From Utricularia gibba (Eukaryota; Streptophyta; Magnoliopsida; Lamiales; Lentibulariaceae), in assembly GCA_002189035.1 (NCBI GenBank), contig CM007990.1, positions 4,154,001-4,218,000 of the forward strand: a stretch of DNA of 64,000 bases. The letters are read 5' to 3'. Position 1 is the stretch's first letter. The number at the start of each line of letters is the position of its first letter. This document shows, in pieces, positions 1 through 64,000 of this stretch. Under the pieces are notes generated by a model. The model searched no databases, was not told where the DNA came from, and was given only the letters and a program-made list of their open reading frames with translations. The translations under genes were made by a program, and so were the position numbers.

Positions 1-94
1 AAAACTGAACTAAAATTTTACGAATAAAATTGGAGTTTTAAATGGAAATTATGGATGAAATCAAACACAACAAAATACATGGTGGGAATGTGAG

Positions 95-1323
95 CTACAA
101 CCGTCTTGAATATCCAGATCCTCCACACCTTTTGCAGAGTACAAGACCTGCAACAACAACACCGGCATCAGTTTGAATGCAATGTCACTGAAATTTCTTC
201 ACTAAATGAGCTTAACCTGTACCTGCACCTTTGCAAACTTTACAATCAACAACCCCTGTTTCCACCTTCATCTTGCCCTCAATGCAGAAGACGCATTTCG
301 TTCCTCCTATCCTACCAAACAACACTTTCTCAGTGTGTGGAAACCCAAAACCGCATAGAACGAACACCGTCGATCAGGATCAGGGACTGGTAATTGAAGT
401 GTAGCACTAGTGCTTCACTCAACAAGGGTCATTCAACTTCATGGAAAAGGTTTCAGTTTATAATACACTCTCTCAGTGTGTCAAACCCAAACTGCATAGA
501 ACGAACATCGCCTTTGTTGTGACGAAAAGAAAGTGCTCAACAGTCAAACTTCAAGTTAAGGATCAGGGGCAGAAAATGGAAGTGTAGCACTAGTGCTTGC
601 TTGCTTTACTCAACAAGGGTCACTCAACTTCAAGGTAAAGGTTTCAGTTTATATAATACGCACTCCTAGAAGCCAATAAGCAATGCTCTTTGAAAAAGTG
701 CATGTTCTGAAAAATGGAATTCAAAAGGCTTTCTAAGGAGATAGGATGAAGAAGTAGCTATAGCATACCGTTTCCAGCACATCTCTCGCAGGGTACAGGG
801 TCTCCCTGCAAATTCCCACACAATGATTTCAATAAGAATTCAATGTTAGCAGAAGAGGATTTCATAATCGCACAAGTATCCAATCACTCTGGGGCATCAG
901 AACTCAAAATCACGCCTGCAGAAACTTACGGAAATCAAATTGAGCATATAGATTTTAAGACTTGAGGCAAAGAACAATCAGAAACTGAAATAAAGTACGA
1001 AGCATTTGATCAAACACCTTGAGGCCAAGAAACAGGGAGGCAACAATGGCGGCCATTACGCTGACCGTGAGAACAACTGTCTGAGTATCCACCGCCGGCG
1101 ATTCGAATCCGGTGAAGAGAAAAATGGGGCGACTTGAAATCGTGGGATGAAGGCATTCGCCAAGCCGCCGCTGGGAAAGTAAACAAGACGCCGGGGACGA
1201 GGATAAGACTGGGAAATGTGAGTTATTACACGTGACAGTTTGGGGGAGAGATGAATTCATCCACAACGGTGATTCAGAAACTGACGTCCGTGGCGCCGGA
1301 TAGGGCGATGGAGTTGCTGCCAT
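95..1323 (-). CDS. DnaJ-type Cys-rich domain protein, probably plastid membrane
   Basis: Four exons (1018-1323, 769-805, 223-306, 95-147) join in frame to 159 residues. The first ~75 residues are rich in Ser, Pro and Thr with few acidic residues, like a chloroplast transit peptide. One hydrophobic segment follows at about residues 80-101. The C-terminal 57 residues carry four CxxC pairs (CERC, CVFC, CKVC, CKRC) in CxxCxGxG-like contexts, the zinc-binding domain of DnaJ type I, without a J domain. The protein ends GYSRRL. Plant proteins of this plan (LQY1, BSD2 and relatives) act as plastid zinc-finger chaperones or disulfide isomerases. I infer a similar role but cannot assign the exact orthologue. 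All exon junctions are GT-AG. The start codon is the first ATG and lies 149 bp from the start codon of the divergent trigger factor gene. Confidence 0.85.
328..660. repeat. Tandem duplication inside an intron of the Cys-rich gene
   Basis: Two diverged copies (about 328-470 and 471-660) share the words TCTCAGTGTG, GCATAGAACGAACA, GTGTAGCACTAGTGCTT, CTCAACAAGGGTCA and AAAGGTTTCAGTTTATA in the same order. The second copy is longer, with an extra stretch around 510-560. It lies wholly within the intron 307-768, so the coding sequence is untouched. Confidence 0.8.
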
Positions 1324-1472
1324 CGGAGATCAACAGCTTGAGCCGATATGTGGAGCTCCATTTTTTGCATATTTAGAAATCGTAACCCCCAAATTTTAAC
1401 AGTCACCGCACGCACATAAAAAGCTTATCCATCTCGTTAAATGTAAGCTTCCGTTCCCGATTCCCCTGAAAA
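1324..1472. promoter_or_regulatory. Compact divergent promoter between two plastid-protein genes
   Basis: Only 149 bp separate the start codons of the Cys-rich plastid protein (-) and trigger factor (+). Both 5' leaders and both core promoters must fit in or overlap this interval. I see no clear TATA box on either strand. Confidence 0.55.
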
Positions 1473-4216
1473 ATGGAAGCCTGCTTCTGCACAGCCGCTC
1501 GAGCATTTTTCCATTTCAGCGATTCCACTTCTTCATCATCTTCTACTAATTTTTCAATACCTTCATTGCCTTGTTCTTTTTCGAGCCATATCTTGGTGCC
1601 CAGCAAAGCATTTCGCAATCTCGGTACGAGAGATTTGACCCGCTTAGTGCCATCCGCTGCACCGCCTACTGCAGAGGCCCCTGTTGATATTCAAGTCACA
1701 GAAACCCAGAACCCAATTCAAGAGTCGGTTCATTTTCCCTTATCTCTTTAGACTGTGTGGCATTCCTCTATTTTCCATGCCACTGAACTCTTGAAGTTCT
1801 TCAGGTCAGGTTGAGTGTACAAGTTCCCACTCAAGTTTGCGATGATTGCTACAAGAAAGTCCTCAGAGAGCTCACAAAGAGAGCAAAGGTTTGATCTTTT
1901 TCCCCTTTTCATTTCCAATTCACAAACTAGCTCTGCCCTTGTAGTCATGGCCTCCAATTTCAGGTCCCCGGGTTTCGTCCTGGAAATATGTTCCGGAGGA
2001 TATTCTTGTGAATTTTGTAGGCAAGGATATGGTCAAGAAGGCTACTATTGAATCCATTCTGAAGACAACACTTCCGCAAGCTATGTCTTCGGTACGACCC
2101 CTTCATTCTATTGGAAGGACTCTGCTGAAGTGACAGCTGCTTTGTATAATGTCCCTTGACTCCTCTGCTACTTTTACTGGATTTTTAAATCTTTAGGTAA
2201 CTGGAAGAGCATTGGAAGATTCAATTCGCATTTCAACCAAGTTTCCTGAAATGGAGGATGCCTACGCCTCCATGAAGTCCTTGAGGTTTGTTGTGCTCAA
2301 TTCAACTGCTTTTCTTGCTGCAGAGGATTACTACTGTTTTTCCATCTTGAGTATGCTGATGCAAACAATGCTTCCATTCCGTTGCTAGATATGATATCAT
2401 TGTTGACGTTGTGCCTGAAGTCAAATGGGTGCCTGAAGATGGGTACAAGAATCTGAAGATCGTTGTGGAGATTGACAAGGAGATAGATGCTCAAACTGCT
2501 GCCGACCAAGAATTGCAACGTCGCTTGAAGGCCCTGGGCGCACTAAAAATTGTAACTTCCAGAGGACTTGAGGTAAGCAATGCCATTTCATGCACTCTTG
2601 AAACAGAATCAAGGATTGAAGGAAAATGTGAAAAATGTACCTAGGGATCAGGATCTATTATACCAGTGTAACAACTAAAAAGAACCAGGGGATGGATGTC
2701 CTTTGTGATAAGTGATAACCCCTGCATTTGCTACCTGAATTAGTATCAGCCTGAAGCTCTTTTTTTTTTCAGGTTGGTGATGTTGCAGTTCTTGACATAT
2801 CAGCTAAAACGATTGAGCAAGATGAATCGAAGGCACAAAGCATTCCATCAGTGGAGAGTAAAGGTATAGCAAAGCGTACCTTCGATTCACTAGTACATTC
2901 CAGAAGATTTCTAAATGTTGTAAAACTCATGCATTGCCATCCCTTAGGTTTCCAGTTCGACACAGAGAATGGGGATGCAGTCCTGCCAGATTTCCTAGGC
3001 TCTGTTCTAGGGATCCAAATAGGTGAAATAAAGACATTCTCGTATGTGTTTCCTGATACATGGAAACAAGAAGCTCTTCGTGGAGTTCACGCTCAGTTTA
3101 CTGTAAGCTCCTTCAAAATGAAATCTTATTTTAGGATGAAGCACTGTATCCAGTGTGAGAACTTCCTAGATTTGGCGCTCCTAGGTAGAGTGCAAGGAGC
3201 TGTTCTATAGAGTTCTTCCTGAACTGGATGACTCCACTGCAGAAAAAATTTTACCTGGTACCACAACAATAGCAGACGTAAGTCGTTTGCCTCTGTATTC
3301 ATGGCATTGTATTTGCCTCAGCTACCGACATTCTATTTCTAATCTGCAGGTTAAGGATTCGTTACTGCAAAAATTTCTTGAACTGGAACAAACAGCTAAG
3401 GAACAAGCAACAGACAATGCAATTCTAGACCAGCTACAAAAAGTATGCCTCTGTAACTTACTGAATGCTGAAGGAGGAGCATCTTCGCTTGCTTTTGGTT
3501 GACTGATACGGAATTTTCTGCATTTTCGACTTGTCATAGATGGTTGAAGTTGATATTCCTCCATCTTTGTTTGAAGAGCAAGGCAGAGAGCTCTATGGAG
3601 CACAACTGCTTCAAATTCAGGTAAGGACCCTTGTGGATTCAGCCTTTTTTTTCGCAGAGTTGTTTCACAGAGCATGAACATAACATCATCCAATGCTTCT
3701 TAGCAGAAGCTATCCAGTCCGCTTAAAACTGGGTTCTGTTTTTCAGGCAAACAGCAAGCTAAGCGAACAGCAGTTGGCATCTCTCTCAAGTCCAGGGGCA
3801 GTGAACCGGTTCCTGGAAACTCAAAAGGATAACATCACGAACATCATCAAGCAGAATCTAGCCGTAGGCGACATTTTCAAACGCGAAAACCTGCAGGTAG
3901 ACAATGAAACCCCCATGAAGATACCTAATCCGCTCCTCCTACACACATCCTAAGTTTTTCATCGTGGTCAACCAGATACTGACGGAGGAGCTCGTAAAGG
4001 AGGTTGAGAATTCGATCGTTGAATTCAAGCGCTACGACCAAGAATACGACGAGGAGCGCGTCCGATCACAGGTAACAACATTTTCGATATCAATAGTCCA
4101 CATTCGCTCCGGGGATCTTGAACTCCGTTTACCCACAGGTGCAAGAAGTTCTGGAGGGAGCGAAGGTCCTGGAATGGCTGAAAGTACGTGCAGATATCCA
4201 GTACATTACCAAGTAG
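1473..4216 (+). CDS. TIG: Chloroplast trigger factor-like peptidyl-prolyl isomerase/chaperone
   Basis: Thirteen exons: 1473-1727, 1805-1888, 1964-2091, 2197-2285, 2389-2572, 2773-2863, 2948-3102, 3185-3277, 3350-3442, 3540-3620, 3747-3896, 3976-4071, 4139-4216, about 525 residues. The Ser-rich first ~60 residues fit a plastid transit peptide. Next comes the ribosome-binding N domain with the VPGFRPG signature (exon 3). A PPIase region follows, with the segment VLPDFLGSVLGIQIGE near residues 285-300. A long helical C-terminal domain ends the protein. Trigger factor binds nascent chains at the ribosome tunnel exit, here on plastid ribosomes. Every exon but one keeps phase: exon 3 is 128 nt, one short, so the frame breaks between VPGFRPG and VPED (AAA at 1984-1986). 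The conserved frame resumes at once and stays open to the stop. I read this as a sequence error or a very recent lesion. Confidence 0.9.
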
Positions 4217-4746
4217 GGCATCCCGCACATATGCAGTACAATGTTTTTTCTTTTCTTTTTTTTTTTGATAAGAAACATAATTAATTTGAAATTATGTTTA
4301 AGATATGAATTATATAAATATACATTTAAAATGATATTATGTTTAATAAACTCATTTGAAATATATGAAAAAAATATAATTTTCTTGGATGAAAAGTTTT
4401 GAAAAATCACAAGTATTTTACAAATCATATATCAAATAAATGATATTATCATTATATATATAAAAAAAATGATTGATAATATAGTAGAGAAGATTTATAC
4501 CTAAATTTTTACATAAATTACAGTTTGATTAAACAGCATATGTATGTCAATTTTGTATAACTATATCATTCACATATTTATTTTTTGAACATATAAATAA
4601 TATATACAAATAAAAGGTGAGATTAATTATATCATATTAATCATATTATTATTCTTATATATCAAATGTTATATACAATTGAATATGCACATATATATAT
4701 ACTCAATTACACTATACCTAAGCATGCATACATTACTATGAAATGA

Positions 4747-4784
<38 letters not shown>

Positions 4785-5076
4785 TTATTTATTTAATAAC
4801 ATAAATAAAATTTATCAAATATAGTTTTAGTAAATTTAGATACATTAATTAATTTAAAGGAGGCCGTGGTCTGAGTGGATTGGGCCTCATATCTGGGGCC
4901 CAGGTTGATTTTGGTTGACTGCTGCTCATCGTTGTCGTCACACCTGAGTCCCGAATTAGGGTTTGGGATAGCCGCATAACATGAAATCTGTATTCGATTT
5001 TATCCCCTTTCGTTGAGTTGCAATTTGCAGTTAACTGAGGCGCGTGGGGCGTGGGTTAGCTGGAGGAGGATCTAAG
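4217..5076. other. AT-rich intergenic DNA
   Basis: No coding signal. It contains the 3' flank of the trigger factor gene, a long AT-rich tract (4260-4850) and, from about 4855, less AT-rich sequence that should include the promoter and 5' leader of the CCHC gene. Confidence 0.6.
4751..4800. repeat. (AT)n microsatellite followed by (TTTA)n
   Basis: An uninterrupted AT dinucleotide run of about 15 units (4751-4780) is followed by TTTA repeats to about 4795. Confidence 0.9.
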
Positions 5077-7466
5077 ATGGGAAAAAGGCAGAGGAAGTTG
5101 AAATCGGCGGAAGATACGGAGGAAGATGGGAGAACGAGCAGAACAAGAATTGTCGCGAGCAGCGATGAGGAGGTTGATAAATATCTGCAATTTCATTGTC
5201 GTCGAAGGACAGAAGGCGCCATTGATCTCGTTACGGATTCGAAGAAAGGGGGGAAAAGACGGAAGACGAAGAGAAGAAAGGGTATAGACGATGCCGTTGT
5301 AGTCAAAGTACCAGAAGATCCGGTAAGCACTCTTTTTAGGATTTTTGCAGTGGACATTATATGGGGCTCTGGCGCAATAGTTGTACTTCCGTTTTTGCAC
5401 TTTTTTCCAGGTAGAAAACGAAATAGATCCCGAAAACAAACTTAGCTCTGTGGAGTTGATTACGGTATTTCATGTAAAAGTTGCTTAAGCTTTTTGAGTT
5501 GAGCAGACAGTATTCGAGATTGCTCTCTTGCTTCGCAAACGCTGAGTTTCCGATATGTGGGATTGCACTGGGTCAGTTTCTGGTTTGCTGATTGTGGGAG
5601 CATGCCGTCTAGGGCTTACTTTTCTTTCAAAGGGAAATACATGGATTCAAATTTTTTGAACACGAAAGTTTGATTTGTTATTTGTAAAATACATTGAAAC
5701 GTGTTCTATTTTTACTATTGGTTGTTTTAGTTCTTTTTATGTTGATGGAGATTGTATCAGGAGAATTATATATAGTAAAAAATGCACAAAGGATGAGCAT
5801 GATGCTGGCTCTGAGTATTTTTTTTTTTTTTTTCTCCGTGCTCAGTCAGATACATTAGAAGACAAACAAGAGAAGGATAATGCAACTGATATTTCTATCA
5901 ATGCATTTGAGTCGAAGCCTGGTGAGAAATCAGAAAATGATGTCCTGCGGAAACTTCTTGTGAGACAAAACTCTCTCCTAGCCACGCATAATCAGATAAC
6001 CAGGGCACATATCCTCATAGTCATTGTTGTGCCAGCGTGGTCCTAGGTACTTCGATCCTCCAGATACAAGTTGGGGAGCGTGCTATAATTGTGGCGAAGA
6101 AGGTCATACAACGATCAACTGTCCTTCAGAGAAGCGAAGGAAGCCTTGTTATGTCTGTGGCAGCCATGATCATATTGCAAAGCGCTGTAATCGGGTGGGT
6201 TTCTTTAAAGTGAACTTTATATATAAATATGGAACTGTCATTTTGTATTGGATGCTATGTCCTATATGTGATGTTTGGCAGGGTCTAGATTGCTTCATTT
6301 GTCAGAGTAAGACTCATCGTGCAAGGGATTGTCCTGAAAAGCAGAAGACTTCCAAGATTTGTCTAAAATGTGGGAATTCAGGACACACTATGTTTTCCTG
6401 CAGAAGTGAGTATTCTTCTGAGGATCTCAAGGTACCTGTTCTCATAAATTACATGGTTATATTTTTTCTGTACACAGTTGAAAAACTGCTTGTTTTCCAT
6501 CCATAGGAAATAAGGTGTTACGTTTGTGGTAAATTTGGCCACATGTGCTGTGCGGATTATAGCGATCCTGGCCCAAGGGAGATTTCCTGTTACCGGTGTG
6601 GTTTGTCTGGCCATAATGGTTTGGTTAGTCAATTCTTTATTCCAGCTTTAGAAGTTGAAGATCTTGGACTCTTAATGGAGTTAAAAAAACATGATCCTTG
6701 TGCTTTTAGCTTTGAGTTATTGATAAATTTCATAAAGTTGTTTTCCTGGTTGATTTGACTCTAATTCTTCAATTCTTTCAGTCCTGCAAAGGCTATGACA
6801 GTGAGACAGTTACCGTGACACGTGACAACTCATGTTTCAATTGTGGCTTACGTGGTCATTTCTCCCGTGAATGTACAAGTTCGAAGAAGGTTTCTTGCTT
6901 CTCTTGAGTTATGTAATTATGCCATTGCCTCATTGTGACGCCACTGATTTGTCTATTAGGCTGGTAAGAGGAAAAGTGAACCGTCAACACCAAAGCAACA
7001 ATCTCCCATGAAAAAAAAGTTCCCTGGAGATATCAAGTCCGTGCCCATTGATCCGAGCAAGATGATTAGAAAGAAGAATCCTCTCATTCCGGTATTTGTT
7101 TCTGCTGGGAAATCAAAACAAAGTGGTGGGTGGGTGGCTGAACACCCCGATGATGATATGTATAGAGGTAGTAAAAGGAATGTAGGTTTCCGCGAATTGC
7201 CCCATGACCAAAGATCAAACGGTCATTATGGATTCTCAACTCCCGGTCCTCCCCAGAACCATTTCCAGAATGGATTTGCATACAGAGGATCTAGGATATC
7301 CACTCCTGGTGATCACTATGGGCTATCGACTCCAAGTCCTTCCCATAACTATTACAGGAATGGATTCCACAGCTCTGCATATAATGATTCAAGTGGATTC
7401 TATCATGAGAATGGGTTCTCGGCTCCAGGGTTTATCCAAAAGGGAAGACGCCATGGGCAATGGTAA
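5077..7466 (+). CDS. CCHC zinc-knuckle protein with seven knuckles
   Basis: Eight exons: 5077-5322, 5411-5464, 5846-5959, 6036-6194, 6282-6431, 6507-6623, 6782-6889, 6960-7466, giving 484 residues with all phases consistent. The N-terminus is Lys/Arg-rich (KKGGKRRKTKRRKG), a likely nuclear signal. The centre has seven knuckle-type Cys clusters, beginning CYNCGEEGHTTINC, CYVCGSHDHIAKRC, CFICQSKTHRARDC and CLKCGNSGHTMFSC and ending CFNCGLRGHFSREC. The C-terminal third is rich in Gly, Ser, Asn and Tyr, with repeated YGxSTPxP motifs. The arrangement resembles yeast Air1/Air2 of the TRAMP nuclear RNA-surveillance complex and plant CCHC proteins of the At3g43590 type. RNA binding is inferred. The ATG at 5077 begins MGKRQRK. 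No in-frame ATG lies just upstream. A donor-like GTAAAG at 7462 suggests the 3' end might also be spliced differently. Confidence 0.85.
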
Positions 7467-8859
7467 AGAAGGAAATTTTGACAAGACGAAGCAGAATTGT
7501 GGACAAGAGACTAGACCATACACACCAAGGGGGGCATGGCATACTCGGGAGATGGAGAGGGCTGTCTTTGATGGAAATCGGAGGTCCCCCGCACTGGTAA
7601 GCACTATCTGATCCTTTCACTGTTTGTGTGACCGCACACCCTCAACCCTAACCTGTATTCATTTCCCCACCACCCCAGCAACTGAAAGAACCAGATGTCT
7701 GGTTCCTGCTCCCAGATGTGTTTCCTATTGATGCTATATGATATTCATTCATTCCTTCCTTCCATCGACTCCTACCCATAAGTTGTGGACTGGACATGAA
7801 AGGCAGTGATAGATGGGGTTCAACTAATCGAACGCCTGGTCCTGGTACACTCATTTGTGAATGCTGTTGATGTCAATTTCTCAAGCTGTTTAGAGGGGAA
7901 GGTCATAAGTTGGGGGTTAACTCTTGGCCACAGATTCGGGTGGCGTTCACATCTACTTGCCCCTCTTCGTCCTCCGGGAGGTGAGCGCACTTGCTGAGAT
8001 TGGAAGCCAATAGCGTAACGTTCCTCCTTGGGGTGAAGTTTGGCCGCACTGTTTTTTTGGTGTTGAACCTTCCAAATTTGAGATTGAACCTTTCATACAA
8101 ATTCAATTTTACCCTCGAAAAACTTTTGATGGAGTCCTTCTCGACAGTGTGTAAAAAAGAATACACATTAATTTTCAGAGATTGCTCATTGCAGGAGCAT
8201 CAGCCACACCCGTTGGTTCTTGGGATGATCCCCAAATCGGACAGGATGACATCGATGGGACGATGGAGAGGGGGCGTACCCCTGCAACTATCTCCGTCAT
8301 CTGCCCCCTCCCCCCTTGAGGCATGACTTGAGGGCATTCCAATTTGGATATCGGCGACGTTAAGCCGGACGCGTTTCCTCAATCTCTCCGTTCCCGAAGA
8401 CGGACAAAAAACGATCAACACTCTCTTCCGGTTTAGCTCCAAGGGATCAGGGGACAAGCTTCCATTGTCATCAAGACGGATACCTTGAAAGTCACTCGGC
8501 CTCCAACGCAATGCAGCCTTTCGACTCCATTCAACTCCTTCCCGACGGATTACGCAAAAACCTTCACTGGAGTTCCGGCAAACGCCGCGATGAAGCAGGA
8601 CGTCGCCATCTGGTTCTAAGCGTCAAAGTATAGCAGTAGGCGGTAAGTAAAGGGACGACCGTAGAATTGAGTTGAATTAGGTTAGTTTTTATTTGTAACA
8701 AAACGGGAATTTTTGATTCTACTATAAAAATTAAATAAAATTAGTTTAATAAATTATGAAAATAAAAAACAAACCCTAGATGTCGAAGATTGATTGTTAA
8801 TGTCATCAGTTTAATTATGTGGAATTTATTTATAAATAAAACGAAAAATTGTTAGTAAT
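7467..8859. other. 3' flank plus an unexplained GC-richer island
   Basis: The first part is the 3' flank of the CCHC gene and contains plausible splice sites (donor CTG|GTAAGC at 7600, acceptor GGCAG near 7805), so transcripts may continue. About 8170-8640 is clearly less AT-rich than normal intergenic DNA and holds short open stretches on both strands, none long or recognisable. From 8650 to 8859 it is AT-rich and is the 3' flank of the convergent gene. Confidence 0.4.
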
Positions 8860-10740
8860 TCATCCTCTTTTCAAATTGCTGAATTTGTACAAGAGTGATT
8901 CTATTGATTTCTGTATTCTCGAGCTTTCTGCAGGCCTCACGGCTTGAGAAGCTGCCTGTAGACTTCTGATTCCTCTGCCCAAGTTGGCGATGGAAGGCGC
9001 TGCAGGGACTGATTCTGCAGCACATTCGATCCCATCGCCGTAAACAAGCAGCCCTGCACAGACTGCAACACTGCCTCCGAAGGTCACCCATGGAATCGGC
9101 CGGAACGGCCCAACGCTCCTGCGCCTCCGCATTATCTCGTACAGTGCTGTTCTCATTGCAGAGAGGCTTGATTTCTCTGCGGAGGCGATCATGCTGTGTG
9201 TCACGGCTCGGATTTTTCCGGCATATGAGGTAGATTTCAGGGCGGAGACTTTCAGTGCTGATAGGGCTTTGGATGGAGCAGCAACTTTGCCGAAGGCTAA
9301 ACCAAGTGCTTTCTGGGATACCAGTTGCAGAGAAGATGGGAGGTGAAGCGTGGCCAGTTTGATGTATGTCGAAAATGGAACTAACTTGGAGAGGTAGGAG
9401 GCTCCAAATATCGCGGTTGCACCCGCACCAACGGCCACCATTGGCTTATCGGAAAGTAGTCGTTTCCTGTATAGATGCGGTGGATGTTGAGCATCGTCCG
9501 ATTCCCCGACAACCAGTTGGTCCACAATCCCTTTCACTTCAGGAGGAATGATCGTTTGCCAGTGTTTCCGGAGGCCTGAGAATCCACTGGCATCAACTAC
9601 AGCAACTACTGATTTGTACCTCATCATCTGGCTTCTGAGGGCTTGTGCAAATATAGCTTGTGATTGATCTTCAAAAGGCAGATCGGAAAACTCACAGGGG
9701 GCTGAATCTTGGGACTTTACTATCCGGCCGGCATTTGTCAAAGCCATTCTGAGTCCCTCAACAGCAATCTCAAATGCATATACTTCTGACAGGGTTTGAT
9801 TGTCAACACTCTCTCCCTTGTCAACATGACTGAGCATTTTCTGTGCACAGGCCAAAGCAGTTCCCATGGATGGTAGGTCGAGGAATATGTCGTGCAAATC
9901 CACTAACAATGGGTACAAATATTTTGCATATTGAGGGGCTTTGTAATCAGCAACAGGGCTTGCACTCTGACTTGCAGATAATGAATGTGAACTCAAATAT
10001 GAGGACAGTGACTTCACCATTTGATGCTGAACAGGATCCTTGATGTCAACAATCTTGGGATTTCGAAGAAGAGTGGTTCCAACTCTAGAAACAAAGCTAT
10101 TTGTCTGCAAAGGAAGCATACCACTCAGGCCAGTTCCACTGCTTGGAATTTCTTCTTCCTCATTCAAGTCATCTGGTGTTTTTGAGGCCATGAAAGGTGA
10201 TTGAAGCATAAAAAATGAGGAACCAGCTTCTTCAGCAGCTTTCTTTGCTGTGAAAATATGTTCATCAAAACACACCCCAAAAATCTCCCTCAAAACCAAA
10301 TCCCCTGCAACGTTCTCATACTCCTCCCTATTGATCTTAAACATGAAACACTTCTTCAACACCTCAAACGCAGAAGTAGGGACAGCTTTCTCATCAACAC
10401 CATTCCCAGGCCGATTGGCCCTGAGGGAATGCCCAGCTTGGAATTCAGAAAGCCCACATGCCTCTACACTATTCGAGTTACCTACTTGCACAACCACCGC
10501 ATCCGGCTTGATTGCCCTTATCAAACAATCAGCATCAGATGATGATTTCTGAGACAAATTCTGGACCAATAGAACGTATATGACAGAGCCGGACTTAGGC
10601 TCCCTAGCCGCATACACAAAATTTCTGGTACTTTCAGGAATCGGCAACTTCCTAACAATCGCATCCGACGCCCTCAAATCATCAAACTTGAAACTAGAGA
10701 AAGGCCAGAAATTTTGCAGGTACACAATCGCCGCCCACAT
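8860..10740 (-). CDS. Conserved plant membrane protein with degenerate TraB-like N-terminus
   Basis: A single uninterrupted 626-codon frame, so the gene is intronless in its coding part. Residues 51-90 (SVIYVLLVQNLSQKS, then a helix, then IKPDAVVVQVG) resemble the opening of the TraB/PrgY fold, where a beta strand and a short loop are followed by a 'KPD-VV-VQ/EL' strand. The usual G-T-H and glutamate residues are not kept. Two hydrophobic segments are visible (about 433-452 and 549-568), with a basic MRRRRS stretch before the second. Residues 185-215 are acidic and low in complexity. Function is unknown; I infer an organelle or endomembrane protein. Homologues appear to begin MWA-IVYLQNFWPFS in plants, as far as I recall, which supports the ATG chosen. 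Confidence 0.75.
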   Translation of the reverse strand: MWAAIVYLQNFWPFSSFKFDDLRASDAIVRKLPIPESTRNFVYAAREPKSGSVIYVLLVQNLSQKSSSDADCLIRAIKPDAVVVQVGNSNSVEACGLSEFQAGHSLRANRPGNGVDEKAVPTSAFEVLKKCFMFKINREEYENVAGDLVLREIFGVCFDEHIFTAKKAAEEAGSSFFMLQSPFMASKTPDDLNEEEEIPSSGTGLSGMLPLQTNSFVSRVGTTLLRNPKIVDIKDPVQHQMVKSLSSYLSSHSLSASQSASPVADYKAPQYAKYLYPLLVDLHDIFLDLPSMGTALACAQKMLSHVDKGESVDNQTLSEVYAFEIAVEGLRMALTNAGRIVKSQDSAPCEFSDLPFEDQSQAIFAQALRSQMMRYKSVVAVVDASGFSGLRKHWQTIIPPEVKGIVDQLVVGESDDAQHPPHLYRKRLLSDKPMVAVGAGATAIFGASYLSKLVPFSTYIKLATLHLPSSLQLVSQKALGLAFGKVAAPSKALSALKVSALKSTSYAGKIRAVTHSMIASAEKSSLSAMRTALYEIMRRRRSVGPFRPIPWVTFGGSVAVCAGLLVYGDGIECAAESVPAAPSIANLGRGIRSLQAASQAVRPAESSRIQKSIESLLYKFSNLKRG

Positions 10741-11139
10741 AATCTAACTTCAAGAATCTTTAGTCAATCCAGTGTCCTAGAAAACATACTTCCAAAATTC
10801 CCACCAGATCAACCCTACGTAAAAACACGAAGCACAGACCAAGAAATCCTTTAATGATGATGCGAATACACAAAAACATACAAAAATTGTTTGCGCTCTC
10901 AAAGAAGTTACCCTGAAGCGTCGTCAGAATCCTTCAAGCGACGCCGCGGAGGAAAAAAAAAAAAGGAACGCCAAAAGTATTTCGATTTTGATACCTAGCA
11001 ACTCTTCAAGTGCCCATCCCATAAATCGTTTTGGTATTTTTCTATAGAAATTTAAATAAATAAAAAACCGCAAAACACAAACCCTAATTATTTTTGGTTA
11101 ATCATTTCAATTCCGGTTTTTTTGGATTCCGGTTTTCAG

Positions 11140-11735
11140 TAGAGTCCGGCCGGTTCCCGGTTCCTTTTTTTTTTTTTGGAAAAATGGTTTTTTAATTCAC
11201 AATATTTTACATATTTTTATTTTATAGTCAAATACTTTAATTTATATAAAATACAGTCAATAAGTTTATCAATAAATTCAATTTATTACATATCAGTTAA
11301 AAACTATTTTAAAAATTTTTAAAATTTGAGATAAATATTTTTAAAGAGAATTAAAATTTAATATACATTTTTAAAAAATATTGTAAAATTTTAAAAAATT
11401 ATTCAAATTATTAAAAAAATTAAAAGTATCATAGAATAAATATTAAAAATTGAGAAAAATAATTTTTAAAAGTTTAAAATATTTAAAAATATATATTGAA
11501 TTTTAGTTCTATTTAAAAACATATATCTCAAATTATAAAAAAAAATTAAAATATTTTTTGACCGAAATGACATAAATTGAGTTTATTTGTAAATTTGTTG
11601 ATTGAATTTTACACAAGTTAATAATTGAAATATTGTGACTTAAAAAATGATTTTTCCCTTTTTTTTTCTGGTTCCGGGTTATGGAAACATTAGAATTTTG
11701 AAGAATCGAATCTAAACCAAATCCAAAATCACAGT
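11140..11735. mobile_element. Degenerate relative of the hAT-like element at 43982
   Basis: The left side begins TAGAGTCCGGCCGGTTC, nearly the terminal sequence of the intact element near 44 kb. The right side shares GGTTCC, TAGAATTTTGA and the CGAATC word in the same order as its interior. The two parts are separated by about 480 bp of AT-rich DNA and no matching second end or flanking duplication is visible. I regard it as a decayed or interrupted copy. Confidence 0.4.
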
Positions 11736-11772
11736 TGTTCAGTTCTATCTTCTGGGATTATGAATATTTTTT

Positions 11773-11827
11773 AATGGTGTGGGTTTATTGCAGTTTGGAT
11801 CGGTTCAATGGTGTGGGTTTATTGCAG
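11773..11827. repeat. Two exact 21-bp direct repeats, 34-bp period
   Basis: The 21-bp word that starts AATGGTGTGGG and ends TTATTGCAG occurs identically at 11773-11793 and 11807-11827, in the 3' flank of the F-box gene. Confidence 0.9.
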
Positions 11828-11904
11828 CGCGCTGTATGACATGAATTCTGTTTGGTAATAAGCTTCGTACATGGTGGGTTCAATGAAATCCATCTACAAC
11901 GATG

Positions 11905-13548
11905 CTAAGCTCTGAGCTTCCCGCTAACCCTACGTTTTCCATGCCACCCGATTTTGCTGCTGCTCATCTGGTTCTTGTTTGCAGCAACTGCGCATTTTTC
12001 ATCTTGGCTACCTGTGCCGCTCACCTGCTCCTGGAACTTGCGTCGTCTCATTTTGTTTTCTAGCCTCATGCCCCTCAGACTTCGTATCCGCTGCTCAATC
12101 TCCAGAGCTTGGGAGAAATTCCAAATCCTCACAACGCCTTCTTCACCACCGCTGACGATCCGATCCAATCCGATGGCGATGGAGAGCAAGTTGGGTCCAA
12201 AGCCATGGAGCATTCTCTGTGGGGGTTCAGCATGATTTGGATCCAAAGGGTAGGTGCTGTGAGGTTTTCCAGCACAAGGGCTCTTCATTGACTTCAATAG
12301 CTGCCGGACGTCGATGAGTGAAATCTTGCCGTCATTGGAAGCTGAAACAAGCCAGGGGAACTCGAATGCCAGAGAATTGACCTGCGCTGTGTGGGGGATC
12401 CAGGATGCAATCCTCTTAAAATTGCATTTGAGGTTTCTGGTCATTTCAAACATGTGTATGGAGCCATCTTCTCCTCCGGTAAACAGGAGCTTTCCAGTGT
12501 GGCTGCGAGCCAAGGAATACGCATTACCATCGTGAATTTTGCTTGCAACACTAAGCAGGTTTCCGGTATCAGTTTCCCAGATGTACAAAGATGATCCTGC
12601 TGTGCTTGCAACGCTAGTATCATGCGGGACAAGACTCCAGACCCAGTCATTGTGCATCAAAACCTTCAAGCATTTCAACAGATACCGGTCCCAGACACGA
12701 ACTGTCATGTCCCAAGAACCACTGTACATCCTACTGGAATCCAGAGCAAGGCAACTGATGGGGCCTTGGTGCTCCCAGACCCTAAATTCCATGCTCCGAT
12801 TAGGAGGTGCCGCAAGGTCAAACAGGTGAGGGTTTGCTTCATCTACCTTCCAACCATGTATGAACCCGTCTGTACCCCCAGCAATCAAAAGCCTTGAGTC
12901 AGCTGTAACCGCACGAATTGTGCAACCAAGTGCTCGTGACGATGCTATTGACAAGCCTTCTTCCAAGTCCCACATTCTCACCACCTGATCATACCCTGAG
13001 CTAAACACCAACTTTTTAGAAGCCAACACAAATATGGTCCTCACAGGCTCTTTGTGGCCATACAGAGTATCGATGCTGTAGCGTCCCATAAATGTCCTGC
13101 TCCGGGACTCCCTCTCAACGAAGAGGTCCCTCCATGATTTCTCCTTTGAACACTCCGGCTCCAGACAAGTCGATGCCACTGGGTGGCCCCATCTCTCATA
13201 GTAAAACTCCTTCCACACATGATGCTCTATGGCAAGTCTGTGCAAGGATGCACTAACACAGGACACGATTCCAAGCTCCTTTGGATCCAGAAAATTAAAG
13301 ATTTCCGATATAAGCACTGAAGGGAGGTCAGCAAATGCTCGGTTACAGTTTTTCAAGGGATCAATAGAATTTTTTTCAAGCTTGGCATTCGGTCTTGATA
13401 CAGCTGCAGCGCCAAGTTTTTCAAGTTCTTGGCAGTTCTTGAGGACAAGTCGGTCAGAGTCGGACAACGGGTTTTGATCTCTACTCGGTGAATCTACTGA
13501 CGAGTCTTTGAATACAAGTTTCGTATCCCCTCGGCATTCAAATGCCAT
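11905..13548 (-). CDS. F-box/WD40-repeat protein, At5g21040 (FBX2) type
   Basis: One open frame with 547 codons from the ATG at 13548 (protein begins MAFECRGDTK). The frame stays open upstream to 13647, but a CTGCAG acceptor lies just 5' of the ATG and a CAG|GTGAC donor near 13750, so I think that upstream stretch is an intron in the 5' leader. An F-box (LPSVLISEIFNFLDPKELG) sits near residues 70-90. It is followed by WD-type repeats with WD dipeptides (VVRMWDLE, VRVWDRY, LYIWETD, VRIWNFS) between about residues 165 and 510. A basic tail ends the protein. F-box/WD40 proteins are substrate receptors of SCF ubiquitin ligases: the F-box binds SKP1/ASK and the propeller binds substrate. The Arabidopsis relative has been linked to phosphate and root responses; I state that from memory. 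Confidence 0.88.
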   Translation of the reverse strand: MAFECRGDTKLVFKDSSVDSPSRDQNPLSDSDRLVLKNCQELEKLGAAAVSRPNAKLEKNSIDPLKNCNRAFADLPSVLISEIFNFLDPKELGIVSCVSASLHRLAIEHHVWKEFYYERWGHPVASTCLEPECSKEKSWRDLFVERESRSRTFMGRYSIDTLYGHKEPVRTIFVLASKKLVFSSGYDQVVRMWDLEEGLSIASSRALGCTIRAVTADSRLLIAGGTDGFIHGWKVDEANPHLFDLAAPPNRSMEFRVWEHQGPISCLALDSSRMYSGSWDMTVRVWDRYLLKCLKVLMHNDWVWSLVPHDTSVASTAGSSLYIWETDTGNLLSVASKIHDGNAYSLARSHTGKLLFTGGEDGSIHMFEMTRNLKCNFKRIASWIPHTAQVNSLAFEFPWLVSASNDGKISLIDVRQLLKSMKSPCAGKPHSTYPLDPNHAEPPQRMLHGFGPNLLSIAIGLDRIVSGGEEGVVRIWNFSQALEIEQRIRSLRGMRLENKMRRRKFQEQVSGTGSQDEKCAVAANKNQMSSSKIGWHGKRRVSGKLRA

Positions 13549-14818
13549 AAAATTCTCTCTCCTGATTTTTTCAGAAGAACCAGCTGCAGACGTCTTCAAA
13601 AACCAGGCCTTCACCCAGGAAAACAGAATAATTTCCAATAATCCCAATCAACAATAAAAAATCAGTAACAAAGAAGCACACCCACCCTCGAAACCCTAAT
13701 TAACTCAAACCCAGAATCGCTGATAACAGCAAACAATCCGAATGGGTCACCTGAATAAAGGATCAATTGCACGAACCGCAAAAAGAAATCCCCCAAAAAA
13801 TCGAACTGCTCAGGGAAAACAAAACGAAAATATACGACTAATGAACAAAGTGGGTGCGTGTGAAGGACTGAGGGGATTTCCACACGTAGTATTAAAATCA
13901 AAAGAGCGTCCTCCTAGGGATTCAAGGAAATGTAAAGAACTGGAGGAACTCTGCTCCGGATTTCTAACAAAATTTCCACTTTGTGGAAAATAGTATCGGA
14001 GAAGCCTAGGGCTCAAGAAAAAACTGGTCGGTTCGTTTTTCTATTTATTGCGCAACAGCCTCACAATTATCCACTATTTACAAAGCATGCCCCTGGCTCA
14101 CAATTCACGAGCATTATTAAAAAAATCAAAATTTTGGAAAAAAGAGAAAAAAAAATTAGAAATTTAGAAAATTACAATAAAAATGTTAAGTTTCCATCAA
14201 TATAAATAGTTTAATCTTTAAATTTCAAAATTAAAAAAAAACACTTAAAGTTGTCAAAACCATGTAATGAATATCTAAACAATTCATAAAATTTTTTAAA
14301 AATGAATCGATTCACGATAAAAGTTTTCAAAATTTTTAAAAATTGAAATGATTCATAACACCATGAATCGGCTCTAATTTCAAATGAAATGAAATTTTGT
14401 GTTAGAGCTTTTCACATTTACGCCTAAAGTTCGACGAATCGGATAATACCTTTGTTAAAGTTATATCATATTCATGTTTCATATGATTTAAAATAATAAT
14501 AATAATATTGTTTTTGTGTTCATATCTCATATGATGCACCGTTATAACGAAGTTAAAATAAAAAATAATTAGTTTTGATAACATAAGTGGATAAATACAT
14601 AATTTTATAAATTCGAAAATAAACTGTTTACAAAAATTAAGTTGAGAGATTAATGGCATAATTTTGAAACTTGATAATCAAATTTTTTATATAATTATAA
14701 CTTAGAGTGACATCTATAAACTCCACTATTTTAAAATTATAAAAATAACATACTCTATTTTAAATTAAAATTTTATAATTATAAAAATTATAGATATATA
14801 AAGATAAATAGATATGGA

Positions 14819-14822
<4 letters not shown>

Positions 14823-14854
<32 letters not shown>
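14823..14854. repeat. (TA)n microsatellite
   Basis: About 16 uninterrupted TA units. Confidence 0.9.
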
Positions 14855-14855
<1 letters not shown>

Positions 14856-15250
14856 TCATTGAAATTAACATATACGTATAAATTCTAAATCTATATGTAT
14901 ATATCATATATATTATGTAAATATATGTACGTAATATTTGTGTATGTATATTTATATTTTGAATTAAATTAATATTAGAATTATTAATTATATATATTAA
15001 TAAAATTTATTTTTTTAATAATTAATTCTATATTAATAAAATAATATTATTAGTAAATTTAATTTAACTGTAAGAATCAAATATACCGAATCATTAAATT
15101 GTTTGAGTTAAATATGTCAAAATCAAAACTTTATCGGATCAAATATATCATTATTAGATGAATGTACTTTATAATATTAAAAATTTATAGATCAAATATA
15201 TCAATTCACAAAATTTATGAATCAAATATGATCATTTACTAAACTGCATG

Positions 15251-15370
15251 AGGTTATTATACCTTGTTATGTAAATATTCTGGGGCCATTATATTCCAAA
15301 CCCTTAACTTAGCCCATTATACCCTGTTATGGAAATATTCTGGGCCCATTGTATCCCAAACCCTTGATTT
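15251..15370. repeat. 60-bp tandem duplication just upstream of the MYB gene
   Basis: Two adjacent 60-bp copies share ATTATACC-TGTTATG-AAATATTCTGGG and CCAAACCCTT with a handful of substitutions (for example at 15264/15324). The second copy ends about 80 bp before the proposed MYB start codon, so the duplication lies in the leader or core promoter. Confidence 0.85.
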
Positions 15371-15449
15371 TTAGGTCAAAGATGTAATTATCTCAATAAT
15401 TTAGTTCATCCTCTAACTTGCATTGAACGAAGATTGGTATGATCAGGAA

Positions 15450-17218
15450 ATGTGTTTGAATAGAAAAGGTGATGAGGCAATGTTGCCCCATGAGAGCATT
15501 GATTCACCATCTGCGGATGATGACGACAGCGGTGTAAACGGAGGATCCAACAGTCCGGTGAAGAAAGGCCCCTGGACTCCAAGAGAAGATGAGATTTTAG
15601 TTGATTATGTTAACAAGCATGGAGAAGGGAACTGGAATGCAGTGCAGAAGCATACTGGTCTCTCTCGCTGTGGAAAGAGTTGTCGATTGAGGTGGGCCAA
15701 TCACCTTAGACCAGACCTCAAGAAAGGGCCATTTTCTGAGGAGGAGGAGCGCCTAATACTCGAGCTCCACGCAAAGATGGGAAATAAATGGGCACGAATG
15801 GCGGCCGAGGTGGGAATGTTTGTATTCTATATATCCATGGATGCTCTATTAGCACTCGAATTCCATTGAATTGCAATTGTCTGCAAATATTGAGATGTGA
15901 ACTCTCTTTTCCAAAATATGCCTGCTTTTTCTTTCAGCCCTTTTGTTCCTAGACTGAAATTGGTAGTCATTGTTTCTTGTGTTTGCGCTAATTATCAAAT
16001 GAAACAAGTGTTCCTTTTCTCTGGCCCTCGTTTTCTTTTTCTCATGTTTCGTTTGCTCTTTCTTGTTTAGTTGCCCGGGCGCACTGATAATGAGATAAAG
16101 AACTTTTGGAATACTAGGATCAAAAGAAGACAGAGAGCTGGCTTGCGAATCTACCCGGAGGATGTCTGCGCAGAATTTAGGAATGAGAATCAAGGTGATG
16201 AGATAGATTCCCATTCAACTGGACAAGAGTATCCTTCAGAGGTTGCGGCATTCGAAGGCTTTGAGATACCAACTGTTGAATTCCACAGTCTCAGTCAACC
16301 CCTATATTCTTCAAAACTTATTTCCTCTATCAAGATTCCAGAAATTCCAGCAAGACTTATTTTTGGTCAAGGCCGTCAGCCTTGTTATGGTGACAGATCT
16401 GTGTGCTCGACCCTTCATTTGTCCAAGCCTCCTCCTGTGCCCGAATTGCTTTACAGCAATCATAATAATCCTACATTTGGCTCTTTCACAGGTGTGAATA
16501 ATCTCACCGGGATGGTTGTTTGGAGATTGGTCAGCCTCTTGGCTTCTCATCTTTCTATGATCATGACTCTGTTTCAGATCAGGCGATCTCCCCAAACCTA
16601 TTCCCTGACGATCATACCATGTTAACCGATACCTCTGAGCTCCCTTCACTCCAAAATCAGGTTGGTGGTTGGGGCATACCCACACCCTCATTCCCAATGC
16701 CTGTGTTTCACGATACTTCAATCCAAACTACTCAAGTTGAGAACACATGCATGTTTCCACCGCCAAACAGTGGCCTCTTGGATGATGTCATTCATGAATT
16801 AGAAGCTAACTTCAATACCAATACCTTCCTCTCCCCTGGGACTTCTTATGACCCTACATTGGTAGCTCATATGGTGAATGATTCAAATCAAAATGCCCAT
16901 GAGAATGTCTGTGGGTACGATATGGTGTCTCCTGTTGGACTTTCATCTCCATCTGCTTTATATGATAGCTCTCCGTTTAGTATCAACTCATTTGAGGAAC
17001 CAAAAGATGCAAATGTATTCCAGGTTTCCACATTCTCCCCTCTCTGTCATAGTATTGGTCAATGCTTTTGATTGTTTGCTCATTTCTGACATCCGCTTCT
17101 TTGTTGCTTGGAACAGGTGATCACCCCACCCCTTCTTTCTCCTAATGGTATCTTTCAAGAAGAAACAAGAGATGCAGGTAGTAATGCGAATTCGACCATG
17201 ACAAGATCTGCCTGGTGA
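15450..17218 (+). CDS. GAMYB-like R2R3-MYB transcription factor, miR159 target
   Basis: Three exons: 15450-15809, 16071-17023, 17117-17218; about 471 residues. The R2 repeat starts [20 protein letters not shown] and R3 follows ([20 protein letters not shown]). Exon 2 opens [20 protein letters not shown] and RAGLRIYP, the hallmark of the GAMYB subgroup (MYB33, 65, 101). Such factors activate gibberellin-responsive genes in anthers and aleurone and are repressed by miR159, whose complementary site is present at 16635-16655. The conserved frame changes at GGG 16509-16511: the upstream frame gives [11 protein letters not shown] and the downstream frame [14 protein letters not shown]. One extra G restores a continuous protein. 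Start: the first in-frame ATG (15450); an additional upstream exon is possible. Confidence 0.88.
16635..16655 (+). promoter_or_regulatory. miR159 target site in the GAMYB-like mRNA
   Basis: The segment CTGAGCTCCCTTCACTCCAA and the following A encode ELPSLQN. It matches the canonical GAMYB miR159-complementary site (core GAGCTCCCTTCA-TCCAA) with the central cleavage region (CTCCCTTCA) intact. Cleavage by the miR159/AGO1 complex is the known fate of such transcripts. Confidence 0.85.
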
Positions 17219-17817
17219 CTCTTCTCACCTCTTAACCTATCTCCATCTGTTTTGGCCATCCTAAACACCCAAGGACGACTTTTCTTTACAAGAATGTCTA
17301 TCCATGATCGAGCTTAGACTTGAAGCGAATGGAATCAGCAGCAACAGTGCCGGCTCCAGGTCACCACTGCCACGGTTGTTGCGCCTGCAATGTTGCATAA
17401 TTAGATTCTGCCTAGCCAGTTAGCAAGCTCAAGCTGAGCATGCAACTTGATGAGTTCTCTTCTACATTTTGTTGTGCTAATGTCTGCTTGATGTTCGGTT
17501 CCGAAGCATTGTGCGAATGACTGTGGTTCTTGTTCTCTATACTATAATCTGTAGTGGGAACCAAAAAGAGTTAAACAAGCGGGGGGTGTTTTCTTTTTAC
17601 TCATTTTTTATGTAGGCTGGAACAACTATGGCAATAAAAAAAGCCACAACAAAATCGAGGTATACAGAAGCCTTTTCCAGACGTGTGGACTCACATACAT
17701 AAGGCATGTTACTTCCACATGAAGGTGTTAACGTATATAGTGTATATGTCAGGCATTTCTCTCGCCATTCCTCCATGCATACAGTGAAAACACTGGAGAT
17801 GATCTCATCTGTCTTTC
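17219..17817. other. Convergent 3' flanks of the MYB and CDKC genes
   Basis: No coding signal. The region should contain both 3' UTRs and their poly(A) sites; AATAAAA occurs at 17633-17639. Confidence 0.6.
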
Positions 17818-20540
<2,723 letters not shown>

Positions 20541-21763
20541 CTCCATCCCCCAAACCTCGGCCCCGCTCAACCCTATCAAAGAAGCTTCTATTTGAAGACT
20601 ACGCCAATATCCTTCCCCTCCTCAGACACATCAACAGAATTAAAAAGAGAAAAAGGAAAGAGGTTCCGCTCCCTGATGCTGACGCTCCTGCCGCGGCGGA
20701 ATACTACGGTGGCGAATGCCCTCCGCCGACTATATGGCCTGAACCCTATAGCCGTAGAATAATACTTTTTTTAATAGTCTATTGGCGTAGATATTAACAG
20801 TAGAAAAACATAATTATTAATTACGCCGTGCTTCCTTTACTTAAGCTTTATTATTACATTAGTGATGCTTCTTATAACAGCACAAGAACGCAATTAGGGC
20901 ACGTTGTGGAACCACATTACACACGTGTTACTTAAATATTGGTAAAAATAATATGTATGCATTTTAAAAAATCAAGAAGATGATACATAGAGTTTCTATA
21001 ATATTTCCCGTGTTTAATAAGATAGTTTAATTAATTATATATTTGAATTATTTGTATTCAAATAAAAATATATCATATGAATAAAAACGAAATTCTATTT
21101 AATATATATTTTACAATTATACATTTAAAATAATATTATATTTGATAAGTATATTTAGTATATATAAATAAATAAAATTAAAACTTGTTTAATTAAAAAA
21201 TTCACATGAAAAAGTATTATGCGAGTGTTTTGTAAATCATATATGCATTGAAAAATATATCTATAAAATAGATTAATTTTCATTAAATGCATGTATATGA
21301 GTTATCAGTACAAAGAGATCTATTAACCATGATATTATAATTTTTATCAGTGAAACTAAATTTTTGGCTTTATTATTATTAAGAATTTTTAATTTAAATC
21401 GATAATTTAATTTAAAATTTATTTTAAACAAATTTAATCTTTAACACCTATTTATTGAAACACAATAAAAAGTACAGTTTGTATTAAATAAACTTATTAT
21501 CCAATTTAAACGCCTAAATATTTAAATTGTATTTTATTTTAAATAACTTAAATAGATAATAAAAAAGACATAAAAAAATGCAGTGGCGTAATTATGGAAT
21601 TGTATACAAAATTGCTTAACGTTAATCAACCAGCTGGGGCCATCATTAGCATAGCAATTTTTTTAGCCGAGGCTCCCGACCATCTTCCTCCCGTCCCACC
21701 GGCTTTGTATTGGGTAAATCAACCAGTGGATGCTTCAGGAATTTCAGTAGCTTGGAGTGAAAA
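20541..21763. other. Divergent intergenic region
   Basis: 20541-20760 holds the CDKC leader and proximal promoter and is GC-rich for this window. 20800-21590 is AT-rich with nothing recognisable. 21590-21763 is the leader of the glucanase gene. Confidence 0.6.
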
Positions 21764-23621
21764 ATGGTGGGAGGAGACTATATTTCCCTCAAAATCCTAT
21801 TAATTGTTTTGTGTGCTTCGGCGGCTGCTGTCGAGTGCGGGGTAGGGGTAAACTGGGGTACGGTGGCCCTTCACCGTCTGTCGCCGAAGACGGTGGTGGA
21901 TCTTTTGAAGGAAAACGGGATTAACAAGGTGAAGCTGTTTGATACTGACCCGGATGTTTTAATGGCGTTGATGGGCAGTGGGATTGAAACCATGGTTGGA
22001 ATTCCTAATGAGATGCTGGCGACGCTCAGCAGCTCCACTGCCGCTGCTGATTCCTGGGTTTCTCAGAATGTTTCAAGATATATTGTCAAGGGAGGTGTTG
22101 ACATCAAGTATGATTCTTTCTTTCTAATTTTGTGTTTCTTCGTGGAGCTCCCTTTTTTTTTGTGTGTGTGTATTCACCGGAGAGGGTAAGGGTTTATTGC
22201 CTTTCACTTTGATGTGACATGTTCGCAAGAGGGGTTTTTGATTTTCATGTGACTGAATCCATACTTGATTCGAGTCCTTCGAGTTGTTAAGCTTTTTCTT
22301 AGGGAGCCATCTGGTTTCATTCTAGTCACTTAGCTTGGATTTAGCTGCATTAGGAGAGCAACAACCGAGTCTTTTTAGACCGCAGTTTGAGTTTTCTTGT
22401 TAGGGAGATTTCTGATTTCCTTGATATTGAATCCACACTTGTTTCAAGTCTTATTCTGCTTGAATTTTCTGGGTAATGCAGATATATTGCAGTGGGAAAC
22501 GAACCATTTCTATCAAGTTTTTCTGGTCAGTTCCAATCCTACGTTCTTCCTGCTTTGATGAACTTACAGCAGTCTTTGTCCAAGGGTAATCTTGCTGGAC
22601 TTGTGAAGCTTGTTGTACCGTGCAATGCTGATGCCTACCAATCTTCACTGCCATCCCAGGGAGCTTTCCGGCCTGACTTGACTCAGCTCATGACACAGAT
22701 CGTTACCTTCCTCAACTCTAATGGTTCACCCTTTGTAGTGAACATATACCCATTCCTAAGTCTGTATGGCAGTTCAGATTTCCCTCAAGACTATGCATTC
22801 TTCGAAGGCTCCACGCACTCGGTTACGGATGGACCAAACATCTACTCCAACGCATTTGATGGAAATTTCGACACACTGGTTGCTGCACTCTCAAAACTCG
22901 GCTTCCCCAAATGCCAATAGTCATAGGGGAGGTTGGATGGCCGACTGATGGGGCGTTCAGTGCCAATATAAGTGCTGCAAGGGCTTTCAACCAGGGACTC
23001 ATAAACCATGTTCTAAGCAACGCGGGAACCCCTCTAAGACCAGGTGTGCCTCCTGCGGATGTGTACCTGTTCAGTCTCCTAGATGAAGGTTCAAAAAATG
23101 TGCTCCCTGGTAACTTTGAGCGGCACTGGGGCATATTCTCATTCGATGGGCAGGCCAAGTATCCACTGAATCTCGGAAAGGGGGTGCTAAAGAATGCCAA
23201 GAAAGTTGAATACCTCCCTTCCAGATGGTGTGTGGCGAATCCTACTCGAGATCTGTCTGCCGTGGGCAACCACTATAGGCTTGCTTGTTCTTATGCAGAC
23301 TGCACCACGCTCAGCTATGGAGGATCCTGCAACGGAATCGGGGAGAAGGGAAACATATCCTACGCATTCAACAGCTACTACCAGTCCCAGAAGCAGAATC
23401 CTCAGAGCTGTGAGTTTGATGGACTTGGGATGGTGACTTTTTTGGATCCTTCAGTTGGTGATTGCAGGTTTCTTGTTGGGGTCAAAGACATGGCTTCTTC
23501 TTCTTCTTCTTCTTCTTCTTCCTCCTCTTCCTCCTCCTCCTCGTCTTCATCATCACCTTCCTTGTGGTTGAGTGGTTACAGCATGCTAACCTTGATAGCC
23601 CTCTCCTTGTTTCTCATTTGA
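21764..23621 (+). CDS. GPI-anchored glucan endo-1,3-beta-glucosidase with X8 (CBM43) domain
   Basis: Two exons (21764-22107, 22482-23621), about 494 residues. A hydrophobic signal peptide (LKILLIVLCASAAAVECG) precedes the mature GVNWGT start typical of GH17. The catalytic region contains VGNEPF (acid/base Glu) and VIGEVGWPTDG (nucleophile Glu). After it come an X8 domain (WCVANPT... with paired Cys) and a Ser run of about 20 residues. A hydrophobic tail, WLSGYSMLTLIALSLFLI, fits a GPI-anchor signal. Such enzymes hydrolyse callose at the cell wall or plasmodesmata; the X8 module binds 1,3-glucan. The frame breaks between KLGFP and MPIVIGEVGWP at AAA 22909-22911. One extra A gives the conserved KLGF-(P/x)-K-MPIVIGE order. 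All catalytic residues survive on either side. Confidence 0.9.
23494..23566 (+). repeat. Coding TTC/TCC microsatellite (poly-Ser linker)
   Basis: Repeated TTC then TCC/TCA triplets encode the Ser-rich linker between the X8 domain and the GPI signal; read in another frame they would encode Phe/Leu. Such a run is prone to length change. Confidence 0.85.
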
Positions 23622-23858
23622 GCAAGGAGGAGCAGCATACACACAGAGAGATGTGGAGACCCATAGCCTTGAAAGTACAGGAGGATACATGACACAATAC
23701 TGGCTGTTGGTCTTCTTGACATGGTCGTACATGATGTGATACGTGCACTTTGGACACCCATTTTATTAATTTCATTAGCATACTACTAAATGTTTTATAC
23801 TACGGAAAAAAACCAGTATCTTGTGTATTGTGTTTTGAAACATCGGTTTTGACTCAAC

Positions 23859-24394
23859 TAGTGATGTTCGTGGATTGGGTTCAGTAGGGTACTAGTTCTT
23901 ATTCTTATTCAAGCTGATTAAAATTTATCGATAAATTGATTTTTATCTAGATTGTCAATTTCTATTCTCAATTGATATTGGTCTAATTTTTAATCGGTTT
24001 CGGTTTGACCATAATTGACTATATTTTTTATTTACATTTTAGATTTTAAATATTAATTATTACAAATATTAATTATATTTTATTTTTTAGTATATAAATG
24101 ATAATTTTATATTATTAATTTTAAATACTATATATTTATTCATAAAAATATAGTATATTACATAATTAATATTATTTAAAAAATTATTTATATAAAAATA
24201 AAAAATAATCAATTCACATTGAAATAAACAATTCATAATAATTTGAAATACAAATCTAAATCATCTGTAATCAATTCTTATAATTTTTTATTCATATTCG
24301 AACTAATTATTATCAATTTTAATTTATCGACTCTTAAACAAATTCAATTTTAATCGATTTCGGTTAATATACTATCCATGAATATCCATCCCTA
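23859..24394. mobile_element. Short hAT-like non-autonomous element
   Basis: The stretch starts TAGTGATG and ends CATCCCTA, so its ends are imperfect inverted repeats of the T/CAG-R-G type. It is flanked by GACTCAAC (23851-23858) and AACTCAAC (24395-24402), an 8-bp near-duplication with one mismatch. The interior is AT-rich with inverted words (TTTCGGTTTGACC near the left, CGATTTCGGTTAA near the right) and no coding frame. An 8-bp target duplication is the hallmark of hAT elements. Confidence 0.6.
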
Positions 24395-24542
24395 AACTCA
24401 ACCAATGTTCAATCACATTGTCGGGTTTAACCGATCACACAGAGAGTGATTTGAAATGCTTCTATTACAAATCCATGATTTTTTTTTTTTTCATTCGCAA
24501 AAAATCTCTCCAAATTCTATTCTGTGAAATGCTTATTAAATC

Positions 24543-24564
24543 ATATATATATATATATATATAT
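24543..24564. repeat. (AT)n microsatellite
   Basis: About 11 AT units upstream of the CNX6 leader. Confidence 0.85.
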
Positions 24565-25005
24565 CCGCAACCAAACGGCACACACGGGAAGGTTTCTTCT
24601 GGTAAAGCTCACTCTGCTGCATCTGTCCTCTTTTCCCGTCATCTGTTTTTTTTTTTTTTCGCCTTTTATGGGCTTTTGATCGATTATTCGGTTTTCTTGA
24701 ATGGGTGGTGAATTCCCTGTTTCAAAATTGCTGCAATTAGAGATTTTGGATTTGGATTCATAAATTACGCTGGTGGAATGGGAACGGACTAGTTTCTTCG
24801 TCTGGGACTTAAAGATTCTATTTTACCTCTTTCAGTCAACTATTTGGTAACTGGGTACTTGTGAATTTGTTGTAGCTGGTTGCCCAAATGTAACTGCTTT
24901 GTTGACAGCATAGCCGTGGTATGTCGATGGTTGAATGAACAAATTGGGATGATGTTTGTGTTTCTGATCAACAGGTAGAGAAGAGAAGTTTTCTGGCTAA
25001 AAGCA

Positions 25006-25569
25006 ATGGCGGAGGAGAGGAACCTGATTGAAATTCTGGAAGATGGTGTCCCCATAGACATCAACAAGTACATGAAGTTTGTCCATTCCTCACACTGTGG
25101 CGCTACAGCTTCATTTTCAGGCACAACCCGGGACACATTTGAGGGGAAAACCGTCCTGGAGCTGAGATATGAAGCCTACGTTCCTATGGCAATAAGATGC
25201 ATCAACTCCATATGCTCTTCTGCCCGATCACACTGGAAACTTCATGCCATTGCTGTTGCTCATCGCCTTGGTGCAGTTCCCGTGGGGGAAGCGAGTGTGT
25301 TCATAGCCGCATCTTCTGTCCACCGAGTGGATGCCTTGGATGCCTGCAAATTCTTGATTGATGAGCTTAAAGCTTCAGTCCCAATATGGAAGAAGGAAGT
25401 GTACAGCAATGGAGAGGTATGGAAAGAGAATGCGGAGTTTCTAGAGAGAAGGGAAGAGCTCAAGAATCATCCCGTTCCCAAAGGCATCGATGCAGGCGGA
25501 GGTCATGAGAAGAGATGCTGTGCAGGAAAGGTGAAGATGGATGCAGCAGATCTTGGCGCTTCATCATAG
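25006..25569 (+). CDS. CNX6: Molybdopterin synthase catalytic subunit (MoaE/MOCS2B)
   Basis: One exon, 187 residues. The MoaE fold is recognisable: HCGATASFSGTTRDTFEGK (start of the domain), LELRYEAYVPMA, the segment HRLGAVPVGEASVFIAASS and the active-site region SVPIWKKEVYSNGEVWKEN with the conserved lysines. With the small subunit CNX7 (MOCS2A) it transfers sulfur to precursor Z (cPMP) to make molybdopterin in the cytosol, the second step of molybdenum-cofactor synthesis. A splice acceptor (GATCAACAG) about 30 bp 5' of the ATG suggests an intron in the leader. The C-terminal tail (KRCCAGKVKMDAADLGASS) is unconserved. Four intergenic bases aside from about 170 bp of leader separate it from the next gene in tandem. 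Confidence 0.93.
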   Translation: MAEERNLIEILEDGVPIDINKYMKFVHSSHCGATASFSGTTRDTFEGKTVLELRYEAYVPMAIRCINSICSSARSHWKLHAIAVAHRLGAVPVGEASVFIAASSVHRVDALDACKFLIDELKASVPIWKKEVYSNGEVWKENAEFLERREELKNHPVPKGIDAGGGHEKRCCAGKVKMDAADLGASS

Positions 25570-25745
25570 AAGAAGCTCTTCCTTTTTGTTGTATGCTCAA
25601 TGGAGTGTTCGCATTTTAAGCGTTAAGAACGGGATTAAAGAAGAATATTCGATTAGGGTTTTGTCGGCTCAATATATATACTGGTTTTTTATATCAAGCT
25701 TCATTCACTTACTGCCATCCGCAATCGCCACTGTTTGGAGAGCGA

Positions 25746-27228
25746 ATGGCCGTCACTTTCTCAGATCTGCATACGCCGTCCGGCCTGAAGGCTCTCGATG
25801 GGTATCTCGCCGGAAAAGCCTACATCTCCGGGTGAAGAGCTCCAGGCTTTTTGTTTTTGGTATTCAAGTTCGTTTTGTTTGATTTCGTGGATAATTGATG
25901 GTTTTCTCTGTGCTTGTATTTCCCATTTAGTGATCATCTGACGAAGGATGATGTGAAGGTTTTTGCGGCCATACTGGAGATTCCAGGTGACGATTACCCA
26001 AATATTTCCAAGTGGTATGGGGAGGTTTCCTCAAAGTTGGCTCCAAGGTGTGTTGATTGGTTACCATTTGGAATTAGTTGCTCTTTAACTGCTTTGGGTG
26101 CTAAGCAACTGCTTTACTGGTGTAGATTTCCTGGGAAGGCCGCTGGCGTTAGGATCGGGGGCCATGCAGCCCCTGCCGAGCCTGCGGAAGTTAAGGTAGC
26201 TGTTTCATTTTATCCTTGCATTTTTTCAATTGATGCAGGGTTCTAACATCCTATTATCCTATGCACATTGCTTATGCAATTACAGTTTGATAAAAGTGTC
26301 TTACGATCCCGCATTTAGGTTTATCCTTGATAGTCAAAATTGAAAATGCTCTTTGCTAATGAGCTCTTGGTGGATTTGCTCTGGCCCAAAAAAATTAGCT
26401 CTCTTTTCGTTGATTCCTTTTTATCGGTCAAAATTCGAATTTTCATACCTTGCAATGCAGAAAATGACATGTATTTCAAAACCCTTCAGGAGATATCTAG
26501 TCTTCAGGAAGTCTTGCATTTTTTGTGGAGTGTCTAGGGCTTGGCATGGTTATTGCAGCTGCTTCTCTTCCTTGATTTGTGTACCAGGGTTGCATCTATG
26601 TTACAATGTGCCGTCTGTGTGTCCATGCCGTCATGTACTTACTTGGAGTTCTCTTTCCAGGAACCTGCTGCCGATGATGATGACGACCTTGATCTTTTTG
26701 GTGATGAGACAGAGGAAGATAAGAAAGCTGCTGAGCAGAGGGAGGCTGCAAAGGCTTCCACAAAGAAGAAGGAGAGTAAGTGAAATACACTTTAAGCCAT
26801 CTTCAATTTTTAAGTTCTGCAAATGCCCTGATGTGCTCGCAATTTAAAATAAAATTCATCGAAGGTGGGAAATCATCCGTGCTTATGGATATTAAACCTT
26901 GGGATGATGAAACTGATATGAAGAAGCTGGAGGAGTCTGTTCGTAGTGTGGAAGTTGAAGGCCTTTTTTGGGGAGCATGTATGGTTTCTATGTTCCATCC
27001 TCAAAATTCACTTTCAGGAATTTGGGTTCTACAGCGTGACCAACTAACAACTTTTTCTTTTCAGCAAAATTGGTTCCTGTTGGATATGGAATAAAGAAGC
27101 TGCAGATTATGCTCACAATTGTGGATGATCTCGTCTCAGTCGATGATCTGATAGAGGACCGCCTGACCGCCGAGCCTTGCAATGAATACGTTCAAAGTTG
27201 TGACATTGTCGCCTTCAACAAAATTTGA
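25746..27228 (+). CDS. Elongation factor 1-beta (eEF1B guanine-nucleotide exchange subunit)
   Basis: Six exons: 25746-25831, 25931-26047, 26126-26195, 26661-26775, 26865-26978, 27065-27228; 221 residues with consistent phases. The N-terminal GST-C-like part ([20 protein letters not shown]) is followed by an acidic hinge ([20 protein letters not shown]), and then the catalytic exchange domain ([40 protein letters not shown]). It ends [10 protein letters not shown]. The protein recharges eEF1A with GTP during translation elongation. The intron 26196-26660 is the longest and shows no obvious small RNA. The length and acidic hinge fit plant EF1B-beta/alpha-prime. Confidence 0.94.
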
Positions 27229-27607
27229 AGGCAATGAGGGATGGATGCTGCCGATCTTCGAGTTGTTCCTTTTTGTTTTCTTGTGTCTGTTTTTTTGTTT
27301 GCTCTCTATGAATAGTTTGTGAGAACCTTGTTTAATTCTGCTATACGCTTTATTTGAGACCGAAAAATAACATCAGGATAACCAGCATTTTCTGTTTATT
27401 TGATTCTACAGAAACAGGTCTATTCAGTAAGCAGTTATATCCCACAACTGACCCCTACGCGAACCCTCTTTGTACATGTTTACAGAGAGAAATGCTTTGT
27501 GCTTTTGTGGGAAGCCATCCACCTCCCGAGGCTCCCCAGGGCTGTGGGGCACAATGCACAAACACTGCTGCTAACGTTCAAATGCAACAATTATTGCTGG
27601 AGTTGAA

Positions 27608-28668
27608 TCAGAACGAGCTGGTTCGTCGAAGTTGGTACCGGCGTTTTGGGTCAGGGAGCATCTCTTCAAATTCCTGCGAATGTAAGGGAAATGTATCAGT
27701 GAAAATGAGCACTGTCCAGGGAAAAATAAGCTCTTCCATTGCTGCACCATTGGAGAATTTGCTCACAGAAGAGCTCTAGTCAGTATAGGAAACAAAAAAC
27801 ACTGAGCTGATGTATACTCTCCTCAGCTTTTACCTAAGCTTAAGAGCTGGGAAGCTAAAGGTAAACACAAGTGCACAGAACACTGTCTTAAGAGTGAGTT
27901 ACACTTGCCTTTTCCTTCTTGAGCTTCAAGTTTTCTTCTTCAAGACAAGAAACTTTGATCACCAATTCATTGTGGTAAGCCTGTAGGTCCAATGTTTTCC
28001 AAGAGATCAAGAAACCTTGTAAAACTAGTTAAATTCAATGAGATGTATGAAAATCCTGCCTGCTTTCTTGCGCGAGAGCGAGCAGCAGACTCCCTGTTCT
28101 TTATCTTTCGTCTTAGCCTTCTCTCAATACTCTTCTCAAATTGCCAAGATCCCTTCTCCTGGCCTGGAAGAGCCAATGGATCTTTGGATGGTGAAGGCGA
28201 AAACCCTGTTTCAGGTGAGAACTTGTGAGACTTCAGTGCGCTATCCAATGACATCACAGGTTGGATGGATGATGCATTGGTCACACACATCCCCGCTTGA
28301 ACCAAAAAGCCCTCTAAAGTCATTTCTCCAAGAGTTGGCATACTTTCTTGGCTCCAACTCTCCATCTTGCATCCATGCTGAATGTCTTTCCACAGTTCAT
28401 CCACCGTTTTTCCGTTAAATGCTTTAGCAAGAGACCAACTGGCTTGACGCCGGAGAGAGGCTGCAGGGGAAGTGGCGTGACTGTTGGCATCAGGCGAATG
28501 AACTGCCTCCGATGTCCATATATTCTCAAGCAACTCATCCAAACTCATGCTGCCTAGTGACTTCCCCATGTTCCTTAAATGGTTTTCAACTTCACAAAGT
28601 GTAACTCCTAGCCATGAGTCATGCTGTGCAAGCGGCTCTTTATGAGAATTCATTCTCTGAATTCCCAT
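27608..28668 (-). CDS. ABI5/DPBF-like group A bZIP transcription factor
   Basis: Three exons: 28060-28668, 27909-27980, 27608-27673; 248 residues. It contains the conserved N-terminal blocks of group A bZIPs: SWLGVTLCEVENHL, SLGSMSLDELLENIW with SIQ-like neighbours, RQASWSLAKAFNGKTVDELW and GEMTLEGFLVQAG. The basic region RRLRRKIKNRESAARSRARK is followed by a short leucine zipper and the tail MLPDPKRRYQLRRTSSF. Such factors bind ABRE (ACGTG) promoter elements in abscisic-acid and seed responses, and SnRK2/CDPK sites occur in the first blocks. Both introns appear to begin with GC rather than GT (CAG|GCAGGA at 28059, AAG|GCAAGT at 27908). Using them is the only way I find to keep the conserved frame. 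A leader intron probably ends just 5' of the ATG. Confidence 0.9.
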
Positions 28669-29559
28669 ACAATCCTTCAATACAAACCCCAATCAATGAA
28701 GAATAAACTTGAAAGCGTAAAAAAGCAGCAATAAATACAAAAGAAGGAGACATTCTGAAGCAGAATACCATTTCAAATGCAATTAAGTGATAAAAACTCA
28801 GACTCGAAATCTCAATAGAAAACAGATGAGCTCAAGGAAACTCCCAGAGAATAAAAGCAACCACAAAACAGGTCAGCAATCAACACAGCGCAAATATGCA
28901 AAAGGAAGCAAACACCCATACATAAAGGAAACACTAAAGAATTGATTAAACAAGAGAAAACGGGGATACAGTGATCTGAATTCTGAATCAGACCTCACCA
29001 CCGATAGTGGGAAGAAGAAAACTAACAGCCCATCAGATATCGTGGCATGACCCGACGACCCCACAAGCAAAGTTGAAGCTCCTTTTCAGGCAATGAGCAG
29101 AATCCCCATCTGGGTTCAGTTTCCGCATTTGCTTAGATCGAACCTTTCTTGAAATTTGGCGATGCTGACGTGCCTCAGTCCCCCATGAAATCTTCCCGAC
29201 ATCCAATCAACCCAATCGCATGGGGAGGAGGAGGAAGAATGAGAAGAGCCAAATGGACCTATCAAGCTACCGATTCATCAGCCCAGCCCACAGTTCACAG
29301 CGGCGTGGGTTCGCCCCATTCAACCAACCACCCGCCATTCCTAAAAATTCCCTTTCCTCGGGAATGCTTTAAATGTTGCATTTTTTAAAAACATTTAATT
29401 TATTAAAATTTCAAACGAATTTCTTTTCACAAAACACTATATAACATTTCTTTGGAATACATCATCTAGCTATTATAATAACTAAACATTTTTATATATT
29501 TTCATTGCCCGAGTATCTCGATTCATAGTTCATCAATCTTCGATCGTAAAAATCTTATA

Positions 29560-29796
29560 GGGTGTGCTTGATTGTTTGATACAAAATAGGTATAAACGAG
29601 TTAATAAAAAATACCTTTTTTTGGTATCTTATTAAATATTTAACTAGTTTTTACACTAAAACTCACATAGAACATTTCATAAACCTAATTTGTGTATATT
29701 TTTTAAATCCACTAATTAGATGAGTTTTGAGAATAACCATCTATACCTAAATTATCTAAATTCAATCAACACATTTCCATTCAACCAAACGCCCCC
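29560..29796. mobile_element. PIF/Harbinger-like MITE
   Basis: Starts GGGTGTGCTTGATTGTTTGA and ends TTCAACCAAACGCCCCC, imperfect inverted ends of the GGG-GTGTTTGGTTG class. It is flanked on both sides by ATA (29557-29559 and 29797-29799). It is 237 bp long, AT-rich and without coding potential. The three-base flank and the end type point to Tourist-like elements; hits elsewhere in the genome would be needed to be certain. Confidence 0.5.
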
Positions 29797-30330
29797 ATAT
29801 AGATTAAGCTACCATATACATGAAACACTTAGTTGACAGCTTTTCTTAGAATATATTTGATAGATGAATTTAACTATTTAAATATTCATGTATTATAAAT
29901 AGCACTTGCCTAATAGATGAGTTTGTTATAATATATGGTGTTTCGCAAAATACTTCAGAACTTTGATGATAGCCATGTTTAGAAAAACTTACCATGTGGA
30001 GATGTAGTAAACAAATGATAATTATTTTTTCCCTATTTACTCTTTTTTTTGTTTTTCTGATTTGTTTTTTCATATATTCAAGTAAAACAATATAGTTGAG
30101 TAGTGTTCCATATTGAGAATAAATAATTAAGATCATGATACTCAAAAAATTTGACCAACATTTTTAGCTCACAAAAAAATTGAATAATATATAAGGAAAA
30201 TTTTAAAAGATGTATTGAAACAAATCTGATTAAAATGTCCTATGGACAAAGTTTTATTCGGAAATCATTGTCAAAGTATATCTAACCTAATCATCTACGA
30301 GATGGTGAGTTATGGGAATTAAAATCAGAT

Positions 30331-30480
30331 ATGAAGAAAATATGAATTATTATAAGAGACGAAATTATTCTTATAATTTTATGAAGAAAATATGAATTAT
30401 TACAAGAGACGAAATTACTCTTATAATCTTATGAAGAAAATATGAGTTATTACAAGTAATGAAACTACTCTAATAATCTC
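30331..30480. repeat. 50-bp tandem repeat, three copies
   Basis: Units begin ATGAAGAAAATATGA at 30331, 30381 and 30431. Copies 1 and 2 differ at about three positions; copy 3 differs at about seven to nine more. No function is evident. Confidence 0.92.
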
Positions 30481-31019
30481 ATTGATACTACAATCTAACT
30501 AAACGAATGGCAATATTGGGATGATTATAAAGTAATATTATTTTAAAATATCACCAAGATTTGTGAAAGTGGTACACACATGGAGCCAAATGATATAATT
30601 GACTTTTATTATTACTCATTTTCAATTTTAATTATATAACAAGTACAAAAAATTAAAAATATCATTAATTAAATAATATTCTTTCAAATTGTCACAATCA
30701 CACTTGGGGGTAAAAGTGTCATTAAAACGATTAATGGGTTCCCGATTGTTGAAAAGTATACGGGACTTGAGCTGCGCTAATTTGGGAGCCGGGAGGTAAC
30801 TCGAGAAATAAATTAAAAATTGTATTTTATTTCTGAAAAATTCTAAATGTTGAGAAAAATCTTCAAATAGAATATTAAAATATATGTGCGATTTTCTCGT
30901 TCTTGTTTGTATCTTGAGCTGGAATTAGAAGCACCGAAATCAACACAAACTTTCCAAATTGTTCATTGAATTTGGTCAAGCCCTATTCTCCTCCCTTCTC
31001 CACTACTCCGTTTCTGCAG

Positions 31020-31708
31020 ATGAGGAAGACGAGGAACCGCGATGCAGGAGATGCCGGGAATGTGAAGAAACGCAAAGTTGAATCGGATGATGAGCCAGTG
31101 GCTCACGTCTGCAGGGAGTGTAGTCGAAAATTCAGCTCGGGGAAGGCTTTGGGAGGACACATGAGCCGTGCTCACGTTCAGGTGAATGAAGATCGGCAGA
31201 AACGGCGGAAACCGAGGAATTCTCGGAAGAAAGGAGGATCGGGTGAAGCCGTTTGCGCAACTTGTTTGCGGGTTTTCCGTTCTGATAAATCATTGCACGG
31301 TCATATGAGGTCCCATCCTCGTCATACTCGGAAAGATATGGATCCCAAGCTGACTCTCGCACTCGAAGCTACGCCCGATCCGGAGTTGGAACGGATGACA
31401 ATCGGCTTGGAGATCAAAGGCTTCAGCAGTGTGGATATCAGCGCCGCTATACTGCTAGTTGAAATGAGAATCGGATTCTACTCTACGGACACGGTGCCAA
31501 GAAACCAGGGATCCGATTCGATTGCAGCGCTGAGTACCGGCGATTCTCATTCAGTCGGCGGCGTGAATTTCGCAACCGAAACCCCGTACAGCCACCCGAG
31601 GAGATTCCCCGAGATGTTAGGGCGGATCCTCGATCGATGAAGTTCAGCATCGATCTCAACGTCCAAGCGCCGCCGGCGGATGGTTCCGACGATCCTTGTT
31701 CGGAATAA
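31020..31708 (+). CDS. C2H2 zinc-finger protein with two plant-type fingers and EAR-like end
   Basis: The ATG at 31020 starts MRKTRNRDAG. Two fingers are clear: CRECSRKFSSGKALGGHMSRAH and CATCLRVFRSDKSLHGHMRSH. The first has the plant KALGGH variant of the QALGGH motif. A basic linker (KRRKPRNSRKK) may be a nuclear signal. This frame closes at 31640 (ending GRILDR). However, the frame shifted by one base is open to 31708 and ends KFSIDLNVQAPPADGSDD, an EAR-type DLNxxxP repression motif common at the end of plant C2H2 proteins. I therefore think the true protein changes frame between 31463 and 31610 and ends at 31708 (229 residues if one base is missing). Likely a nuclear transcriptional repressor; the exact family is not identified. 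Confidence 0.7.
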
Positions 31709-32299
31709 ATGGTCTGAAAAATCTTCATGGTTATGAATTTGATGCAGTTGTCTAGGGTTTGGTCTGCTTAGGGCTTCTATTCTGATTCTAGGGCTTCCTG
31801 GGTATACAGTAGCCTGTCCCCCATCTATTTCTATGCATTTTCATATTAGAATCTATCCCGATCGTCAATGCTTGTTTCCCTTATACTTCCTTGATTCGCC
31901 TTCTGGTTTAGGGTTTACAATGCACTCAAAACATACTCTTCCTAACAAGAACCAGGTGCAAGACCAGTGTGGTTTTTGCAGTTTAGGGTTCGAGCACTGT
32001 TCCGGCGGGTTCCCAGAAAGCTCGACTATGGCGGCGTACGTGCGTAGTGTACTGGAACAACAAAGCAATGGAGGGATCCATAAAGGAGTCCTCAAAATCC
32101 ATCAATTTGTTCAACTCGCTAGAGCAGAATCCGGGTATCAGTCAGTGTTAGGGATCTGGATGCTGTCCTTGGCCCAAAGTAAGGAGACGATGCCTGAGTG
32201 CATCAGGGCAATATCCAGGATGCTGTCCTGGCTCTAAAGGTAGCGTTGCAGGAGAGAAATGTACAGAAGCTGACCTTTGTATCAGTATCAGAATGCCTG
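31709..32299. other. Convergent 3' flanks
   Basis: Between the C2H2 and LARP1 stop codons. A 134-codon frame at 31833-32237 has no recognisable domain and I do not call it a gene. Confidence 0.5.
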
Positions 32300-34960
32300 T
32301 CACTTCGCATTTGTCTCCTTTCCCTGGGGAACCTCATCAACCGGAGGTGTGCTGGAGAGCACGTAAGACAACTCTTCAACACAAGGAAGTAGAGAGTTAC
32401 TGTTTCCCGGGTCGGGAGACTGATTAGGCTCAGTGGCATCTTGAGGACGGATGCTAGCTCCGGGATGCTCAGTTGTCTTACCGAGAACAAGATCGCCTGT
32501 TGTGATTAGATGGCCCTGAGGATGGAGCTCTCCTGATTCTTGTGAATCATTAGACTGAGGATGATGCGAGCTGGTTGCGACCCTCCAGGGTACTTTGATG
32601 CTACCAAAATAAAGGCAATCTGGATGATTTTTCTCTTCATGAGTGTCGGAGTCTTCTCCAGAGTGTGCATTTTGTGAAGGAAACCCATTTGCCATTCCTG
32701 ACCCTTCTCTTCCAATTTCTCCAGAATCATGAGTCCAGTGTGACCAATCAGTGCGTCTTCTTATCCTCTCGCCCTGCAGGAGTATCAAATGACTGAGAGC
32801 TGCATGGTAGCTGCTAAAGCAGAATTTGGATGATGACAACAGTGTATTAATGCAAAAACAATGTGTGCAGATTTTGCAGATTTGGATTGAACAGTGCATA
32901 AATGAAGTGCTCCATTAATTTGTAAAAAGAAATAGCATTATAATGTGGATACGTGTTACATCCTTGAGATGCCGAAAAAAAAGAAGATGAACACAGAACC
33001 AACCTGAATTTCAATCATCTCTGATCCCTGCAAAGCGTACAAAAGATAAGGTATTCCAATTCCCAGTCGCTTAACCTGGAAAGCAATTGTCATTGCAACT
33101 TGGAAGATTAAACTACTGCCAACAAGGAAAAGGAAAAGGAAAAAAAAATTGCATAAGCGAATGAGTAAATTCATTACCATGTCAAGTTCAGCAATGTGCG
33201 ACATTGGAATCCAACCTTCCTCATCTGTATAAGGAAGGATGTAGGCAGGCAGACTCGTACCACTTCACAAAGTGATCAAGTTACAGGATCATTATGATGA
33301 ATTAAATAGCAAAACTGTTCAGTAGGTATAAAATCTGTATTCTCTGAACATTGCATGTAACCAAAATCCTTAGTATTCATGACCTCATACATGGCATAAC
33401 ACTGGTTTTTGATGTCTAACCGGATAAAAATTCCCTAATATCTCATTTAATCCTATGATAAAAATATCAGCGCACATCAGATTTATGGAAAATACATAGT
33501 TGTAGCAAATTATTTGGTCCTTGCATAGGTACTGAGTGCCAGACATCTGCCATCCTTGGCAACTTTTCCTCCAAGTAAAGCGTAGTACAAGGGGAAAAAA
33601 AAGTAAATTTCACCTGAAATAATACTCTACATGCTGTATGATGTTATTGCAAATGTAAGGTACTTCTGATACTGGGACACCTCTGCTCGTATCTAGGAAT
33701 GCATAAGGAGCGTATTGTGCTCCCACATCTGTTCCATGGCGTTTTGATAAATTGTATTCATCCGGAATAACAGAATGACAGACACAAAGGGAAGAAAGTC
33801 AAGGAATTAGAGAAAGTTTGAAGCTACCTCACACCCTCAACAAGAAGTTTCATGTATGCAGAAATCAGTACCTGGGCTCACAACCTTGTGAAAAATTGAG
33901 GAAAGACCACCAAAAGAAGGCTGTACGATATAAGCAAAATCATGAACACCCAATCCATGGTGCACTGCAGGGTCTACAGTCCCAAATGGCACAAAAACTG
34001 TTGCATGATCATTGCCAAAATTCTCTGGTTGCACATCTGCCTCCATGTTAGTACCATGAGTTGGAGCAGGGCAAGGGCCCGGGCTTGGATTCACTGAGTG
34101 AGGGATCTGGGGCTCCTCAACTGAAATAGGGATTGAATTCTTGCTACTATTGGGCCTGCGACTAGATGTTGTAGAGTCGCGCCTTGGTAACTTGTGTTGC
34201 GAAAAAGAAACACCAGGGTCCTCATTTGAAATGGGGGTTGAATTCTTGACTCGATTCACAGAGGAGAGCCTCCAATTAGATCCTATAAATCTGCGGTTCT
34301 GCTCCTCAAAAACAGGCTGTAGCTCAGAGAAGAAGACAAGTAAGTTACACTAGCTTAGACATGCAAAGAACTCATATGTTCCGTAGAAAAGGATTATTGC
34401 CTATAAACTAGTTGAAACAGGACAAAAAATCAACAAGCAAAAGAGGTAGTTGCAGAAGATATGCCAACTACCTGAGGCGCAGTACCGAAATCATCAGCAG
34501 TGCGTACTGAAGATTGAGCGGAAGACGTGACAGGGTCGGAACCCACGCTAGTATCATTCACGGCGCTCGGCGTAGCGGATATCACCGGGAAAGACTCGGG
34601 TACCACCAAACGAGTACTGGAGGTTTTCAACTGCCATTTCCATACTCCTTTGGAGCCCTTCCTTTTACCACTCTTCTCCATCTTCTGTGCAGCAGAAACA
34701 ACAGTGGAAGGCAGGGCATCATCCCTCGTCTCGAATAGAGGAAACACAGACGTATTCGAACTCCATTTCTGCATTCCAGTAGCGATTCTAGAACGCGTGC
34801 TTGTATCACCACTCGCGGCCCTCGAAAGAACCGAGAGAGACTGGGAATCGTCGTCTCGTGGAACCAAAGACGGAAGACCCGAGGTTTTCGACCGCCATTG
34901 CGGCATTACACTAGGTAATCTGTCCCGATCATCCTCGCTTTCACTATTATTCTTCGCCAT
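32300..34960 (-). CDS. La-related protein 1 (LARP1-type RNA-binding protein)
   Basis: Six exons (34472-34960, 33872-34316, 33614-33728, 33178-33262, 33004-33075, 32300-32773) give a clean 559-residue protein. The N-terminal half is Ser/Pro/Thr-rich and disordered. The La motif is spread over exons 3-6: IIQHVEYYFSGTSL, then ILPYTDEEGWIPMSHIAELD, then VKRLGIGIPYLLYALQ and SEMIEIQGERIRRRTDW. This is the winged-helix fold that binds RNA 3' ends. The length and absence of an RRM fit plant LARP1b/1c. LARP1 proteins control stability and translation of mRNAs, including 5'-TOP messages and heat-induced decay through XRN4. The acceptor of exon 4 (TTTGTGAAG) has a poor pyrimidine tract but is needed to keep YYFS. 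It is 517 bp head-to-head from the C45 gene. Confidence 0.88.
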
Positions 34961-35477
34961 ATTTGCTTACGACGCTAGGTTACTGCTGCATCCGGCATGA
35001 CAATGTGACCGGAATCCTGGTCGCGAGGGCGACGGCGACACCGGCCAAAGTTGGCGTCAACGGACGAGACAGAGAAGCCCAAAAAAGGTGTGGTATGATG
35101 TGGGGTCCATTTCATCCATCCTATTTTCATAATCAGCAGTAAAAAGTATTTTAATTTATAGTATTTTAAAATAATTTATAATTCATATATATTGTTTCAA
35201 AATAGAAAAAATACAAAAATGTTTTTAAAATGTATTTAAATATAAATAATTTAAATATATTATCTAAATATGAAATAATTAATGAATACTTTTTTAGTGA
35301 TTATTTGTCACAAAATACGATGGTCTCAAGAGCGCAGAAGTTGCCGCCACGAAAGAGGATCTTTTTGGGAAGATAAAAATCTCATCTTGTTTTGAAAATG
35401 AATGGAGAGGGTAACGGATATTGGCGATGGGGTGTGCCTGTGGATGATGTCAGAGTGCCAGGTGCGGTAGGTTAGCG

Positions 35478-37503
35478 ATGAGGGACGAGGAAAAGAGCTC
35501 AGAAGAAATGGAGGTGAAGAGCAGCACGAACCTCCAAGTATTTGAAGTTGGGCCATGCGAAAATGGGTATGAAATGGGGTTGTTGATTGGGGAGAGATTT
35601 TCCAAAGAGATAAGAAGCAGGGTTGCCAAGGATCTCATTTTGCAGACTCAGCTTCTTCCATTTGCTCGTTCTCCTCTATCAAGTTCGCTTCTTGAGTCCC
35701 TCTCTGAGAATAATATGAAAAGGTATCCAACTTACTGGGAGGAGCTTGGGGGGCTAGCCACGGGAAGCGGAGTGCCGTTTTTAGAGGTGAAAACTTATGA
35801 ATCTTTCACTACGGCTCATTTTCAGTCAACCCAATTAGATTCAGATAAAATGAACGAGTTTATGAGTATAAACGTGAAGGGTGGTGTTAAAAAAGAACAC
35901 TGGAAAGATGATAGGTTGTGCTAAGGTACCGTTGTTCTGAATGGGATCAATCTACGTGCTAAGGTTGCGCGCTGGCTCTTCTGTTGGACTAGTGTTCATG
36001 GTGAATTATTTCTTCTGGTGGTCTTTTAGTATGATTGATATTTGAGAAATCTGGCAATGGAGATCAAAGCCAGTTTCTTTTTCGTCATCCCTGTTTGTAA
36101 GTTGCTGCTTATGTTTTGTAGATTCTGCTGCTCAATTTTAGGAAAGAGATACTCCCATTCATTCCCACGGCCAAGGAGATTTCAATGGATGAATCAAATG
36201 AGGATTGTTCGGATGTCCTCGTTGTAGGTGACTCTCTGGCGTTTGCAGCCCATAATGAGGATGCCAATGTTGCCATTGTAGGCCATACGTGAGTCTTCAG
36301 TTTGACCTGCATTTCATTTGTTAGAAATAGGGAGAGCTTTCTGTCTCGTCCCCAGAATGCTTCGACTCATCTTTTGATACCTTGGTCTTAAAACTGATAT
36401 AGAAAAGCGCCCATGTTCGTTTTAAATCTTTCACAAAAGCATTGTCACCCTCTTGCTAGTTATAGCTTCTGATTTATGGCTAATGCAGCTTCATTATAAA
36501 GGGATATCAACCAAATGGACCATCCTTCACGGCTTACACATATGCAGGGGAACTCCCTACTTGCGCATTCGGATTCAACAGCCATGGAATGGTATAATGA
36601 TTGATGATTGTGTGATAGGTAGTTCGTGTTTGGAAGAGATTCATTTCAATCCCCGGTGGTGGATTTAGTGAAACACCATAACTAAGAGCTGACGCCAAAT
36701 CATTTCCAAACACAGTCTAATTTATCTCTCCATTGAAGGGGTGATCCATTTTCTGCAGGCGTTCACGTTGAATTCTGTTCCACCTTTTAAGCATGAAATC
36801 GAAGCTGGGGCTATAGGAAGGAACTTCATTTCTCGAAGCTTGCTTGAAGCAGTTAGTATGGATGATGCCTTATCGGTAAAACTCGATATCTTTGTTTCTT
36901 GTAAAAAGCTGTTCATTTCGTCTAATTGAAAGTGTGTTGCTGTTTCTTCAGAGGATTTGTTCAGCAGAAGTTTCTGTAGGCCATAGCTACAATCTAATCG
37001 ACACAAAAACAAGGAGGATATTGAATGTGGAAACTGCATCAAGAGGTCGTTTTTCGGTTGTTGAAGTAGGATCAGTGCCGTTTTTTCATGCCAATGCATA
37101 TCTTCATCTCAATGTTCAGCAGGTTGGTTCAGTCCCCATGCCATGTTTACCTCCGGAGCCAGTGTGATTCTTCAACTCTAACTCCCGTTCTCTTCTCCAG
37201 GAGCATGATGAGCATTCACTGAGCACACAGAAACGTGCAGCTGAGCTGCCAAAGAGATCAAGAAGCGAGCTTCTTGCAGTACTTGGTGACAAGAGCAATG
37301 CAAGATATCCAATTTACAGAACAGGTCTGTTCCATCTTGTCTAAGTATATCAACGTAGAGTGATCTCATCATTTGGTTGGTTTTTAGGTCCATTGATCTA
37401 CACCCTCTGCACTGCTCTGATAGACTTGGATAACAAAACTCTCGCCATCTTCGATGGGGAGCGGCTCGAAGGAGAAGGATCACTAGTTTTCTCATTAGCA
37501 TGA
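35478..37503 (+). CDS. Peptidase C45 / acyltransferase-like Ntn-hydrolase
   Basis: Seven exons: 35478-35786, 36122-36288, 36489-36591, 36759-36875, 36952-37122, 37201-37324, 37388-37503; 368 residues with consistent phases. The core order matches the acyl-CoA:6-aminopenicillanic-acid acyltransferase family: an N-terminal alpha-helical part (YEMGLLIGERFSKEIRSR), then DCSDVLVVGD with the putative Ntn nucleophile Cys, then AAHNEDANVAIVGHTFIIKG, ending near LIYTLCTALIDLDNKTLAIFDG. Fungal members autocleave before that Cys and exchange penicillin side chains. Plant members are uncharacterised, so I infer only amide or ester acyl hydrolase/transferase activity. An alternative start is M11 (35508), which begins MEVKSST. 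Confidence 0.85.
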
Positions 37504-37800
37504 TAGGATCATTGGAATTCATGAGCTGCTGAACTGGAAGCATCCCATTTCAAAACAATGATGTGAGTAGAATCTTATGTATGTATATGTGATTTCTAAA
37601 TTGTTTTTGTGTGATCCTTTACAAAAGCATGGGAAAGGCAGTACAAGTCTTGCCAATGTACACAAAGTCAGTAAAAATAACCACCCTTATCCCCAGTGTA
37701 AGTGAATACAAGTAGAAGAGATGTGACAGGGTAGAAAAAATCGGGTATCTGTGATATTTACCTCCATAAAGAAAGATTATGTATGATGGATCAGTTCCGA

Positions 37801-40800
37801 TTAGCAAAAGAACATGGAGTTTTTAACTTTTTTCTCAAGTGGAGGCATTGCAGGAACAACCAGTGCCGAAGTACTGATAGAACCACCACCTTGGCTAAAG
37901 GGAGTTTCTGAGTTTTGCTCAAACTTCATCCACTGGCCCAGCTGCGCTGCTGCCAAGTGAGCATAGCAAACAGGAGCCACTGCAAAACATGCATGCCCAA
38001 TTAGTCTGTCTGAAGCAAAGCAACCAACATAAGTAGTTGTTTATTATCATACTTACCAATTGAAACAGCAGTGGTGCTGCGTTGATACCTGCATTTCCAA
38101 CATTAAGATTGTAGCTTATTACAAGCTATTTGAGGTTATGGATTCTTGAAAGTAGCAAGCATATAGTTGCAGGTAAAGTCTCAGTAAAGTCTCAGTAAGG
38201 TAGAGAGCTTACACATATGATAAGGAATGCACCAGCTCCTGCATGTCATCAGGAGAAAAACCAACCTGGTCCAGAAGAACATGGTAATGTGTTGGCCTTG
38301 AAGTGCCCTATAAACAAATGCCAACATCTATTAGTCTTGAAGAACATTACTCTAGAACGGTGTTTGGTTCTAGTCTAGAAAAAGAGAGTGAAGATGTATT
38401 ACAATCATTCCAGCATGAGCACACATGTAGAAATCATAGTTTCTGGGATGACAGACTTGATTATCTATCACAGTCCCTGCAAATCATTGAAACAGTGGTT
38501 CCACAAGTGTGATTGGAAAGTCCAGAGAAATGGTTCCATGCAGGTTGATGAAAGAGTATGTTGCAGGAATGAGAGCTGATAGCCAACACTGCACTGAGGG
38601 CTAGAAGTATCACCTGGCGCAACATTTTCAGGAGAGTTGTTCTGAAAGAACCTTGTGTGGTGATTTTTCTGGGCAATAACCAAGACAAACTTGGGAGACC
38701 ATGCCTGATCCAGGAACTTGCAAGCCTGGAGATGGAGAATTGTATGGCCATTTTAATAAGGTAGACAGCTTACATGATATAAAATCAAGGCTGACCAGAT
38801 GCAGACCTCAAGCATTTGGTTAAATTCGATGTTCAGCACTTGACTGAACTGGGATTCACTTACTCCATCCCTGAAAATAGTAAACAACCAAGCACATGTG
38901 ATTAGACATAATGTTCCAGCACAAAGCTTTAGAAAAAAGCAAGTTTGTGCTTGCCTGAAAATAATTATATGCTCTGGTTTCCTGCCGCAGCTTGCATAGA
39001 AATCTACCAGAGCTTCCCTGGATTTATAGTTAATCATAAGGCTAAATGTTACAAGTTCTAGAACAGAATTCAGGAACTAAATTTGCAAACCTCATCATCC
39101 CTGCATCAGAGCCATGTGCGTCAAGTTTAAAAAGAGAATCAATCATCTCAACTTTAGAAGATTGTGTTCGGACAGATGCTCTGTAGTGCGATATCGATGG
39201 CCACTTTCTGGAACTAACTACCTGATCAAAGTAAAGACAGCACACACACAGAAAGAGAAGTAAAGATCTATCCAGAGATGGAAACATGTTTCATGTTCTT
39301 TCCCTGTGTGCAGTGCATTACATATCCTGCTTGCCACGGCAACAGAACAATGTAAACAAATAAACAAAAGGAAACAAAGTTGCTTAACTGCAGCAATTGA
39401 TTGAAAATCGGCTTGGCCAGGTGCGCCATGAGATACATCCATTCCCATGATCATAGTGGGAAACTTTGAAACTTTTGGTATAGGAGCATTGGGTAAAATC
39501 TCACCAACAAGTGCAGAGTTCAGACCACCAAGCTACCAGGATATAACATCAGTTAATAATGTTAGAGAGTGGCTGAGGTAACTAGAAGAAGTGTCTCACA
39601 TACAAATGAAGAGGAACAGCATTATGTGTGTTTTTTTTTTCTCAACATCATGAGAAAATTAAACAAGAAAAGGAACTGGTAAACAACAACCACCCTTCTG
39701 ACTGCAACATTCAAGGGATTTAGACTCACAAACCTTAGCATTAATCTTCAGGAGAAGATTGGTCAGATACTGATCATTGATGCGGTTGGTTGGGCTCAAG
39801 CACTGAGTAACAACTCCATAATCTGACAAGCATTTCTTCTTCCATGGACCTGGGGAACTGATGTCAGCATAATGTTCCTATTTCATTTAATAGTTTTGAG
39901 TAACATACCATAAAGACTTGAATTTTTTCGTTCTGGTAGCAAGCAAAGAAGGAAGACCGGCATTCCAGGTAGCCTAGACTTCAATATTTCAAACATTTTA
40001 TCCACTCTCGTCACAGCAGGAGCCCGAAGAAATTTCTGATCTTCTTCTACTACACAAAACGGTTGCGTAATAACCTGAAAAAAAAAAAGCAGACAGATGA
40101 TCATCAATGTTATTCCAGTGTGAACAGAATAGCAAATGAAAGAACGTACAACTCCTTTCATTCTCCCAATTTTTATCAGATCATTGACAAGGTTTGTAAT
40201 GTTATGACGGACTGAAAAGTTGACAACTGCCCAGTGCTCCAACTTGCATGCGGATATAAGTTTCTGCAAGATGAAAGAGCAGGTAAAGGAACAGCAATAT
40301 TATGGTTTCCATTAGGCATCAAGAGGGCAGACAAGAACCTTGTTGTTGAAATTCCATCTACCGTTTCTAGGAAATAAATCTTCCCCACTCCCTACTTTCA
40401 GCTAGAAAAAAGATAAACAATAGGTTTATTTAGCAAGAGAACTGAACTTTGAGGAGGACTAAGGCTATTCAAACATAGAAGACAACCTTTGGAGTCATTA
40501 GAACGCGGCCTTCCACCGGAGTAAAGCTCTTACTAATAGAAACACCACAAGAGCGTAGCATAGGCTCAGCATCATAGTCACTGATTTGAAGTGCCTGGAG
40601 AGACGTACAAGTAAGCTAGAAGTTCAACAAAAAAATTCAAAGCCCTTCTATAAGCTAGAAGTTAGGAAAAACAACATACACGACTGAGCACATTCATCCT
40701 CTCTCGAGGATTCTGCCTAGATTTCTCAACAAGAGATGCTCTTTGAAAAGAATTTAAAGCCCTTCTATATCGTTGTAATGGTACCAGAGTACAGAGCTGA

Positions 40801-42465
40801 AAAAGAGCAGAGCCATCAACTTGAAAGAGCATGTGAGTATCATAAGAAAAGAAAAGCTAGAGCACTTCACCTCAACAGGAAAATAAACAGGATGCTTTGG
40901 CTTTCCAACATCGATGCATGGCAAGTGTGCTGAATATGCCAACTTAATTTCTTTGTGTTTGACAAAATAATCATAGACTGTGATGTCTACAGTCTGAAAT
41001 TCACCATTTGGATCACTTGTTTTTTGCTTCAAGGAAAATCTGCAAGATTCAAAACAAGAAAAGAATAAGGTTCCATCCATCACAATTCAAGGAAAAAAGA
41101 ACAGAACTGCCATCAACATACAATTGATCTCTGCATATCTTCTCGCTTAACCCATAAATCTTGAACTGCTGATTTGAGGTAAGTGTCTTCACCATCAAAT
41201 TCTTCAGGGTACGTTTGGCCTGATAGTTCAAATGCAGAATCTTTAACAAGGAAAATAAATGTGTATCAAAGAAAAGCACTTAATGCCATATGAGTTCCAA
41301 CCTTGGACCAGTCAATTTGTGATGGATCTCTTACATTCTGATTCTCGAGCAGAAAGTCTATAACTGGACCTGGCTTGACGATCATAGTTGTTGATACATC
41401 TGAAAAGATACATGAGATAAATCAAGTGTTTGTTGACAACTCAACCAACAGTAGAAGAAACAAAAAAGCATGGCACACAAAACTACCTAAATTCAAGGAT
41501 AGACCACTCTGGGAGGTTCGAAAACTAGAATGGAACCCACGGCAACCAATTACACCTCCTCCAACATCACTGAAGTTCTTAGGATCATCATGGAAGTAAG
41601 ACTGTCGGACAATAAGGCATCCCCTGGATCAGAAAATCATTAGCCAAGCTCATCAAATATACAATGGCAACCTTAATGAGTAAATGGCTTAGAGCTTTTT
41701 TCTGACGAGAAAAAAAGCTTACTGTTTTGCAGCATGCTGCCTCAGAATAATATCCAAAACCCGAAGTGCTTCCTGTGAGCGTTCATATTCTTGCCGTTTT
41801 AAAGCATTTGCTATGGCACGCACTGGAATCCTCGCAGCATAGTTTATCTGCACTTCGAATATCTTTGATTGATACTGCCTCTTCAATCTCTTCCGATCGT
41901 CATTCCTGGGCTCCTCCCTTTTAGGACTCAAATTTTCATCGCTTCTGCAATTAGACAATGTCCAGAACTACTACTGATGCAACAGACAAAGCAGCATCTG
42001 GGAAAAAATTCAGAACTAATCACTCATTATTACCGTCCAGATTTCACATTCTCCAATACCACAGTGAACTCAAGCTTGTTACCAGGAAGTGAACCCATTG
42101 TAAACAAGCTTCTGTCACCATCATACGCGAATTCTTTTCCACCCAACTGTGAGTTGTATGTAACACTAACTTGATCAAGAAGCTTCCTCCCCAAGCCCTT
42201 TCCATCAACAGGGCGACCATCTTCATAAAACAGGGCCACCTACATAAGAGCTTTCCACGACTTAGAACCTGCAGCTCTGCAAAAACTTCATGTATCAGTA
42301 ACTTACACTGTAATGGTAGAAAAACCCATCCAATTTGTTGACGTCGACTTTGAAATGGTTTGTAAGAAGAGAGACCCTTTTTCCTCGGGTCCCGAGGCCG
42401 GGTCTGGACATGGGAAGACGAAGTGGTGAAGAAAGGGTCAGTCCCTTTTCCTTCAAGTTCGCCAT
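37801..42465 (-). CDS. Argonaute protein of the AGO4 clade
   Basis: Twenty-two exons, first 42307-42465 and last 37801-37979, give a clean 888-residue protein starting MANLKEKG and ending KNSMFFC. The N domain has LLTNHFKVDVNKLDGFFYHY. The PAZ-region segment is DYFVKHKEIKLAYSAHLPCI. MID and PIWI follow, with the catalytic D-D-H triad in GMDVSHGAPG, FRDGVSESQF and VCYAHLAAAQ. The SFTPVEGRVLMTPK and ELVHSLSYVYQRST segments are AGO4-clade (AGO4/6/8/9/16). These proteins bind 24-nt siRNAs made by Pol IV/RDR2/DCL3 and guide DRM2 DNA methylation in the nucleus. The short N-terminus lacks the Gly/Pro-rich extension of AGO1/AGO2. AGO6 or AGO16 is the best guess. One intron (38871-38954) starts with GC. 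Other exon boundaries are GT-AG. Confidence 0.92.
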
Positions 42466-44570
42466 TTAACTACACAAAGAATCACGATAAGCTGCATTGC
42501 CAAGTCAGTCTTAAACACAGTGTTCAGTGAAAAACACCAAGGGTGGAAAAAGGCCACGCATGAACATCCATATTTAACGATCCCACGAAACGGAGCAAGT
42601 ATCACCACAGATGAAATAGGAGTTGCAGCTACAAAGAATGAAATATAAACGAGAACACAATTCCATATTTCATTGAGGGAGCGACGACAAACGACACAGA
42701 AACAAAAGAAACTGCAGAATCCAAAAAGAACAGGAAACTCTAGAAGTACTAACACCTGTTCAAGGTAGAAGATCTAAGACTCAGAAAACAAAAAAAAATG
42801 TATAATGAAGTGTTCAACACCTTCATTAACAAATCCAGAAGCTTGTAAAAAATAAAAGAAGAACCCAGTTAGAACGATGAAACACATTAACCCAGAACCA
42901 AAAACTGAAGCAAGAAACGATAAAAGCATGTAGTTTGTTCATCCCAACCTTCACTATCCTGTTTACACAAACGAAATCACAAAAAAGAGTGCATCAAGTT
43001 ACGAACCTTCGCAGCTACTTTTCAACACAAAGCTCCAGAAAAACAGAGAAATCTGCACCACCGAGAGATCAGAGGAGTCCACAACGACACCAAATCTCCG
43101 TTATGGGAGGATGCTCAGAGCCCAAGATCGAGCAAGCATGCCTCTTAAGTACACTACACCTCGTCCCTTTCTCTTCCTTAATATTATAACATACATTCCC
43201 TCTTTTACCCCTACACAACACATTTTACCCTTCATAGATTATGGTCTTATTTTTCAAAATAAAATGGTAAAAATATAGTTTTCAACCACAGTAAATCCCA
43301 CAACACTTTTTTTTTTTCTTGATTTTACCTTTTTTTTATAGACGTAAAAATTGTTTTAATCTGTGTTAAATATTATGTCTAAATTAAGCGAATATTCTAA
43401 ATCTGGTAACGCCATTTCTGTCTAAAGACACCTATTTCGGGAAGACGATTGTTCCCAATAAAATGTTGCCCAAATTAGCATTAAATTTTATTACACAAAT
43501 CGAGAAAAATAATATTTAATATTCGTTTTGCAAAATTAAAATAACCCGCTTGGAATTACGGCCGGTTAAAATCATATTTGTATGCGTTTATTACAGCATT
43601 AGAACAGTGGAGTATTCATATTGTTTTGTTTAAGATTTTTTTTGTGTTTATTTGATAATAAATTCAAATAGAATTTTCGTATTTCAATAACATTTTGTAA
43701 CTGGTTAACTTCATTCCACGAACGAACACCAAATAATGTCAATATATCCTAATGATATAAAGTCCATCATCAATTCTCCATTCAAAATCTAGAGAAATTG
43801 TAGTATAATTTAATGTTTGGAAATCAATTTTATTTTAATATAATTGATTTTACTTTTCAAATATATATTTATTCTTTTTTATGATAATTGATTTTTGAGA
43901 ATCAATTCAATTCTATAATAAAAATGATTGTCGATAATTAATTTATAAAACAAAAAATTAAAAAAAAGGGAGACATGAAACTAGAGTTCGGCCGGTTCTA
44001 GAACCGTCGATTCCAATTCGATTCTATTGTTGAACCAGAATCAACCAATTCCAATTTTTCCATTCTTTTTCTTTTCGGTTCTGGTTCTGGTTCCGGAACC
44101 ACTAGAATTTTGAGAAACCAAACTAGAATCGAAACCATTAAAATATATTAGAAATTATTATTTTATAATTATATTTGATATATTTATATTATTTTTATAT
44201 GAAACCCGAACCACTCTTCGGTTCCAGGTTGAAACCCGAACCCGTGTGGATCTTGGTTCCCGTTTGGAACCGGAACCGAACCAATGGTTCCGGTTCGAAC
44301 CACGGTTCGGTTCTGAACCGGTCAAACTCTACATGAAACCATGGATTAATTGGACTATTGCAAAATGATATTAAAATTATATTAAGTTATATTTAAAACT
44401 ATTGTCGGATGCTGAGACAAGTTCGTTGGCGGTTGGTTTAATGGTCGGCCAAAGGTAGAAAATAAAAATTAATAAAAAAAATATTTGATTCTCCATTGGC
44501 GGCGCAGCTCCCCATCCATGAAAAGGAAAGGCCGATCACGAAGAACGACTGCGGGTGATTGGAGGAAGAA
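42466..44570. other. Divergent intergenic region with a hAT-like element
   Basis: 42466-43150 is the Argonaute 5' leader region, with the promoter beyond it. 43200-43980 is AT-rich. A 350-bp element (43982-44331) and the calmodulin promoter (44400-44570) complete it. Confidence 0.6.
43982..44331. mobile_element. hAT-like MITE with 8-bp target duplication
   Basis: The element begins TAGAGTTCGGCCGGTTC and ends GAACCGGTCAAACTCTA, near-perfect inverted ends differing at two positions. It is flanked on both sides by CATGAAAC (43974-43981 and 44332-44339), an exact 8-bp duplication. The interior repeats GGTTC-CGG-type words in both orientations. There is no coding frame. hAT elements create 8-bp duplications and often start with YAGRG, as here. 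A non-autonomous copy is inferred. Confidence 0.85.
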
Positions 44571-45368
44571 ATGGCGGAGCAGTTGACGGACGATCAGATC
44601 TCTGAATTCAAGGAAGCTTTCTCTCTGTTCGACAAGGATGGTGATGGTAAGCGAATTCTTGGATTTCCTGCTTTTTGCGTTTTTTTTTGGCATGCTGTAG
44701 CAGGATTTAGTGGACTCGATGTTGAGCGATTTGAGCGCTTTTTTTGGTTTTTCCGCTTCGTTTGCGTTACATCAACTGTAGATCGGGCTACTGTGTGCGT
44801 GCGGTTGCTTTGCTCGAGAGGTTTGGTTTGCTATTCGTTTCGGGATAAGCGATGCATTGTAATTCAGGTTCTTATGGAATTCGTAGGGTTCCTGTTGCTG
44901 CGTTTCAAGTGAATGCTGCCGTGTGTGTGACTGAAGCCCCTGTTAATTTTATGGCGTTTCATCTTTTCTCTCCCTCGTAACTTCTTTCTGACAGGTTCCA
45001 TTACGATTACGGAGCTGGGAACTGTGATGCGCTCTTTGTGGCAAAGCCCAACCGAGGCTGAGCTTCAGGACATGATCAATGAAGTGGATGCTGATGGGAA
45101 TGGCACAATTGACTTCCCTGAATTCCTCAACTTGATGGCTAGGAAGATGAGGGACACAGACTCCGAGGAGGAACTGAAGGAAGCATTCCGTGTTTTCGAC
45201 AAGGATCAAAATGGCCTCATCTCCGCTGCTGAACTTCGCCACGTGATGAACAATCTCGGGGAGAAGCTAACCGACGAGGAGGTCGATGAGATGATTCGAG
45301 AAGCAGATGTGGACGGGGATGGCCAGATCAACTACAAGGAGTTCGTCCAAGTTATGATGGCCAAGTGA
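44571..45368 (+). CDS. CAM: Calmodulin
   Basis: Two exons (44571-44646 and 44995-45368) encode 149 residues. Four EF-hands are present: [36 protein letters not shown] and [12 protein letters not shown]. The intron splits the codon for the Gly in loop 1, a position shared by plant CAM genes. Compared with the usual plant calmodulin the Cys at loop-1 position seven is Ser, and residues 39-42 read LWQS. K replaces E before EF-4. This is a divergent isoform, CAM8/CML-like but much closer to true calmodulin. It binds Ca2+ and activates target kinases, transporters and transcription factors. The ATG ([10 protein letters not shown]) matches the family start. Confidence 0.93.
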
Positions 45369-45658
45369 GTTTCACAAACCCGATCTTATGCTTGCACTAC
45401 ATAAGTTTGCTTAGATTCAGATTTCAGTTGCCCATCTGGTATCCTTGTTGCTCTGGTGTGTTTCCTGTCAACTCTAGCAAAACACCATGATGCTCTTCTA
45501 ATCCTTGTGGTGTTGCTATGCCATTGTTGTGGTTAGACATCCTGAAACTTATTGTATTATATGGTTTTGGAAACATTGTAACCGGCGGTTACGGTCCCCA
45601 TCCATCACTCACACACACAGGCAACATGGATGCAGGTGAAGATAGCAGTGAGTGTGAC

Positions 45659-45948
45659 TCAGAGCATTTCTGGAGGTTTGGGAGAGCCTCCGAGGATGCA
45701 GGGGATAACACACTTGAAGTCCTCCACGCCACAGGTTTGATAGCACAAGGGTCGACTGGTTGGGCACCGCATTTGACAACACAAGCCAGAGCCGTCATTC
45801 CACACTGCAGCACACAGTTCAGACCCTTCATCCAGCACGCCAGACACGGCTGCTGCCCCGGCGCCGGAGCCGGATCTGGAACTGGAGAAGTACTCTCCGC
45901 CGCCGCGGAAGCAACCACCAGCATAAGCAAGAAAGCCACTCGACGCAT
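45659..45948 (-). CDS. Small secreted Cys-rich peptide
   Basis: A single exon starts MRRVAFLLMLVVASAAAE, a signal peptide. A Pro/Ala-rich spacer (PVPDPAPAPGQQP) is followed by a Cys pattern C-x2-C-x6-C-x3-C-x6-C-x3-C and further Cys residues. In the initial frame the pattern stops at CAIK. The neighbouring frame continues CGVEDFKCVIPCILG and stops at 45659. One extra base in TTT 45736-45738 (AAA in the gene) joins them into a protein of about 96 residues. Two helical hairpins with CxxxC pairs would fit a thionin- or hairpinin-like defence or development peptide, but I do not recognise the family. It lies convergent to calmodulin. Confidence 0.6.
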
Positions 45949-46784
45949 CTTCTTGTTGCTCTTGACAAAATGCCTGCACCCTCGTCAGGTATATATAGCT
46001 GCTGCCCCCCGAGATAACGAACTTTAGAAGATGTTGCTTCCTGGAACTCCATTTCCTGTCGCACGAAAAGGGCATGGCATGTTGTTACACTTTCCTAAAC
46101 TCCTCTCCCTCATCTCCCTTTACAGTCTCTCTGAACAAATGCTGTTTCAGTTCTCGTCACTGAATCTTCTTATGTCTGATCTCTTACCACGATCATCCAT
46201 CTCTTCCTGTTTGTTATGGAAGGCTGTGTAAGTTAACTAAAGTCACCCTAAGGCCCTGTCCAAAGGGTTTCAGTATCTTAACAAGAGAAAAAAATATGTT
46301 TAAATAAAAATATTTTAATCTTATATAATATTTTTATAAAAAAATATAAAATCATAAGAATTAAATACTTTAATACTATATAAACAGAGTATGAAGTGAT
46401 GTAGGGTGTCAAAGGGTTGTGTAGGGGGGAGGCATTACATCATGGATGTATTACATTACAAATTTAACCGCTGCATTTTGAATGTAAAAAAAAAATAACC
46501 ACTGTATATATAAATTTTTGATCATAATAATGAAAGAAAAAGGTACGATGACCACTTTTCTAGGCATAGGAATTCAAATATATGTATGCAGGAGGATGGT
46601 TTGAAAAGCCCCAGCATTTGTTGTCAAGCTACACATGGAAACAAAGATTTAACAAAACAAACATAACTAGTGAAGGTCTGTACAATGGAAGAATGCAGAC
46701 CAATTCCGTTCTTGTAAGTAGTCAAGAAGTTGGGCTTCAAGCTGAGGAAATGTGAAATCAACATGAATTCTCTCTCTATGAACC
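45949..46784. other. Upstream of the Cys-rich gene and 3' flank of CSN2
   Basis: A TATATATAG just 5' of the Cys-rich start (about 45991-45998, read on the minus strand as CTATATATA) is a good TATA box candidate, only 40-50 bp from the ATG. No other signal is seen. Confidence 0.5.
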
Positions 46785-49641
46785 TTAACAGACTCTGTTC
46801 CCAACAGTTTGATACAAAGATTTAAGCTGTGTGTTCCATTTGTCAATGGCAGCATACTTCTTGTTTCCCTTCGACCTGTACTTGCATCATTCAGAGGTCA
46901 GGCGCACAGAAAGCAGTGGAATGGGCAGCAGAAAGAATGGAGCTAACCTGTCGCCGCGTTCTAGTAGCCGGTTCACTTGATCGATGTGGCCCTGGATTCG
47001 GTTGTCTAAGATGAGAGACACCAGCAACTCCTCCACATCCTTCTCTGGCACATTCAGCTCCTGCGGTCACAAAATTATGAGGTATCAAGATGGTGTGTTT
47101 AATGAAAACAAAACAAAGCTGAGGGCATGGGTTCTGTTGTACTGTTGATATGAAAGGGATACGGATCCTTGTATATGGCTTTATGAGCTTCAACAACACT
47201 TGTGTCCGCACATTCTTTAGAAGGTCTTCGATATAATTCCTAATGAATAGGTCATCCATTATAGTCCTCCGGTTGCTCTGCATCAATAGAAATCCAATGA
47301 TAAGGAGAATCGAGTCTCTCAGAAGTGTAATATGCACTATAGTCCTTGCGTTGGCTTGTTCACCTTCAAAATTTTTTCAAATTCCAATATCTCATTCCTT
47401 TGGTATGCTGCAATGAGGTTTGTCATGGCAAGAATCTCAGGATCATTTTTATACCTGAAAGAATAAGTGCAATGGAAAGGTGTTAGAGAAAACTCTTTCC
47501 ATCATCATTAGCATGCAATATTCAATTGATACAATGATAGATGAGCTACGAGAAAGATCACATCCATTCATGATTTTATTTTACTGCAACCTACTCTATC
47601 CCGTAGCTAGTGTAAAAATGTGACCCCCAATCTCATACATTATTCTGGATGCTGTTGTATCGTAAAAACGTTTGCGAGATGAGTGGTCAAAATTTTTAAA
47701 AAAAACTTACGGTTTCGCCTCTTGACCATCAAAAGGGTTCACTTGTGATTCCATGAGCATGTTTGCCAGGACCAAATACCTGCGACACAGGCTTAACTTA
47801 AATTTTCTCATTATATCAATAAAATACGTTATGTGACATCCACCACAAATAAGATGCAACAAAAACAGAACCCACTGAAAAAAAAAAGTATCACGTGAAA
47901 CCATCACAACTCAAAACACGATCTATACTAGTGAATCTCATCAACAAAAACTAATGGCTAGCAATTGAAGGTGCTTTAGTCTGAGGAAGTATACGGATGC
48001 AAAATAATGGCATACTTTAGACACTGAATACGTCTCTGGTTTCCTGCTTCATCATAATTTTTGAAAGCTTCAAAGAAATCAGTAGCTGCATCTGGCCACT
48101 GTCTCTCTGCCATATGCATTTTTCCACCACATTCACGAATAATTCCCATGATTCTGGGATGAGGAATAGCAGATTTGACTGATAGAGCTCTATGATACAA
48201 TTCCTGGAACAAATTAAAGATTTGTAAAAAACGAAGCCTGATACTCGACTCCAGCATTCAATATACCTTCAGTTTTTTATTATTCTTAGTCTCTGTGTAC
48301 ATCTGGATCTCAATTGCATACACTTCCAGAAGCTGCGTGCCTTTCTTCTGATCATCAGTACCATCTTCTTTTTGGCAAGATTTGTGAAGCTCTTTCAGAA
48401 TCTGATCAGACATAGAGAGTAAGTTTTACACCAAAATCAGCTGCAACTTTTATTTCAATATACCTTGTTCATGCGACCATATTCACCCATGTCAAACCAT
48501 ATTTTGCATAGCTTCAGGTTTGTTTTGAACCACAGCCTCTGTGAAGAAAAAAAAATAAGAGCATTCACAATTCTTTAGAATCGAACAGCATAATTCCCAA
48601 GTTTGAAATTTTTTTAAAAAAACTAGCAAAGGAGCACATACCTCATTCTTTGCCTCTTCAAGAGCCTTTAATGTAGTCTGATAAAATTGTTGTAATAAAC
48701 TGAAGTTTTGGCTTGCAGATCCTGATATAAAATCCATGATGCTGTTTATGCATTTCTCACTATAATTCCGAGTCACTGCAGTCTTGATATATGTCAACAT
48801 ATCTCTGTAAGAATCCATCATTTCCTTGTACTTTCCAAGCTTATAGTAAAGCTTGACGGTTTGCTTCAAAGCTTTAAACCCCTAAAATGTAAACAAAATC
48901 AAATGACCAATGATTTCAATTCATCATAGAATAAAAAGAGTAGCTAAAATGTAATTTTTGGGATTCTGCTCAAAATGACCAAAGCAGATAAGTAACGCAA
49001 AGGGTACATAGTCAAAGAACAAGAAATTCTAAGCTTCGTAATTTCAGCAAACAATCACCATTCAGCCTTTTCAGGTTCCATCCGAACAACTTCAGCAAAA
49101 CCCTCAAGCGCACCCTCAGGGTCTGTTTCAACCAAGCCTAAAGCAGAAGAAAATTAATAAAGAACATCAGAAATAAAAGAATCTCAAGTGAGACTTTATA
49201 TCCGAACAAACCACTGCTACATGAACACAAAAAATAACACAACTCCTGCCCTGATCAAATCATTTGCCGGTTGTGCTCGTAGCCGGTTAAGGTGGAATGT
49301 TTTACCACCAAACTAATCCCGTATAATGTCAAAATTTCATAGCAGACCACTTCACACAAAATACAATAACACAGTACATGGTAGGATGCCAAATTTTGGA
49401 ACGGACACCAAGCCGAGTTCTCGACAGCATTCCCACTCTATTTCCCAATATGATCATGTAGTTCACATTTAAAGCAAAAATGTTCTACCGGAAGCAGTAA
49501 AGGGGGAATCTGAATATGGTACGGAATCCGTATAAAATCAAAGCTAATAAATTCACCTTTAGAATTATAATACTGATTTTCGATATCAACATCCTGCTCC
49601 TCAGGCTCTTCATCCGAGTATTCAAACCCGTAATCCTCCAT
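46785..49641 (-). CDS. CSN2: COP9 signalosome subunit 2
   Basis: Eleven exons (49557-49641, 49059-49137, 48642-48881, 48464-48538, 48267-48401, 48016-48203, 47711-47779, 47364-47454, 47143-47277, 46948-47060, 46785-46875), about 433 residues. It starts [16 protein letters not shown], then TPR-like helices ([40 protein letters not shown]), [20 protein letters not shown] and a C-terminal PCI/winged-helix domain ([20 protein letters not shown]). CSN2 (FUS12 in Arabidopsis) is a scaffold of the CSN complex that removes NEDD8 from cullin ligases in the nucleus; it repressed photomorphogenesis in the dark. Exon 2 ends in phase 2 (TG), and exon 3 begins GGG TTT, so W-G-F needs one more G at the acceptor run 48879-48882. 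Everything else keeps frame. Confidence 0.92.
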
Positions 49642-50015
49642 ATCCGCGTCTGCATCATTTCGAACAGTTAAAGATTAGCACAATGAGCCCTAAGTTGAAA
49701 AAAGAAATCGTAGAAAACAAGGTCAAATCCACGGCGAAGAACCACCGGAACCCATCGCGTATTCCGTCACTTCCTTTCCACCGGACTGCGCGTGAGACGA
49801 GCGAGAAAAGGACTACACTCCAGAAAATTACAAAAGGAAAGAAGTGCAACAGAACAGTAAAGTTTCACTCATCTCGATTATGGGCTTTCCACATATTGGG
49901 CTTTGAGCTCAATAAATCCAAGCTCATTCATCCTGCACATGAATAGAAATTTCTAAGGCCCAAACAATCAAATGCTCAATTTTATCAATTCTCCAGTTGA
50001 AACTCCCACAGAGAA
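49642..50015. promoter_or_regulatory. Divergent promoter of CSN2 and the methyltransferase gene
   Basis: 374 bp between two divergent start codons, GC-poor to neutral with no repeat; no clear TATA box on either strand. Confidence 0.5.
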
Positions 50016-51831
50016 ATGGAGATGGAGGGAAGGCAAGACGATGATGTTTGTTTGGATGCATCTTTCTTCATCAATGACGAGTATGTGCTTCTTGTATTTG
50101 GTATACTTTCAGATATGATATGTTTCAGTGGCGTGAACTTTTCAAACTTCGGGTTGTTTCCAGCTATCAATTGACGAGATTTATTTTCGGGTCGCAAGTT
50201 CTTGAGCTATATTGTCTCCAGTCCGCTTCAAGTAAGCTCCTTTGTTTTGGTTTCCTCTTTCGAAATGTTTGTCTTCCAAAACCCGTTTCTAAATTTTTCT
50301 TCTGTTGTTAAATGCATGCTACTATGGCCTATGTTGTTTTTTATATTCCAGGTATAGTTGTGCAGTAAGGGTGTCTTGGAAATCGCTCTTTTCTATCGTA
50401 ATTACAAATCCTAGAAACCACAGTAGCTTGTAGATGGAAGGAACTTTTCTCATGCGGGAGTAACGAATATGTGAACTTTTCTGGTTGCCTGGTCTCACCG
50501 CACCTAAGCGCTCACCCTGTAGTTATATTTACTGGAACCTTGTGTTGTTCCATAGCATTGCTATCTCTTAGATTTATAATCATCAGACACGCACAATCCC
50601 CTGCTTATTTCTGTACAAGACAGATCATGTGCACAACTTGATCATGACTTCTCGTATTGCAGCTGATTTTGATTTGACAGGACAGTTAGTATGGCCCGGA
50701 GCTGAACTATTAAATGGCTATCTCTCAAAAAATGCAGACATGCTAAGAGGATGTTCAATCATTGAGCTGGGTTCTGGCGTCGGTTTGTGTTATTGTTAAA
50801 TATGCATGAATTAAGTTTCCTCTTTCTTACCTGAGCTCATCCTGGGTATCATGAAATGGATGAAGTTGTGTGTCTGTTAAATAGGGGTAGTAGTTGATAC
50901 ACAGCATTGTAGATGAGGAAAGCATGAGTTGCATGCACATTTTGTATTCCCCTGAATCTGCTGAACAACAGAATTAACTAGAATCAAGGTTCAGGGATTG
51001 TTTTTGAGAGGCTTTCTGCTGCAAAAGATTGAACTGCCAAATAAATTCACATTGCAGGCATCACTGGACTACTGTGCAGTAGGTTTTGTAGTGAAGTAGT
51101 TATGACAGATCATAATGAGGAGGTTCTCAAGGTAAGTCCAATGCAAAATACACTTTCTCTGGTTCATTGTGGACATTTCTTTGGGAAGTTATGCTTTTTC
51201 TTCCCTCATCAGATTCTAAGGCGTAACATAGAGCTGCACGAGAATACTCCTGGTAAATGGAAATGTTTTATCAATGCATTGTTACAAATTGAGTATCAGT
51301 GGATTCATGTCAATATCCTGTATTCTTGGCAGGTTTGGTAGCTGAGAAGCTAGAATGGGGGCATAGTGAGCATCTTGACAATCTCTTGAGGAAGCGTAAT
51401 CGAGGATTCGATCTTGTTCTGGGAGCTGATATCTATATCCTAACCAACACATCTGCTATTTTCACTGATTAAAATCCTCATTAATTTGGAAGAATTGTCC
51501 CTTGATACACCATCTCAAGCTTTCAACAATCAAGTATTCCTCCTCTCTTTGAGACCGTGGAGAGGCTCCTCCGTTTCAGTCATCAAGAGAACTGCAAGTT
51601 CTTACTGGCATACGTATCAAGAGCAAAAATGTAAGCATGCTCCTTACCCTCCAACTCAGAGCTTTAGAACATATTTGAAACCTTAGCAGAGACATGGATA
51701 TTTTGTGCAGAATGGATTCTATGGTTCTAAGTGAAGCCAGTCGACATGGATTGCATGTACATGAAGTTGCAGGAACTCGAGCTACCATCAGAAATCTCGA
51801 AGGCGTTGTATATGAGATGAGATGTTCATGA
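50016..51831 (+). CDS. METTL21-like protein methyltransferase
   Basis: Eight exons (50016-50080, 50164-50231, 50663-50782, 51058-51131, 51213-51252, 51333-51434, 51520-51630, 51711-51831), about 233 residues. It has the class I SAM fold in order: GQLVWPGAELLNGYL (the family's N-terminal signature), IIELGSGVG (motif I), VVMTDHNEEVLK (acidic loop), FDLVLGADI (motif for the substrate side), and ENCKFLLAYVSRAK. The C-terminus reads HEVAGTRATIRNLEGVVYEM. METTL21 proteins methylate lysines of chaperones and other non-histone proteins in the cytosol; the substrate here is unknown. The junction of exons 6 and 7 lacks GT at the donor and looks like a U12-type intron, with one base missing from the frame at the splice point. 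Confidence 0.8.
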
Positions 51832-52082
51832 TCCTTTTAAAGCTTAAGCCTCAACAGATTTGCAATTGTTGCATCAGTTATTGTTGGTACCAGGTATGCT
51901 TTGTCAGTGCTTGAACTAACCAAAAAGAATATCATGATGAAGTAGCCTTGTTTATGTATTGCAAAAATTCTATCTCAGATTTCTTTATCTTGAGTATCAT
52001 TTTGCGTACGCATGTAAGAATATTACAATGTTTCTCATTATGTATTCCATCCGGATTTTCTGTTGTCAGCAAAATAAAATCA

Positions 52083-54021
52083 TCACCGCATCTTTGCTCG
52101 AGCAAAAAGAACTCCAGCCATAAGGCCTGGAGAAGCAAGAAAAATCAGTTTGCAGGTTTCTTGAATATTCATGGAAGAAGGGAGAGTTCTTACCAAAGAA
52201 AATACTTAAAAGATTTTCTACGGTTGTGGGAACATTGAAAAGGACAATCCCAGCAACAGAAAGAGGTATCTTGTTCAGAGACCCTATCAGGCTGTGCATC
52301 AAGCAAAAACGGCTCGATTTAGAGGGTGAGTGAACCAGCCAGGACAAAAGAGCAAGTAACCTGTAAGTAGTAGCTCCAGTTTGATGAAGAAACCACATTG
52401 AAGTAAAGCTGATTGCTAAACCGGAAAGCCCACTAAGCGTCATCACCATCAAGAAGGTTGGTGATCTCAAAAGAGGCCTGTAAGTTTTACCAGAACAGAG
52501 CTGGTTAGATAAAGGGCAAGCAGAGCGGATCACAGATGTGCAACCGGAGGATAACGTAGAGCCTTACGTTTGTGAAACATATTCAGCCTCATCAAACAAG
52601 AAAATGAGAATAATTCCTAATGGCAGTGACAGGCTATTGTTTAGCATGACCATTGTGATCTCATTCAGCTCTCCAGATTTCGTAACTTGCTTTGTTGTAT
52701 CCATGATCCTCCGTAAAGTCAGCTGCGATGAGATGAATACAACTCGCACTTAGAACTTTGTAGTGTGAAAGTATAAAGCTGTTCAAGAAGAGACAGTTCC
52801 TAGTATTTGAGGCTCAAGGAAGGCAATCACGCTCAGTAAGATGGGAGAAAATCCTAGCAGAGCAAGCAGAGTATCTACGTGTAGCTCAAGAGCAAGATTA
52901 GAGGAAACGGCATCAGAAGGAGCACTCACAGAATAAGACGCTGTGAGAAAACAATTGACCACTTGCCAGGCATAGCCAACAGCGTTGAACTGAAGATCAG
53001 TAAAACCTCCTGCTATTGCTGAAACTATCTGCAATCAAATATCAACGAATTATTGGCAATAGTTGAAATAACCAGTAGAATCTGCACGTTGAATATACAA
53101 AATCCACCAATGAGTGTGTAGCAGCAATCAAGAAAGGAAAAGAGAAAAATAAAATGTCAATACCATTAGGACAAGAGATGCCCAAACTCTGCTATCATGG
53201 TGCTTATTGAATAAATGCATTTCCCCAAAGGCAGTTATAACATTGGTGGCATTCTTCAGAACTGTAACCATGGCAACATTCATGTACTTTAGACTGCATA
53301 GAAATGAAACGGGAATCCTGTTAGTACACTTTCCAGATTGATATGGGACTTTCTTTGGGATTTCTTATGAAACTATGATACTAGTTTTACGGTTAGAAAC
53401 AGAAAGAGTAAAGACAACAGTTACTTTGAGGGAAGCCAACATGATGGTAAAGTATATGGAGCTAACGGCTCAAAAAATAAATGAGAAATGAACACAACAG
53501 AGCAAGCAAACAGGAGTTCATGGAAAAAGGAAAAGAGGTAACAAGGAAACGAAGCTCTCATGTTGAGCATAAAGGCCAATACCTGTACATACTGGTGAGC
53601 AGCATTCCAACAAATATGAAATTGACAGGCAACCAGGCTTTGGTTAATTTCCATGTGAACGGCTCCAACTTAACCACACCCAGCAAGCTTAAAAATGAAA
53701 CAACGATTACTGCAATAAAATTCTGCATTCAATCATAGATGTGTTGTTAGTTCATGAAGCACAGAGAGATTTAAGTAAATGCCAGTAACGTTTCAGTGTA
53801 ACCTGGTAAACCATCAAAGATATCCCAGCATTGAAGTTGTAACTGGAGAGAACATACTTGTTAACCAGGATCATAGAACAGGAAGCAAGACAATATGATA
53901 AGCCGGAGACAAAGGCCAGATTTCCTACTTTAGTCGCTCCTTTTTTTGCTGTCACTGCTTGCTTCCTGTTCTCTAACAAAGCATTTTCTAGATCAGTTTC
54001 ATTCTTGGCATTTGGAGACAT
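52083..54021 (-). CDS. GONST1: Golgi GDP-mannose transporter (GONST1-like)
   Basis: Eight coding exons (53803-54021, 53583-53722, 53164-53293, 52930-53028, 52568-52722, 52361-52477, 52194-52291, 52083-52126) give a clean 333-residue protein. It has the DMT/NST fold with about nine to ten hydrophobic helices: LSYCLASCSMILVNKYVLSS, LKYMNVAMVTVLKNATNVIT, DLQFNAVGYAWQVVNCFLTA and GLAISFTSMWFLHQTGATTY. The GALNK-like motif near the C-terminus reads GSLNKIPLSVAGIVLFNVPT. It ends LMAGVLFARAKMR. GONST1 imports GDP-mannose into the Golgi, used for GIPC sphingolipid glycosylation. The ATG 54021 is placed because the N-terminus upstream is preceded by an acceptor (TTTTTTGCAG). Leader exons may lie at 54400-55000. 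Confidence 0.92.
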
Positions 54022-55598
54022 CGTCTGAAGAGAAGGCCTGCAAAAAACATAACCACCAACCATGATTAAGTAACACTGCTGAACATTCGGTAGGTTGATA
54101 CTTGTACATAGTAACCTTCTGGAAAAAAATCTACAATCTATAAACTATAAGAAAATAGACCACGGTATTGAACAAACATTTCCTGTATCATAAAACATTA
54201 CTTTTGAACAAGCGTCCTTATCACCAGTGCACTGGGAAACACTAAACAGTTGAAATCTGCTGGGGTTCTTCAAGGTGGGGGAGATAATACCCCATATTTT
54301 GGTAAGCGTCCGTAATACTGTTTTTTTGTACAGGAATATTCTTTGAGGGTACAAAGAAAAGATAAAAAAGTTTCAAATATTTAACTTTCAACGTATAAAA
54401 GTTCGACTCTCTTCTAATCATCTATAATAAAGACGCATGGCATCTGATATACCCAAGTTCTCCAATATCTAAGCTGTATGGCTGACGACTCTCTTGAATC
54501 CCTTGCAATAAAAACAAAGTTTCATTCGGCAGAAGACTCAGGCAACCATCGCCCTTCGTTGATGTGGTTAAAAGAAGATTCAATATAGCCTCAGCTCCAC
54601 ATCTTAACTGCAAAATGAGATCATATTCTTTAAGCAGTGGCTAATCATAAACACCAAAAAGTATATAATTCTACTGCTATCAAAAACCCACACCTTTTGA
54701 AAATCATGCTGATAAATGCTTCAGAAGAACTTCTACACCCATCCACAAGAAATCAAGCGATATCAATTTTTTCTAATAGCAATTCATCCGTCCAATAGAA
54801 GGCTAGCAAAAAGAAAAAAAAACCATAAAGTAAAACTCTAAGCCATCTTTCACAGTTAAAAAAAAAAAAAAAAAAAAAGAAACCTTATTCTGCCACAGGA
54901 ATCAGATTCTCAAATCCCAGAAACACTTCCGTAAAAAAAAAAGAGAGAGAGACAGAACTTGCCTTTCTAGAAACAAGACCAAAAAACAAAAACAAACACA
55001 GCCATAAGTCATAACGTCACCTCGGAGCCACCCACACGGAAAAGCACATAACCGCGTGTATTGAATCCCAGGTACAAGCTAGATGAGGAACTAATTTATG
55101 CAGCTCCACTGCAAATTAAATACGGGCTACAGCTACTCTGTGGTAAACACAAGTCTACCCCATTTTTTCCGTTCCAGTTTTCGCCAAACCAATGCTGACT
55201 TTGAATGCGCCTACGGGCGGCCGATGGCTACATTCACCGCATCCTTCTAATTACCCGCCCGGCGACAATTCACAGCAGATATCAGCGCACCCAAGACTTC
55301 AAAGCCTTGGACTTTCGGGCTACATTTCATCAAACTGAATTTCTACATAATGATATCTAAAATTATTTTTGTATATTATAATCCTCTACATCATAACTCA
55401 CGTTGATGCTGTGCGCCCTAGCCTCCTCATTAGACAATACAACCCAATCAACATCCTCCTCCAACTTCAAATTTAACTACTTTCAGATAAATTACTATAA
55501 AAATAATTCAAATTAGATATTCAAAATACATATTCTAGATGAATTTTATCAAACAATTCAATTTATAATATATTGATTTTAAATATATCTTTCAGATA

Positions 55599-55603
<5 letters not shown>

Positions 55604-55629
<26 letters not shown>
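55604..55629. repeat. (TA)n microsatellite
   Basis: About 13 TA units in the gene-poor region. Confidence 0.85.
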
Positions 55630-56676
55630 GTTCATAACTTACATAATATATAAACTTTGATCATAAACACATACTATGTATTTATATAAATAAAAAAATA
55701 ATATAAATATATTATTAATTATACTATTCTACCTAATTAAAACTTTATGTTCTTTTAAAAAACGTTCTAAACGCCTTTTTGTCATTCTGCTATAAACAAA
55801 ATAAAAACCTAGAAACTTATTAAAACAATAAAATTATAAACCTTTTTTTATTTTTAAGAAACTATAAAATCTTAATTTATAATTAGAATCACTTTTAGAA
55901 AAGTAATCTTTGAGAATTAAAACTAAACATACACTCGATTCTTGATGACCTCTTAATTTAGAACTAAGCATTATTCGCATTTAACTCCAAATAATTTCCC
56001 AAATTGCATTCGAATCCTCATCTCATAGCTATTGAAAATTGATGCCCAGGTTGCATTTTATATCCGAGGAACTTGAATGAGGTTTGACGCAAAACTACCC
56101 AAAAAAAAAAGAATTAAAGATAGGGGCCAATTAGCAAATATGAAAAATTTGAACATTAATACATTAACGTTTTCGTGAGGAGCTTTTAAGCAATAAAATT
56201 AATTAATCACAGCCGTCCAACGAAGGCGTACGCAGTTAATATCCAATTAATGAAAATTTACTCCTCGTATTATTTTATTAAATATGGTTGTTTACGTAAA
56301 AAACACATTAATCATAAAATTGATACTTAGTATCATTAATTTCATATTTATATCATATTTATTATTTTATTAATAATTTTTAAAAAAAATCTTCAATTTC
56401 TTCCAAATTATACTATTTAAATTAATCTTATGCATATTTAATATCAAATAATTTTTGAATTTCATCCTAAAATATACATTTATGCTTTTATTATAGTAAT
56501 TCTACAAGTGTAAAAAACCATTGAATCCAAATCTTTACAGACACTAAGACAAATTGTAATTTCACTTAATTTAGATTGAAATCATACTGAAAAATCATAA
56601 AATATATTTTTCTTTCAAAAAATTAAATTGAAATAAAAAAATTTGAATTGAATCTAACAAAGTTATAAAAAAACAT

Positions 56677-56724
56677 AAATATAAATGATATAAATCAATT
56701 AAATATAAATGATATAAATCAATT
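56677..56724. repeat. 24-bp tandem duplication
   Basis: AAATATAAATGATATAAATC and the next four bases AATT occur twice in direct succession with no difference. Confidence 0.85.
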
Positions 56725-58528
56725 ATCAATAGACCTGTTAAATGTTATAATTTTAAAAAATTAAATATAATTACTTCAATAAATTCTTAACAAAGAATAG
56801 ACCCTTAATATCAAAATAAATTAAAATTTTACACTAAACAAATTCTTAATTTTTTGGAATAATAGAATTTGTTATTATCAATAAATTACAAAAAAAGGCC
56901 ACCAGCACAGCACGTGTGAGTGTGGGATGTATAGAATCGATCATTGACTCCATTGCAACACGTGACTTTTTAAATTCCTCCGATATTTTCTTTCCGGGGG
57001 CTACTTTGGAAAATAGGACTTTATACTGTACTTGCATTTATTTGAAAACGGCACCCTGGGTATACTTTTCTTTTCTTAGTAGCCCCTGCCTATAATAGAA
57101 ATTAGAAACGCGCGCCTAATGACCAAAGACGGACTGCTCTTATTGATGGAGATTCTCAGAAATTAGTATTTCGAAGATTGATTTTAGAAAAATAGAAATT
57201 AAAATGCAATAAAACTGATTTTAAATTTTTAGATTTTTTTTGAAATTGAAGTTACGCGATAACAAAATTACTTTTAAAATGTTATATAGAAATAAAAAAT
57301 TTTCCAAACAGACACTTCCATAATGAATTATCATTGTTTTTTTGAAAATAAAAGTTTAATATAAGTAGATAATTAATGAGTAAAATTGGATAATATCATA
57401 ATTTATATAATGTAAGAGAAAAAAAGAAGATATATCACGTTTCATATTTTTACATAAATACGATTTTAGTAAGAATAATAAAACATGGATGAATATTATT
57501 TTCAATTATTTATTTTTGCTTATACTACGTTTGATATTTAAGTTTAAAAATGTATTATTTTTATTTTTTAAAAAATTTTAATAACATTATTAATTAAAAT
57601 TTTAATACCATTTTTTAAAAGTATTTTTATTCATCCCCTGAAGCACGCAAGAGTCCATCTAAACGAAACGCGGCCCACTAAAACTGGGCCGCTAATTCAA
57701 CAATAACAAAATAGAAATTAAACACACTTTTTATCTAAAACGCTTCATATTGCAATTAATAATTACGTTGAATATTAAATAATATATTTAGTGACTATAT
57801 TTTAAATGGTATTATATATATTTATGTCATGGTCATGAATTAATTGAATTAATACGAAAAATAATAATACGAGATATAATGGTAATATATATAGGTTATG
57901 CCATAATCTATATCCATGTCATTCTTCATTATGTAAATTTTTTAAATTTTGAAAAAAAAAGTATGGCAATAAGCATTAAAATATGTTATATTATTATTTA
58001 TATAAAAATATTGTGATTATAGCGGTGTAAAAATTAAATAAGTATACATATATATAATTATCTATACAATTAATTACATTAAAGTATAATATATTTTTTA
58101 AAAAATTAAAATATTTTGTTTAAAATATAATTTCTATCAAATAAACAATTATATTATATTCTATATTTAATAAATATACTTTTTATATATAAAACGAAAT
58201 AAGTATGAATAAAAATAATTAATTAGAAATAAGATGATTATTTAGTCCATTTTTACCAAATAGGAATAATGTGGTATTAAAATTGTTGCACTAGTTCACA
58301 CGAATCACATTTCCACTGCTCACCGGCCAATGAGCGGCCGAAAACGTGTCGAGGTTTTTGCTTGACTTTCCGGTCAGCCGTGAAAGGGGAAGGTGAGAGG
58401 GCATGGTTTCAGTTGTCACTTGAAAAAATGTGAGGCTCATGTGTTTTCTTCTCTTCTTAAGTCAATGAGTTGGTGGACACCGTTGTCTTCAAATCCGCGG
58501 AAGAATCCAGATTGCGGGAGCAGAAGCG

Positions 58529-59684
58529 ATGACGGGAGAGGTGTCTTTCTGCTGCTTCCGCCGCCGTGCCATCGCGATGGGAAAACCGGCACCCGTGGAG
58601 GCATCGGAAGCCTCGGCGATGAAGGAGTTCTTTCAACAAATGGGAGATCTGAAATCCGTACGATTCACCAAGCGGCAGCTCGACGCATTCACGAATAACT
58701 ACTCCAAACCGATTGGCTCCGGCGGTTACGGAAAAGTTTACAAAGGCGAGCTGCCCACCGGCGTCGTAATCGCCGTTAAGGTCCTCACGGAGAGGAAAAA
58801 CGTGAAGAGCACTTTCATTTCGGAGGTGTCCACTATAGGAAGGATCCGCCACGCAAACCTCGTGAAACTCTACGGTTACTGCTACGATCCGTTATTGAAA
58901 GCTCTGGTTTACGAGTTCATGGAAAAGGGATCACTGGACAAGTACCTTTTTACGGAGGATTCCGATTGCCTGATCCCGTGGCCGACATTGCTCCAAATCG
59001 CGGGGGACGGGAAAGGGATTAGCTCATCTGCACGAAGGCATTCAACCGAGACTTATTCACTACGATGTTAAACCGGGAAACGTTCTCCTCGATTGCGATT
59101 TTTCAGCCAAAGTCGCCGATTTCGGGCTCGCGAATCTCTGCAACGCTGACGGTTCCCACGCCAGACTCATCGGATGCAGGGGAACGCCGGGGTATCTAGC
59201 TCCGGAGTTTATACTGATGAACTCTCCGATATCGCATAAGTGCGATGTTTACAGCTTTGGGATACTTCTGTTTGAGATTGTGGGGAGGAGGAGGAACACC
59301 CGAATTGGAGAAAGCGGTGAGAGTGAGAGCATCGATTGGTTTCCCAAGAAAGTGTGGGAGGAATACGAGAAGGGGGAATTGGCGGCTCTAATAGATAGTA
59401 AGGGGGTACCGGAGGAGCACAGGGCGGCGGCGGAAAGGGTGGCGGTGGTGGCACTGTGGTGCGTGCAGGACTCGCCGGAGGCGCGACCGGAAATGAGTGA
59501 TGTTGTGATGATGTTGGAGGGTCGAGCAGAGATTTTGCGGCCACCCCCGAGGCCGTTCCGGTACATGTATTCTTTGGAGAATACCCGGCCGCCATCGTCG
59601 GATTGGGATGGCGGCGACTCGCCAACGTCTTCCTCCTCCAATCAAACCCCAGCTGTTACTCCTAGTTCAAGTGTCTTAAGGTAA
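58529..59684 (+). CDS. Receptor-like cytoplasmic Ser/Thr kinase, LRK10L-like, non-RD
   Basis: Intronless, about 385 residues. The N-terminus (MTGEVSFCCFRRR) has no signal peptide or membrane segment but has a Cys pair that could be acylated. Kinase motifs in order: GSGGYGKVYKG (glycine loop), VIAVKVL (lysine), HYDVKPGNVLLD (catalytic loop in place of HRD, so non-RD), ADFGLANLC (DFG) and APEF. The catalytic loop HYD/HFD, the RFTKRQLDAFTNNYSKP lead-in and the LGSGG-like loop resemble LRK10-type (leaf rust kinase) receptors without their ectodomain. Upstream frame ends in GDGKGISSSARRHS at 59071, while the other frame continues GKGLAHLHEGIQPRLIHYDV. The change falls in the G-run 59002-59006. I read it as two missing bases (or one extra) and one continuous kinase. 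Confidence 0.85.
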
Positions 59685-60168
59685 ATAAAACGTATTAACT
59701 TAAACCAACTCTTCATTTCTGTTCATCTACTCCATAGAAACGTGGCCGAGTGTCCGACCGGACACGGATCACATGCAGTGTCTATTGTATAGCCTATAAA
59801 TGAATTTATTCTCCTATTTAGTTATATATTTGGTTAAATTTATTAAATATTTTGAAAAATTATATAAAATGATCAATTTTTATTATTCTGTAAAATAAAT
59901 GCAATTCTTTGACTAGAATTGGTCAAAATAATTTAATTAATAATATATTTGAATTATGTAATATTTAAATAATATATTATATTTAATATATACATTTTAT
60001 AAATGTGTATTTAAAGTAATAGTATATCTGATATATGTATTTTAAATGAATAAAAAACTAACTATTATTAAGAAAAAATGAATAATAGTTTTCAAAATAA
60101 TGGTTTTAAAATCATAAATAATTTGCATTTAATAATTTCATTTATTGATTTAGGGACACCGAGGTTCA
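59685..60168. other. Convergent 3' flanks
   Basis: AT-rich, no coding signal. It carries the 3' UTRs of the kinase and SHI/LRP1 genes. Confidence 0.6.
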
Positions 60169-61097
60169 TTAGTTTAAAGGGTTTCCATATTTCGTCACTT
60201 CCATTCCGCCCCCGCCGGCGTAGATATCGGCGGGGAGGGGCGCACGATGTGAGGAAGAAGCTGCGTTGTTCGTGTTGCCGCCGCTGAGATGCAGGTCTGG
60301 TAAATTTGGAAGCCCCTCTCGTGCCTCGACTCCGTGGTCGTACAAAAAGCCCCTGAAAACATGGCCGCCGATTCGCACCACCGCTTGGTACGCGTATTGA
60401 TCTGCGTCGTCGTCCAAAGCAGTTACTCTCACGCACTTGAACACCGCCGGAGCACGCACTTGCCCCGGAAACGACGATTCCCCAAACCCCCACCTACAAA
60501 GGAGAACCACAGATCACATGGTTGAAATTTACACTGCATCGCACAGTCGCGGGAATTGCAATACCTTGTTGTATGGAGATGGTGTCAAAGCTTCGTGTAG
60601 GGTGGTGTTGGATGCGGAGGTGGTGTTGGTGGTTTCGGACGCGCCGCCGAGCTTCTGTTTCTTGGAACCGGAGGTTGACTGAGAGGATGCGGCGGCACGG
60701 TCGCGGCGGCGGGCGGCGGGAACCCATGTGCTTTTCACATGCGTGGTGCAGTCAAAGCCACGGCTCTTACAGCAAGTTCTGCATCTCTGGTGAGAGCAGT
60801 CTCTCTTCGCCTGGTTTCCGCAGTCTTGGCAACTTGCCATTGCGTTCGAAGCTTCAGGAATGATAGGCTTCGTGGAGGAACTGCTGCTCAGCCTCTGCCC
60901 CTGTTGCTGTTGTTGCCAGAGATGCATTCCGAAGCCGATACTACTGCGGCGGGCCGACATCCCCTCCTCAGACGCCTGCAGCGTGGGCGCATGACACGGT
61001 GCGGCGGTGAGAAGAGGGATGACCCCGATGGCGACGTTTGGGTCGAAGGTGGAAACACCCTCCGGCGCAACGAAAAAGAATTCCGGCGGAACCCCAT
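60169..61097 (-). CDS. LRP1: SHI/STY/LRP1 family zinc-finger transcription factor
   Basis: Two exons (60565-61097 and 60169-60493), about 286 residues. The RING-like zinc finger [20 protein letters not shown] with the following CKSRGFDC is fully conserved, followed by [13 protein letters not shown]. Exon 2 contains the IGGH domain ([32 protein letters not shown]). [11 protein letters not shown] in the N-terminal region is specific to LRP1-like members. SHI/STY proteins activate YUCCA auxin-biosynthesis genes and control gynoecium and lateral root development. The frame needs one extra base at three sites: after MGFRR (61083-61084), before [12 protein letters not shown] (60600-60602) and in the G-run [12 protein letters not shown] (60487-60491). 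The ATG at 61097 gives [14 protein letters not shown]. Low-complexity Gln, Ser, Asn/Thr and Gly runs surround these. Confidence 0.9.
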
Positions 61098-63188
61098 GGC
61101 GAGAACCCCCCACCCCGAAGACCACATTCCTAATCCAAAGCAAAACCTCCCGGAAACCGGAGATTTGCGGATCAGTATATCAAAATCGTTGAAGATCCCC
61201 TGTCTGCACTCAAAAGCCGCAGAAGGTGGCAGCTACTGCAACTTAACTGCTGCTGTAACTTTTGGGTCTTCCCTTCCCTTCCCTTCCCTCCGCCTGCAAA
61301 AGCAATAAAAGGGGGAGAGCCTCTGAGGATTGAAGAAGACTGGAGGGAAGCGGAGCTCTGAGGATCAGAGAAAGAAGAGAACAGAAGTGATGTACATATA
61401 TGATTGCAGAAAACACATACAACTCTGTTTCTTTCACAGATTTGATTGCAGCAACTCTGTCTCTCTGTGTATGCAACGCTGCAAGCACTAGGCACTACAG
61501 AGAGAGAGAAGAGTAGGGGTGTGTGTGTGGTGGTAGTGGTAGGGACCTCTCTCCCGTAGCTTCCTTTCTGCACAGGCTCTTGCTTGTTTGCTTCCTAATT
61601 ATTGGAGCATGGCAAACAAGATAGGGAAAAAAAAAAAAGAAGGGGCCGGGTTTTGCCCTTTCAACCTTCTGGGCCCCACACCACCCCCAGGGGTATGTAT
61701 GGGATTTCCCAGACTTCGAAGGGAGGGTTTTTTGGTAAATAAATGTTGGATTTTTTATAAAGCTACCTATGGAATATATGCATTTGATTTGTAATTAAAT
61801 ATTTGCTATAATTTTAAATCAAAAATACAAATGTTATAATTTCCAATCCTCTGTTTTTGGGCCACAGTCCATTATTTTTAATGTTTATAATAAGATGAAA
61901 AATTAATACTAAAAATAATCTTTTTTCTCGAATATTGGAAGTATATTATCACTATCTACAATAGATTTATATAATATTATACACTTCATTCATCCAATTC
62001 TTAGAAAATGAAAACCTTCAAATGGTTGGGTTTCATTAATTTGATATTATATTTCATTTTACAAGTAATAACGAAATGCGTGATTGATTGTTTATATTAA
62101 AATGTTAATTTTAATAATATTTTATCGTTATACTCTTATTAATTGATAAATGTATAAATTTTGGTTGAGTGAAAAGTCAAAACATACAATTATCATCTCA
62201 ATTTCACAAAACCCACCTTCTTGATAGATAATTAAAAATATCCAAAACCCAAACTTAATAAAAAAATCTACATTTTTGAAACGGGTCATGGGAAAAGAAT
62301 AACACTTTATCAAGTGATCATTTCTTTTCCAACCCAATATATTTATAATGAATACCCACGTACAAAATGTATTCTTGCGGTTTTACATTCTTTTCTTTTA
62401 AAGAAAAAAATCTTATAAGATTATGAGTATTCTTTTATTTAAACATTTATTTACTCATCTATAACCAATATGAGATATCATCATTAATTTCTTGACTTAA
62501 TAAACTTTATCTTCTAAATATTTTCTAAAAATAGTATTATGTAGTTTTATTCCTAAGTTGTACAATTACAAATTTTTAGATAAGATCATGAATTCTCAAA
62601 ATGAATGTTGTAAAATGAAAATAGGAAGTATAATAAAAATGATAAATAAAAATGAATTAATATTCTATAAATTTTTAAAAAGATTATAAAATGAAAAATA
62701 TGATCGATTAAAAATGAAAAGTTATTTTATAATAATATATAAATGACAATTCACCTATATATTTGATGTTAGAATGAAAAAGATATTTAAAGAAATAAAT
62801 TGCAATATATAAAAAAATGTATTATTGAAATGAGAATGGAAAGTAGAAATGATTCATTTTGTATTTATATGTCATTTTTTAGAATTTATAATCACTTTTT
62901 GGAAAATAATAAACTGTTTTTGTATAATTACTAATTTTCTTTTTTAAAAATAAAAAAATAGTATTTTGAATGTGTAGACAATAATATTAGTAAAAGAAAT
63001 TGGGGTCTTGATGATGATGCGGCGAAAGCGACCGCGATATAATTTTGACTTTTTTATTATAAAATATTATTTGTTATTAAATTATTTGAAAAAGGAGAAA
63101 ATGACAAAATAACCACGAAAATGATGATGATTTAAGGAGCTCCTTTCTTGAAGCAAGAACTTGAAAAAGAGAAAAAGTGCCTTCTTCA
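61098..63188. other. SHI/LRP1 leader and AT-rich intergenic DNA
   Basis: 61098-61610 is probably the 5' leader and proximal promoter of the LRP1-like gene, with GA/CT-rich (GAGAGAGA around 61500) and GT-rich tracts. 61780-63050 is AT-rich with no coding signal. 63051-63188 precedes a probable new gene. Confidence 0.55.
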
Positions 63189-63669
63189 ATGGTGAGTCCA
63201 CTGAACTTCCTCCATTTTTTTTCTTTCCGTGCTTTGTTTCTGAGGTTTACTTCTTCTTCGTCGATTCATTGAAGTATCTTTCCTCTCCCGATCTCCATTC
63301 AAGAACTCATATCGTGCTTTTCTCGGCGGGTATCCGTTGATTCCGCCGGGATCACCGGAGTATCCGCAGTGGCATTTCTCTGACACTCATGTGGGCCTGG
63401 CGGTTTACTGTCACACTGCTTTTTCAGTTTTGAATGTAGCTTCGGTTAATATTTTAAGGCCCCTGTCGGCATTCGGAGAAAAAGGATTGTTCATATGGTT
63501 TTGACCGGGTGATCGGATTTAGTCGAGAGGTGATAGGGAATGTGGGGTTTGGGTTTTAGGGTTGGTTGGGATAGTGGCAACTTTCTTGATGATGTGGTGA
63601 AACAGAGGGAGGATGAGCAAGTATGATGGCATCAGAGCTGGTGGGTCAGCGGAGAAGGACATCGAACAG
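63189..63669 (+). CDS. Probable 5' end of a gene cut by the window edge
   Basis: A leader-like segment ends at AATG|GTGAGT (63192 donor). A later exon has a short open frame starting MSKYDGIRAGG at 63613 and ending at CAG|GTGAAG (63669). The 57-nt exon MSKYDGIRAGGSAEKDIEQ contains no recognisable domain and the gene continues beyond the window. It could be leader sequence only. I cannot assign a function. Confidence 0.3.
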
Positions 63670-64000
63670 GTGAAGGGTTTTATTTACATTCATGTGCCAA
63701 TTATGAGGTTTGGCATTTTCATATTTATTCTGTTTCCTCTGAGTGTCGTATATGTCACTGGAATCTGCAAATTGAATACTCTGTTGTCTATGACATTGCA
63801 TACCGCCGACATCCTTACTTTTCTTCAAGTGTAATGTGTCGCGTTCTGTTTTATGATGCCATGGTTCTGCGTCTCCCGATGAGATTGTTTTGGGTTGTTT
63901 TGTGATGCACCCACACTTTTAAGGCTTGTTTTTTTTCATTGACAATTAGAGTCAATTCAATTCGTCACTGTGAGTCTTAGAACATGTACAATTTTCCTGG

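Follow-up and report, generated by a model that had tools for sequence, protein, structure and literature searches.

Reading frames in the window

The window, i.e. the whole stretch of 64,000 nucleotides analysed here, covers positions 4154001-4218000 of contig C2 of the Utricularia gibba genome, which in the version analysed comprises 100.09 Mb in 516 contigs. Eight of its genes carry about ten frame breaks. They encode a trigger factor (TF)-like protein, GAMYB, a beta-1,3-glucanase, a C2H2 zinc-finger protein, a Cys-rich secreted peptide, CSN2, a receptor-like kinase and SHI/LRP1. Three-frame reading of these genes revealed that nearly every break amounts to one base missing at a short homopolymer. 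To keep the conserved frame, the number of bases in a short run has to be altered in the TF, GAMYB, glucanase, CSN2, kinase and SHI genes, and very likely in the C2H2 and Cys-rich peptide genes as well. The evidence varies with the site. Intact second copies are available for SHI and GAMYB, and splice sites guide the reading of CSN2. The glucanase, TF and kinase frames were judged from motifs that we take to be conserved in the respective families.

On the plus strand, the VPGFRPG frame of the TF-like gene, a motif presumably conserved in the family, resumes as YVPEDILVNFVGKDMV after AAA 1984..1986, one base short. The frame then reads cleanly from 2000 to 4230. A profile search with Pfam PF05697 did not recover the trigger factor. 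GAMYB has lost one base at GGG 16509..16511 in exon 3 (plus strand), as seen in the alignment to its second copy on contig C451. In the glucanase gene (plus strand), the missing base belongs to CCCC 22905-22908 or to AAA 22909-22911, and the frame resumes at MPIVIGEVGWPTDG. The break in the C2H2 gene (plus strand) lies near CCCC 31607..31610, the exact base being uncertain; it was deduced from a DLN (EAR-type) C-terminus found in the next frame. Similarly, the minus-strand Cys-rich peptide gene is read in the frames DPC and CYQTCGVEDFKCVIPC, which places a break near CCC 45749..45751, with both the run and the exact base uncertain.

The identity of CSN2 is supported by a match to PDB chain 9is6_B, COP9 subunit 2 (E=3e-6 over 23 aa). 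Its exon 2/3 junction on the minus strand reads TGG GGN TTT and is one base short, either at the acceptor GGGG 48879..48882 or at the donor GG 49058-49059, while the remaining exons are in frame. The upstream ATGs of CSN2 at 49653-49658 lie in a different frame from the conserved protein start, so that either another base has been lost or an internal ATG is used. In the kinase gene (plus strand), the frame changes at G5 59002..59006, between LLQIA and GTGKGLAHLHEG. The preliminary description had placed a deficit of two bases here; the break at this run stands, but one extra base would also fit. SHI/LRP1 (minus strand) was likewise said to be broken at three sites, and alignment with its intact copy on C451 bears this out, with one base missing at each. 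The first lies at the gene start in GGGGTGGGGGG (GGGG/GGGGGG, 61106..61116) and the second in exon 1 at CCC 60600..60602, preceding the conserved RSFDTIS..QQG exon end. The third lies at the start of exon 2 at GGGG 60480..60483, after which the frame is open to the normal stop. Pieces of the SHI, glucanase and kinase proteins gave no PDB match at strict thresholds.

The window-gene frames read contain no nonsense codons and, with the exception of the kinase, no out-of-frame indels of several bases. The F-box/WD40, TraB-like, CNX6, calmodulin and bZIP genes have clean frames, the first three in agreement with the preliminary description. Its central observation, that conserved frames are broken at short runs and mostly by a single base, was reproduced by three-frame reading and by comparison with the C451 copies. 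A methyltransferase gene was placed at about 50.6-51.7 kb on the plus strand. The bZIP gene apparently contains a GC-AG intron inside the basic region (28059-28063). Furthermore, a repeat of approx. 490 bases at 11178-11666 occurs in many copies in the genome. It resembles an inverted-repeat element (MITE-like or foldback) in that it aligns to itself in both orientations, and the same holds for the segment 23907-24397.

Second gene copies and conserved genes

One explanation of the frame breaks is real pseudogenisation, in which the plant itself has lost the frames, in line with the gene loss known for its lineage. Genome doublings followed by fractionation are known from this species, and a block at C451:278399-303843 is a syntenic second copy of the window, shrunken to about 25 kb compared with 57 kb. 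It retains copies of SHI, GAMYB, zinc-knuckle, EF1B and calmodulin genes, so that several of the affected genes have a second copy. CSN2 is an exception, since a DNA search of the genome did not find a second copy of it. Compared with the C451 copies, the window SHI gene is one base short at three separate places, between which the frame is conserved, and the window GAMYB gene lacks one base relative to a copy that is open over 325 aa. The C451 zinc-knuckle copy has a one-base loss of its own in a G run at which the window copy is intact.

The same lesion was found in genes under strong purifying selection. In a panel of exons from five HSP70, five HSP90, 11 actin and 11 calmodulin genes (31 kb in total), the frame is broken seven times: twice in HSP70, three times in HSP90, twice in actin and never in calmodulin. 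These breaks affect 2/5, 2/5, 2/11 and 0/11 genes, respectively, i.e. six of the 32 genes or copies. All seven are one-base losses, six of them in C/G runs, which make up 43% of the available runs of at least three bases (p=0.03). Such a predominance of deletions with enrichment in G/C runs is the signature expected of PacBio data. In the four affected HSP70 and HSP90 genes, the sequence after the break is free of stops, and 83-92% of its substitutions fall at third codon positions. Thus, selection acts on the frame which, according to the assembly, these genes have lost. For the GAMYB and SHI pairs the third-position share is 0.40-0.49, as these genes evolve too fast for the count to be decisive. 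One HSP90 gene (C255:3188450-3190060) combines two one-base losses with in-frame 9-base deletions, one of them in the conserved GYEVLFMVD, and may be a degenerating copy.

True decay has a different appearance. A plastid-derived psaA with many stops lies beside an intact-looking psaB on a 267.5-kb contig that is probably mitochondrial (C515:69900-74700). The pair had been considered as an organellar ground truth and was dropped because this psaA is a truly decaying copy. Like the window genes, it shows frame changes in a conserved gene; unlike them, it has accumulated many nonsense codons, indels and scattered changes. In view of this difference, of the stop-free window frames read, of the three separate losses in SHI, of the lack of a second CSN2 copy in the DNA search and of the lesions in HSP70, HSP90 and actin, real pseudogenisation is very improbable, as the preliminary description had already supposed.

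Loci assembled twice

A genome search did not find a near-identical duplicate contig of the window. Elsewhere, sections of two larger contigs are present again in small ones, a section of C304 in C241 (31 kb) and a section of C244 in C245 (38 kb). Taken together, the two pairs show 11 one-base indels and a single substitution in 18.9 kb. C304 and C241 show five indels (C4/C3, C3/C2, G3/G4, G4/G5 and T7/T8) and no substitution over 9,903 bases, C244 and C245 six indels and one substitution over 9,002 bases. Seven of the 11 indels concern C or G, and only one, a lone C after G6, lies outside any run of its own base. In natural variation, by contrast, substitutions outnumber indels. A neighbouring 1.9-kb HSP70 stretch differs between C304 and C241 by about three substitutions and no indel, and therefore the two contigs are not mere copies of each other. 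The comparison implies about one error in every 3-4 kb of each copy, although the quality of the small contigs may perhaps be below average.

A tandem HSP70 copy present in both contigs (C241:16450-18400 and C304:2235700-2237600) carries a frameshift, ACC-ATGAG versus ACCTTTGAG, that is identical in the two and lies outside a plain homopolymer. It is a candidate for a real mutation. As it is common to both duplicates, some frameshifts in this genome need not be errors.

If the duplicate contigs were alleles, their differences, almost exclusively one-base changes and mostly in runs, might reflect a mutator state in which frequent homopolymer slippage alters alleles and genes alike. Slippage, however, should mainly affect the longest A/T runs. 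Those of 8-10 bases in C304 and C241 agree save at most for the one T7/T8 difference, whereas C/G runs of 2-5 bases differ, and essential genes would be broken. Such a state is even less credible than gene decay. A mutator restricted to short C/G runs, e.g. through a repair defect, whose fresh one-base deletions are tolerated through second copies or corrected during expression, deserves no greater credence. Ribosomal frameshifting or RNA editing that restores the frames during expression would fit the resumption of conserved frames directly after short runs, but is the least likely explanation of all, as the sites differ in base, length and gene with no common motif seen, such sites also distinguish duplicate contigs in arbitrary DNA and paralogues do without them.

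Probable consensus errors and their known parallels

One-base losses predominate in the window, the frames read lack nonsense codons, and lesions of this class are spread over unrelated genes genome-wide and occur between duplicate copies of one locus. For these reasons the window breaks exceed chance. Judged from the sequence, they most probably represent consensus errors of a long-read-only assembly, to which we assign a probability of roughly 0.96. This explanation is favoured because the duplicates differ almost solely by one-base indels and because losses of this kind also occur in HSP70, HSP90 and actin genes. The DNA of the plant would then most likely contain intact genes. Consensus calling would have dropped one base from short homopolymers, mostly C/G runs, with a genome-wide frequency of about 0.2-0.4 sites per kb. 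Inside an exon a dropped base would look like a frameshift; elsewhere it would pass unseen.

The preliminary description had blamed undercalling of short A, C or G runs by unpolished long reads. Homopolymer consensus error is upheld by the duplicates and the panel, and the runs are indeed short, but the losses favour C/G, including runs of 2-5 bases, and the assembly was probably self-polished. 'Unpolished' should therefore probably be replaced by 'not, or insufficiently, corrected with accurate reads'. The published U. gibba assembly was built with HGAP from 88-fold PacBio coverage and has an N50 of 3.4 Mb in 581 contigs (PMC5793159), including 'Unitig_8 (6.8 Mb)' (PMC8333044). The version analysed here is most likely such an HGAP build including Quiver self-polishing; with 516 versus 581 contigs, it differs in version or filtering. 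About one error per 3-4 kb is a high rate for an 88-fold Quiver consensus. The sizes of contigs C1, C2, C409, C505 and C515 are exact multiples of 500 (8500000, 6192500, 2492500, 3452500 and 267500), which might stem from consensus calling in windows with trimming of contig ends.

From about ten sites in approx. 26 kb of window coding sequence, itself a rough, uncomputed figure, and seven in the 31 kb of the panel, we arrive at one false frameshift for every 2.6-4.5 kb of coding sequence. Roughly 20-40% of the gene models may be cut short or broken up, i.e. about one fifth judged from the panel and two fifths judged from the window. Where gene loss, pseudogenes or selection are claimed from reading frames of this assembly, the claim needs to be backed by reads. 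The significance of our observations is confined to quality control, as a warning on the use of this genome: they concern a known kind of sequencing error and no new biology.

Watson and Warr reportedly pointed out in 2019 that indel errors in long-read assemblies break gene predictions genome-wide and lead to false protein truncation (as cited in PMC9985148). The present case is alike in that gene predictions are broken across the genome. A closer parallel in detail is the Quiver-polished P6-C4 assembly of Streptomyces albus SM254, in which 205 residual indels, nearly all in G/C homopolymers, were corrected with Illumina reads (PMC4832174). In both cases one-base indels outlast self-polishing, reside mostly in G/C runs and cause false frameshifts. 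In contrast to S. albus, the genome studied here is that of a plant, the per-base rate is higher and the direction in coding genes is loss. Moreover, the bacterial errors were corrected by Illumina sequencing, whereas those presumed for U. gibba were recognised by comparison within the assembly.
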